Shown here piece by piece: positions 1-64,000 of a DNA stretch of 64,000 nt. Every line of letters starts with the position of its first letter. Position 1 is the first letter of the stretch. A program made the translations under genes and the position numbers. Source of the DNA: Ulota crispa (lineage: Eukaryota; Streptophyta; Bryopsida; Orthotrichales; Orthotrichaceae); assembly GCA_963920765.1 (NCBI GenBank), contig OY987247.1, forward strand, positions 10,140,471-10,204,470, written 5' to 3'. Below the pieces are notes generated by a model that was not told the origin of the DNA, made no database searches, and saw only the letters and a program-made list of their open reading frames with translations.

Positions 1-540
1 AAGTACATGGGGATAAAACGCGTTATTAGTTAATTTGGGAAAAGCGGAGGTCCCATTTTGTACCCACCTTCAACCCAAAAAGTTATCTTAAACCAGATTT
101 GAAGGTATCAAATTTTGTCTAAGCTACTAAGATTTTTTCTCAAATTTTGTCTAAGCTACTAAGATTTTTTCCCTTTTTTCCCTTGCAAATTCTTCCTCTA
201 AAGTGAGGACACGTGGACCAATTTTAGGAGTATTCTTGAAAGTTAGCTAAAACCTTCAGAAATCTGAAAGTGTAAGCAAATTCCCAAATTAACAAATATC
301 GTGTTATAACTGTTTAGGTCAATATTGTATGCACGCTTGCACTCTCAAGGATTTAACAACGTGGTTTTCATCTAAAGAACTTCAATTTGATATATGCCAA
401 TCATAATATCATTAGATGATAGTTTAGGATCTGTACCACATGAAAGGATATCAGAGTTATTAGTCCCATAACATCCATACTCAATCCCATTTTCTTCCCA
501 CGTTGAGTGAGCTTTGAGTATTTGCCTCCAATAATATCAA
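1..540. other. AT-rich intergenic stretch with a 32-bp tandem duplication
   Basis: No credible coding sequence. The only structure I see is an exact 32-bp head-to-tail duplication (108-139 and 140-171). Confidence 0.5.
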
Positions 541-611
541 GCCCAAAATGCATAAGGCATCAAATTTTGGTGTGCAAAAAACCAAAATTTGGTACTCTGG
601 GCATTTAGGGG
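541..611. mobile_element. Tiny hairpin element with a TTAA-family terminus
   Basis: The right end reads ...GGGCATTTAGGGG followed by TTAA (612-615), the same terminus as the elements at 10041 and 21551. The left end (CCCAAAATGC...) pairs imperfectly with it, and the CAAATTTTGG / CCAAAATTTG arms form a hairpin. The total is only about 71 bp, so it is probably an internally deleted copy. The left flank is not a clean TTAA, so the left border is uncertain. Confidence 0.4.
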
Positions 612-615
612 TTAA

Positions 616-3600
616 TGTAACCACAAACATATTTGACTTTATTGAAGAAAAGCTAGCACAAACATATTTGACTTTATTGAAGAAAAGCTAGCTCAATCTC
701 TTAGGATTAGAAATAAGCACAAAAAGATGCTAGATCGGTTATCTGCGTATGTTGATATTTTTGAACATCAAATCACTTCTCAGGCCATTTTCATTGCTAA
801 TTTTTTAAGTTAAAAAATATCTCTTTAACATCAACATTACCTGCACCAAGTCCTTTGTATTTTTGGTTGCTTTATACTCCGTACTTGTGAACCCCAATTC
901 CCTCCCAAAACAGGTGCTATGGACTAAGTAATAACCAAAAATTGTGGGATGGTGTCTCATTGAATACCGTCACTCCTGTCCCATGCGGCACTAATTTGTT
1001 CAAGAAAAGTTTACACAACTTAAGAACCTTGCATAGGGGTTATCTCTCATTTTTAAGCTAAACAAAACACACAATCTCAAATTTGCACCACTCCACCATC
1101 ATTCTTCATTCCCAGTGGCTCGAACGTCAGAATGCCTTGTGTGCGGATCTTACCCTACACATTTTGTACATACACCATTGTCCCAATGCAGCGGCAAGGG
1201 AATAATTCTGACCTATACTCAGCTGATTTTGCAATGCCCAGTCAAATCTTAGCTTCGCCCGTTCTTCTTTCGTTGAAAGCCATTGTAGCAGCAAAGGCCA
1301 CTTTCCGTTAGGGCCCAAGCCTCATTTGGGTTAGCACAATGTTCTCATTAATTCAGAGTATGGAGCTGTAGTTACTCATTGATAGTTCGATGCTAACTTA
1401 ACAAATTTGCTCCACATTTTGAAATTGGCGTCAACATACCGTGAGAACTTACTGGTTGTTAAAACTGTTCTTAAATTAGGGACAACCCTTGTACATCAAA
1501 GGCCATACTCCAAAGGCTACGTTACACAGTAACACCCAGCTTACCATACTTCGAGAGCCCTCAAATTGTGAGTGAACTAAGTTGCTGATCACATGTGTAA
1601 TTGACTAAATATATACAAATGTATTCCAAGTGAAAACCTAACACTTTTCCTAGTCAAAGAAGTACTACATGTATAGTAAGAGGGCCTGTATACCATGAGT
1701 TATTAAGAATAAGTGGAATACATTTGTATCACCGGTGTACATATTAGTGAAGATAAGGAGAGTACTTTGCCACTCTATCTGAGTGTATACACTCTCTTTA
1801 ACATACTAAATAGAAATTATGATCTTGGTATTTTTTCCTTATGGCTCTCTCAGAATCCTCGGGTGGAGGACAAATTCCCAAAAGTCATTCACCACATGCA
1901 CTCACTCAGAACACAAGGTACCGGTTGACTGTCAAAATACAATTTCCAGACCAAAAAGCTGAAATAGCTAAAATGCAGTACAAAGGTATCTTGAATTATT
2001 GACTGATTCCCCATATCGTGAGTAAGTACATTGCTTGGTCGTAGACTGTACTTGAAAAAAGACTAACGCATTGATAATACTTCCATGAAAGAAGTACACA
2101 TTACATGACGATACGCACAAACAAGAATGAAAATTCGCAAGCTGATAGTCCAAATATTCTGCAGACCCTTCTTAACAGAACACAAGTCTCTACCTTTAAA
2201 TTGACTCCTAAACATACCATACGAATAACTATCTATGGCTATCTGAGTCTGAATGAGTAGCCTCATTTTGAAGACTGAAGAATTGGATGTCTCATCAGGT
2301 ATTTCCAAAGGAAAAGTCAGATAAAATAACATCGTTTAATCATAGGCTACCCAGTCAGCATCACAAAAGGAAAGAAAATAATATGAAAGCACAAACGCCT
2401 AGAGCAACTTATTTCTCATTAGCAATGCCACTGTAAAGCCTGTAGTTCCAAACACATAGCATCATAACAGCACTCAACACAGAAGTCAATAAAACAGCAG
2501 TCCATAAAAAATGGACATCCCTCATGTTGAATAAACCAATGTTTCGTCATAAGATTCATATTGATAATATCTGTTAATCACAGGGAGTAACCATGCACGT
2601 CATTAATTCATCAGCAGACACATTAAACAAACGAAGGAGATTTCAGTCTGATTTTCTCAACTCTACAAATGTAGCGAAACACTGTCCTTAAAACGACAAA
2701 AACGAAGCAGAAGAACAAACAAGTGTAGTGATCTTGGACTCCTCATTTACATCATTCCCCAACAGTGCCAGGAAGGGTTGTCTCAGACATTTCTATGGTG
2801 TTATGGTCATATCAGCACGGTTCACTAAGTGTGGTGCATGACATTATCCTCGTCATCGACAACGCTTCCTGGTCACCTTACTATTTCAGCACACATCCGA
2901 AACAGTCATACTCAAGAATAGAAATACAAAATATTGGTGAAAGCTTCCTCCTGCCCAGGTAGATTCTTCAGGGCCAGGTTGAACAGCTGCCCACCATCCT
3001 CCCTCTCGGCAACTTTCAGCGCTCTATGTGCTACCCATTTCAAGCACACGAGTGACTCTAGTCAATTTGCCTTTCATACACATAAGTCACTCCGCTTACA
3101 CAAGCCGCTCAGACCCTTAGATGTTCTGTATGTTTATGATGGTTTCAACAAAACGGCTGTTCATCACTTCGAATCATCGCGGCTCAAAAACAAACTACAA
3201 AAGACGGCACTGCTCAGATTGAGTTTGTGTTGGAAACGATGATTTCTCTTCAACGCCTTCTCACGAAGGCTAAAAGCGAGCTGGGATTATCGAATCATCA
3301 CAGCAGTATCATGACTCTAAACAAGAAAACTGGAGTTTCAAACCAAGGCAAGAATGATGAAGAAAAAGAAGAAAACGTAAAATCAACGTAGTAACCAAAC
3401 TTCCAAACAACCCGTACGGAAAAGACACGCAAAACCAAGACCAACAGAAAATGTCCACCCCGAAGCGTTAGACGATGACAGTGTATACAAACAAACAGAG
3501 GAACTATACCTCAACATCTGATCAAGGGGCGGTTACAGATTATGTACAAAACCTGCGAACCTTAGTAACTTTTCGGTATGCTCTAGCATGATCTTTCATT

Positions 3601-3863
3601 TGCCAGCGAGAACATAAGCCAAAAATGACGGAATTAGTAAACATACTCAGCAGCAAGAAGTGGCGATTCATAAGTGTATCTACCTCGGATCCAACAACTT
3701 CAGAAATGGTATTCCTTGTTGGCAAGATCAGTGACATGTAGACAGCGTAAGCAGAGACCCATTTCAGAAACCGACAGAAATATTTGCCAACTATGTACTG
3801 AACAGCCTGAAACAGGCTAACGCAGAGTTACTGCGCACCTTTTCTTGTAGCATAGTAGCCTCT
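616..3863. other. Intergenic stretch without a recognised gene
   Basis: A 35-bp exact tandem duplication lies at 623-657 and 658-692. The part from about 1100 to 3800 is less AT-rich than the rest of the intergenic DNA and may hold untranslated or intronic sequence of the cyclophilin transcript. No open frame in it resembles a protein I know. About 3540-3860 is the downstream flank of the cyclophilin gene and has a diverged copy near 30920-31280 and 31525-31620. Confidence 0.4.
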
Positions 3864-4490
3864 TTAAAGAGGAAGTTCACCACTATCAGCAATATGCACC
3901 CTTCGCTTGGGAGATCCGCCAGATGAGCCTTCAGCCTCCACTTTGTACACAACATCAAGACCACTCACAACTTTCCCGAACACAACATGCCTACCGTCCA
4001 ACCAACTAGTCTTCACAGTGCAAATAAAGAACTGAGAGCCGTTAGTATTAGGACCAGCGTTCGCCATGGAAAGCACACCGGGGCCAGTATGTTTCAGCTT
4101 GAAGCTCTCATCGGCGAACTTAGCACCGTAGATGGACTCGCCTCCACGACCATTGCCGTCGGTGAAATCGCCGCCCTGGATCATGAAGCTGGGGATGATG
4201 CGGTGGAAGCTGCTGCCCTTAAAGTGGAGCGGCTTGCCGCTGGCACCCGTGCCTTTCTCCCCCGTGCAAAGCGCCCGGAAATTCTCCACCGTCTTGGGAG
4301 CCGCCTTGCCGAACAGCCCGATCACCACGCGACCGGCGGGCTCGTTGTTGATCTCGATGTCGAAGTAGACCTTGTGCGTGATGTCGTCCAAACCCTTCTC
4401 AGGCTTCGCCGAGACGCACAAGAAGGAGGCCGCGACGATAGCCAGGACTGTTAAGAAGACGGCGAGCCACATTCTGGCCATCATTCGCAT
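3864..4490 (-). CDS. Secretory (ER) cyclophilin-type peptidyl-prolyl cis-trans isomerase
   Basis: This 208-residue protein catalyses cis-trans isomerisation of proline peptide bonds, here in the secretory pathway. Residues 1 to about 28 form a signal peptide: a basic start, then a hydrophobic run ending in CVSA. The cyclophilin fold follows, with the FHRIIP motif, the GGDFTDGNG loop, [15 protein letters not shown] containing the cyclosporin-binding Trp and active-site His, and the C-terminal tail SGELPL typical of plant CYP20-1/CYP19-4-like proteins. The length matches that group. It is a single uninterrupted exon. Teloboxes and a TGACGTCA site lie upstream (4608-4686), and transposons begin at 4815, so the promoter is compact. 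A degenerate duplicate lies at 31547-32252. The family call is certain; the exact paralogue name is not. Confidence 0.95.
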
Positions 4491-4607
4491 TACAAAAAGA
4501 ACTAAGATCTACTTATAGTTGCTTCGAAACGTAAGCTAGTAGAGAAATACAAGGTCGGAAATACGGAGCAAGAGAGAAAACTGGCAGAAGAAATAGCTAT
4601 GGCGGGA

Positions 4608-4638
4608 TGTTAGGGTTTCTGAGCACCAAACCCTAACA
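4608..4638. promoter_or_regulatory. Inverted pair of telobox motifs upstream of the cyclophilin gene
   Basis: TGTTAGGGTTT (4608-4618) and AAACCCTAACA (4628-4638) form a perfect 11-bp inverted repeat with a 9-bp spacer, about 120-150 bp upstream of the start codon. Teloboxes (AAACCCTAA) are common in promoters and leaders of plant housekeeping genes. The palindromic arrangement is seen directly; the function is inferred. Confidence 0.6.
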
Positions 4639-4678
4639 CGATCGGGTCGGAGAGATAGTACTGACAGCGTGGCGCCTA

Positions 4679-4686
4679 TGACGTCA
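4679..4686. promoter_or_regulatory. TGACGTCA bZIP-type site
   Basis: A perfect palindromic TGACGTCA lies about 190 bp upstream of the ER cyclophilin start codon. Such cores bind plant bZIP factors (TGA type, and the ER-stress bZIPs that use TGACG cores). Regulation by folding stress would fit an ER foldase but is only an inference. Confidence 0.45.
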
Positions 4687-4814
4687 AAACTGCTGGCGTG
4701 GCCGGAAGTCGGCGAAGGAAGTTGTGCCACCTGTGCTGGACGTGCTGTTCGTGCATGTCCTGCTAACTTACTGTTTGTTTTTTGAGGACTTTACAATCGA
4801 GGGTACAAATTTAA

Positions 4815-5045
4815 CCCTTAAACGACTGAGGAGCCCTTTGCGGCCAATACAATATTTTGTATTTTTTTGTATTTGGAATGCATCCACACCTTTACTACAT
4901 TTGAGATCAACAAAGAAATTAGAATATAGATTAATGCGGTTCTAGTGAGCTAGTCAAGATCTCAAATCAAAATTTTTATTTGTAGCAAATGTTAATTATA
5001 TGGCAACGTATTTACTATGCAATACGTAAAGTGGTTGTTTAAGGG
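4815..5045. mobile_element. TTAA-flanked MITE, family 1, 231 bp (copy D)
   Basis: It is bounded by TTAA at 4811-4814 and 5046-5049. The ends are CCCTTAAACGAC... and ...GTTTAAGGG, inverted repeats. It carries no coding capacity. The copy at 30270-30501 is the same element in the opposite orientation. TTAA duplications with CCC ends are the pattern of the piggyBac superfamily, although Kolobok also targets TTAA. It lies in the upstream region of the cyclophilin gene. Confidence 0.8.
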
Positions 5046-5049
5046 TTAA

Positions 5050-5415
5050 CCCCTAAAGGTCAAAGAGGACAATTATTGTCCTTTCTTGGTGCAAAAAAAA
5101 TTAGTCTGGGGTTGGAAAAAAAGCTTTTTTTTATTCAATTTTTTTTTCAAAATCGGTCATTGCAAGGTTCTTCACCACAGAGTGCCAAAATTGGATTGAT
5201 TGAAAGTCCTCATGTTTTCAAAACTAAAATTTGTGAGAACATTCACAACCATGGTTGATAAGTCCCCTCTTGCCTTTCTTACAAATTTCATGTGGGCAAT
5301 ATGCACTACTGACTTTTCCTACTTTTTGAAGCAATACTATAGGTTGGGCACAGCATGAATATTTTAGCTGTACAGTACAAGGCAGGCCACAACTATGGGC
5401 CTTGGTGTTTAAGGG
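5050..5415. mobile_element. TTAA-flanked MITE, family 2, 366 bp (copy E)
   Basis: It starts CCCCTAAAGGTCAAAGAGGA and ends ...TGTTTAAGGG, between TTAA at 5046-5049 and 5416-5419. The first TTAA is shared with the neighbouring family 1 copy, so the two elements abut. It is related over its whole length to 43192-43548 and, inverted, to 16497-16877. Confidence 0.8.
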
Positions 5416-5419
5416 TTAA

Positions 5420-5755
5420 TAAGGTAGGAGGTTCTAAAAGAGTCCACATTCTAAAACCGCCTACCTCCTCAAATGTACTCTATTTGTATGTGTTGTTTTC
5501 ATAGTTTTCAACAATGTACAAACAATGTACACTTGAGGAGGTGGGTGGTTTTAGACTTTAGAACCCTATGCCATTTCAACTTCAAATTTTCATAACTAGT
5601 TCCACAAAGTCCTAAAAAATATGAAACAACTTAAGTTAGCTGCCAATTCCTTTTTACTTTCAAGGAAAATTTACTAAAAAATATTTCAAAAAGCTTTACC
5701 TCCCCAAAATTAAGTTTCAGCTTTTAGATGGTTGATTCATGAGCCTCCTACCTTA
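5420..5755. mobile_element. Inverted-repeat element with GGTAGGAGG termini (copy M)
   Basis: The termini TAAGGTAGGAGGTTC and GAGCCTCCTACCTTA are inverted repeats. A second hairpin lies just inside them (about 5448-5560, arms built on CCGCCTACCTCCTCAA and TTGAGGAGGTGGGTGG). The same terminal motif bounds 21003-21405. It starts immediately after the TTAA that closes the preceding element. I could not settle its target duplication. Confidence 0.6.
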
Positions 5756-5756
5756 A

Positions 5757-6148
5757 ATAATCATGAACCCATGCACAATCTGAGAGCAATTCTCCATGAT
5801 AGTGTGAAAAAGCTTAGAATTGAAATACAAGTTTTTTTCCAAATTGAGGCTTGCAAATGGTCCAATATGTGATTAGTTTGGCAATTGGGTCTGCTATGTT
5901 TATATGGAGTATAGCACTTTATGTTATTTACAACTTACATAAATATGTGCCTTGTTAAGGGCTTTGCACTTTTGAATAAGTCTCTAAAGTTATCATTTTT
6001 TAGGCACTACGCCTTCTTGCACAATATGGAGAATTACAAACACAAGCACATTTTTTTTATAGTTATTGTCTTTTGTTTAGTTATTGCTAATAGCTATTGC
6101 CAAATCATTGGTACTTGAAAGAAGCTCCTCACCAAAGGAGCTGCTCAC
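5757..6148. repeat. Dispersed repeat, copy 1 (other copy 54832-55240)
   Basis: About 390 bp can be aligned by eye with 54832-55240 in the same orientation, including the shared blocks GCCTTCTTGCACAA and TGGAGAATTACAAACA. The class is unknown; neither copy has an open frame I recognise. Confidence 0.65.
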
Positions 6149-8517
6149 GTGCAAGCAATGTGTTCTTTGGTGCCACACTTTCCACATCACACTTCATTTG
6201 GCATCCTCCATTACACTAGAGCCTCATAGTGGCTTTTTCATACTAGTTTTTTTTGATGATCTAGAGTCAACCCTCCTTTGATCAATTGACGTGTTGAATA
6301 ATAATTTAGCTAAAATAGTTTTATGCATGTGTCCCTATTTGAAATAATTTTTTCACTTCATGGTCTTGCTTGTAAAATAAACTTGGATTATAAGGGAGAG
6401 ATGTTTTCTTCCTAACTTACGTCTCTTCTCAATTTTAACTTCACTATTTTCAATTTGCTCTTTTGCTATTTTGTATTCATCCACTGAACAAATTTTGGTT
6501 CATTTTTATTTATTTTTCATTATTTGGTTACCTCCCTTTCATGTTTGATTACAAGCGACAATGTTAGTTGCTACTTGTGATTCACTTTAGACTTCAGAAA
6601 GAAAGTTATATTTGCATATTCCTGAAATTGCAAGTAGTGAAAGAAAGGGTCATTTTAAAAAGTACAATAAGTTCTTGTTATTAATACAAAATTTATGCTC
6701 TAAATAAATAAAAGAAATTGATGGTAATGAGAAAAAAATCATAAGGTTCTAGATAAAAATCATTACTTTGTGTAAAGTTGAAAAGTTTGAAAACTCACAG
6801 CAATACTAGTATTTTTTTTACTCTTTAACAACAACAAGTCTTAGTAAAAGTGTATGTTGTGGTACAAATTACCTTAAGATAGATCTAACTATCATGGTTA
6901 TATAAAGAAATAAGAAATTTCAAGAAAACAATTGGGCCTTTGGCATTTTGCAAAGATTTTTTTGTTAAAGAAAAACAAATTATCTTCTCACACAAAACTT
7001 CTCAGGTAGGGGCTTTTATTATACAATTTATTCAATCATTTGTATATTTCAATATATTTATAAATCCTCCAAGGATGTTGGATTTTTCTAATTGTAAAGA
7101 TTTCCTAAAACATTTTGAATACCACATTTATACTTCAAGTTGGGATCAAAATGTTCTAACATCTACCCAACTCTAGTTGAATTGCAATTTTTGAAGTACT
7201 GAACTTTAACACAAAGATAAAAGAATAAGATCCATGAATGATTCAAAGACAATTATAGTATACTCTTATCAAAAATTTATACTAAACCAAAATATCAAAA
7301 AAGTTCATTTTCTATTATTTAAAAGAGTTTTTACAAGAAAACACTTTGAAAAAAAAGACAGATTGTTCAATGTTAACATCTGCAAAGAATTTTGCAGATT
7401 TTGTTGTTTATAACAAGAATTTCATTAGCAAGATTTAGAAACATCATGTAGGAATGTTTTCTTAATTTTTCATTATTCTTTGAGAATGCAATAAAGAGAA
7501 TGTGAAATGTGTGTGCATTCAAGAACATTGAGAAACATACTGAATTTATTAGATTTACTTAGGTTCATTCCGAGGGTTATTCATTGAAAGCACAAGCTAA
7601 AGTAACTAAACAAGTGAGTAATCTTATTAGTTGAGAGTTTAGAATTGAATCTATGATTTAAACATGTCAAAATGGAGCAACGCTTGCTTCAAACTCGTCT
7701 CTATTCCAACCTTGAAATTCAAAAGAGCCTTTCATTTTTAAGTAAAAAAAAAAATCAACAAGCAACCAAGAACAAAAAAAACAATTGAAGAAGAGAATTA
7801 GAGAATAAAAAATTAAAAAAGAGAAAAAAAAGGAGACAAGTATAAAACAACAAAAATGTAGAAGAAATTTTTGCAAGCTATTGAGTGCTTTGTTTCCATT
7901 AATACAAGGGAAACTATCCAAAATGACAAAAATATGTTCAAATTAACATGGCTAAATCTACAGAAATTGTTCAATTTGACAGTCTTTTTGTCATTTTGGA
8001 TACATTTAGTCAATTTGGACATGTTAATTAAGACACAATTTCTTGTAGTGCTATTTACAATGAATATTGTTTAAAAAAATATGCTTTAACAAAATCTAAC
8101 AACTCCAAGGCCAAAAATTGGCTTTCCGTTCTTAGCAAATCCAATTCAATAGTTTTGCCTATATTAGATCTCATTTGTTTGATATTAAGCTATATTTTGA
8201 AAAATCAACTTTTACTTTTAGTATAAAGGGCCGTTCTCAAAGTTTGACCAATTAGATTGAAGAGATTTTGCCTATTCTAGTTCCAAAACAGCTTACACAG
8301 TTGGTGTAAAGCAGACCTTACATTTGCTTTGCAATGCCACTATAAATCCTATAATTCTAAACACAATGGCATCACTAAGGAGCTCAACAAAGAGATCAAG
8401 ATGACAACAAACTCTAAAAAGCAATCATCTCTCATGTTGCATAACCAACGGTTCAACATATGATTCAAAATGAAGACTTTAACAATTTATTTCTCACAAG
8501 GACTCAATCACTCAAGT
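6149..8517. other. Very AT-rich stretch, no gene seen
   Basis: No protein-like frame was found. A short inverted repeat lies at 7917-8003, where TATCCAAAATGACAAAAA pairs with its reverse complement, giving a hairpin with a loop of about 50 bp. Confidence 0.45.
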
Positions 8518-8826
8518 AAGGTAGACATACCTTTCTCCGACCAATCTCCAAAGCCGACCCCTACATTTGAGGTGTTCACCACTCACTATGAACCCAAAGT
8601 GGAGCAATGAAAACTATTTGCACAAACAAATCTTGTCGCATGTCAATTGCTTAGCTAGTTTGGGAGGGTTGATATTGGGACCGTCAAGTGCCATTACATG
8701 AACACATCCAAGTAGTTTCAAGTTTAGTCTACAGTTTCTTTTAAGGTCCTATGTGTTATAACTTTACACTTTAACATAAAATATTCTACAAGACTTTTTT
8801 CCACAAAAATAACATTCCATGAGAGC
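8518..8826. repeat. Dispersed repeat, copy 1 (inverted copy 32938-33242)
   Basis: About 300 bp matches the reverse complement of 32938-33242, including TGAGGTGTTCACCACTCACT and AACCCAAAGTGGAGCAATGA. The class is unknown and no coding frame is recognised. Confidence 0.65.
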
Positions 8827-9149
8827 GTGTTGAAAAACTAATCGTACATTTTTTTCCTAAAGTTTCAAAGACCTTGCAGTACCCCGTCACTATGTGACAT
8901 TGAGTTCACCTAGACCTAGCTTCAGACAGGGGAGAGCAGGGCCGTAGGATCTGTATAGTGGCTATGCTCTATGGATTTTTACTAGGAACGTCCAAACGGG
9001 AATGTGTAGGGGCCAGTTTGTGGAAATTCTAGAGTTCAAGCTGGGCCTAGCTCAGGCTTGGCTTGGCTCAAGCTTGGCTTGGCTCTCTTTATTGCACAAG
9101 CTTCAATTGCTTGGGGCCAGGGTGGAAAAGTTTTGAAAATGTAACTAAC
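8827..9149. other. Intergenic stretch with a short simple repeat
   Basis: A degenerate CTTGGCT/CTCAAG repeat occurs around 9040-9090. Nothing else is recognised. Confidence 0.35.
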
Positions 9150-9470
9150 TTATGATGAATTTTGTATTTAGGTTGCCTTGACAATTAGGTTGCCCTACCC
9201 TAGTAAATTACCTCATGATTAATTATTTGATCACTCAAAGGCATATGCAACTCTCTAAATACTTAGATTTCACATAATTTATGATTTGGGAGCCATTAAT
9301 TTGTTTTTTGGCAACTTCATTGTTGTTAACATGCCCTTTTTAAATTTGTGTGTTGCAGTAAATTTTCATGAAAAGTAATGTAGCAGCAGTGAACATCTAT
9401 ATAGTGTGAAATGTCAAGAAATTGGTGTGGAGCAACCTAAACGCAATATTTAGTGTAGATATTTACCTTT
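9150..9470. repeat. Dispersed repeat, copy 1 (other copy 63225-63530)
   Basis: It aligns with 63225-63530 in the same orientation, sharing AAATTACCTC, GATTTCACAT and GAGCAACCTAAA in the same order. Divergence is considerable. The class is unknown. Confidence 0.55.
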
Positions 9471-10040
9471 GAGTTAGGAAATTTTGAAGTCACGTTTGGA
9501 TTCAAAGATTGTGATATGGTCTAGAACCATGGAGGAGAACACAACATATCAACTTTAACATAGGAGGTAGATTATTATCTTTACCTTTGTTTGTAAAAGA
9601 AGTTGTGATTTTTCACCTTGGTCCTCCAAATGCATATGTGCAATAGTCCAATCCCTTGAGCTCAAGTTCCCCCTTCCAAATTGGGAGGTATTTTGAAGAG
9701 TATATTCAACCTTTGTACAAAATGATTTTATTGCTTTTTGAGATTGCAAGACTCTCAACATAATTGAATTTCAAATAAAAAACTTGGACATACAATGAGC
9801 AAAGAAATGTTAATTCAAGTGATTTTGTACAACATAAAAAGCAAAAGATTGTTAGTTAACACATCATTTTGAAATAATTTGTGTTAATGTAATTTTGCAA
9901 TGAGTGGGTTTGATAAGGAGCTTTTATTAAAGTGAGTTAATTGGATGTTCTGTATTTGAATGTAGATATTCAAGAAAAAATCATTTGAATTCAAGAAACC
10001 CACAACACAGGATTTGGTGATAATGATTAAACACTTTTAT
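9471..10040. other. AT-rich stretch, nothing recognised
   Basis: I see no gene, RNA or clear repeat structure here. Confidence 0.35.
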
Positions 10041-10687
10041 CCCCTAAATGCCCAAGGCACCACATTATGGTGTTGACAATACTTTGAACTTCTATAAAAT
10101 CTAAGTAAGTTGCTATTTTTAGTATACTTTATTCTTGAACTATTCTTTGAAAGTCTATTTTTAGTATCAAAAAATCAATTTTGTAAATGATTTGCTATGA
10201 TTTTTCTATTCAAGATTTTGTGCAAGGGTGTCCATTACAATCTTGACTTTTTAGTGTTGAGAGGTTTTGGAAATGAGCCTCAAACACACTAGACTAGTTG
10301 GAGAAAAATTTACACTAGAAATTCATTTTAAAATTTGTAGAGGAGATTTTGGAAAGCCATAAATTGATTGGAGTTATGTATGTTATGTCTTTTAACCCCA
10401 TATTTTTCATGTGACTATTTTTTAAGATTAGACATGTGAAAAGAGGATTGAAAAACTTCAAGTCATTTTCACAATTTTAACACCCTCTTGATCAAACATT
10501 ACAATCTTTCAATCCCTAAATGACATTGTTGTGTTATATTTTCTTATGTGACCTCTAACATATATAGTTTGATCATGTACTATTACATTTTTTTTTTAAA
10601 ACTAATACAAATTATCAAAGTTTTGGCTCTTTGTTCAACTTAGAATAGATTCTTAGAAGCTCAAAAAGTGTCTTAGGCATTTAGGGG
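10041..10687. mobile_element. TTAA-family MITE, family 3, 647 bp (copy I)
   Basis: The ends are CCCCTAAATGCCCAAGGCAC and ...TTAGGCATTTAGGGG, imperfect inverted repeats. It is followed by TTAA (10688-10691) and preceded by TTAT (10037-10040), which I read as a mutated duplication. The interior shares blocks such as TAGTGTTGAGAGG and GAAATGAGCCTCAA with the copies at 10823 and 21551. Confidence 0.7.
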
Positions 10688-10822
10688 TTAAACGAACTCA
10701 TCTTATAATTTTTGAAGACCAAAAAGAACTTGCTACTATTTGACTTATTTGAAAGATTCTATAGTAGAACGATCACATGTTTTTTTAACTAACATTCAAA
10801 TCAATATATATGATGCAATTAA

Positions 10823-11447
10823 CCCCTCACCTCCCAAGGGGCCCAAACCGTGCCCATCATAGTTTTTTTCAAAGATGCGCAACCTTCTTTCAAGATTTTT
10901 TTAGTAGTTATTATTTTATTTAAATTCTTATTGAAGTCTAGTTTCAGCATTAGGAGTTTGATTTTGAAAATGAATTAACATGATTTGTCTATTCAAAATT
11001 TTGTGCAAGGGTCTCCATTGCAAATATTCACTTTCTAGTGTTGAAGGCTCTTGGAAATGAGCCTCAAGTACACTAGAACTTGGAGAAAAAATCACATTAA
11101 AAATTCAATTTAAGAAATTGTAGAATAGGTTTTGAGAAGCCGTAAATTGATAGGGATTATGCATGTTATACTTTACATACTCATATTTTTTTGTTACCCT
11201 CAATTTTAGGTTTGAGATGCAAAAGGAGGATTGAAAAACTTCAAATCACTTTTGCAGTTTTAACACCCTCATGATCAAACATTATAATCTTTCAATCCAT
11301 GAATGATATTGTTGTGATTTCTTTTCCTATGTGATCTATAACATGTCTATTTTGAATTTGTATGGTTGCACTTGATCAAAATGCCGGCATTTTGTTCACT
11401 TTCAAGCAAATTTTGAGATACTCAAAAATACCATGGGCGGTGAGGGG
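10823..11447. mobile_element. TTAA-flanked MITE, family 3, 625 bp (copy H)
   Basis: It lies between TTAA at 10819-10822 and 11448-11451. The ends CCCCTCACCTCCCA and TGGGCGGTGAGGGG are inverted repeats. The interior is collinear with the neighbouring copy only 135 bp upstream and with 21551-22349. Confidence 0.78.
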
Positions 11448-11451
11448 TTAA

Positions 11452-13106
11452 GTAAGTAAATGATAATGTTCAAAAACTTAGTGCAAATTAGATGATTGAT
11501 GTACAAATAGAAACATTTAAAACTCATTACATTTGAAATCAATTAAGTGAATGTACTTAGAATTAATATCCAATTATTTTTATTGTCTAAGGGTATGTAC
11601 ACACTTGGTGTTAAGAGGGATATTAGCAATATGAATATAGTCTAAAAGTGTGTCTAAATGCATGTAATTTTTCTTTGCTACTACCACTCTTAACACTAAA
11701 TGTGAACATACTCTAATTCTTTTCAAATGAATTATGGATAAACCTGAGTATACCATTAATTCCATTAAGTGTTTTGGAAATCGGTCCTAAATCCATGAGT
11801 AAAAATATGATAAGTATTTCTTTTGAAAATAGTGATAATCAGTTTTAATTTTTCCAAAATTCATTCGTCATTATTTTATGCAAATCAATTGTTCCTTCTA
11901 TGAACTAATAGACACCACGACTTTCTTTAAAACTTCCTCATCAAAAGCTTTCTTAATCACTATTTATTGAAAAAAGCTCGAAAGAGTGAAAATTTAAATT
12001 CATTTCAATTTTTTTTTGCCGAAGTGAGGTAATTTTGTTGTATATGAGTTTAAATTGAATTTCAAAAGTGGGTTTCAAAGTTTTTATTTTTGGCTCATGA
12101 GACAAGTGCCCATGATGAATATGGGATTTAGTTCAGCTCTTCATAACTCTAGAAAGACAATTCAAAATATTGTTTTATTTTGAAATTTGTAATGTCCCTA
12201 CAGCCTTTAAATCTTTGGCAAAAATTTGCCAGAAACTTACCTGCAAATGACGATTTGTACAAAGGAAATCAGGGTATCAATAGTGCCCATATTTGCCAAA
12301 TCCAGTCATGCACCCAAGCATGCATCGCCACGTTGGCTACTATAATTGCTGGGAGTGGGCCACTTGAGCCTCGGAGATCGTGGCCATCATTGCCAGAATT
12401 GAGTTGACAGCAGGGGTTGATCGCCGGTTGCGAGTAGGACACATGGCATGGGTGCAGGCTTTCTCCATCATCCCTATCGCCTGTTCCCCCTTATCTGCTT
12501 TTGCGTTGTCGCCAGCAATGCTCTTTGCGCGCAAACGTCCTTACCATTTCAATTTTTTGTTTCCTCTCCGCTTACTGGCGTAGTGATGGCACAATGCTCT
12601 TCCCGCCTTTGCTCCCTCACCGCGGCTCTTGTGTGGCAAATGCTTTGTGCAAGTTCCTAAAGGTACCGGTACCCTCCCACTCCCGCAATAATTCATTCAG
12701 CTTTCACAAATTCTGTTGTTGTGGAAGGATTTAGTTGTCACTTTTGGAATGTGATTCTTTTCTATCTTCTAAAATTACACGTTCTTTCTGCATGGATGTG
12801 GAGAATTGGTGCCATGAAGGCACTGCCTTCAAATTTATGAACAACAACAAACTGTTGAGCTTATTTGGCAACAAGTGGTTGCAGATGTCATGAAGTAATG
12901 GTGCCTCATGCCCTTGAGGGCCTCAATTCCCTTGAGCCATTAGCTGGGGAAGCAAGGAGCGCCGCAGAGGCAAGGATGAACAACTCCAATTTCTTGGATT
13001 CAAATTGACAAGGCAAGGAGTGTCAAAACCTATAGTTGTTGCTTTCTTCATCATTGTGTTCCGTTCTCTTTGCATTTTGTGTTGTTGTTCTTGGTTGTTT
13101 GTTGCA
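11452..13106. other. AT-rich stretch passing into the 5' part of a hAT transposon
   Basis: Nothing is recognised in 11452-12180. From about 12290 the base composition becomes more GC-rich and continues into the hAT transposase remnant, so this part is probably transposon leader. I did not find terminal inverted repeats or an 8-bp duplication. Confidence 0.4.
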
Positions 13107-15684
13107 ATGTCGAAAGCTAGGAAAATGCAATGCACACTGCAGAAGTTTCTATATGATAGGAGGGTTCCAGGGTTTAGTGATCGTGAGATTGTTGTTCCAG
13201 TACTTGATTTGCTAATTTTGGGGAGTTCAAGTGGTGCGAGCGGATCAACGGAGGAGGACTTTGTCATAACTAGAGTTGACAATGAGGGTCTAGCATTAGC
13301 AAAGGATCTGTGGTTATTGCCGCAAAGGTCATTGCAAAACTTGCAGTGGCAGGCGCTGCAAAGAAAAGGAAAGGGAAGGTCGTGTCCCCGTTGCCAAGAG
13401 AAAATGGAGGGTCCTGTCCGCTGCAAAGAAGGGAAAGGAGAAAGCCAAGTGCTTTGCCGCGGCCGAGAGGTCTTTGCAGATGGAGTTGGCTGGCAAGAGA
13501 AAAAAAGGTTACAAATTGAATTGCCAATTCTAAGATGCTTGGGCAGCAAAGCTGCCATGGGCCGAGAGTGTTGTGGATGCAAATGGAGGTGTGACATAGG
13601 TGCGGTGCAAGGTGTGCTCCGAGGTGGAGGGGAGGGAGAAATTGCTGGTTGCAAAACTTGACTCACTCTAGAAGCATGCACGGTGACATAAAGCATTGTG
13701 CAACACTAAGAAAGTGAAGCGCGGTGAGCACTTCTACTTGGGTACTAACCCACCACGTCAAGAATGAGCATATTTACTTCGCAAGGAGGGGGACACAATT
13801 TTGCAAAAGGTGGCAATGGGGGTGGTTCAGGAGCGGCAGAAGAAGATGGTCCCATTCCGCACTCAATCCAGATTTTGTCCCAGGGTCGCTCAATATGTGA
13901 TTTCACTTGCATGCGGGAGTTGCTGCTCCTTTTGGGCACACCAAACCTACCTTGTAAGCATTGGTGCAAACCATCAGGCTAGAAATGGCAGAGGCTATGG
14001 CTTCAGTAATCTCCTGGAGGTTGAAAGAGACTCTTTCGAAGGCCAGTTGCATCTTAGTGACGGCTGATGAAGTCACTTTGATAGACAACCAATTGTGGTT
14101 GTCTGTTCACATTTACGTCCCTCACTTCTTTGGGCGCCACTCTCTTCTACTCCAGCTGCAACGGGTTGTAGGTGGGTTGAATGTGGCAAACCTATTGGAG
14201 ATGATACATTCTGCCCTAACTACTAGTGGAGGCCTCACAGACGAGCAAATTGGTAGTAAGCTTGTCTGCTTTGGGGCTGACGGGACAAGTGTATTCCAAA
14301 GGTGTAGGGCTGGTGTCACGCAGCAGTTGGTGGAGAAGTATGCGCCCTTTGCCATTGGGGTGCAATGCATGGCGCACAAGACAAACTTGGCAATTGAAGG
14401 TTTGTCCAACCTGCCCCTAGTTCACAAGTTGGAAAGTTTGTGTACTCAGCTTCATTCCTACTTTCTACCTCACCAAAGAGGCACCTTGAGTTCACAAAGC
14501 TAGCGGAGGTAGTGGAGACAAAGGGATTAAAAATCCTCAATCAAATGTCCACTAGGTGGATCTCCCTCTTGGAGCCGCTGAAGAGGATACTCATGAACTA
14601 CAAAACCCTAATTGTCAAATTCAGTGAAGATTCCAATCAGGAAAGTTCAGCAAAATGCAACCTATCACTCCTTTGCGATGTTAGCACTTTGTTGGCTCTA
14701 CCATACGTTTACCCTCTGCTTGAATGTGTGCAATCCTTGATCAAGTTTGCCCAATCAGGCAATGCATGCATCTCTGATTACATTGCAGCAGTAAATATTT
14801 GCCAAACTGAACTACAGATGATCTATATTGATACAGCTACGTCCTACCAGCCTACTTACTTTCAGATGTTCTTGAACATAGTGAGTGACTACTCACACAC
14901 AGTGACCCAAGATTGGGTCACCAACCTTCCCAGTGGAGGTGAAAGTCTGTCTTTTTGAATCAATGGGCATTCCTATCCTGCCCATAGCATTTGTCTTCTG
15001 ACGGGTGTGCAGAAACCAGTCAGCCATGCAGACTTCAAATCGGCAATCACGTCCGTGAAAGGGTAGTGCACCTCCGCGGCTGAGTTGCTAATTCAGCAAT
15101 TGATGAGGCAGTTTCCTCATTTGGACATGATAGACGCCCTTGGGGTAGTATTCCCTCAGTACTGGTTGAATTCTTAGTGCGACGAACTCTTCCCCGTTCA
15201 CATGCAGGTGTTGAAGAGTTGGTTCTGCGAGTCTAGGACTGCACGGTCTGGCCGGCCTGACCAGCCAGAAGTGACGCAGTTCACGGGTCTTTTGGATTCA
15301 CAGCAGTTGGACTTGCAAACACTGTTCTTTAAGGTGACGATGCGAGCTCAAGCTCTGAAGGCTATGGAGCCGTCCTTCATAACAAATCTTGTTACAAAAT
15401 TGTGGCAGCAGCTTGGCTGCAGCGTGCTTCTGCTGAACAAGCTCTCGAAATTCATGAAGTTAGCACAGTTCGCAGTGACAGTGGTTCTAGGTAGTGTTGA
15501 GGACGAGAGGACGTTTTCAACTCTCTCGTTCTGTAAGAGTAAACTCCGCAACCGACTGCAAGGTCACCTTGAGATCGTGGTATCCATGTACTCGCAGCCC
15601 TTTTATGACTTGGAGAGCTTCACCTATGTGGAAGCCTTTGATACTTGGCAAGAGGATTGTGGAAGAGTGGGGGCAGACCAGTAA
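13107..15684 (+). pseudogene. hAT-superfamily transposase, decayed
   Basis: Fragments in several frames assemble into one plant hAT transposase. In order they are: an N-terminal zinc-finger-like segment (about 13545-13680, CKVC...KLDSL...KH), a catalytic-core part (13961-14460, with CFGADGTSVF, CRAGVTQQL and CMAHKTNLAI), a long helical middle part (14440-14958) and the C-terminal dimerisation region (15350-15684, with GSVEDERTFS and KLRNRL). Disabling changes include in-frame stops at 13597, 13669, 14956, 15064 and 15175, and frame changes near 13970 and 14463. The element cannot make a full transposase. The surrounding DNA is more GC-rich than its flanks. The superfamily call is firm; element borders are not defined. 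Confidence 0.85.
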
Positions 15685-16492
15685 AGGTTCTAACTTCTAC
15701 ACCAGATGATCATGCTTTCATGATTTATACTTGTGCGTTCTGGACTGACTGGGGTGGGGGGTGGGATTGCATGTTGTGCAGGCAGACTCTTTGGAGTGGG
15801 GTTTGACTCCCCCATGCAATTGTTGCATGCCTTTGTTTAAAATGTTTTGCATATTGTTGTTATTTCTTATGTTTGATTCATTTGAAGTATCCTCTCTTTC
15901 CTAGAATGACAATAAATGTGTGCTCTTGTGGCAGGTTGTGGAATTCTTGTAACTGCTCTTGGTATTATTTTCAGTAAGTAGTCTTGGTATTGTTTTCAAT
16001 AGTCTTGGTATTGCTTAAGTAGTCTTGGTATTGTTTTGCCTTATATAAAACCAAATGAGCTAAACCTTATGCTATTCAAATTTTCAAGTGGGAGCCAAGA
16101 ACCATAATTGACACCATATCAGAGTCGCCACATAACATACAAAAAAACCTTCCCTGTCGCCTACAAACTTACCACCAATAAAATTACCTCGCCATAACAA
16201 TGAACCCTCTGAAAAATCCAGGGTGTTGAAAGCTTATTAAAAGCCTGCACATGGAGCCAAACTTTCAATCCAAAAAGAAAAAAGGCTTGCCATTATAGCA
16301 CTGCTGGCATTTGCCCAGTAGCGAGTCACGCTACCACTGGAAATACGTAATTTAAAGGTTGCCCTAACATTGCAAAAACCTTTTATTATAGGAAGAAAAA
16401 TTAGTGTCGTTCAGATGAGAGACAAATCATAGATAAACCTTATGATCGCAAAGGATGACAAAACAATGCAATCTTGCATTTAAAAAGTTAGC
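15685..16492. other. hAT downstream region and intergenic DNA
   Basis: Four imperfect copies of AGTCTTGGTATTGTTTT lie at about 15955-16040, possibly subterminal repeats of the hAT element. No gene is seen. Confidence 0.4.
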
Positions 16493-16496
16493 TTAA

Positions 16497-16877
16497 TCCT
16501 CAGAGGACCGTTGGGTGGCCGTGGCCTGCCCACACTATAGGTTCAACTGTATTTATATTGTACCTTCAACAATGTTTTGGTTGATGGACACCAATAATAT
16601 TGCTTCTAAAAGTTTCAAAAGTCAATAGTGCATGCCGACCTCATGAAAATTGCAGTATGAGCAGCTTGGGACTTGACACCATGATTTTAAATTTTCTCGC
16701 AACTTGGGTTATCTAAAAATATGAGCATATTTGATAAGATGGTTTTTTGCCTTCTATGATGGATCATGTGTTTACGGTCACTTTGGAAAAAAGCAAATGA
16801 AAAATTACTGTTTTTTGTTGTACATAATTTTTTTTCAGGGCCAAAGAACAATAATCATCCTCATGGGCATTTAGGGG
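16497..16877. mobile_element. TTAA-flanked MITE, family 2, 381 bp (copy K)
   Basis: TTAA occurs at 16493-16496 and 16878-16881. The left end is degenerate (TCCTCAGAGGACCG); the right end is ...GGGCATTTAGGGG. The interior matches the reverse complement of 43192-43548, for example AAGTCAATAGTGCATGC, AGCTTGGGAC and ATCTAAAAATATGAG. Confidence 0.7.
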
Positions 16878-16881
16878 TTAA

Positions 16882-18325
16882 AATCTGAAGGTTTAATGAA
16901 AGGCATGCGAATGTGTCAATTTTTAAATTTTAGTATTGAAATTGTTGAAAACATGATAACAAGGTGGGCAACTAAGGCCAAAGGAATAAACAACAATACT
17001 TTTGTATGATACATGAAAATTTCTCAAAGGGAGGGTTTTAGGACTAGTGTTACACAAGTGCACAACCAAGTGCCTAGAAATTAAATTGCCAAAGGCCAAT
17101 AGCAACTTGTTTTTATGATTACATTTCTACTTTTAACTTAGAAGATTGGATGCACTTATGAGGGTATTGGCATTATGTGAAGAGAAAATTTGAAGCTATA
17201 AATTTGTGTAGCATTTTTTATGCTTATAGTGGTTTGAAGCAAAAAAGTTGAATGGGACTCTAATTGATAATGATAAATTAATGGTAGCTATATTTAGGTA
17301 AACTACATATACTTCAAGTATTGTACACTACTAGCAGTTTTAGCACATAAGTGCCTAACAATTAATTAAAGTACAACATTTAGGTTAGGCACATGAAAAT
17401 ATAGTATAAGAAATTTAGTCACACAAAACAAAATGAAATAATTAGGCATCAATCCAAGTCAAACACTATAGAATGATAATTAGCAATAGAATTTTGTTAA
17501 TATGATCAATAACGTGAGATGACCTTCATTTTAATATTTATTAATAAGATGACAATCATTAAGAAAACGGCAATAGCTACTTGATGTAAAAATTGCATAA
17601 TGTAACACTTGATTCAAATAAAGAACTGCAGAAATTTAGTGATTCTCAATAGCTACTTGATGTAAAAATTGCATAATGTAACGCTTGATTCAAATATAGA
17701 ACTGCAGAAATTTAGTGATTCTCAATCCACCTATTCTCCAACATTGCACTCTCTTAGTTCTAAATATCTTCATGTTCATGTTTATCCATCTTCACACCAA
17801 TGAAAATTGGGTCAGAAGTTCAATGCCAACATTCTCTAAAGAATCCTAAATTTGTCATGCTTGATCAAAAAGTAAAAAATTCACCTCTACTACGTTATTG
17901 GGAGTTTTGCCCATCTCTGCAAATTAACATTGACATTGAGCAAGCCTTCCAAAAGATCCAGAATGCTCATTTGTGTGCCAAACTACATTACCCTGAACAG
18001 TACCCGCTTGACATTAACACAATTGGATGTGCACTTTTGCTTTGGATGTGCACTTTTGCTGACACTGTTGAAACGTTAACATTAACATTATTTTCTCGCT
18101 TGCCACTCATGGACAATGACCTAATAAAAACGATAGCAAGTTCCTGCTCTGGGACAAGCAGCAAATTGATAAATAAGAGGTTTGTAGCTAATTTAAAGAG
18201 TGATACATCCAAACCACAGCGAAGGCTTCAACCTTGTGAATCTATTCTTCTAGAAATTTCTTTCTGCAGTATAAAGAGTGTTAAAAATGTGAATCCAAAA
18301 TAAGAGGAATACAAGGCTGAGATGA
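16882..18325. other. AT-rich stretch downstream of the PPR gene
   Basis: A 77-bp tandem duplication (17571-17647 and 17648-17724, a few differences) and an 18-bp one near 18035 are visible. A 167-codon open frame on the plus strand (17800-18303) has no recognisable similarity and no supporting features; I do not call it a gene. Confidence 0.4.
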
Positions 18326-20129
18326 TCATAAGCCACGCTCCATAACCATTCTGGAAAAAGGGGGCGGGCTGTCTGGAAAAGCCTTTGAGCAGTCCTCCAT
18401 GACGATCTTCAGCTTCTCGAAATCCCCTACTTTCTTCAGCCCACGACACAGAATTTCATACATGATGTACTCGGGCTCAAGTTCTCCTTGCTTGATTCTC
18501 TCAAAAACCTCGTATGCACGGGCCACGTTATCATTGCGAATATACGCTCCCATCAACTCTGTCAGTATCATCGCATTTGGAGCAATACCCTCTTCCTGCA
18601 TCTCGGCATAGAGCTGCTCAACATCCTGTGAGCAAAGAAAGGTACAAGTGGTTAGCGCTTGCTCTCGTTTCGGCCATTCTCAGATATCACATCTCTGTAC
18701 AAACATGTTGATTTCAACTTGTACTGATAAGCGGTGTAATAACCAAGTATAAGAGCAGAGCCTCTTTCCAGACTAGAAAAGATATCTCCAGGGATTAAGA
18801 ACAGAACAGTAACTAAATTCAGTGCATTGAAACTAAATTCAGTGCATTGAAATTTTTGGTATCAGTGCCCGTGTTCCACAAATGCATACAAATAGATGGA
18901 GTATTTTCAAAACTACATTTTACAGGAAGCGCAAAATATATGAAGACTGCCAACCTGCCAGTGGCAAATAGCTACACTAGCATAAACACAAAGTCTAAAA
19001 TCAGATAGCAGGTCCAGCTCATTATTGCAAGCGGGATTTCTTCTGGAGAAAGCGATCAAATTGAAAGATATTTTGTGTGATTAGTACCATAACACACGAC
19101 TACACAAGTAACAAGCGTTGATTCTGATCAGACGCTCTCCTCCCCAAGTAATACATACAACGGTGATTATAGCTGCCTGTTAAAGATTGCATAGATATGA
19201 TACCTCAATCAATTGGTTCTTGCCAAGGGTATCAATCATTTCTCGATACAGAAATACGTCAGGCTTATACCATTCCTCCTTTCGCACCATATTGAAGACC
19301 TGTGGGGACATGCTTCACAGGAATTCTCAGAATTTAAAGACGTAGTACTGTGATCGCATGCAGTGCTTCCATACCGTGAACTCAGTTAGTTAGGATTGAT
19401 TGGACAAAAGTTCGTTCAGATTGTAAGAGTATTTTTGTCGAAAGTAACTCCAGGAGAACTCGGAAGTTGCAGATTGGAATAAAGTGGCATAGTAATGAAA
19501 GAAACTCCAAACAGACTCAAGAAAACCAATTAGTTAGGGCCACAGAGAGGAAACTGATGATATGGGAAGAGCTAAATGTCAGAAAATTGCTCAGGCACCC
19601 AAGATGGGAAGGTGAAAAGGGAACGACGGACGGACCTGCTTGGCAAGGGAACACTCCTCCTGACGACGAAGCTCGACGAGAACCATGAGAAGATCCATCT
19701 TGAGTAAACGCGCAGCGCTGTTTCGCAGAACCTATAACAACCGCGGAAAATTCGGGAATTAGGTTCGTCAATAGGTGAAAAGCAATACGAGGCGAGGAGA
19801 AGGAAAAGGACGAACAACTAACTTACAGCTCGCTCCTGAAGTTTGTCGGCCTGACATCGCTTGAGCTCGAACACGACCTGCAAAGCTTCCTTGCTGACGC
19901 CCTTGCGCTGGCGCCAAAGGGGGCCACGAGGCTTACCCTTGGCTTTAAGGCTGCCACTGCAACGCACCTGAAAGAGAAGAGGAGGAGAATCGAAACGGAG
20001 AAAGCGGGAGGAGAAGACAGGATCCAAGCGCAGTGGAAGAGGCGGAAGGGGGGAGCGACGGGGTAAGCAGCGGAGCAAAGACGAGGGGAGTGGCAGCAGC
20101 ACGCGAAGGCCCAGGCGGAGGGAGGCCAT
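18326..20129 (-). CDS. THA8-like pentatricopeptide repeat protein, organelle-targeted
   Basis: Four exons join to 264 codons plus stop: 20129-19827, 19731-19636, 19299-19204 and 18625-18326, with GT-AG introns of 95, 336 and 578 bp, all phase 0. Residues 1 to about 55 are rich in Leu, Arg, Ser and Pro without acidic residues, like a chloroplast or mitochondrial transit peptide. Then come the conserved GPLWRQRKGVSKEAL block, a VLVELRRQEE helix and PPR motifs (WYKPDVFLYREMIDTLGKN, then EEGIAPNAMILTELMGAYI). This layout is that of the small PPR proteins THA8 and THA8-like, which in Arabidopsis and maize bind organellar RNA and aid splicing of group II introns. A triple telobox lies 39 bp upstream of the start codon. 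The family is confident; the target RNA and compartment are inferred. Confidence 0.88.
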
Positions 20130-20167
20130 GCCGACGGTGGGTGGCTTTCAACGGAAGAGGAGGCCGG

Positions 20168-20189
20168 GGGTTTAGGGTTTAGGGTTTAG
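20168..20189. promoter_or_regulatory. Triple telobox upstream of the THA8-like gene
   Basis: Three consecutive GGGTTTA units, which read AAACCCTA on the gene strand, lie about 40-60 bp upstream of the start codon. Teloboxes are frequent in leaders and promoters of plant translation and organelle-biogenesis genes. Confidence 0.65.
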
Positions 20190-20271
20190 TTAAAACAGCT
20201 CGGACGGGGGCCACATCACAGAAACGGCGACGGCGACGGAAGGGCGCCAGCCGCGCCATGGATGGTCATTG

Positions 20272-20860
20272 CTAGCACACGACCAACAATCCCAGCAACT
20301 CACTGCATGCCGTACAGATACTTCCGAGACGACGTGCTTGTAACAACAAGAGGTATCGACAATCAGGCAACGCACACGTTCTCCATCTTGGCGTCATACT
20401 GGCGAGCATCGAACTGAGATCCTTCGGGTGCAGAATCTGCCATACTGCTATTTCACTGCTGCAGTTGTCAAAGACAAGAAGCCCACCGTCAGCTCCGGCA
20501 TCTGAAAACAACATTTCGGCCCGACGTACTGAAAAGGAAGGTCCTACGAAAACGTCAGCTGGAACATCGCGTGCCCAAGCATCCACACCTACTCTGACCA
20601 CGTCACATGTTGCCGGCATAAACCACTCGCAATCTCTCAAATTCACACACTCAGGAGCCAGAAAGCCCGGCAATCGGGAGTCCGAGAACCCAACGGACAA
20701 AAAGACGAGAGAGCCCATGTTCGATGTCCGAAACCGCTACAGCCCCGAATCCCTCACGCCCAACATCGAATACCCTAAAAATCGTTCTCGGGAAGTCCAG
20801 GGCTAACGCAGCATGTAAGACGGCATAAAACAGCGTCGCAAGAGGCATGAAGGAGCTCAA
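20272..20860 (-). CDS. Hypothetical GC-rich reading frames, unrecognised
   Basis: Two overlapping minus-strand frames (20860-20651 and 20718-20272) lie upstream of the PPR gene in clearly GC-richer DNA. The first begins with a hydrophobic segment (MSSFMPLATLFYAVLHAALA) that could be a signal peptide. The second, 148 codons long, contains balanced, protein-like composition (FLSVGFSDSRLPGFLAPECV). They differ by one frame, so a shift, an intron or chance overlap could explain the pair. I recognise no family. It could also be 5' untranslated DNA of the PPR transcript. Confidence 0.25.
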
Positions 20861-21002
20861 CGGAAAGAGGAGACAGAGGACAGGAACACCTTTGCACAGG
20901 TGGAGCAGCAGCGATACCTGAGGCTGGTGAGGACGGATTGAAGACGGTCGAGAAGGCGGAGAGCGAGACGGCGGCTGAAGAGCAAGCCCTGCGCGGCTGG
21001 GG

Positions 21003-21405
21003 TGTAAGGTAGGAGGCTCGAAAAGCGACCCTTTAAGGGCTGATCTGTTTTTTCATGGTCTTCCCCAGACCAGAAGATTTTTGAGTAATTTTGAGACAAA
21101 GAGGAATGCATGTTTAATGTAATCCAATAATTTTTTTATTTTTTGAGACATTATTGAATTGTTGATGAATTTTTAAAGATTTTGGGAGTATGTATCTATT
21201 TAGGATTTTAGATTTCTCATAAATCGTCCTCCTATAATGTATAAAAAGATTAGGTGAATCCAAGACTTGTGATTGGCTCTTGCAATAAAAGACAATTTTT
21301 CTTTTAAGACATGGGAGGGTCCATTCAAAAACCACCTCATATTCATTCTTGGGTTACCTATGTGACTTGTTAACTGACAAGGTTGCTTTTTGAGTCTCCT
21401 ACCTT
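21003..21405. mobile_element. Inverted-repeat element with GGTAGGAGG termini (copy N)
   Basis: It starts TAAGGTAGGAGGCTC and ends GAGTCTCCTACCTTA, the same terminal motif as 5420-5755, but the interior differs. It is non-coding. It lies just upstream of the hypothetical frames before the PPR gene. Confidence 0.55.
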
Positions 21406-21550
21406 AGGGCTTCCCCACTCGCCCCTGGGCCTTTGGCACCCTCACCCCCGCAAACGCTAGGTCATCCCTCCACTCCAAAGTAACTGTGTCCAATGGACCA
21501 ACTCAGACCAGCCTCCCCCCTCATGCGCGGCTTACAAAAAAAAGTCTTAA

Positions 21551-22349
21551 CTGTTTGCCCATGCCCAAGCAACCAAATTTGGGTCTCAACAAATCTTTGA
21601 AGTTGAGTAAAACCTTATCAAATCACTTTTTTCATTATTGTTTTTCAAAATTAGTTTGTATTGAAATCTATTTTCAACATCAAAAACCTGATTTTGAAAA
21701 TAAAAGTTGATGATTTTTCTACTCAAGATATTGTACAAGGATATCCAATGCAATCTTGAGTTTTCTAGTGTTAGGAGATTTTGAAAATGAGCCTCAAATA
21801 CACTAGAGCTTGGAGAAATAATCACATTAGAAATCCATTTGAAAAACATATAGGAGTAGGTTTTGAAAGTCATAAATTGATTAAAGTTAAACATGTAATG
21901 ATCTTACATAACATTCAGTAGCCTGAAGAGAGGCTGCCTTTCCCTCTCTTTGTATCATCCACAAACTTGATCTTGACAAAAAAAAAAAAAAAGGGTGTGG
22001 AATATTCCACACCATTCTCTTGGAGGCAGGGTAGCCTTTACTAGTGCTACTGAATGTTATGCCTCATATTTTTTTGGTAACCAACTTTTTAGATTTGACA
22101 TATGAATGAGGATTAGAAAACTTCAAGTCACTTTTGCAATTTTAACACTCTCATGTTCAAACATTATAATCTTTCAAACTATAAGTGATATTGTTTTGCT
22201 TTCTTTTCCTATGTAATCTTTAACATGTTTAGTTTAAATTTGTATGGTGACAATTGAAAAAAACTTGATGAAATTTACAAAAAGGTTGAGTGATTGTTCT
22301 ATTTCATTAAAATTCCAAGAAGCTCGGATAGGGCTTGGGCATTTAGGGG
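21551..22349. mobile_element. TTAA-flanked MITE, family 3, interrupted (copy J)
   Basis: TTAA occurs at 21547-21550 and 22350-22353. The right end is ...GGGCTTGGGCATTTAGGGG; the left end is degenerate (CTGTTTGCCCATGCCCAAGC). The interior is collinear with 10041-10687 and 10823-11447 apart from an extra 153 bp at 21908-22060. Without that insert it is about 646 bp, matching the family. Confidence 0.7.
21908..22060. mobile_element. Nested 153-bp inverted-repeat element
   Basis: Its 15-bp perfect terminal inverted repeats are ATAACATTCAGTAGC and its reverse complement, and the pairing continues imperfectly for another 20 bp (GGCTGCCTTTCC-like). Inside lie an A-run and a perfect 18-bp palindrome, GTGTGGAATATTCCACAC. 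It interrupts sequence that is continuous in the two sister copies, so it is a later insertion. The superfamily is not assigned. Confidence 0.65.
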
Positions 22350-22439
22350 TTAAAAATCACTTAAGCAAACCATTGGGACGGTTAGAGTCGAGTAATCAAT
22401 CGTTGGGCATTTATTGGGACTGGCCCAATTTCTTTTGGT

Positions 22440-22677
22440 GAATCTTAGGAATAGAAAGCACAACAAGGCTACAAAGAGATAAATAATCAAAGCACGCAAG
22501 AAGAAAGAGGTAAGAAATCAGAAGCATAATTTATTTCAAGTAAGTTTCCAATTATAGACAGTATTGAGGAGAGAGGATATAGAGTAAAATTTCTTCTCTA
22601 CTATTGGTTCACGAGATTCTTTTAATAAAGTAAAGTCTAGTGAATGGGATTCATTTAATATAATTCTTACCTCAACA
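22440..22677 (-). repeat. Probable LTR of a degenerate retroelement (left copy)
   Basis: This copy aligns with 25404-25620 (shared ...AAAGAGATAA..., AAGAAAGAGGTAAGAA, GGAGAGAGGAT, TTCTCTACTA). It ends ACCTCAACA and is followed by CTCCTCCTCAC, which on the minus strand is a purine-rich tract directly before the LTR, as expected for a polypurine primer of a minus-strand element. Confidence 0.5.
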
Positions 22678-24697
22678 CTCCTCCTCACTTGATATAATAT
22701 TTATATAAAGTTTTAATCAATGTTGTATATGGTAGTTTTTGTAATCTTGTTGGATGTGTGGTTGTTGCCTTGTTGAATTCCTAACCTTGATTGTGGTCAA
22801 GGACAAAACCAAAGATGAAGGAAGAAGAGTACAACACCTTAAACAATCCATTCTCTTGGAAAAATGCAATGGAAAAAAATCCATGTAAGGATTATAACAA
22901 TTTCCAAAAAGAATTAATTCTTGAATTTTTTTCATGTTCACATACTCAAATGGCTTGAAAGTGATCTCTCTCAATAAAATAATTAGTGGATCAAATTTTT
23001 GAATTTTTTTCAAATTTTTTAAGAGCATGTTTCATTAGACAATAACATCCATAGTATGATCAAACCTTTTCTTTGAAGCTTCTATAAAATGTTAATTTTT
23101 ATTTTGGTCATCCAAAACAATATCTTCCACTTTAAGTTGTTCTTGTGCAATTTTAATTTTTTGTCGAGCATGAAGTTGGCTATATGCATTACAAACTTCA
23201 TGATCATCCAATGCTTAAAACATAGTGGATTTTTTTTGGAAGCACAACCTACTTTGTTGAAAATGTCATTACAATAAGAAAATTCCCTAAAAAGATTTTT
23301 ATAATAATAAGTCTCAATTATAAAATTTGTAAGGTCAAAACCTATAACATCATGTAGAGTATTTGCTAAAAGAATTCTTTTCTAAAACTAAATAATAAAA
23401 TAGAAGTTATTATGTAGTTAAGGAGAGTTGATTGCAAATTTTGGCCATTGTAAAGTGCTTTTGAACACTTTGTGAACAACACCCTTTCCAATCTCTTTGT
23501 TTTTGAATTTGTTTTAGGGATGCCCCCATGTTGACAGCTACATCACATATGGTACCATATCTCATTCAAATAGTATTTAATTCCATTGTTTCTTTTGAGA
23601 GGAATGCAAGCTTTTCAATATGAGCACACACTCCCTTTTCATAGTTTTATCTCAAGTATTTTACACAAAAAATGCTTGCCCAAATCTCCAAAAAGCCCAA
23701 AATGGGCTCCTTGGTCATTTTTTTTTTTTTTTTCTTTCTTCAAAGTAATGAATTGTCACATTCCAATGTCATAAATAAGTGAACAATGATTATGCAATTT
23801 TAGGCGATGTAGTTGTAGCCAAATATAAAAGTGCTATTACCGCAATAAAGAATGGATATTGTTCATCCATTGGTTCCTTTTCCTACTTACAATGGCAATG
23901 AGGATCATCATTTTGTTACTATGTCCAACCATAGGTGTGGATAGTGCATAAATTTGACCGAATGCCATTAAGTTTAGAGTTAATGCTTGCAAATCATGTC
24001 TAGTAACTCATGGAATAATCTGGAATTTGAATGGCCCAATTGTCCATGCCAAACTGAAACTTTGTTGTCTTTACAAGATAATGAAAAAACGGATAACCAT
24101 AGTGATCAAATCACAATTTGGTACAAACTACTTGCCGTAAGAAATGTTGTTTTCACAGTTTTATTATTATGTACAAAAACCAAAGGTTCCTAATTATCTA
24201 GAATTTTGGTTGAGAGATGTAAACCATTGATATACACATTTTGATAGCTGATCAGACTTCAAGGGCAATGAAATAATATATAGCACAACAGAAAGTGACA
24301 GTAGTGTCTTTAGCCTTTGTGTAGTGTCAAATTATTTGCAATACTTTCCTAAAAACAAAATGCATATGATTCAAGTATAGTTACCAACAAAATTATTTGC
24401 CTAGATAAAACATTCTTTTCATCAAAAATTTCTTTTTCATGCAAAATTGTATGCATAGTTGCACAATTAAAGAGTACCTCAAAAACTCATCAATGATGTA
24501 TCCACAACAGCATGTGCTTCAAAAGCCTCAGCTCCAAATAAAATTTGAGCTTGTGCCAAAGCTCTAGATATTGATGTTGCAAAGAAGGACCAAGATGGCA
24601 ACAAAGCAGAAGCAATATTTTGTAAGACGAAGCGGTAAAGATAAAGGTACTTACAATAGAAGGTTAGTAAAAAGTGATGCAATGTGATAAATGTCCG

Positions 24698-24700
<3 letters not shown>

Positions 24701-24792
<92 letters not shown>

Positions 24793-24823
24793 ATATACAT
24801 ACATACATACATACACACACACA
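24701..24823. repeat. (AT)n microsatellite with (ATAC)n/(CA)n tail
   Basis: About 45 uninterrupted AT units (24701-24790) run into ATAC and CA repeats. The tract invents frames of alternating Tyr and Ile that are not genes. Confidence 0.95.
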
Positions 24824-25105
24824 AGTCTTTCTTTCTTGTCATATCAATGGGTTATGTCCTCTGTGCCTCCAATTGAAAATGTTTATCCCATGGCCCATAT
24901 CTCCATGCATCCCCCATCCATCCCCAATCCACATGCAACCCTTGTTTTGAGACCTCTAGCCTTCCACGCATCCTTGTACCCTCATCTCCAAAATCTCAAT
25001 CCAAAATTTAGTTACAAATGTTTGTTAGAGACCAAATAAGGTTTCATTCATTTGTTTTTCATTTGCTTGATCACCACAGACACAATTATAAACTGCATTC
25101 TTTTA

Positions 25106-25110
<5 letters not shown>

Positions 25111-25167
<57 letters not shown>
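25111..25167. repeat. (AT)n(AC)n microsatellite
   Basis: About 23 AT units are followed by AC units. Confidence 0.95.
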
Positions 25168-25403
25168 TAGACATATGTATGCTTTTACAGTTGTTGCCCT
25201 TAAAAAACAATTGTTGCCATCAACTTCCAGTTGTGCAAATAGAAACAGCTAAAGTTTTGTGCCTCGATACTAGTAGTAACCACTAGAATTACTGCAAATC
25301 TAATAACATAAGAGAGTGAAGCATTCATAATATATGTAAAACTTGCCAATAACCTTCCTCAAGGAATAGTGCAAAATAGTTTGCAAAGAATGTGTTCACA
25401 ACA

Positions 25404-25620
25404 TGTTGGGAGTATAAAACACAACTAAGCCATAAAGAGATAATTAATTAAAGAATGCAACAAGAAAGAGGTAAGAAGTAAGAAGTATATCTCAATCTAT
25501 GTAGGTTTTCAACTACATAGCAAGGAGAGAGGATTTAACATAAACTTCTTTCTCTACTAGTGGTCCATGAGATTTGTTTACCAAAATTAACTTCAGCGTT
25601 TTTTGTGAGTGACTCAACGC
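25404..25620 (-). repeat. Probable LTR of a degenerate retroelement (right copy)
   Basis: It begins TGTTGGGAGTATAAAACACA and aligns with 22440-22677 for about 170 bp in the same orientation. The right border is blurred by divergence. Confidence 0.5.
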
Positions 25621-27356
25621 AGAGCATCATCTTTTTGTCATTGGCTCATATAGGGAGTTAAGGTATGGCATTTGTAGAAATCTATTAGAGGTCATGTTGC
25701 CAGCAAAAAAAAACCGTGATAAATTTTAGTGAACTCTAATTAATTATGGTGGAGAGCGCTTTAATATAATATTTATTTTGAAAGTGGTGATGGTTGTTTA
25801 TTTGACAAATTCCGACATGCAATGAATAACTTGGGCATTATTTTTGCGCTTGCATTTTAACTATTTGGTGCATTTCATCTCTACCATTTTGTTTTTTAAT
25901 CTATAAGCACGTTTGTTTTTCTCTCTTTACTTCTCATTTGTTTTGTCTAAACGTCAACATATTGTGTTTGTGAGTATAGGGGCTTTGTTTGCAGATTCCA
26001 TAGAAGAAAGAAGAAGTTTGTCAAAATAATGATGAAAATTTGGAGCCGTCTTTACAAATGAACTTTCATTTGATTAGCCCAATAAGCATGTGAAGAAGGG
26101 AAAGCTAGTTGGGTAGAGGAGGAAGATGTGGACATGATGGAGGTTGAGGTTGTTCCAATAAAGACACATGAAGCACATGAACTAAAATCTAAGTATTTAT
26201 AATGTCTAAAATAAATTATAAAGGAAAGAATAATAAAGTCAAAAAGGTGGAATTGTTCATAGCCTTCAAATGTAATATGAAGCCAAATGTCTTTAAAGAG
26301 CTACAATCCAGAGCAGATGTTTCCCTCTTTTTTCTTGCTATGTTTTAAGTTTGAGGGTTGCGACACTTGCAATTGTAGCCTTTAATGTACAAAGTGAGAT
26401 ACTTTTGAAAGTGTTTTATTCCAGCTGATAATCTGCTTTTGAGAAGAATTTGAGATTGACAATATAAAACCATTGTTTTCATATCACGCATCCATTTTAA
26501 ATGTGGTACAAGTTGTGAAATAAATCAGATCAGAAGTTCATGAACGAGTTGAAAATTTTCGAAACGTGCGAAAAGTCGAGAGTAATTCCCTTCGGTCAGG
26601 TGCATTTTCAAGTAAAAGAGAATCTGCACATACGATTCTTGATTGGAAGATTTCTTGAATATCACAGTTTTAAAGTAAACATGCCTGGGATCGAAAAGGA
26701 CAAACTTCTATCATATTATCGACGTTTGATGTAAAGGCAGGAGCACTTGTTATCAAGCATGTTTCTAAAAATGTATCGTAATAATTCTAGAAGAACAAGT
26801 GCTTGTTGCACAATGTTCAATACCAGGAGAGTAAACTTAGTGCTTGGATTTGAAATAGCTTCGAATTGAGCTTTTGCTTCTCTTACAGCATTGGTATGGA
26901 GTTTCGAAGAAATTTGGCTATGCTGCGCAACTTTCAATTGTTGATCCAATCTGAAAAAGCCACCATGCGTGTTAAACTCCCTTCAGTTCAGTACTCGGAC
27001 GGACTATCTGTGCCATTTAACAAATAAATCTTCGAGCCAGACAACTCCAAAAACAAATACCAGGAAATAAATATCAAGCTAAGGTTATTATCTAAAAAAA
27101 GCCACAGTTTGCAAAAGAAACTACATACATTGCACGTGCTCTGCAGTATCAAGCGAGATAGATTATAAAATAGAAATTGTAGGTGATCAAAGCGGAAAGA
27201 GAGGTGCTCACGTACACAGTTTACTAACACTCTGGTTGACCAGAATTCCATGTTCCTAACGATAAGAGCTTTGGTGGTAGTGCTCCGACATACCGCATCA
27301 GGATCTCAAGAGCAGCTTTTCCACCTAATCAGGCACATCATCTTCAAAGCTGCAAA
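25621..27356. other. Intergenic region with one possible exon fragment
   Basis: Most of it is AT-rich with no gene. On the minus strand at 26811-26952 a stretch preceded by a TTTTTCAG acceptor-like site reads as charged, helix-forming protein (KLHTNAVREAKAQFEAISNP) and ends near a GGTATT donor-like site. It could be an exon of an unrecognised gene or a spliced downstream part of the PRP4-like transcript. I do not claim it as a gene. Confidence 0.3.
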
Positions 27357-30151
27357 CTAAGAATTGTAATGGGACCACAATTTAATTCTTCGATCATGTG
27401 ACACAGTCCCAATATATTTTCCATCTGCAATCAGCAACACATCGAGTCAGGAACTTGCTATAAGCGATAAAAAGTGTACATACAACAGATTGCACGAGTA
27501 CTGCAGTATCCCGTGATGTTGTAAATGTTTTCATGTCCCAGACGCAAACCTCGAGCTGTGTAACTCTATTTGGCATAGACATGACCCTGAAATCACAGAA
27601 TACTACAGTTGCGGTGACATCTAGTTTAATCAACAAAATCGATCACGTAATATACTCCAACAGCGCATGCCTAAGCAACGTTAGCTCACAGTTCGCAGGC
27701 ACAGGATAGCCTACAAAAATGAGCCCAGCAACCTCTTGTCACAGCCAGCATATTTTCATATACTGAAATGTAACCCAAAACCGTAAGGCATGCCAGAATG
27801 CCTTACCTGGTGACACGTCAACTCCAGCAACCTTGCTTTCAGGACCCACCAGAGTTTTCACTGGTTTAAAATCACGAGCCGACCATATCTGCAAACCACT
27901 TTCCTGATTACTCTTGTTAACACGTGCAAGGATCCATCAACGCTGAAACACTCCACAATAATAAACGAGGAGAGTTTCTATAAAAATGAGATGAAATGAG
28001 ACAATTCAACAAATTATTTTAAACCTAATACAAGTAAAGCCCTAAATTTTGAAATTCCTGGAACATCAGCAGAAGAGCATAAGCCACCAGGTTGCAGAAT
28101 AGAAAGACGTAAGTATTATACCCGTGACGTGTTGTCGAACGAGGCTGTCACCAAGAAGTAACCTTCTGAAGGTTCGAACTTGACTTGAGAGATCAGAGAA
28201 TTATGAGCGGGAATGATGTAGCGACACTACTTCTTTCGCAAATCCCATATTCTGCATGTGTGGTCATCACTACCCGTCGCCAAATGGTACCCATTGGCAG
28301 AGAAGTCAACGCCATACACCTGCTCAAACCAAACCCAGCCCAACCTCCATGTCACCTGGTGAGAGAAATGAAATTCCTACCGCTCGACTGAGTACAAAAA
28401 TTGAAAGAGCCTTGCAAAGAATGGAGTCAAGAGGATTACTCAGTCCTGAGACTGTACCGCTGAACAGGCACAGTACGATCACAAGACGCTGAGAAACTTG
28501 GCACAAAGACAATCAAAAAGGTAAAAACGATGGTAGGTAACAAGCATCGTGTGTGTACAGGCTTTTCCTAAACTTACAGGTTTGACATGACCTTCCAAAG
28601 CCAGGATGCTCTTCCCAGTTCGCAAATCCCATACACGAGCCAATGCATCCATTCCACATGACGCTGCTAACGCCCCATCTTGCTGAAATGCAATGCCATA
28701 GACACTACGACTGTGCCCCTCTTGTAACAAAAGCTCGATGCCCGTGCTCACATCCCAGAGCCTCCACGTTTTATCAAAACTTGCAGTTCCAAGGTAGGCA
28801 CCGGAGGGGTGGAATGCAATGCGGGCAAGCCGGTCCAAATGACCTTCGTAGGATTGTAGTTTTTCCCTTCGAGACTCCACAGAATGGCAGTCCGATCAGC
28901 AGAGGCTGTGGCAACGTTGCCTGCCCCGGGGTCGAGGGTCTTGCACGCGCCAGGATGGAACACGACATCGGTCACGCGTTCTGTCAAGTAAGGCGACAGA
29001 TGGCGTGCCAGAGCACCCAATCTACGGTGGGCAGGACACGGAAATGCTGCCATGGGCACATTGGCCCTGCTGCAAACGGATGGACAAGAGCCAGCAGCAC
29101 AGACGGCACGCTCCAGAGGCCCGAAGATCTGCTAATTTCTCTAGGTATGATGCTATGGTATTCAAAATTCGACGGAATACAGTGGCTAGTACTCCGCAGA
29201 CTAATTCCCGTACTAAACCTATGTATCAAAGCGGAACTGTTGTTCTCGATTATTGTAAGAACGGTAAAAAGCTGGCTGTACATCCCAAAGAGAATATGGC
29301 GAACGATCGACCTAATCCCTCCTGATATGCGGCCTACTTCTTTCAACAATGTGGGCCCAATCAAGCATAATTATACCCTAAACCCCAGAGTGCAGAAAAC
29401 AATTACGAGAAGCCTTTAGTTACCCGGTAGCCAGCAAGGACGCGTTCGGTGAGAAGGCACAGGAGGAAAGCGGCCTGCCATCCCCGATCTCGCTGCAGTC
29501 CAGAGACGTGTTTGCCATGTATTGCAGCAGCACTTGCTCCGTTTCCGCATCTTCGTCGTCCTCGTCCGGGTCTGTTCGCTTACGCTTGGTCCTCTCAACA
29601 CGAGTCTGAGAGCGCGGCAGGGAAAATCGCAAGACCTCTTTGCGGCACAGGAGAAGCTCAGAGGAACCCTCCGTGTAAAATAACTGCAACGGCGCAACAT
29701 CATCATCTTCGGAAACAACCTCCTGCGCTTGGATCAGCTTGTCGAGCTCGCCGTCAGCGTCCAGCTTGGCCATGATAGCGCGCAGGCGGTCACGACGCTC
29801 CATCTCGCGCTCGCCAGGCAGGGTAACAGGGTGGCCGAAGTGGCGGAGGCGCTCTTGGACAGAGTTTTCATTGGTGGGTACAGCCAGGGCCGAAGCGCGG
29901 CGTTTCATAAGCAATTGTTGGACAAGGTGTTCCTTGCGGTCGCGAGCGCGCTGGCTCGCTTCAGAGACGTGGTATAAGGTGAGCTCGGCATCGACGACAG
30001 CGCCCGGGAGGGGAGGCCCATGCGAAGGGGAATCATCCAGTTGCTCGTCATCGGCGTCGGAGGAGGACGAGGCGTCGAGGTGGGCATCCATGTCGACGTC
30101 GGTGGGAGCAGGAGGGACAGAAGCAGCAGGACGCAGGGTGGCATCGGCCAT
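27357..30151 (-). pseudogene. PRP4/LACHESIS-like U4/U6 snRNP WD40 splicing factor, disrupted
   Basis: PRP4 is a core U4/U6 small nuclear ribonucleoprotein subunit of the spliceosome. Exons I can place are 30151-29424, 29128-28578 (with frame breaks), 28319-28122, 27888-27807 and 27424-27357, all with GT-AG borders and compatible phases at the 3' end. Exon 1 has an acidic, Ser-rich start and the splicing factor motif (NENSVQERLRHFGHPVTLPG). WD40 repeats follow, with [54 protein letters not shown] and TVSHDRRIKLWS. Lesions: an in-frame TAG at 28229-28227 after DLRKK, a one-base frame break at the A5 run 28861-28865, and a further frame change and weak conservation in 29128-28980. An upstream ATG at 30208 is in frame, but 30151 better fits the family. 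Either it is a recent pseudogene or the assembly has errors. Confidence 0.75.
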
Positions 30152-30269
30152 ACATAGACACAAGCAAACTTGGGCAAGGGCAGGGGCAGTCTGTAGCTTA
30201 GTCGTCACAAGAAGGGCAAAAGCAGGACGGCAACAGACGAGACGAGGTGAGGATGGTGGTGCCGGTTAA

Positions 30270-30501
30270 CCCTTAAAGGACCGCTCTACGTATGGCATAG
30301 TAAATATGCTGCCGTATAATTGGCATTTGTTACCAATAAAAAGTTTTGATTTGAGATCTTGACTAATTCACTAGAACCGCATTGATTTATATTTTAACTT
30401 CTTTGTTGATTTTGAATGTAGTAAAGGTGTGGATGCATTCTAAATAAAAAAAAATATGAAATACTATATTGGTCACAAAGGGCTCCTCGGTCGTTTAAGG
30501 G
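30270..30501. mobile_element. TTAA-flanked MITE, family 1, 232 bp (copy F)
   Basis: TTAA occurs at 30266-30269 and 30502-30505. The ends are CCCTTAAAGGACCGC and ...GGTCGTTTAAGGG. It is the inverted counterpart of 4815-5045 over its full length. It lies about 120 bp upstream of the PRP4-like start codon. Confidence 0.82.
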
Positions 30502-30505
30502 TTAA

Positions 30506-30910
30506 CCCCTGAAGGGCCTGAATGTCCTTTGCGGTCATAATGTGCTATATTGCTGGTATGTGGGGGCTATCGCGGCATTTTCAAACTTTTGTGTACAGTG
30601 ACAACTTGTAGGAAATTTCAAGCCGGATCTGGTTGTGCATGTTTTTTGAGAAGAGACCTTGTCAAATTCTACAAGCTGAGGTTTGTATCCGCACTTGCAT
30701 ATGGTATAGCTACGATACTTGATTTCTATGTCGACGAGGCCACCCTGCCTTCACAACAACCCAAGCCGTACTAGACATGTGGCCGTATTGTAGAATTGCA
30801 TGGCTCATCTCTGGGTGACTAAACGCCTGTTGAAGTCGCCTAAACCATGTATATCTCGGTCCGCTATAGATACGTACCTGTATCTTGGAGGCCCAAGGGC
30901 CCTTCAGGGG
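30506..30910. mobile_element. TTAA-flanked MITE, family 5, 405 bp (copy G)
   Basis: It starts CCCCTGAAGGGCC and ends GGGCCCTTCAGGGG, a near-perfect inverted repeat, between TTAA at 30502-30505 (shared with the family 1 copy) and 30911-30914. It is less AT-rich than the other families and non-coding. Confidence 0.82.
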
Positions 30911-30914
30911 TTAA

Positions 30915-31546
30915 GCACAAGCAACAACAAGACTAACCAAAATGACAATAATGATAACCAAGCACAGCAGCAAGAAATGGTAATTTACAAGAGTATTGAC
31001 CCCAAATCCAACACATTTGGAAAAGGTATTCCTTGCTAGCAAGATTAGCAATAACGTGATGTTCATTAACTTGGTAAAAAAAGGAATTTTGGGATTTGAA
31101 AGAATTATTAAAAAACTCACTTCAAAGCACCAAAATATTCTCACAAATGCAAAAAGTTAGTATCCCCAAACTCTATTTTGGGAAAAAAAACTCCCAAACT
31201 AACAAATATCTACATAATTTGATACGTAGACAGCACATGTAAACACTCATTTTGGAAACCAACACAAATATGTACCAACTAGTATGACCCGTGTCCATAG
31301 GACATGATAGGCTTGATAGCCATTAACTTGGGCTCTCAAATTCAGGACTTGAGCTCTCAATTTCAGGATTAGAGTTCTCAATCCATGCTTAACCTTCACA
31401 ACTTGAACTCTCAATTTCACAACTTAAATTCTTGATTCATGCTTGACCAAGCTCATAACTTAAATTGCTTGACCTACAAACCTGACTATTGTAATACAAT
31501 CCTAATCTTTTATACAAATAGACTATATAAAGCAGCCTAAAACAGG
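30915..31546 (-). repeat. Duplicated 3' flank of the cyclophilin gene
   Basis: About 30920-31280 matches 3600-3790 downstream of the intact cyclophilin (shared CAGCAGCAAGAA, GGTATTCCTTG, GTAGACAGC). About 31285-31525 is extra in this copy and consists of an imperfect repeat of CTCTCAATTTCA / CTTGAACTC-type units. Confidence 0.6.
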
Positions 31547-32252
31547 CTAATCCAGAGCCACTCCCTCGGCCACACTGCACCTTCTCTTGTAGTAAAGTAG
31601 CTCCTTTACAAGAGGAAGTTCACCACAATCAAAAATATGCACCCTCCGCTTAGGCGGTTTGTAATATGTGCCTTCGGCCTCCACTTTGGACACAACATCA
31701 AGACCTCTCACAACTTTCCCAAATACAACATGCCTAGCGCACATGATACTAAACTTCACAGTCAAAATAAAGAACTGAGAACTGTTTGTGTCAGGTCCAC
31801 TATTTGCCATGGAAAGCACACCGGGGCTAGAATGTTTTAGTTCCATGCTCTCATCTGCAAACTTACCACCATAGATGGACTCGCCTCCAGTACCATCCCC
31901 TTTGGTGATGTCACCTCCCTAAATCATATAGTTGGGGTTGATGCGGTGAAAGCTGGTGCCCTTGAAGTGGAGCGGCTTGCCGGTGGCACCTGTGCCCTTC
32001 TCCCCTGTGCAAAGCGCCCGAAAATTCTCCATCGTCTTGGGAACCGCTTTGCTGAATAATCCAATCTCCATGCGACCTGCGGGCTCGTGGTCGATGTTGA
32101 TATCGAAGTAGACCTTGTGTGTAATGTCGTCCAAAGCCGTCTTGGAGCTGCGCTGAGACACGCACTAGAGGGAGGCCACGACGATGGCCATGAGGGCCAA
32201 GGCCAGCCCGGCCAGGGCTGTCAAGATGATGGCAAGACAATCTGGCCAACAC
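31547..32252 (-). pseudogene. Degenerate duplicate of the secretory cyclophilin
   Basis: It is collinear with the intact gene at 3864-4490, including flanking DNA, so it is a segmental duplication rather than a bare retrocopy. Most of the fold is recognisable ([45 protein letters not shown]). Lesions: a TAG at 31919-31921 replaces the Gln of the MIQGGD motif, a second TAG interrupts the end of the signal peptide (about 32166), the Trp of the SWLDGRH motif is changed (SIMCARH), and an inserted base removes the normal stop after GELPL, extending the frame. Both stops are single-base changes from sense codons. It is very unlikely to make an active isomerase. Confidence 0.9.
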
Positions 32253-32265
32253 GTAAGCTTACTAC

Positions 32266-32365
32266 AAAGTGGGCAGGGTATTGCCAATTCTGGCAAATAG
32301 TTTGCCCTACTAGCTAGCCAGTAGGGCGAGCTATTTGCTAGAATTGGCAATACCTTGCCCACTTT
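32266..32365. repeat. Near-perfect 100-bp foldback hairpin
   Basis: The arms begin AAAGTGGGCAGGGTATTGCC and its near reverse complement, about 46 bp each, around a short AGCTAGCC loop. It lies where the 5' end of the cyclophilin duplicate would continue. It could be a small transposon or an inverted duplication. Confidence 0.75.
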
Positions 32366-32693
32366 CTAGGATTGAGATTGGGGGTGGGTGTGTTTGGCAA
32401 GCAGGGGTGAGCATAATTGGCAAGGGTGAACAATAGAGCATAATTGGTAAGGGTGAGCATAATTGATAGGGCTATTGAGGAGGCTCGATTCTAGAAATTA
32501 ATCTAGCTAAAAACAAGTAGAATATGCGTCCCCAATTTTTAACATGTAAAACTTACATGCATTTATACTTGGTGCTCTAAACATAAGATGCCATGTGCGG
32601 GGAATAACTAGCATTTACTCATTTAGAGTAGTGCCACCGCAAACAAAAAGGTACAATATTTAACCCATTAGGTAACCTTACCCATTTTTTTGA

Positions 32694-32877
32694 GGGTTTA
32701 GAGCACCCTTCCATACTCACTTGGTTGTTGGTGAAATTAGATATAACTCACCAACAATCGGTAAGATGGGAGCTAGTTTCAAAAAACTAGCCATGGAATT
32801 CCCATCCCATTGTTTATCAATGAGTTATATGTAACTTCACCAACCATCGGGTGAGCATGGAAGGACGCTCCTAGGGT
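32694..32877. mobile_element. Foldback MITE, about 185 bp
   Basis: The inverted arms GAGCACCCTTCCATACTCAC and GTGAGCATGGAAGGACGCTC continue inward to CTAGTTT / AAACTAG around a short loop. It is non-coding. The target duplication is not clear. Confidence 0.6.
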
Positions 32878-32937
32878 ACTTCAAGGTCTTGGATAATTCA
32901 AGAAAAAAATCTATAGGGTTAGCCTTTCAATAAGTTA

Positions 32938-33242
32938 TCATGGAACGTTATTTTTGTGGAAAAAACTGTTGTAAACTATTTTCTATTAAAGGGAAAAGTT
33001 ATATCTCATAGGTTCCCTAAAAGCAACTTTAGACTACCCTTGAAACTCTTTAGATGTGTTCCTATACATGCACTTGATTGACCCAATCCCAACCCTCCCA
33101 AACTAACTCCTAAGCTGGCATGTGGCAAGATTTGCTTTTGTGGCATTCATTGCTCCACTTTGGGTTCATAGTGAGTGGTGAACACCTCAAAAGTAAGGGT
33201 TGGCTTTGGATACCGCTTGGGTATGGAGAAGGTTACCTTACC
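32938..33242. repeat. Dispersed repeat, copy 2 (inverted copy of 8518-8826)
   Basis: It is the reverse complement of the repeat at 8518-8826, shared over about 300 bp with moderate divergence. Confidence 0.65.
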
Positions 33243-34925
33243 TTTGTGGGAGGACCTGGAGTTTGGGCCTCTTGATTGCATAATTACAACCAATTTCTAG
33301 AGAACACAAAGAGGTGGTACAATCTTCCACTCACGCTATTGTGGAGGTCTTTCTTGTTCATGTTAGAGCTCATAGAAGGACTAGAATAGCTTAAACATAG
33401 TTCAAACTTAAGGTATTAGAGAGAAATATCGGAAAGGGTGTTGGCCATAGCAAGAGGCAAGAGGTTAGCGTTCACAAGTGTGATGGGAGTGTTTAGGAAG
33501 TGGTGGAGCCGCTACTCCAATTGACCCGCTTTTTGGCTCTCTAAAATACTTGGGCATCCCTTTCTCTTTTTAGTGAAAGGAGTGCAGCTACTTTTAGTGT
33601 ATTGTTAGCCATTCCAAAAAATTGGTTTGAATTTGAAAAAAATTGGTTAAAAACTAGTCAAATTTTACAAAAATTTAAGTATAGTATATTATAGGGTGAA
33701 TATAGAAAATATACAATGCAATCTAGCAAAAATATTGATTGAATATGGGAAATATTGGATTTTAGCTAGTGAAGTCAAAATATATTTGTGAACGCCGCTT
33801 GGTAGGGGAATATAACCCTAAATGGCTGAGGAAAACCAATTTTGGGTATTTTGGGAGTTTACATTGAAACTTCAAAACCTTGCCAAAAGTAGAGATTTTG
33901 ATTTTTTGATTTTCTTTTCTCTTCTTTTTGGAAAGATATGGTTTGAAGTTAGCTTCAATCATCAATTAAAATATCTTCCATACTACATTTCAATTGTTTT
34001 TTGTGGAAACTAAACTACAAGTATATCTCTTGAGCACCAAAAAATGTAATGAATATTGTCACTAAAAAGTCTATGACAAGCTACCACATTGAAAAATTGG
34101 GCAACAAGTTGAGAAAAGTTAAGTTTTCCCTTTGGCACTCCCAAGGGCAATGAGGACTTTCCATTGAAAATTCTTCATCTAATAAAATTTAGATGTGTTT
34201 TTGGGCTAATTTCACTTGGAATGTTTCCATGATACAAACTTAAATTCATTTACCGCTAAACTCTCTTTCATTCATAACAATTTTTGGGCAATAATTGGAG
34301 CTAAACATTCTCTGTGTATTAGGTGGTAGCTTTTTGACATTTTCATTGCAAGCACATTTGTGAAATTGTAGCCATAGATTTGGAAGAGAAGTTTTTAGTT
34401 TTGAAGTGACAACAATAAATACTAAATCATCATAAATGATAGTTTCCCAATTTTGTACTGAAAAGATATCATTCTTGGATTAGAAGTTTTGAGCAAATCC
34501 AAAAGTACCAAAAAAATCCATACTCATCCACGCTCAATTGCAAATCAAGGCTTTTTTTGAAAAAAATTAGTAGCACCATCTACAAGCCTTTATGTTCAAG
34601 ATCTTACCATTACAAATTTTGTTTTGATTTTTTTTAATGTATAATAATGATCTTACAAGGACAGTTCCAAAGCCTCAAAAATGCCATTCTAAACTGAAGA
34701 AAAAGACCCTTAGACATTTAAGAGAAAAGGTTGGAAATACAAATGCTACGGGTTCTAAGCACAAACTCTAAGAGAATTTCCACCAGAGGTGAATCAAAGT
34801 AAACCAAGTGCAATGCACAAATCTGTAAAATATAGGGTTTTGGGTAAGCTTGCTCACAAAAGTCACCTTCTTGCTCCATCAGTACACCAGTATAGAAACC
34901 TCCTTCACTAGTTCACCTCCTTCAC
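33243..34925. other. AT-rich intergenic stretch
   Basis: I see no gene or clear repeat. The last 30 bases (ACCTCCTTCAC...) resemble the sequence just beyond the right TTAA of the following element, so the Harbinger element described below may begin here. Confidence 0.35.
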
Positions 34926-36065
34926 TTAACCTTTTAAGGACCACGAGACCATATTTTGGTCGCTGGGAGTTGTTTTTGGCTTGTAGGTTGAAATCGTTCA
35001 ATAATTTGGAATTTGGTCTTGAAGTATGCATGTGATCACAAGAATTTTGCATCTATTTAAAAAAATAACAATGCAATTGGGTATGTGAGTTGATAAATAA
35101 TGGTGTTTATACGGCATGGCTTCAAAATACGTATCCAATTTTTGTCAAAGATGGTTTAAAGCAACAATACAATACATCAAGTATGCGAGAAGAATGTCAA
35201 ATTTCAATTGCACAATTCTAAAAAATTTCAAATTGCTTAAGAAATACACTTGTATTGTTTTCATATATGGTAGTAGTATAGTTGTAGTACTTGAAGATCT
35301 ATTGAAATACTGTTGACATATTAGCTTTAAAATTTGTCATCCTACATTTAAGGCCAATTCTTGATTTTTTTCACCAATTGGATTTTCCAGGTTAATTATC
35401 AAATTTCTTGTAGAACCATTTTAGGGTAGCAAAGAAAATGAGTTTTTTGACCCTTTTTGTCCACTTAGCTACACCTTGTGATTGCTATTTTTGTCTATTT
35501 TGTGTGAAACTAGTCTTGTTGGAAAGGTGGGAAACCCTACTTTCTAGAAATGCAAGGCTCTTCTCAATCAAAGCTTGCATGAAAGGTTAACATTCAAAAC
35601 CACACAAGCATGAAATACTATAGATTTTCCACATACGAGTCACACTAGTGGGAAATGGGGCACACCACAATTGTACCTGTACAACTCCTTGTGAAAAACA
35701 ATTGCATGGTAGTTGAAATGAGAATTGAAGAGTAAAAATGCTAACATGGACTCTCTCAAGTTGTATTGCAGTTGTGTTTACAACTACGCAAAACTATGAT
35801 ACAACTGCATCTGACAATTTCATCCCTCACCAACAATTTTAGTGAGTTTGCGGATGAAAATTAGGGATGCAATCCATATTTTTCATCATAGTTGTCTTGT
35901 AGTTGTGTCTTGGTTTGATTCTACTGCAATACTACTCAGTAACAACTGTGTCACGACTGTAACTTATTTCTTTTATTACATTCTCTTTACTTTAATCATG
36001 TAAATGAATTTGGCAATTTCTTTCTGCCCTAGGCAGTTGTTTATGCTCAAACTGACCTTTTTAAG

Positions 36066-37360
36066 GTCAGTGTGAATGGGTTATGTTGGGGCATTGGTAA
36101 TGCAGTTGCAATGTAGTTGCTGTAACATTTCTTTGCTACTGTGCAACAACTAAGGAATGACTGAAGTACAACTAATTTTTTATTAAATTCCCTTAATTTT
36201 TAAAATTGGTTTAAGTAACTTGTTTCTGACATTTTTAGATGTCATGGGCAGCAATGTCCAGTGCAATTATGCTTTTTCAAGGTTAGTGTGAATGGATTAT
36301 GTTAGAGCATTGGTGATGCAATCGCAATGTCGTTATCCTAGCATTTCTACACTACTGTGGAGCAACTAAACAATTGAAGTACAACTGTTTTTTTTTATAA
36401 AATCCCCTTAATTTTTAAATTTGGCTTAAGTAACTTATTTTTGACATTCTTAGATATCCTAGGCAGCAATGTCATGTGCAATTATGCCTTTTCAAGGTTA
36501 GTGTGAATGGATTATGTTAGGACATTTGTAATGCAGTTGCATTGTAGTTGTTCTTAGGTTTTCCTATTCCTGTTTTACTACTTAGAAACAACCCCATCAC
36601 TACTACCACTCACATTTTTTAAACTTTCTTTATTCTTTGCTCTTCCAAAATTTTCATGCCATTATTTATTACCATAGGCAACAAGGTCAATTGCAATTAT
36701 GTCTTGTGATGTCAATGTGAATGCGCTCTTTTAGAGCAATTGTATTGCAATTGCTTTTTAGTTGTCCATGGACTGTTTTTGCTACTGCACTACTATTCAA
36801 ATACAACTAGACTATGAATGCCATTTTTTTGGAAAAAATATTTTTAATTTTTTGTTCTTGTAAATTTTTATTCACATTTTTTTGCTATCTTTGATACCAA
36901 ATTCTATTGCAAATATGTTTTTTGATGTTGGTGTAATACATTTTGTGAAAGTAATTGTATTGTAGCTGCATCCTACTTGTTTTTGGATTCTATTTATTAC
37001 TATAGTATCATTCAAAAATAATTGTATCATGAATGACACTCATGTTTTTGGCAATATATTTTTAATATTTTGTTCATGTAAATTTTTCTTGCCACATTTT
37101 ATTGCTAAAGGCATTAATGTCCATTCCAATTATATTTTGTGTTGTTGATTTGCATCAAAGATGAATAATCAAAGTTTTAAAGTGATCGTAGGTTAATTTT
37201 AAGATTTTTTTAAAACTCTTTTATATAGATAATTATTATACAACTTATACTCCTATCAACTAACAAAAGTATTTAGAATACAGAAACAAATTTTTAACAA
37301 ATATTTGCAAATTCATAGCTAATGAATCTTTTGTTGAAAAAAATTTAAAATTTTAATTTT
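36066..37360. repeat. Tandem array of about six units of 215 bp
   Basis: A marker block (GTTAGTGTGAATGGATTATG and variants) recurs at 36066, 36282, 36497, 36711, 36927 and about 37144, a spacing of 214-217 bp. Units 2 and 3 are most alike; later units are increasingly diverged. Each carries GCAGTTGCAATGTAGTTG-type motifs, so the array multiplies the subterminal motif of the CACTA element. Confidence 0.75.
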
Positions 37361-37802
37361 CCAAATGAGCATATTATATTTTTGTTTTCACATATTAACA
37401 AACCTTTCATGTTTTTTACATTTAATATGTCAATTGTTTTTTTGTTTTTAAAATTTTCCATTTTAAAAAAGTACAATACTTAGATTAATTTCCATTTCCA
37501 ACTTTTATATTTTACAAGTATGTGATGTTATTGATTAGAAATATTGTTTGCAAAGTCAAGCACCGCAAACATCATTGCATATTGCTAATAGTAATAGCTT
37601 TACAATTGCAATCAATTCCAATACCATTCTTATACTTGTGTTATAATTGTTTTTGAGTTGCAAATGTAAAGTGACAAACAATAAATTAATTAAACAATTG
37701 CTCCACAATTGTAATTAATTGCAATATTATTAATTGCAACTATATCCTAATTATTTTACAATTGTAAATAAGTGGTAATAAACATGCAAACAAATAAACT
37801 AG

Positions 37803-38220
37803 GGAATTGATATGTGCACACCCAAGGTTTGATATATGCACACTTGAAGGAGGGGTAAATTTTAGATATCTATCATGAACAAGCTGAATTTGGAAAGTTC
37901 AAATTTTGATTTCAATTTGGACACCTTGATTTAGCCTAGATCCACAAAGAAAAATAGAATTGAACAATGCCTAGTAGAAAGGCTTCATTAAGGGGCAAAT
38001 TATTATTTTAACCCTTGTTTGTAAAAAAACTAAGCATTTCCACAGGCGTTGTTCAATTGTATCATTCATTGCGGGTCTAGGCAAAACCAAGATTTCTAAG
38101 TCCAAATCTGAAATCAAACTTTCCAAATTCAGCATGCTGATAATAAGTATCTAAAATTTAACCTCCCTCCCCCTTTAGATGTGCATATATCAAATCCTGG
38201 ATATGCACACATCAATTCCA
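37803..38220. mobile_element. Foldback MITE inside the CACTA element, about 417 bp
   Basis: The inverted ends are GGAATTGATATGTGCACA and TGCACACATCAATTCC, and the pairing extends about 100 bp inward on each side (TTTGATATATGCACA, TTAAATTTTAGATA, GCTGAATTTGG). It is non-coding. It is nested inside CACTA, which is itself nested in a TTAA element. Confidence 0.7.
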
Positions 38221-39902
38221 TAAACAATTGTACTATAATTAACAATGACTTAAAAATGTTTAAAGCTTTCAATAAAAGTTATGATCATTAATACAAAACT
38301 CATATAATTCTTTATGATTACCCTACTTGTTTTTAAATTAGTTTATTTCATAAAAATTATCCTCACTAAAAACTATCTATTTCCTTTTATGTTAATTAAA
38401 AAATTAGTAGAATATTAATATATATATTTTAAAGTTTAGATATTAAATCTAAATTAGTTATGATTATGATCTAAAATCTACATAGAAGTTTTTGCATATT
38501 AATAAATTTCAATAAGTATAAATTTAAACATCACCAAAAGCACTATTATTTAATTATGCATTTTTATTTGTTAATTTTATTAATAAGAAGTTTCAAAAAT
38601 CTCAATTTAGTAAATAGTAATGTTAACTGGGTTTTTGTATGCTAAATTGGTAGTAAAGAAACTTAAAATATGGTGAGTTCATTTTAAAAAGTAAAAAAAA
38701 TTACCTTGAAAAATTTCATAGTTCATTGAAATTTTTAATTTAATTTTATTATTTTAGAGTAATCAACCAATCAACTTCTCAAAAGCAATTGCCATTTATT
38801 TAAGTTATTTGACATTTTTGTAATTGATAAATTATTGGCTTTATTTATCAAAATCAATTTTCCAAATTTCCTAAATTTCAGATTTTTCCAAAAAAGGATT
38901 TTGAAGTTTTAATAGGTTTAAAAATATATATATGTGTTTTTAAAATATAATATTGAAGTCGAATAAAAACACTAACAATAGATTATAAAGTTCATGTATT
39001 CCAAAAATAAAATCATGTATTAGCCCAAAATATTAATTGAGAGTTATGCATTCTCTAAAATTCATCTTTGTTCTTCTAATTTTTTGGAAAATCATAAAAA
39101 GTAATAATCAAATGCTTCAGTTAAAAAAAGTCCAATTTAGATATGTAGAAGATATGAAACATTGTTATTAAATTTATGACAGTCTTTGAATTTAAATGCT
39201 ACTTTATTGACTAAAATTCAAATGCAATTAATGATTGTAATAACTATATTAAAAGACACGCTAGTATGAAACTCTCACAAATTGAGTTGGCCTATTTTTA
39301 AATTGTATTTCTAAGCTTAATCTCCTTAACCTTGTAGTGTATTTCAAAACTTACAAAAGGCTAAATTAGATTGCAATAGCAATATTAAAAGAAACAATAT
39401 CACTAAAAGTTAATAATCAAAGTTTTGATAATTGAAATGAATTATGTTCCAAGAAATGCTAATATTACCAATAATTTTAGTTATTTTTTGAAGATAGAAG
39501 ATCTAGAGTACAAAATTTCACTTACTTCTTCCAAAATAATTCACTAGATTCAAGTATTAAATGTTAGAACTTCAAAAATTGCAAACTAATTTGTTTTTTA
39601 TGCTTTGCAATTTGGATTTTAAAATGTAAGTAGTCTATTTTGAGGTAGAAATGTGTTTTAAGCACATTTGTTATGTTATATTTGCCAAAAACACATTTTC
39701 CTTGGAATTATAAAAGCATGCAACCCTAAAATTGGATTGCATTTTTACACTCAATCACTTGAAGAAAAATATGCAATACATGACTATGCTGCAACAACTA
39801 TACAACAACTGCACAATTGTAATAAATTATTTTGCAATTGTTTCACAGTTGTTATATAGTCATTTAGTTGTTGTGCAGTTGTGGTGTAGTTGTTTATTGC
39901 TT

Positions 39903-39915
39903 GTTTTCTTCTAGT
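39903..39915 (+). other. Second CACTA-like terminus inside the CACTA element
   Basis: TTTTCTTCTAGTG is close to the canonical right end of plant CACTA elements (TTTTCTTGTAGTG) and is preceded by dense TGTAGTTG/TGCAGTTG repeats. It suggests a second, perhaps truncated, CACTA copy nested in or fused to the larger one. I found no matching left end with the same 3-bp flank. Confidence 0.4.
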
Positions 39916-40599
39916 GAATGGGGACTCTTGATTCAAATTAGGGTTTGTAGTTTGGAGGCTGGAGATGTGGCCGCCACCCTTGAACCCTTGCACCCAAGGA
40001 TAAAAAGGCTTGGATGGTTCCTCTCTTCCACTCATTCTTCTCACTTGTAGGGCAAAGCTATGCCAAGATTTTCTGGGAATGAAAGTCCCTTCTCTTTTGT
40101 ATTAGCTTGTATCATTTGCTTGCTGCAAGTTTGAATTTGATTTTTCTATTTTGAAATTTTTTGAGATTCTTCCTTATGCTAGTAGCTTTCCAATGACACC
40201 AAGCACGCTAGATTCTACGTTTTGAGGAGTTTTTGGTGAATTTTCTAGTAGAAGGATGTCTACTACAATGGCAGTTTTCAACCCAACTTCAAAATTCCAC
40301 ATCTTGGTGAGTTTTAGCTCAATTTTTTTGCAAGTTTGTATGCTAGCTATGTGGTAGAGTCTAGTTTTTGAAAAAAATTGAAACCCTTACCTTGAGTTGT
40401 TAGTGAAATGTTGATTGCTTCTTGAATGCATAGTGGTTTTCAGCTCTATGTGTGCTATTAGGTAGTTTTCAGAAAATCATATCTCATTGTGTGTATAGGA
40501 TCTTGTGATGTGGCTTATATGGTTGCTAATCCTTGTTGATCCAAATTTCAGAAGTGGTTTTTTGCAACTTTTAGGTTCATTTTGAAGTTTTGATAAGAG

Positions 40600-41830
40600 T
40601 TTAGAGAATGTAGGGTTTGTGTGCTTAAATCATACTATTAGCAAGAGTTTGCAATTTATAAAAGCACAATGTGCAATTAGAGTGCAACTACAATAGATTT
40701 TAGGATTTAGGTTAATTCCTATTGCAACTGGTTTGCAATTAAATTTCAATGTATTGACTACCAATTTTTGCAAATGATCTATGACCTTATCAAAATTGGT
40801 TGACAACTATATTACAACTGGTTATAAATTATGCTAAAATTGTAGCATAACTGTGTTGCAGTGTTGTTGCATCCCTTTACAACTGCTTTACAATTACATT
40901 ACAACTACATTACAACTGTAGTGTTGGATTTTTTCATGTGAAACTGTTGGATTATAATTGAATAACAACTGAAACTTGTTGACTGTTTATTGTTGTATGA
41001 TAGTTGTACGCATGATTGTAATTACCTAGTATACATTTTCCTACAAAAAAAATTACAACAAAATAAATAAAATCAAGTAAAAAACAACTACAAAGTATCT
41101 ATTAAAATAGTCAAATATCAATATTTACGAAATTAGTGTACATAACCCCAGTACAACTACACCACAATTACACTACAATTGCATTACAATTGTGCTACAA
41201 TTATAAAACAACTAAACTACAACTATAGAACAATTACATTACAACTATATATCAACCATATCAAAACTGCATTACATAATTACAATACAACTACACTACA
41301 ACTAAACATTATATACACATAAACCAAAGTACAACTAAACTACAACTACACAATAATTTATTACAACTACACAGCAACTTCATAGCAATTGTGTTATAAT
41401 TGCACTATAATTGTCTTACAAATGTGTCTGTCATGTGTCACATTTTAAAAAAAAATCTAGGTAAATAAAATAATAAAAATTTGACCTTAACAAATGAAAT
41501 TTTGACATATGTCAGAGGTGGGTTCCTTTGACAAGTATGTGTCAGAGGGAATTTATTGGAACATTGGGATTTGTGCAAAAGATTTCTAGCCACAAAGGAA
41601 AAAGAAGGGCAGGGGGTTGAGGTAGTGAAAGTTTTGAAGGGTAGAGGATGATTTTCATGTGGATGAAATATTTGTAGTTGTAAAAATGTGACGTGCACTG
41701 AAATAAGTCCCAAACAACTAAGAAGTGACTCTAAGACAACTGCATTAGTGATACAACTGCTAGGAGTCATTTAAAAGTCATGCCATGTCCTTTACGACTC
41801 TTAAGCAGTTGTAAAATGAGAGTTATCTTT
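40600..41830. repeat. CACTA right subterminal repeat field
   Basis: Dozens of copies of the 8-10 base motif ACAACTAC / ACAACTGC / ACAATTAC lie at irregular short spacing. They are the expected transposase-binding region of a CACTA element. Confidence 0.7.
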
Positions 41831-42184
41831 TCCCCCAATTCTATTAGTGTCACTCAATCATTATAATGTTTCACCTCCAACGGTAGATCTAGCTGAAATT
41901 TTGGTGCTTTACAATAAACAAGGTGTACTTCCCATTTGTATGGTTAGATTGTTGAAAATGGGTCCATATTTGAAACAATTCCAAATCTAAGTTACGGCCC
42001 TTGTTTTCAGTGGATTCTATGAAAATGGGGGTGGTCATTAAAGGATTAATTCACCTCCTTCTATTTCCCTCTTTCCATTTCTCTTCACCTCCCTCCAGTT
42101 CTTTTCCCTATTGCATTCACCACCTTTTTTTTTTATGATTCCAATATTAGACCTTGTGAACTTGTACAATACAATGATGATGAC

Positions 42185-42282
42185 ATGGAAGAGCAGGTCG
42201 TTTACCTAGTTAGAACAAATAGCGCATCTTTGCAAAAGTTAGAGAGAAAGCAAGGTGGGTTGCGAGTTGGAAGGCTGTTTAA
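42185..42282 (+). pseudogene. PIF/Harbinger nuclease gene, fragment 1 (N-terminal)
   Basis: An open frame begins MEEQVVYLVRTNSA and ends GGLRVGRLFN exactly at a TTAA. Skipping the two chained TTAA elements (42283-43552), the frame continues with IDRGAKESHKRIIHDYF, the usual start of plant Harbinger DDE nucleases. The continuity across the insertion is the main evidence for the call. Confidence 0.7.
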
Positions 42283-43187
42283 CCCTTTAAAGACCACACA
42301 CATTTTCCTAAAATCCACTAGAAACAAGGGCAATAAAACTAGATGTGCATTTGGAACAAGTATGGACCTAATTTGAATAATCCAATTGTACAAATGTGAA
42401 GGACACCTTGTTTGTTGTAATGTATCAAAATTTCAACTAGATCTATTGTTGGAGGTGAAATACTATAACGATTGAGTGAGCCATATATGAATAATCTCTA
42501 GTTTTTCATGCTTGTGTGGTTTTGAATGTTAACAATTCATGCAAATTTTGATTGAGAATAGCCTTGCATTTCTAGAAAGTAGGGTTTCCCACATTTCCAA
42601 CAAGACTAGTTTCACACAAAATAGACAAAAATAGCAATCACACGGTGTAGCTAAGTGGACAAAAAGGGTCAAAAATCCCATTTTCTTTGCTACCCTAAAA
42701 CGGTTCTATAAGAAATTTGATAATTGTTATGAGAAATCCAATCTTTGAAAGCAATCAAGAATTGGCCTTAAGTGTGGGATGAATTTTTTTAAAATAAAAT
42801 GATAGCATCATTTCAATGGATTCTCAAATACTACAATTATACTACTATTGTATAGAGAAACAAAACAAAAGTGTTCCTTAAGGAATCTGAAATTTTTTAA
42901 GATTGCAAAATTGAAATGTGGCATTCTTCTTGGATGTCTGATATATTGCGTTGTTGCTTTGATCCATTTTTTACCAAATATGGATTCGTATTTTGAGGCC
43001 ATGATGCATAAACACCATTATTTATCAACTCCCATATCCAATTCCATTGTCGTTTTTTGGGTTGGATGCAAAATTCTTGTGATCACAAGTGTTCTTCAAG
43101 ATCATTTTCCAAATTGTTGAGCGATTATACTGTATAGGCCAAAACTACTCTCCCAAACCAAAATATGGTTTGGTGGTCTTTAGAGGG
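42283..43187. mobile_element. TTAA-flanked MITE, family 4, 905 bp (copy B)
   Basis: TTAA occurs at 42279-42282 and 43188-43191. The ends are CCCTTTAAAGACCAC and GTGGTCTTTAGAGGG. It is the uninterrupted sister, in inverted orientation, of the element at 34930-42045. It has no coding capacity beyond a short frame at 42808-43002 shared with its sister. Confidence 0.88.
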
Positions 43188-43191
43188 TTAA

Positions 43192-43548
43192 CCCCTAAAC
43201 GTCCAAGAGGACAAAAATTGTCCTTTAGCTCTAACAAAAGATTTTGTAGTCCAAAGAAAATTTTTTTTACATCTAATTATTTTCCAGAAGTGATCATAAA
43301 CACGTAGTGCATCATGGAAGGTAAAAAAAACATCAAATACACTCATATTTTTAGATATCCCAAGCTGTGAGAAAATTCAAAATCACGGTGTGAGGTCCCA
43401 AGTTGCTCTTATTGCAATTTCCATGGGATCAGCTTGCACTATTGACCTTTCCAAAATTTTGAAGCAATACTACTAGTGCCCATGTGCAAAAAAATTGTAG
43501 ATTGCTATAGGCAAGGCATGCCACAATGACCCATCCGTCCTTTAAGGG
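43192..43548. mobile_element. TTAA-flanked MITE, family 2, 357 bp (copy C)
   Basis: It starts CCCCTAAACGTCCAAGAGGA and ends ...CGTCCTTTAAGGG between TTAA at 43188-43191 (shared with the preceding element) and 43549-43552. It has the same family and orientation as 5050-5415. Confidence 0.85.
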
Positions 43549-43552
43549 TTAA

Positions 43553-43870
43553 CATTGATAGAGGTGCAAAGGAAAGTCATAAAAGGATCATCCATGATTA
43601 TTTTGCAAAGAATCTAGTGTATAGCGAGAGGGCTTTTTGGTAGCATTTTTGCATGCATTGTTCTTTGTGTCTACATATTGTTGCAAGAATTGAATCAAAT
43701 GACTACTTTTTAATCAACAACCAGATGCTTGTATAAAGCTTGAGCTTTTTTCTTTGCAGAAGTGCATTGCTACAATTAGGCAGCTTGCCTTTGAAATGCT
43801 CGCAGATATTGTTGACAAATATGTGGGCATTAGAGAAAGTATAATTATCAAGCATCTTCAAAGAATTCCA
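43553..43870 (+). pseudogene. PIF/Harbinger nuclease gene, fragment 2
   Basis: It reads IDRGAKESHKRIIHDYF...VYSERAF, then after a stop (TAG 43641) HIVARIESNDYF, and in a shifted frame KCIATIRQLAFEMLADIVDK and GIRESIIIKHLQRI. These follow the order of conserved blocks in plant Harbinger nucleases (DYF, FRRRFRM, CTAAIRxLAYG, ADxxDEYxRIGES). It ends where a copia LTR begins and resumes at 50012. Confidence 0.8.
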
Positions 43871-44060
43871 TGTTGAGATTGTAGTGATTGTAATATACTA
43901 TAATTACATTAAAAAAAAACATATCCAGATTAAACTACTAAATAGCAAAGCTGATTCTTACAACGAAGCACACCTCTTACTAAAATTTATTGTATATCTG
44001 TATTATATTGTATCAGTGGATAGTGTACTATATTGGTACAGTAGGTATCCAAGTCCAACA
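43871..44060 (-). repeat. Copia LTR, 3' LTR of the minus-strand element
   Basis: It starts TGTTGAGATTGTAG and ends AGTCCAACA. It aligns with 49823-50005 (shared GCTGATTCTTACAAC, TATATTGTATCA). Its outer flank TTCCA (43866-43870) is repeated at 50007-50011, the 5-bp target duplication. Confidence 0.85.
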
Positions 44061-45253
44061 CTCTCATTAGTACACTAGTCTAGTTAACTAGTCATTCACA
44101 TTTGCTTCATCCATATGTTTCAATAATCCATCCATTCATCCACCTTTAGATTTTTATAGAATCTTAGGTTTTGAAGTTATGTGCCATTGTTTGCAATGTA
44201 TGGCTCTTGTGTGTGGTGCTTGTAGCTTGATGAGCAAAGTTGGTTCTTTGATGAGCGGTGCTTGTGACATGTTGCTAAGAGTTGGTCACTTGCTATGCAA
44301 TTTTGGCATGCTTTTTTTCTTAGAGGTGATGGACCATTGGTTTGAGTTGTTGTACTCTTTAGCTCTTCATCATATTGCAATTTGAGGTTTAGGTATGTTG
44401 TGAGAATTCGTAACTTGTAAGTAACTTGCTCAAGTTCTTTTTTAATACTATAAATAAGTTGAGTTACTTCTTATTTTGTTGAAGGAAATAGTGACTTTTT
44501 AAAGGTATCTTTGTATTATAGAAAAGCAGATCTTTTTTCCCCTCTATTATTTAAGCATACAAAGTTTGTTGGAAACTGCATGCTCAATCTCTTTGGGCCA
44601 ACTCACAAGCCAGCCGTGATATAATCAAACAATGAATAGATTGGTGAATGTTTAGTTCTTATTGTAGAATGATGAACACAAGGACAGTCAAATGAGAACT
44701 CAGTTTGAGAAACAAAAACACAATGTTCAAATAGTACCTTAGAATGTCGTCGAAGCTGAGTACAAGCTGTTTATAAATGGCAAAATTGGCTCTAGCTTTA
44801 AGTCATGTAGCACAATCATCTTTGATTCATGTTCTAGCAAAGCTTTCCCTATGTGTGTATCACAAATAGAAGATTACATACATATTGATTTTGATTAATC
44901 TGCACACTTGAGTCTTGCTTCACAGAAGTTTAAGGAGTATTGATTGTTGTTGTAGGAACGTCCTTTGATATAGAAGTTGATGAACCATAGCTCCTCAACA
45001 TTCAAGTATTGTCTGTGGTTTTTGGATGATGCATTTCCACTTACAAACCAATTCCATTCACATCAACTTTAAGTACAATTTCATGTAGTAACAGAACCAA
45101 AGTTCACACTCAAACATTAACTCATGTAAGGGTTGTCATATGCAGACTTGGACTTCTTGTCAAAGCACATGCTAAAAGACTTGTCAACAAATCTTACATT
45201 CTAGCACTAGTAGAACAAGATCATCAAAGAGTAGTGATAGTCCTCGTAGATGG
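44061..45253. other. Copia interior, no recognised gene
   Basis: The minus-strand purine tract TAATGAGAG next to the LTR fits a polypurine primer. Reverse transcriptase and RNase H, expected here in a complete copia element, are not recognisable in any frame. Confidence 0.45.
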
Positions 45254-46465
45254 TCAGACATTTCCATGGTTCTCATTGTCTTTCTCTCCATCCTTTGCGA
45301 AACCATTATAGTTGCTTGCTACATTGGGATTTTTGAGCACTGACAAAGGTTGCACCTGCAACCCAAGAGTAGCATTTGCAGTGTCCTTGCAGTTGTAGCA
45401 GCCTTCAAGGAAGAAAGGTATCTCTACTCTTGCTGCAACATGCATCTGTGTTAGATCTTGTTGTCTATTGGGAATGAGGTCCTATTGGACAACCATGGTG
45501 AGTTGCTCAGGGCAACTCACCATTTCTCCCTACTTATGAACAATTAGTCTTGCGTTTTCATTTGCAATGATAGCGTTTTCATAGATTCTCCTGTCCTTCT
45601 CTCTTTGATACTCCAATTGCTTCAAAAAGAGCTTTAATTGAACTTTCATTTTTGACCTCTCAAGATCTCTAGATGCTGCAGCTATACTTTGCATTTCATG
45701 TACCATGAGCTCTCCAGTGGCCTTTCTGGCTCGCGCAAAAATTGAATGCCCTGACATGTTCTTCCGTCTTACACTTGTGTTTCTTGCACGGTGGTTGATA
45801 GTGAATTCAAATGTGTTTGACGAGTTTATAATATGGGGAGACACACTTGTAGGGACATTGGAGAAGGGGCACAAAGTGGAAGTCCTTGTCAATGATGCTG
45901 CATGTCTGGCAACAATATTGCTTTCCGATTGCCGCAATAGAGATTGTTGTAGTGTAGCATTGGCCGTAGCCTCTAAAGAATCACCTCCGCCAAAGTCTAT
46001 GACGTTGTTGGGGCCTCCTTCATTGTTCTCCTATTTTGTTCCTTGAAATTGCAAATTCGCTTGTAGTTGTTGGTTTTTGTCTTGCAACAATGACAAGTCT
46101 CAAGAATGGAGAGGCTATATTTGGGGACGATTGCCATACTAACCATGCATTGCATCAAATACATCTTGCTCAAACAATTGTGGTGGACACTTTGCCTTTT
46201 GCTCCATCGCTAACATGTTCCAACACTCCCGTTTGTTCCTCCATATGTGGCCCACGTAATCAGCAATTTTCTTGTATTTTGGAATCAACTGATTCCATTT
46301 ACTTTTGCATGCAAGACCATCTTGCATATAAGGAAAAATACCAGCCCTCATAAAATACTGAGAGACACAAAGCTTCTTTGAGGAGTCAAACATCATCAAA
46401 TCTTGGCCATCAATTATATCTACTTCTTCTAGATACATTTCTTTTCTCAAAGAAGTGAGATGCAT
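45254..46465 (-). pseudogene. Trihelix (Myb/SANT-like) DNA-binding protein, decayed
   Basis: A single frame of about 400 codons runs through this interval on the minus strand, interrupted by several stops. The N-terminal part has the trihelix-type pattern (KSKWNQLIPKYKKIADYVG, then RNKRECWNML and FEQDVFDAMHG). The C-terminal part is a charged coiled coil (ELMVHEMQSIAAASRDLERS, FLKQLEYQREKDRRIYENAI). Such proteins occur as host transcription factors and as the accessory gene of Harbinger-type transposons. Most of the internal stops I read are TAG where Gln or Trp would fit. It lies between the copia LTRs in the place of reverse transcriptase. Confidence 0.65.
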
Positions 46466-47875
46466 GATTTCTTAAGGAAGACAATTTGGTCCCTTGTCTT
46501 TCCTTGCTTGCTATAATTGTACGCCTACAACAGCAAAAAGAGATGACAGTGGACTGGAGAAAGATCCGGTTGCTCTGGTTTGAGATTGTGAAACATTTTG
46601 ATTGATCAAAGCCAAAGAGGTACTTGTTGTAGTTAGCAGTGCATATCACATTTTGTATTAGTGTTCTTCTATAGCAACAAATTAAAACAATGAAATTTGT
46701 TTGTTCTATGCAATAGAGGTTTGGCATGTATACAATAAACACAATAAGACTACAAACATAGCTTTGAAGTAGTGAACAAAACTCAATAAATAGATGCTAT
46801 GTTTGAAGTTTTTCAGTACAGCATATGAGAATATTTGTTTTATGCTAGTGAAGTTTGACTTTCACAAGAAAGCAACAAAAAATCCCAAACTGATGGCTAC
46901 ATGCACTCAACAGAGAGCAATGCATGTGAATTTTGGCATGCACATGAGAAGCAATAAAAAAGCACAAATTGATGGCCGTGAAGTAGTAAACAGAGAGCAT
47001 CACATGTGAATTTTGGCATTCTCACAAGAAGCAACAAATATCCACAAATATGCAATCTTGAAGCAGTCAATAGAGAGCAGATGGTGTGTCTGGATTTTCC
47101 ACTATCAATCAAAAAAACATCAATTCAAACAACATCAACAATGCTCTAAATTTAAGTATTGGACATAGCTTAATGTCCATGGACATGGCAGCAAGTCGAG
47201 AGGGAGCGCCAAAAGAGATAGAGTACACATGATTCTCCATTTTGTAATACCAAAATGTAGCAAGTAAATTCTTAGCCTTTTGCATCCATTCAGCAAATGT
47301 TAAGCATCACAATACAGAGATACCATGGCAATTTTCATATATGCAAGGACATACATTACAATCCAATTATGTTACACAACAAATGTACATGAAACACAAT
47401 GCTAAGAAATGTTGCTCAGTATGGGAATAGATAGAGCTTGTTGAGAACTCACATGAGGCTGTCAAGACGATGTAAGAATGAGGCAAGCAAAGTAGTGGTC
47501 TTGACTTCAAGTAGACAAGCTCAAAATCAAGTGTCCGCATCTTTTGCGACGTCCCCCCTCTGTGAATATCAACTACCGCTATAAATTTGCCATACAGCCA
47601 AAACTCAAGGCACCACTCTTTGGTAGTTTGTATGGATTGGCAACATTACAAAACAACGCACCCAAATCTTGTAAATGTTGCTCTCTGCCTAATTCTAGAT
47701 TTTTGTAAAAGTTTGGCGCTCCCCGACCTTCTTGCAGATTGCATGTTAGGTCCAGAGAAAGCAGCGCTGCTAACGCCACCTCCATCGCTCCATGCCGCCT
47801 CTACGTTGGTTTGGGGCCTAAGACAGTTATTTTGTGTGAACAAGTGAAATCCTAAACTCATGTAAGTCTGCTCTT
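46466..47875. other. Copia interior, non-coding, with a short tandem repeat
   Basis: Three imperfect units of about 80 bp (46861-47080, each with CACAAGAAGCAAC and AGAGAGCA blocks) lie here. Nothing coding is recognised. Confidence 0.45.
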
Positions 47876-48660
47876 TAGGTACTATAACATTGCTAAAATT
47901 GTCCCTACAAAAGTTCTATTTTTCTTTCAAAAACACCATTTTGTTGTAGAGTGTACATTGTTGTAAATCCCTTTTTAATCCCTTCATGGAAACAAAATAT
48001 ATCAAAGTCTTTAGAAGTATACTCCCCTCTGTGATCAAACCTTAAGATTTTAATTTTAAGTTTTGTTTATTTCTCTACAAATAAATTATAATGTATAAAC
48101 TTGTCACGGGCTTCAAACTTTTGTTGCATGAGATAAACATAGCAATGTCTAGATAAGTTGTCTATACATGTAATGAAATATTTGAAACCTGCATGTGTCC
48201 TTATTTGCACTGGACCACATATATTTGAATGTACAAGTCCTAATATTTTTGTGGATCTTTGTGGTCCTATTTTAGGAAAAAGTTCTTTGTGTTGCTTGCC
48301 TTCAAGCTAGGCAAGGTTTACAAAAAAATGGTTCTTGTATTTGAAATTTGTCTATACCCTTTTGTATTAATTGATTTTTTTTAACCTTTGCTAATTGATA
48401 TGACTTAGTCTAGGATGCCATAATTTAGCTTTATTCAACTTTGTAGTTGTTGGTAGAGCAACTATTTGCTAATTAGGATTGACTATATTCAAGACTGTAT
48501 CACCTAATTTATACAAGTCATTATGTGAGTTGCATTTGGCAATAACATGTCCTAGTTTATTGAACAATATTGAAGTCCCTAACTTTATTTGAATTTTTCC
48601 CCTAGCTTTATCCATATCTTTAGTTGAAAGAAAATTCTTGGCAAGTCTTGGGATGCAAAG
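47876..48660 (-). pseudogene. Ty1/copia gag-pre-integrase and integrase, decayed
   Basis: On the minus strand TICDVLCIPRLAKNFLST and NDLYKLG are the gag-pre-integrase block. Degenerate zinc-binding and core segments follow, then KILRFDHRGEYTSKDFDIFC and TTMYTLQQNGVFERK, the highly conserved copia integrase core. Many stops and frame changes are present. The frame is lost at 47876, before reverse transcriptase. Confidence 0.8.
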
Positions 48661-48718
48661 TACATCACATATGGTACGCTCTAGATCATTTAAACTTGTG
48701 TTGTGTAGCTCTACAATC

Positions 48719-48744
48719 GAGAGAGAGAGAGAGAGAGAGAGAGA
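48719..48744. repeat. (GA)n microsatellite
   Basis: About 13 GA units lie inside the decayed copia coding region. They create artificial Arg-Glu or Leu-Ser frames. Confidence 0.95.
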
Positions 48745-48844
48745 TTCTTCCTTTATGGTCAAAGCCACCACATATAATCTATGCATGTGGTGTGATAACA
48801 ATTCTAATTTGTCTAGTTTTTATTTCAATGGCTATTCAAATTCT

Positions 48845-49562
48845 ACAACCTTTGATAACATGTCCCAATGTTTTGCAATAAAAACACTTATTAATAATGT
48901 TTGGACCCTTTTCTCAAAAAATTTATAGCTACTTTTCCCTTTTAAATTTGAAAACTTGTTAAAGTTTCTATTAAAATAAGGCTTTTTGCCTTTATTAGAG
49001 TATTTCTTAACTACATAAAGAACTCATGTACTTTTTAATGTAAAGACTATGCCTTTCATCAAATTTTCTTCTTGTATCAAATCACTGATCAATGTTTGAA
49101 TAGAAATGTCTTGTTGTCTTCTATAGGCACAAATAAATTTTGTATAGCTTGGAGACAAGCTTCTCATTAAGGTAAGAATCGCTTCATTATCTTACACAGT
49201 TAATCCAACTGCTAGTAGTTATTGGAGACACAATTTAAATTTACAAACATGTTTTATAATACTCTCATTTTTTTAATTTTGAAAGTATGTAACATATCTT
49301 TAAGATGCATTTTTGTAATCACATCTTCTGATTCAAATACACTTGTTAATGCTATCCATGCTTAATGTGCTGTAGAACATGATTGTACATGTGGAACTAT
49401 AAGTAGTTTATAATAATGGTTAACATTTGAAGTGGCATTTCTATCCATCCAATTGCTTACACTTCTCGCTCCTTTGGCTGCTAATATTAATCTCTGTTTC
49501 CATATATTGGAATATGATCCATCCAAATTGCCTACGTGACTTAAGTCTATTTTCTGTGTCAT
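48845..49562 (-). pseudogene. Ty1/copia gag, decayed
   Basis: The gag start reads MTQKIDLSHVGNLDGSYSNI. A UBN2-like body follows (KMHLKDMLHTFKIKKM, then LTLMRSLSPSYTKFI and ISDLIQEENLMKGI), with stops. At 48886-48845 lies a CX2CX4HX4C zinc knuckle (CFYCKTLGHVIKGC) in a shifted frame. This is the nucleic-acid-binding structural protein of a copia retrotransposon in minus orientation. The element is inactive. Confidence 0.8.
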
Positions 49563-49822
49563 TTTAATTTATATTGTATTATAAAATGATTGTCAATTTC
49601 ATAGAAGAATATTTCAATTTTAAATTCAGAAGTTTCATTTGCAATTTCAATGCTATGTTTGAAGAATCATTTGAGGATATAGCTTTTTTCTTGATATCCT
49701 TGGAGTTTTTATAGAAAGGAATAAAAATGTATAGATGTTGGTTCAATGGAGGAAACATTTTTCATGAAAATTTTATGAAGAATCTTTTATGAGGATTCTA
49801 TGGCAACTTTGCTTTGACACCA
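49563..49822 (-). other. Copia leader with primer-binding site
   Basis: Immediately inside the 5' LTR the minus strand reads TGGTGTCAAAGC, close to the initiator-Met tRNA primer site used by plant copia elements (TGGTATCAGAGC). The rest is untranslated leader. Confidence 0.65.
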
Positions 49823-50005
49823 TGTTGAGATTGTAGCTTTTGTAATATATTATTATTGCATTATGAAAAAGCAATTACAAATTTTATTATTAAATAACAA
49901 GGCTGATTCTTACAACCAAGCACCTTCTTCCTAAAAGTGGTTGTATATCTACATTATATTGCATCAATGGACAATATACTATACTAATATGGTATGTATC
50001 CAACA
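49823..50005 (-). repeat. Copia LTR, 5' LTR of the minus-strand element
   Basis: It aligns with 43871-44060. It begins TGTTGAGATTGTAG and ends GTATCCAACA, with one extra base before the TTCCA duplication (50007-50011). Confidence 0.82.
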
Positions 50006-50011
50006 TTTCCA

Positions 50012-50960
50012 ACAACGTGATTGATATTTTTGGAAATGAGTATTTACCAAATTCTTATAGAAGATGATGTTCAGCATATTTTGAAAATGCATGAAAAACT
50101 TGGATTTGTTAGAGTGCTAGGAAATATAGACTACATGCACTAGACTTGGAAGAATTGTCTTTCAAGTTGGGCAAGACAATCTACAAAAAAAAGAACCCAA
50201 CTAGTATTCTTGAAGCAATTATTTCTTATGATCTTTAGTTTTGGCATAAATTCTTTGGAATGCTTAGATTTCATAATGATATCCATGTCCTTGATAGTAG
50301 TGTCTAAATTTTGTTTTTTCACTAATTGTGCAACCAGCACTCATCAATGCTAGCAGGTAAGGAAAAATTGGACAGAAATGGAGAGAATCAATGACAAGCA
50401 CAAATTCATCCATAAATATACTAATATTAGTAGTTTTCATCCATATTCTATCAAATATAGTCATTGCTCAGACAAGCATCATGCAAATTCATCCAGTTTC
50501 TCACCTTAATTTCCTAGTGTTGCTGTCGCCAGACACAAATCCACATAACTTTTTGACAAAAATTAGCCAAAAATTTAAACGTTGCTTGATAGATCTTGTA
50601 TTTTTTCTAACCTTCAACTTGGTTTGGCTATGCCTGCAAGTTATGTTATTAACAAAAATATGTATAATATAGGCTTCTACCTTGCAGATGGTATATATTC
50701 CAAAAGGGTAACTTTAGTTAAAACAATGTTGCATCTTCAAGTGGCAAAGAAGAAGCATTTTGCAATTAAACAAGAACTTGCACAAAAAGATTTAAAACAT
50801 GGCTTTGGCGTGCTTCAAGCAATGTTTGCTATTGTAAAGATGCAAACTCAATTTTGGCAACAAGATGATATTTGCAAAATTAGAAAAACATGCATATATA
50901 ATGCTACACAATGTAATTGTTGAAAATGAACAAAAATTGAATTTTGTAAATGATTACAAC
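50012..50960 (+). pseudogene. PIF/Harbinger DDE nuclease gene, fragment 3 (catalytic part)
   Basis: It resumes the gene interrupted at 43870. Segments across frames read VIDIFGNEYL, DYMH-stop-TWKNC, NPTSILEAIISYDL-stop-FWHKFFGM, FHNDIHVLDSS, IGFYLADGIYSKRVTLVKTM, HFAIKQELAQKD, FGVLQAMFAIVKMQ and finally HNVIVENEQ. This is the order of a plant Harbinger nuclease with its GYYLADGIYP and RAFGVLQARFAIV signatures. The two stops at 50141 and 50236 stand exactly where the family has Trp (MHWxW, DLWxW). It is not functional. Confidence 0.88.
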
Positions 50961-51301
50961 GTGGATGGCGCTCCTCCTATTTTTTCTTTTAATGGCCTAA
51001 ATACATTTTAGGATATTGGACATTGCTATTGTGTTGTACAAGATGAAAAGAAGCACTACCAACCATGACAAGACATTTGTGGCAAAAAAAAGGCAAGGAA
51101 GATTAAAGGCTATTTTTAATGCAATGATAGCCATATTCTATTTGTAACAACCGCTATCTAAAATAAAAATGCTACGTATATCAAGTATCTTCATTTTCCA
51201 AGTCTTTCATCAATTTCTTCAAAGTATATTCTTGTTGAAATTGGTAGTACCTCTATTGAATTTTATTCATGATTTTTGTGCATTGTGCCATCACCTACTC
51301 A

Positions 51302-51600
51302 TCAAATGTTTGCTCCATTGCCTTTTCCATTGCACAATATTTTGGCTTTGTTTGCTTCTATAAATTTTGCCAAGCTTTTGGCAATGAGGCATTGAGAATT
51401 CTCTATTAAAATCAATGTTCCAAGCATAGCACGTCTTTTGGCTTCCTTCTTGTCAATAGGTCGCTCAAACATAGATGACAATACGTATTTCTCTTGGTCT
51501 TTCTTGTCTTCAACAATGTGCTTTGTTCTTTTATTAAATGTTTTCATTTGCACCATCAACTTTTGCCACTATGGTGCATAACAAAGACTGGTGCAAATAA
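51302..51600 (-). pseudogene. Possible Harbinger accessory (Myb/NAM-like) protein remnant
   Basis: A minus-strand frame convergent with the nuclease reads WQKLMVQMKTFNKRTK, then SSMFERPIDKKEAKRRAM and a charged helix. The RPI.KK.AK block followed by a coiled coil is typical of the C-terminal half of the second gene of plant Harbinger elements. The N-terminal DNA-binding half is not recognisable. The assignment rests on position and this one motif. Confidence 0.4.
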
Positions 51601-54600
51601 ATGACATTCTAAACTCATTACAAGAGATTTGGACCCAAAAAGAGGCCCCTTCCCCCAAATCCATGGGAACTTTGGGAACACCTTCTGTAGAGTGATATTT
51701 GGATTACTTTGTTTGTAACCCTAATATAGGGATGAGTTTGATCAAGGAGGCTATTTCTCATGGATTTGCTAAACTCATTCAATTGTACCAAAAATCCGAG
51801 TAGGAAATTCCTTTATTAATTGGATCATGGCTAGGCTCCTAATTACCATTAGGATGTTTCACTCTTAAAAGAATACCCAAATAGAGTTAGAATACTCAAA
51901 TGTGGTTTCTTTTTCTTCTTTAACTTTCAACTTGGTTCTTCAAGCTTTCTTTCTTAAGCTCCTATTCTGAATCTTCACTTTCTCCATTTGGCAACAATCT
52001 TCATCATCCAGCTTCACAAGTTCATGTTTCTTTACTCCAAGTTGGAATTGATTATTCTCACAACCACTCAGGCAATCACTTTCTAAGTAGGAATTTTTAC
52101 TTCATAATCATTCAATATTGATAGCCCAAGTTGGCTTCGCATTCTCTCTTCTTTATCACTTTGTCCAACTAGGAATATTCCCTTTTTCTCTCTTGCTTTC
52201 CCTTCCCTATTAGGTTGATATGTCAGAACTCTCACCATTCAACTAGGAATTTTTCTTTCTTTGTTCTCTCTTTTTCTTCCCAATTTGGCTGTGGTCAGAC
52301 TCTTAATGTAACAATTCACCTTCCACAATGGATTGGCCTGATCTTGAAGACCCACACCTAGTTCGTGGAACACTAGTTTGCACACGTGAATAAGAACAGC
52401 CAAAAATGCACGACATAATCTTGAGTGACTCAACGTCCTGTTACTGAAGAGGTTGTGTGTCCAACAATGTTGCTTGAGTAGCTTTATACACCTAAGCATC
52501 TGGCTCTGAGAAGGTGATATTATTGTATTTCTATCCTAGGACTTAGCATCGTCTTTCTATCATGGGACTAAACACCGCTAATGTCCATCTATGATGCAGC
52601 CGTCTTTCCATCCCAAAAGTAACACAGCCAAGTTACAATTATGACTCAACTCAGAATAGGTTGTATCGTCCCTCCAAGTGTCCAATTATGGAGCGTCGCC
52701 ACAACACTTAATTCTCTCTCTTTCCAATTTGGCTTGGATATTCTCAATGGCTCTTTTATCCTTTCAGTTTCTCACACAATCCAACTTGGAATTTTTCACT
52801 CAATCTCTCTTACCAAATTGCCTTTCATCACTCTTTGATTTTCTTCTCATGCTAACTTGGTTTGACTCACCCACTCGGCCAATTATTTGATCTCTTTGGC
52901 ATTCTTTGAAGTTCTCTAATGGCCTCACTTCCATTCCAAATTGACCCCAACTTACACTACAACAACACCACATACACACAAGTTGAATCTAATAGGTCTC
53001 TCTCTAGATTTATTCCCACTCGGCAAGTTCAATCCAACTAGAAATCAAATACACATTCATGTACATTCAATCCAAGTCAATTGTTACTTGCAGTCATACA
53101 TGCATCTGCTCACAAATTTTATGCACACAAATATTACACCCAAGTAGTCCTTCACTTTCCAACACTCATAATCTTCCAATTTGAGCTCTGAAATTCATCA
53201 CTTGAGATATTACCTAGAATACTCAACTAGAAATCACTCTCAATCTTCACACACTTTCACCCAATTGTTCATTCCAAATTGAGTATACAATCTCACACAA
53301 TAGCTCAATTTAATCTCACTCGAATTTAAACACACTCAAGCAAAGCACAAATTGAAGACATCAACAACTTGCACAATCAGCACAACAATTCATACAAATA
53401 GTTATGTATTAACAAGCAAGAAAATTCACACACAAAAGGCAGCCAAGTTGGCTGGACTCTACGCTTCTAGGCTGTAGGTTCTTTCAACTAGTTTTCTCTT
53501 CCTATTTGTAGCCTTTTGCTCACCTATTTGGATCTCTCAACTTGTCTCTTCCTTGCATCCTTGTCCCTTGGCCTATTTGGTAGCTTTTACAATCTTTTTA
53601 ACCTAATTGGACACTTTTAACCACCAGATTGCGCTTGAACTGCTCAAAATGAGGAACATGGCACATATTTGTGAAATATCTGAATTTAAATCCACATAAG
53701 CATTCTACACCTTCCACATGGGTAGTCTGCTGCAGGTTGACATGGCATTAGGGTGACCACGTTAGATAGTATTATTTTATTGAAAAAATTTTAAAATCAA
53801 AAAATAAAATAAAAACTAATTTTTTTCTAAGACTTTTTTAATTTTTTTGTTTAATTTTTTTTTTGACGACCACCAGGGGCTGGTTCCCATCATTTGGAAC
53901 AACCAAACTCCAGCCCCTTCTTGGGTCCAAATCTCTTCTAATGCTAGCTACCTTTTGGAATTCAATATACAGTCTAATTGCATTGTTTAATTTATCTTTG
54001 TGAGTTTTCCCACTTTTGTTCTGGACTTCAACTAACAAAAAACAACCACAAAACTTATTTACTGTTGCTTGGAGGGACCTCCAACAAACTTGCAAACTGT
54101 AAGCACTTTGTATACCTAATTCTAGAAGTACTAAATACAACAATGCATGAATTCTACATCAAAAGATTTGTGCTTATTGCTCTTTTCAAACAACTAGATA
54201 TTGCGCAATTTCAAGCCATGACTTTGCAAGTTGATCATCTTTCCTCAAAAAATTCATGCTCTTCTTGTAGACCATCTTAGCTAATGCTAAACATGAGGAA
54301 TGCAAAGTTTTTATCATCTTTGCCAAACTCTATGTTGATGGAACTTGCAAACTAATGGAAGACTAATGGGTGTTTGATTCAAAACATAATAGTGCAATGC
54401 TAGTTTGGTGGTAGTCATGATATGGCGACAGTTGCGTGATGGTGAAGCAATGGTGGTTGTGCAGTAATGGTAAAAGGGTGTTTTATTTAATAAAATTTCA
54501 AGATGAGCGAGTGTAATCAAGAATTTAATGGAAGGAAAAAATCTAAATATCCTCAAGATTTAGTTCTATGGATGCGGAGAGCATGGAATTATATTTTTTG

Positions 54601-54831
54601 AATATGCTTGGTTTAGTCATGCATTTAATCCTCTCCACTGGAGATGCTCTAAATCTATCAAGACAGAGAGATATGTGACGTTTACAACGTTGTATCTGCT
54701 GATGTGGTTGAAAGTTGGCTAAGGAAGTTTTGCTGCTTGTGCTTATCATATTTTGCCATTTGTGCCAAACATAATGTTTGTCTTGCTAGCATTTGATTTT
54801 TGAGGAAATCACAAATGAGGAGATAAGTTTA
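51601..54831. other. Repeat-like intergenic region rich in CCAACTTGG-type motifs
   Basis: From 51900 to 53600 variants of CCAACTTGGAATT / CAACTAGGAATT recur at irregular spacing among pyrimidine-rich DNA, probably an old degenerate tandem or subterminal repeat. No gene is seen. The remaining 53600-54831 shows nothing recognisable. Confidence 0.4.
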
Positions 54832-55240
54832 AAAATAATCATGAATCCTTGAATAATCTAAAAGTAATTCTCCATGGTAGTGCAAAAAGATTTGAGAGTG
54901 AAAGACTTAGGATTGAAATACAAAGTCTTCTTGTAGGATTCAAAATTGAAGTCCACAAATGGACCTATAGGTGATTGGATAGGTAGTTGGATCGCTTGTG
55001 TTCACAAGGACTGAGCCATTTTATAATAATTACAATGTGTAAAAAGATATGTCTTTGATGAGGGCTTTATATTTATGAATAATTTTGTAAAAATGTATTG
55101 TTTTTAAACACCATGCCTTCTTGCACAACATGGAGAATTACAAACATAAGTATAATTTATTATAGTCAATGTCTTGCGTTTACTTGCCGCCCAATTCTTT
55201 GGTAATTGAAAGAAAACCCTCACTAAACAAAACGAGTTGA
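54832..55240. repeat. Dispersed repeat, copy 2 (other copy 5757-6148)
   Basis: It is the same repeat as at 5757-6148, direct orientation, with moderate divergence and several indels. Confidence 0.65.
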
Positions 55241-56380
55241 CAATTTAGTATAAATAGAGAAAATATTTGAATAAAAACAAAAAATGAAAATAACAAAAAT
55301 AAACATAGAAGAGAAGTATAAAAATGAAGAGGAAGATGTTTAGAAGATTATGTGAGTTGTTATTTTGCATTCAGGTTTTTTGCATGTTTGAGTGAGCTTG
55401 GATTATTTAAATTACATCTTGTACTTTTTTGCTAGGTACACTATCTTCACAATCTTAGCTATTTGTTACAATGGAAAACTCAAATGAAAATACTTCATTG
55501 ATAGTGGTAAAAGGTGTGAATTATATAGAAGACCAAAATATTTTAGATCTAGAAGAAAACTGCAGAAAATTGTGTTCCACTTAACAAAGCCATATGAAGT
55601 TGATTGTGTTGAGTTCTCCCTTTCCAACGCAAAATTCCATGTTCCAACACAAAATTGATGAAATGCCCATCCAAAACTTAGAACAATTCCGTAATTGTTC
55701 AAAAAAATCTTATTGCATAATTCATAAATCCATATGTATACAATCTATTCTTAAATGTAAAATAGAAAAAAAAATGTTGTAGGCGTTAGAAACCAATATT
55801 CATAGTCAATATGTAAGAAATGCATGACTCAAATTAAAACTCCAATCACCTAGTTCATTTTAAAGTTAGATTTTGTTCTAACACAATTATCTACGTATGG
55901 CTTGCTAATCAAATTCTAACTAAAAATTAGACCCAAGTGAGTCTAAATTTTTATTTCAATTGTTTGTACATGTGGACCATAGATCTTCTACACCTTTGCC
56001 AATAAAATCCAACACCTCCAAAATTTTGAGAAAAAAATGTGCAATTTATGCTTAAAACCACCTACAAAATTTCTTTGCCTTTTAGAAATAAGTGCCTTTG
56101 GCAAGAGACAACAGCTCTTGTAAATGTTATTGTTTCTTTTTGCCATTAATAAAACAAGCTAGAGTAAAATACAATGAGAGTTTTTTTTATTTTGCAAAGT
56201 TATAAAGATTAATAAAAGTTATCAAAAGATTTTTGATAATTCTTATTTTCCTTTTTTTGAAATCACTACACTCTTTCAATTTGGATTTTCATTTTTGCTA
56301 AACCCATGATCCAATTTCTAATGCAAAGTCCCACTTTCTTGAAACCAAAACTTCCAAAAGAGTGTTATCAAAATCTCAAA
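55241..56380. other. AT-rich stretch, nothing recognised
   Basis: I see no gene or clear repeat. Confidence 0.35.
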
Positions 56381-57292
56381 GTACAGTACCCAGAAGTAAA
56401 CATACGCACCAGCTGTTTTGACAGCCAAAGAACTTGCCTTATAACTTGCATAATGTAGGGTATAAATGGCATTTTCTTGTTGTGCTTCATAATTTTGTAA
56501 TCCTTATGCAATTCTTATCAAGCATACCAAATTTTAGTTTCAGAAAACCTAAACTCCATTTTTAATGAATTTTTTTGTATGAACTTCATGGTTTGTACAT
56601 GATAATTGCTTGAAAAACATTGGTGATGAATTTTTGAGATTTGGTTGCATGGGTGTACATATAACATCCATATGCACATCCTCCATGCTAAAAAGAAACT
56701 TCTTAAGCAACAAAAATGTGATCTTCAAAGGATTTAGTGTGGATTCTGATATGTCTAGAATTTTGTAAAATAGATATTTATGTATGATAATCAATTTTTG
56801 CTATTTGACTCATACATTGTAACTAACTTTGTGGTTTTGAACATGATATTATGTTTACTTGGTGAGAAAAAAGTTCAAAAATAAAAATAACTATTTTGCA
56901 AAATTTTGGACATATCACAAGTCACACTAAAATTAACTAAATCCTTTGAAGACCACATTTTTGTTGCTTAAGAGGCTTCTTTTTAGCATGGAGGATGTAC
57001 ATATGGATGTTACCTATACACCCATGCAATCAAATTTGAAAAATTCATCACCAATGTTTTTCAATCAATTATCATGTATAAACCATGAAATTGATACAAA
57101 AAAATTCATTAAAAATGGAGTTTAGGTTTTTTGAAACTAAAATTTGGTATACTTGTTTGTGATTACATAAAAATTATAAAATTGTGATACACAACAACAA
57201 AAATGTCAATTATACTTTATATCATGCAAGTTTTAGGCAAGTTTTTCACCGCCAAAAAGGACAGTTTGTATGTTTACTTCCGGGTACCGTAC
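56381..57292. mobile_element. Long-inverted-repeat (foldback) element, 912 bp
   Basis: The left arm starts GTACAGTACCCAGAAGTAAA and the right arm ends TTTACTTCCGGGTACCGTAC. The arms pair for about 390 bp (for example CTTAAGCAACAAAAATGTG with its complement at 56953) around a loop of about 120 bp. It is non-coding. No target duplication was identified. The arms contain a CCTTTGAAGACCAC block that resembles the family 4 TTAA terminus, but it is internal here. Confidence 0.75.
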
Positions 57293-60050
57293 ACTGAAAT
57301 TTAGGACGTTAAAACTAGCACAAAGCTATAGAATTGCAAATTTCAACCAAGTCACCCATGACAATTTGAAAGGGAGGCATAGTGTGAAATGCTTATTTAG
57401 AATAGTCTTACCTAGGTAGGGTAAATAAGAAGCCCACATGCCATGTTCAATTAAACATATTTAAAATATAGAAATATTAATCCCAAAAACGTAAGTTTGG
57501 AAATACATGTACAACATCTTGAGATGTCCCAGCAGTTTGCTTATTATGCATGGCCGGGAGGTTTTTTTTTTATGATTGCTCTAAACGTCTAGAGAACATT
57601 TTGATGTTGTGCCTAAACATTGGAGTAACACCGAGACTCTTTTTTTGATATTTTGTCTAAAAGCAGATCTCCCCATGTTTTGCATAGTCTCCCAAATAAT
57701 TTGCAACTTCCATATACTTTGCAGAGTCTCCGAATACTTTGCTTAACCTTCCACTATTTTGCATAGTCTCTCAATATTTTCCGTAGTCTCAAATTATATG
57801 AAAAGTCCAAGACATTCAAAATCGCATCAAAAGAATATTTATTTTTATATTAATCCTCTAAATTCTTTTTGGCGTCAATAAAACTCTCTTACACTAATGG
57901 AAAGGCTCTCAAAGCTTCCAGTCCACACTAGAGCTACCCATTAATCTGACAAAAATGTGATAAAATCACAAGATACTATCACAACCTCATAGTCGTAAGC
58001 TAAATGGAATGACCAAAGTTTCATCTTATCTCAGCTTTTTCTTAAGCAAATAGAAAACCTGCAAAATTGCTTGAACTCCCAGCATCCTCAAGTTCACCAG
58101 TTCCTTCCCCTGTTCATATCCGCTCTTCATCTCATAAAATTTTCCGGGTTTCCCCATGTTATCTATCATAAGACAAGAGACAATGTTAGGGAAAATGCTA
58201 TTGAAAAATGTTAGTGAAAAACCATGCATACAACATGAACAATCTCAATACAATTAGCCACTTCATCAAGGAACCTCTCGTTATGAAAAGAACAAGGTTT
58301 TGAGAGGGAGTTTCATTTCTTTTAAGAAGTTTTAATCATTCGGAAACATGACTGTAAAACGTACTCTTGTGCATAGTGTTTGACCATGATGGAGGTTCAA
58401 GGGTGAATTGGTTGTGTGCGTTTTTCTAAAAAAGTTGGTGTTTTAGTGTTCTTTGTACCTTCAAGGAAAGCCAAGTTACAAATTAACGCAAAAAGAAATT
58501 AGGTTAAGGAGGTGAGGTTATAATCTATCTTCTTTAGTTTTGGCCTATTTTCTCTCATTGCGCACTAGATGCAATCCAAAGATGAGGTTTTTTTTAGTAA
58601 ACGCAAGGATTGCCTTCATCTTTCTCCAAATTCCCTCATTTCTTTCAAAGAAGACAAGGGTGAAATTTTTCAAAGTTTTCATCTTGGGGAAAACACCGGA
58701 ATTTAGAAATTTCCATGGTATGCCAAATATATAAATTTTGATTTTGTTTTTGAATTTAGAGAACTCAATTTGTTTATAACAAATGAATTGGGTATAAAAA
58801 ATGAACGAATACTAAGTAGGGGTAGATTTTTACTATGTTTCTTGTTAGCTGAAATAAATGGAGTTTTTTTCCACCTTGGGTTCAAATAAAAAGGAAGAAG
58901 GGATTTGGAGAAAGATAGTGATGGGCCCGGAGTTTACTAACTCACCTCCAAATTACTTATGGTGCGCAACTCCCCTCACCTCCAAGTCCATTCTCTTTTT
59001 GTTGTGTCCCTTGTGATTTTGCCATTGAGCTTTCTACGGGCATCAATGGCTCTCTTCAACCTTGGTTTGTCATCCTACAACAACATACAAACAACACACA
59101 TAGTACCCAACAACATAAACCGAACTCCACTCTTGAAAGCCAGTAATGAACATACGTAGACCTCTTTTATGATCACTATAACCATAAAAAGAAACTCCCT
59201 CATGAACTATGATACTCTTTATAAGTACCACAAAAATGTATTTAAAGCAATAGAGCAAATTTTTCGGCAAAATGAAACCAGTTTTTGCCAAACGGATTTA
59301 CACCAATGTGGGCTCATCCCTCCATTAACTTCCCCATGGAATGTGACCAGCAAACAGAAAAGAGCTGGCAGGGCCAATCAAAATCACAAGACCCCCAAAA
59401 CCTTCAAAAGAAACAAAAAAAATTCCAATCTCACAGTGCGTCCACAACCCCAACTCTCCCAACAAAAAAACTTGAACCAACAAAAGAAAACAAAACAAGG
59501 AACCCACAAATGCCACACAAATGCACAGAAAAGTAGAGAAATCTTTCCCCCTCACTGAGGCGAGTTTTTGAAACACTTATTATTGCAAACTCATGAGCCA
59601 GCGACCACTCACAAGCTCCCTAGAAGCCCAAAAGCTTCATAAAAAATCAGTAAGAAACCTAAAGTTTCTATAATATTAGTATAAGTGTATAACCGTTTGT
59701 CTCTCTCTCTCTCTCTCTCTTCGTTGTGTTTACGTACTACTTATTCAGATCCAACGGTGACGATCACATTCAGATCTAACGGTGACGATCACACTAGCAG
59801 AATAGTGTACCTCACCAAAGCTCCCTCACCCTCCTCAAACCCTAATTCGGGAATCTTGCTAAAAGAGAGATATAGTTGCTGTTTCTTCCAAGTCAAAAAT
59901 TCGACCGCGATTACCACAAGCAGTGCTCGGCATTGGTCACATTGGATTAGGGTTTAGGGCATTTGTGGCTTTTGTGTACAGGACATGAAGGTGGTGGAGC
60001 TGTGGTGATGGATGGATGGAGGAGCTATGGCGGGGCGAGAGGGGCGGTCC
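57293..60050. other. Intergenic region between the foldback element and the GMPP gene
   Basis: A minus-strand segment at 58026-58158 (NMGKPGKFYEMKSGYEQGKE) has protein-like composition and could be an exon of an unrecognised gene, but there is no other support. A (CT)n tract lies at 59701-59720. A 25-bp tandem duplication (GATCCAACGGTGACGATCAC and variant) lies at about 59746-59795. Telobox-like ACCCTAA and GGGTTTAGGG occur at about 59840 and 59948. The last part is probably the 3' untranslated region of the GMPP transcript. Confidence 0.35.
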
Positions 60051-62263
60051 TCACATGACGATCTCGGGTTTAAGAATAGACGTTTTGATCTCCTTATGCG
60101 GGAGAACGACGCCGCCATTGCTGAAGATCTCGTCAGACACGCGCACATCTTCGCCGAGCACCGTCATGTTCTCGATCCTCGCCCATTGACCAATGGTGCA
60201 GTGCCATCCAATAATGCTTCCCGAAATGCACGCGTGTTTCTTCACGCGCACGCCGCGCATGATGGTGCACCGAGAGAGGCGCACGCCGGACTCGATGACA
60301 CACCCTTGGCCAATCGACACGTCAGGACCGATGAGGCACCCGTCCCCGATCGTGGCAGTCTCGTCGACGATGACGTTGCCGAGGTACGACGACCCGGAGG
60401 CGAGCTTGTGTGGAGCCTTGTTGCGCAACGAGTCGAGGTAGAGGCGCAGTCCGATGTTGTAGTCGCGCGGTTGGCCGATGTCCATCCAGAACCCCGGTAA
60501 CACCATTGCGAACAAGCCCTTCTCCTCGGCGATCCTGGGAAAGATCTCCTTCTCGATGGACGTCGGTCGGAGCGAGATCCTGTTGAGCGTGCGCGGGCTT
60601 ATCAGGTAAATCCCCGCGTTGATCTTGTTGCCCACGAATGTCTGCGGCTTCTCCACGAAGTGCAACACGCATCCGTTTGATTCGTCCATCACCACCACTC
60701 CATACTTCGACGGCTCGTCCACCTGATGGACATAACTTACAAACGTCAAATCCAGTGAAAAAATATATTTTGTGCTAATTATCGCTATTTTGCTGGTAAT
60801 TGTTCTTTAGTATTTTTTGAAAAAAATGTAAAATGTTTAGCGTACTTTGAACCAAAATGTAAAATATTTAACCAACTTTTATACACTGGTTTGGGATTGG
60901 GGAAGTAGGAGCCCGGAACCCCATATTCGAGCAATATGAAGTTACATGTTATAGATAGAGTGTAACTAGACATTGCATTGATCCATATACACTCCATATA
61001 TAACATGCAACTCCATATTGATCAAATATGGGGTAGTGGTTTTCAAGGTTCCACTTGATGTGGCCTCACTGTCATCGTACTAGTGCAATATTCTAATTTC
61101 TTGCAAACCCATCATGAGATTTAGCTTTGATGAAAGGTTGAAAGCATCCAACTTTACATCTGTAAAAAAAATGTAGCCATCCTTGGTACTCAACCATTTT
61201 TTGGTTGGTTAGAAAAAAAAAAAGTAAGGTCACTTCATCCAAAATGTTTTCACCGGCGACAAGACATGCTAGGGTTTGATATAAGATGTGGCAAACAGAA
61301 CAGGGCAATGGCGGGATCGGTGGTGACGTGGAATAAGATAGATACCTGGGTGACCATGATGGTGGCCTCGCCGCCGTGCTGTTTGTGGAAGTCGACCATT
61401 TGTTGCAGAGGATACTCGCTGATGACGTCGGAGTTGAGGACGAAGAACGATTCCCCGGAGCCGTCGTCCAACGCCGCTCTGGCCAATGCCAATGGCCCTG
61501 CTGTGCCCATGGGCTCCGTCTCCTGCGAGCACGTGATCTTGATGCCCAGGCTCGTCTCGAAGTCTCTCAAAAAATTCATCATCACCTGTCAAATTCATCG
61601 CACAAAGTTAGATGGCTTGTTGTGTTGCTTCAACAAAAAAGCTTCAACGCAAGTGTAGATCGTGTGCAGATCGAATCAGATACCGACACTTCGATGACAG
61701 ACGGGCTAAGTAAGTACCTCGGGCTGGTAGTTGATGGCTAACACGACCTCGTCCACTCCGACCGCTTTCAAGGCCTCGATCTGCCACACGGTCGATTCAT
61801 AACCAATCCATCAGAATCTGGTGATCGATGCTCGGAAGCAAAGAAATCACGGACGATGACAAACACTCGAACTCGGGAGAATGAAGCCTCGGAAAACCGG
61901 ATTGAGGACGAGAATCAACAACACGAAAGATTGAAAGAAAAGACATTAACGTTTTTCGCAATTCTATCACGATTCGAACAAGAATGCGGTTCGGTTTGTG
62001 CGTTGTCGAAAAAGAAACTGACAGAATGGACACAAGGAAATCATAAAAGTGGCGGTTGAGCGGTTCGGAATCGCAGCGTTTCCGCAACAACACACACGTG
62101 CACGACATGGAGAAAGCCAAATTCTTCTGCGAGAATGTGGTGGGTGGGGCACCTGATGCAGAATCATGGGCTTGTTGGCGAAGTCCACCAGCGGCTTGGG
62201 CACGCTCAACGTGAGCGGCCGTAGCCTCGTGCCGAAACCACCGACCAATATCAAGGCCTTCAT
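60051..62263 (-). CDS. CYT1: Mannose-1-phosphate guanylyltransferase (GDP-mannose pyrophosphorylase)
   Basis: This enzyme makes GDP-mannose from mannose-1-phosphate and GTP in the cytosol, feeding ascorbate synthesis, protein N-glycosylation and cell-wall polysaccharides. Exons are 62263-62153, 61780-61718, 61585-61346 and 60722-60051, with GT-AG introns of 372, 132 and 623 bp, all phase 0. They encode 361 residues, exactly the length of Arabidopsis CYT1. Residues 1-30 hold the nucleotidyltransferase signature ([22 protein letters not shown]). The catalytic domain includes [28 protein letters not shown] and FWMDIGQP. The C-terminal half is a left-handed beta helix of hexapeptide repeats ([27 protein letters not shown]-like turns, [12 protein letters not shown]) ending in EIVM. 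No lesion is visible. CYT1 is used as the orthologue name. Confidence 0.97.
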
Positions 62264-62700
62264 GATTCGAGAATACCAAAAAAACACTCCTGCAAAGCGA
62301 GAATGCAAACAATCCTGCACAGAGAGGTTGCAAAGGTTCTTGCAAAGCGAGGGTGCGAAAACGTCTGCAAATTGTTGCAATGCAGCACGGAAAACAGGAA
62401 TCTTTGAAGGAGAGAGAGCACTGCTTGCAAACTGACTCTCAAAACTGCCGACTCTGTAGTGGAATTTGCTGCAACGAAAAGTGGGTTTTCTGCACAAACT
62501 CCAGCAACTCAAGCCACTCCAGCAATTCAAGCAATGCAGCAAAGGGATTCCGAGAGAGGAGAAAAAGGAGGGGCTGGAATTGCGTGGGAGAGGGGGGCGG
62601 GGGGAGAGAGATGAAGTGGCGAGAGAGAGAGAGAAGTGGGGATCGGAAGAGGAGCCGGTTGTGGCAGAGCGCGCTGGCGAGTTCTTATGGGGATTAGGAA
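62264..62700 (-). promoter_or_regulatory. Probable GMPP 5' untranslated leader
   Basis: About 440 bp lie between the TATA-like box and the start codon. On the gene strand it is pyrimidine-rich (CT repeats at 62600-62636) with repeated TTGCAGG / TTTGCAAG-type words nearer the ATG. I see no credible upstream intron borders. Confidence 0.45.
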
Positions 62701-62730
62701 AGCATTTACCAGCTCGCTGCCGGGCCTGCA

Positions 62731-62740
62731 GTTTTATAGG
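62731..62740 (-). promoter_or_regulatory. TATA box of the GMPP gene
   Basis: CCTATAAAAC on the minus strand lies about 470 bp upstream of the GMPP start codon and 30 bp before the start of the CT-rich leader. It is a good match to the plant TATA consensus. Confidence 0.55.
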
Positions 62741-63224
62741 TGGCATTCTATTTCTACGCTACTTGTATAGTTCACTGGCTTTCTGAGTGCTCTCTACAGT
62801 ACTGGGATTTTGCATGATTTTAGCTCTACTGGCTAATAGCACTGTTGCTAATTGCTATTGCTAAAGTGTCAATTTTGACACGTTTTTTTTTTTAAGAGTT
62901 TTGGGAAAGTTCAGGTTTTAAAAATGGAAAATGGGTGGAAGTTTTGGTAAATTTAGTTTAGTTTTGCGAAGACTGTTCTACAGTGTGGAGTAACGGTGCT
63001 TTTTACCGATTTTTGTTTCTTTTTATTTGGGTTTCCTTTCTGTTTTGGGGGCAGGAGGGACACAAAAGGCGTGCTGGGTAAACTGGAGTGCAAAAAAGCA
63101 ACTGCTGGGGAACGTTTAGGAAACAACTGGGGAGCGTTTAGGAAACAACTGGAGAACGGCTGGGGAGCGGTTCACAATGTGTTCCAAGCAGTGTACCCCA
63201 TATTTGGCTAACTGCAGTAAACTT
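62741..63224. other. Upstream region of the GMPP gene
   Basis: A 22-bp tandem duplication (GGGGAACGTTTAGGAAACAA and variant, about 63108-63152) is the only structure I see. Confidence 0.4.
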
Positions 63225-63530
63225 CTATCAAATTTTGTTTATACAGTAGGTATTGAATTTAAGTTATCTTACCTTGGAAAATTACCTCCTTATTCATTGC
63301 TTGGTCACTTGGAGGTGCATGTGACTTTTTAGATATTAGGATTTCACATGATTTACGTTTTTGATGTAGTTAATTTGTTCTTTTAAAGTTTTGTTGTTGT
63401 TGTTGGGTTCTTTAAAACTTATTTGTTGTTGTAATTATTGATGAAAATTATGGTAGAGTGTTTATATAGTGGAAGATGACAAGATTAATGCAGAGCAACC
63501 TAAATGCAATATTTTGTGTAGTTAGAGAGA
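63225..63530. repeat. Dispersed repeat, copy 2 (other copy 9150-9470)
   Basis: It is the same repeat as at 9150-9470, direct orientation, diverged. Confidence 0.55.
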
Positions 63531-64000
63531 AATTTGAAGTTCTAGCATATTTGGAAAAGATGAAGAAAAGTTCCTTGAGCCAATTATGAAAATCCTTAGT
63601 AAATGTACATTTGTATAACTAATCTAAACAAGTAACTATGTTGTAAGAAATTTTGATCTTCAACACTAGCTTGCTTTTCAAGAAAGGTCCTTTTCAACTT
63701 CTTCACACATTCTTCTGCCTTTGGTCCCAAGTCAAAAGGTCATGAATTCACAATTTACCACCTAAAGTTATGTAACTTTGAGAAATAATCACATTGTGAC
63801 AATCATTAATATTGATGATCTTTGAGCCCACTTCAAATAACATTTTTGAGCAAACAATGTTTGAAAAATCTAGTTTCAGTAGCCATGTCAGCAAAACAAA
63901 AACAAAATAACCTTAAAATTCCTATTAAGCATTCAAAAGAAAAAAGAGGAAAGAGCAACATTATCCAACCTAATTGGGTTCTTCCATGGATCAATTCATT
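63531..64000. other. AT-rich stretch to the end of the window
   Basis: Nothing recognised. Confidence 0.35.

Follow-up and report, generated by a model that had tools for sequence, protein, structure and literature searches.

Short TTAA-flanked elements and piggyBac-type transposases in the genome of the moss Ulota crispa

The TTAA-flanked non-coding elements of the window (the whole stretch of U. crispa DNA that was analysed, 64,000 nucleotides long) very probably belong to the piggyBac superfamily, which is known above all from animals, as miniature (MITE-like) elements that are non-autonomous and are moved by a piggyBac-type transposase. The enzyme would be encoded by related elements of 5-7.5 kb in this moss genome and would recognise inverted repeats with CCYY... 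ends together with a palindrome centred on base 25 at one end; it would then cut the element out and insert it at TTAA, duplicating this tetranucleotide. This reading draws on direct observation of the TTAA duplication, of empty sites, of transposase-bearing elements with like ends, and of the palindrome in both classes of element.

Short elements and their target sites

The original prediction described 11 non-coding elements with like ends, nearly all of them flanked by TTAA. We found TTAA on both sides of nine of the 11, the exceptions being elements C and I, and they fall into five families with 74-87% identity within a family (Table 1). By arithmetic from their coordinates, they cover about 9% of the window. 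One more terminus, absent from the first list, was found near the start of the window, and the other end of its element was not located.

Table 1. Features of the window. Elements A to K are non-coding; their strand is given with each family's first member as the reference.
Feature	Positions	Strand	Length (bp)	Family	Remarks
Terminus of a further element	602..615	-			TTAA + CCCCTAAATG; palindrome ACCAAATTTTGGT centred on bp 25
Element A	4811..5049	+	239	1	right TTAA common to element B
Element B	5046..5419	+	374	2	left-end palindrome AGGACAATTATTGTCCT, centre bp 25
Element C	10037..10691	+	655	3	flanks TTAT left, TTAA right
Element D	10819..11451	+	633	3	TTAA both sides; 84% identity to L041 8894-9546
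Paralogous empty site of the L036 8674-9588 insertion	11610..11719	-			single TTAA
Element E	16493..16881	-	389	2	left end decayed behind its TTAA
Element F	21547..22353	+	807	3	left end decayed behind its TTAA
Element G	30266..30505	-	240	1	inverted, 87% identical to 4811-5049
Element H	30502..30914	+	413	4	
Element I	34926..35861	-		5	right terminus lost; inverted, 83% identical to 42279-43191
Element J	42279..43191	+	913	5	
Element K	43188..43552	+	365	2	left-end palindrome AGGACAAAAATTGTCCT, centre bp 25

The terminal pattern TTAACCCYTWAAGG, allowing up to two mismatches, matched 20 times in the window, against a mean of 2.27 and a maximum of 6 in 100 dinucleotide shuffles. Mining the whole assembly with it, as had been proposed, gave 19,694 exact matches (9877 + 9817) versus 9 (3 + 6) for the reversed control. 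When inverted pairs were anchored on TTAA and 12 of 16 positions had to match, the window contained 15 pairs, six of which start with CC at both ends, whereas the control words AATT, TATA, and ATAT gave 38, 191, and 174 pairs, respectively, and CC at both ends in none. For element J, 40 of 2391 first-look candidates in the genome were scored, which returned the element itself, 39 matches at 89-93% identity, and one further at 82%. A single TTAA is common to both neighbours in three pairs of window elements (4811/5046, 30266/30502, and 42279/43188), and tandem junctions of this kind occur at 103 sites genome-wide, about twice the approximately 54 estimated for random insertion at TTAA. Because this excess is only mild, no special mechanism is needed, and the idea of special tandem targeting was dropped.

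Whether TTAA is a duplicated target or part of the repeat had been named beforehand as the point on which the prediction would fall. TTAA is the duplicated target site, since clean paralogous empty sites carry a single copy. The insertion of a family 5 member (a 915-bp element, L036 8674-9588) has two such sites with a single TTAA each, one in the window and the other in L033. For the transposase-bearing class there is one case, a 6141-bp element (L038) with TTAA on both sides, whose paralogue (L035) has one 4-bp site, TGAA. At a further empty site (L002/L008), one altered copy, CCAA, stands where TTAA is expected.

Transposase-bearing elements

A partner transposase of the piggyBac type exists in this genome. 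With 116 of 528 candidates scored, at least 120 stretches exceeded the cut-off for PF13843, the piggyBac-type transposase profile, and all seven open frames submitted gave a Pfam match. Profile, solved-structure comparison, and fold agree on the piggyBac identity. Among 32 moss copies, whose median identity is only 34%, the conserved Asp residues are retained in 28, 24, 29, and 27. At 11 of 20 loci, chosen partly for few stops, TTAA-CCY inverted ends bound transposase-bearing elements of 5-7.5 kb, a result to be read with control words that do not cover chance pairing with the abundant short-element ends; the other nine loci had no resolved pair of ends. The supposed autonomous-type partner was thus found, with stops inside 110 of the 120 stretches. 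Some transposase-bearing ends begin with TCC or CTC, and one end of L026 has TTGA.

These ends were visible in 10-kb loci. A first look at shorter loci of 4 kb (L010-L024) turned up no more than three loose hits for the end pattern and was set aside because the elements are longer than 4 kb. L035 was rejected as a full element, its left end being part of a truncated short element, and L030 was set aside on suspicion of the same. In the control-word pairing analysis, L026 and L027 paired with ends taken to belong to other elements; the ends of L026 were found by another analysis, and L027 is without resolved ends. By eye and from the sequence only, a C-terminal Cys/His motif was seen in the open frames of L030, L034, L038, and L041, and that of L041 aligns with database relatives.

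Beyond the terminal repeat, the short families and the 11 resolved transposase-bearing elements have no subterminal sequence in common, so no direct parent was found among them. These transposases may well have moved these particular short families. Much of the transposition is probably past activity, judging from the stops in most stretches, the 74-87% identity of the window copies, and the 93-95% identity of the nearest copies scored for two queries; this reading of age rests on the window families and these two queries.

Alternative origins and earlier plant records

Kolobok also uses TTAA. The short families, which match no transposase-bearing parent beyond the terminal repeat, might therefore belong to Kolobok or another TTAA-using superfamily, with the piggyBac copies as bystanders. 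We consider this most unlikely, because the copies bearing a piggyBac transposase carry like TTAA-CCY ends and the base-25 palindrome known from piggyBac is present in short elements. A search with PF20700, which we take to represent Kolobok, gave no matches in the moss genome and none in 14 control genomes either, so it is uninformative on this point. It is scarcely credible that TTAA is part of a repeat whose copies multiplied in some other way, for instance as a Helitron or through segmental duplication. Although TTAA is very frequent beside the ends (38 of 55 in one survey and 8154 of 9597 in another), the empty sites retain one TTAA or one altered copy, neighbouring elements share a single TTAA, and inverted ends occur along with a transposase. 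The empty sites in L033 and in the window refute this explanation, unless they arose by rare precise deletions.

A recent acquisition by horizontal transfer from moss-dwelling animals, or contamination, would fit the result of two protein searches, in which every relative that bore an organism name was an insect. Such an origin is nevertheless very unlikely, as the copies are found within long contigs (that of the window, C6, measures 22.9 Mb), their median identity is low, and the 32 moss copies stand with 22 database proteins without organism name on one side of a branch (support 99/95). On the other side are two insect rows and 13 rows without organism name. A transfer of ancient date may have occurred.

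The initial contrast with flowering plants does not apply, because the genome is that of a moss. For one gene, among the best 120 of 7823 proteins listed, the named plant relatives with the highest identity come from mosses (Ceratodon 91%, Physcomitrium 83%); the top-scoring record, labelled Carnegiea, has 71% identity, and two records without organism name have 94%. The label piggyBac appears in a Ceratopteris repeat table (1230 copies, 122 kb; PMC6890710), in a superfamily table covering land plants (PMC4438587), in an angiosperm MITE review (PMC10004981), in a statement on piggyBac in plants (PMC3902484), and in Stipa as one copy of 75 bp (PMC8319324). These entries share the superfamily label with the moss elements but are labels or low counts, and the passages on plant piggyBac in these five papers describe neither a transposase nor an empty site nor how the ends are built. 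The claim of an unusual plant lineage accordingly holds for scale, architecture, and lineage and not for bare presence, since piggyBac had been listed for plants. Among the papers listed in a literature search by titles and abstract openings, none gave an account of a piggyBac expansion in a moss; a Niphotrichum paper was discarded because its "piggybac" is "piggybacking". With the moss elements, plant piggyBac moves from scattered labels to a documented example with transposase, ends, duplication, empty sites, and a huge non-coding progeny in a single genome.

N-terminal modules and the base-25 palindrome

As described in the relevant passages of PMC7351741, piggyBac of Trichoplusia ni (PDB 6x67) resembles the moss elements in its PF13843-type transposase, DDD(D) residues, C-terminal cysteine-rich motif, TTAA duplication, and CCC ends. 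The moss elements differ from it in their length of 5-7.5 kb, in the thousands of short elements alongside, and in a long N-terminal extension with module A, module B, and Arg-Gly-rich stretches, the last seen by eye. Module A consists of approximately 90 conserved residues without a Pfam match; it was not found in database proteins, some of which may lack the N-terminus (best E 0.43). Module B is weaker. Models built with one sequence left out, with the database group outside the sequences searched, gave E values of 2.3e-6 (L041), 2.1e-4 (L029), 0.011 (L037), 0.018 (L040), 0.022 (L025), 0.58 (L033), and 10 (L031), and did not recover L042, L026, and L044. Judged from sequence comparison, the two modules appear to be new here, and they suggest partners or targeting absent from the solved animal piggyBac enzymes.

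A palindrome lies at base 24-26 in 14 of 84 ends, at exactly base 25 in 13 of these 14, and in 14 of 90 ends in a second survey. It is present in both short and transposase-bearing elements; among seven of the latter examined, it is absent in L038 and L040. In the window, it was found at 615, 5046, and 43188 and not at the remaining ends. The T. ni element has a palindrome at bp 17-33 of an end, with its centre at about bp 25, and the piggyBac transposase binds its own palindrome there (passages of PMC7351741). A 19-bp palindrome occurs on both T. ni ends at differing distances, whereas no peak further inside was seen in the 90 moss ends. In piggyBat of Myotis lucifugus (PDB 9c0f), the closest solved sequence to the moss transposase, the passages of PMC11707139 on the ends describe an imperfect palindrome with an A/T-rich centre, in the left end only and three bp past the bp 11-16 motif, as in the moss; the arm sequences differ, and the left-end site occurs three times in piggyBat, against one site seen in the moss. 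By homology to the solved piggyBac complex, the cysteine-rich C-terminal domain may bind the palindrome, and hairpin chemistry might operate in the moss elements as well.

A broader and tentative possibility, which we hold to be rather doubtful as a whole, is an ancient, diversified bryophyte piggyBac lineage with two extra N-terminal modules, one of which would be a chromobarrel/Tudor-like reader that steers insertion towards marked chromatin. On this view, the whole superfamily would keep the palindrome at base 25, while its sequence would differ from one transposase family to the next, so that palindrome and cysteine-rich domain match like lock and key. A base-25 palindrome with varying arms would supply a simple rule, open to testing, by which piggyBac enzymes tell their own ends apart from foreign ones, and a way to match orphan short elements to transposases. 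A second palindrome zone at approximately 79-89 (12 of 84 ends in one bin) was rejected, being mostly A/T runs. Near 100-110, the sequence ACCRTAC gave seven matches and is only suggestive as a subterminal motif.

Short elements and their target site

The eleven non-coding elements of the original prediction proved to be real: TTAACCCYTWAAGG, with at most two mismatches, matched 20 times in the 64 kb of the window against 2.3 expected, and pairwise alignment bore out their grouping into five families. TTAA on both flanks, predicted for nearly all of them, was present in nine of the eleven; element 10037 has TTAT on its left flank and element 34926 has lost its right end. Inverted pairs in the window had CC at both ends in 6 of 15 cases for TTAA, and in 0/38, 0/191, and 0/174 cases for the control words AATT, TATA, and ATAT, respectively. 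Of 29 listed window open frames with at least 130 codons, none lies inside any of the elements, and one overlaps the first four bases of element 30266.

Genome-wide (274.8 Mb), the exact TTAACCCYTWAAGG pattern gave 9877 + 9817 matches and its reversed control 3 + 6, while 8154 of the 9597 copies of CCCCTAAAGGACC directly follow TTAA. A first look gave 8907 candidates for a 932-bp family and 2391 for the 913-bp family of the window, of which only 40 were scored in each. With the queries themselves left out, the 932-bp query matched 39 full copies (89-95% identical) and two partial ones (85-86%), and the 913-bp query 39 copies (89-93%) and one further match (82%); thus, neither query copy has a near-identical relative among the scored candidates.

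TTAA is a duplicated target, as had been predicted, because paralogous empty sites with a single TTAA were found. For a 915-bp member of family 5 of the window (genome locus L036, 8674-9588), the two flanks joined via one TTAA matched two sites over the whole junction, one in L033 (96%) and one at window positions 11610-11719 (84.5%); both sites lack the element and have a single TTAA. In a second case (L002 versus L008, 78%), the paralogue has CCAA, and the flanks of a 6141-bp transposase-bearing element (L038, 1732-7872) are continuous in L035, where the single site is TGAA. Tandem elements have one TTAA in common at 103 junctions in the genome.

One tandem pair in the window (30266-30914; families 1 and 4) starts at the base adjoining the end of a minus-strand open frame (29420-30265) that by eye looks like a splicing-factor WD40 gene, and therefore lies directly upstream of a gene. 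Also by eye, frames at 13958-15684 resemble a decayed hAT transposase and those at 60051-62758 resemble exons of a GDP-mannose pyrophosphorylase gene.

Transposase-bearing elements

A transposase-encoding partner, previously posed only as a condition, does exist. The piggyBac transposase profile PF13843 matched 120 stretches (best E value, 1.3e-73), some within long elements with TTAA-CCY ends; this count is a lower bound, with scores for 116 of the 528 candidates from a first look. No match was found in any of 14 control genomes. In a set of 20 10-kb loci, selected in part because they contain few stops, TTAA-CCY ends spanned the transposase in 13, against 0-1 for 12 other tetranucleotides. 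The end pairs of L026, L027, L030, and L035 were set aside, since their partners are probably ends of other elements. The remaining nine, together with L026 and L032, which were resolved separately as same-family copies (about 70-76% identical) with the same start and end points, give resolved elements of 5.0-7.5 kb at 11 of the 20 loci.

The ends differ between families and agree within one element (CCCCTTGAGG in L031, CCCTTTAAGG in L038, YCCCTCAACRCCCC in L040), as would be expected if each transposase had its own ends. Some are close to those of window families (CCCTTTAAGGACCG in L038 versus CCCTTAAAGGACCG at 30266); the short families tested against the resolved long elements gave no match past the terminal repeat.

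Upstream of the piggyBac domain lies a conserved stretch of ~90 residues (module A), for which the frames tried gave no Pfam match. A weaker conserved stretch between it and the transposase domain (module B), found at further loci besides those tabulated, possibly has a Tudor/chromobarrel-like fold.

Positions of the N-terminal modules within the genome loci
Module	Locus	Positions
A	L026	2518-3150
A	L027	2424-2771
A	L028	6814-7548
A	L029	8374-8619
A	L031	7388-7681
A	L037	1174-1749
A	L038	2658-3017
A	L040	2106-2675
A	L041	7544-8047
A	L042	2489-2860
A	L044	7013-7270
B	L040	3442-3744
B	L041	6337-6570
B	L025	3087-3206
B	L031	6466-6633

Palindrome at base 25

According to excerpts of the respective papers, two cysteine-rich domains of the piggyBac complex bind a palindrome that spans bp 17-33 at one end and has a narrowed minor groove around bp 25 (PMC7351741), and the piggyBat left end has an imperfect palindrome three bp past its bp 11-16 motif, the right end having none (PMC11707139). 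Numbered from the first base after TTAA, palindromes with arms of at least 6 and centres at bp 24-26 occurred at 14 of 84 ends (shuffles: mean 0.40, maximum 3), and every other five-step bin held 0-2 ends. The centre was exactly 25.0 in 13 of the 14; under a slightly wider end definition, 14 of 90 ends fell on 25.0 and at most 3 on any other centre. Because the arms vary (AGGACA, GTGGCT, TGACCA, AACACCAAA, GGGGACA, and others), the palindrome does not descend from one shared sequence, although the 14 ends include some from the same family and GGACA is common to several arms. Two of the 14 belong to transposase-bearing elements (L036 and L041). Of seven such elements examined, four (L031, L033, L036, and L041) have the palindrome on the 5' side of the gene and L042 has an imperfect one, likewise 5'; it is absent from L038 and L040. 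As a putative binding site, the palindrome ties the short and long elements to piggyBac by anatomy, the piggyBac palindrome likewise being centred about bp 25.

A possible common subterminal motif, ACCRTAC, had seven hits at element ends, five of them at position 100-110, and could be a second binding site.

Lineage of the moss transposases

The suggested unusual or undescribed plant transposon lineage is ordinary in kind, being piggyBac; what sets it apart is its host, its scale, and the architecture of its transposase. Excerpts of earlier papers record piggyBac for groups including land plants (PMC4438587), for "plants" (PMC3902484), among angiosperm MITEs (PMC10004981), in a fern with 1230 copies (PMC6890710), and in Stipa with one copy (PMC8319324); no report of a moss piggyBac expansion was found among the open-access matches listed.

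A single cyclophilin gene makes a moss the most likely host: among the matches listed, the named plant proteins with the highest identity to it are from Ceratodon (91%) and Physcomitrium (83%). The 32 moss transposase copies have a median identity of 34% (range, 26-84%). In a midpoint-rooted tree with 37 database proteins, a branch with support of 99/95 separates them, together with 22 proteins without an organism label, from two insect rows and 13 unlabelled rows. The moss copies make up several deep branches interleaved with unlabelled proteins. Of 53 profile-found relatives, 52 have no organism label and one is from an ant. Four unlabelled database relatives of up to 915 residues (P0150, P0151, P0155, and P0157) make up a group of their own in that same region of the tree, and P0150 and P0157 have a long N-terminal extension of their own.
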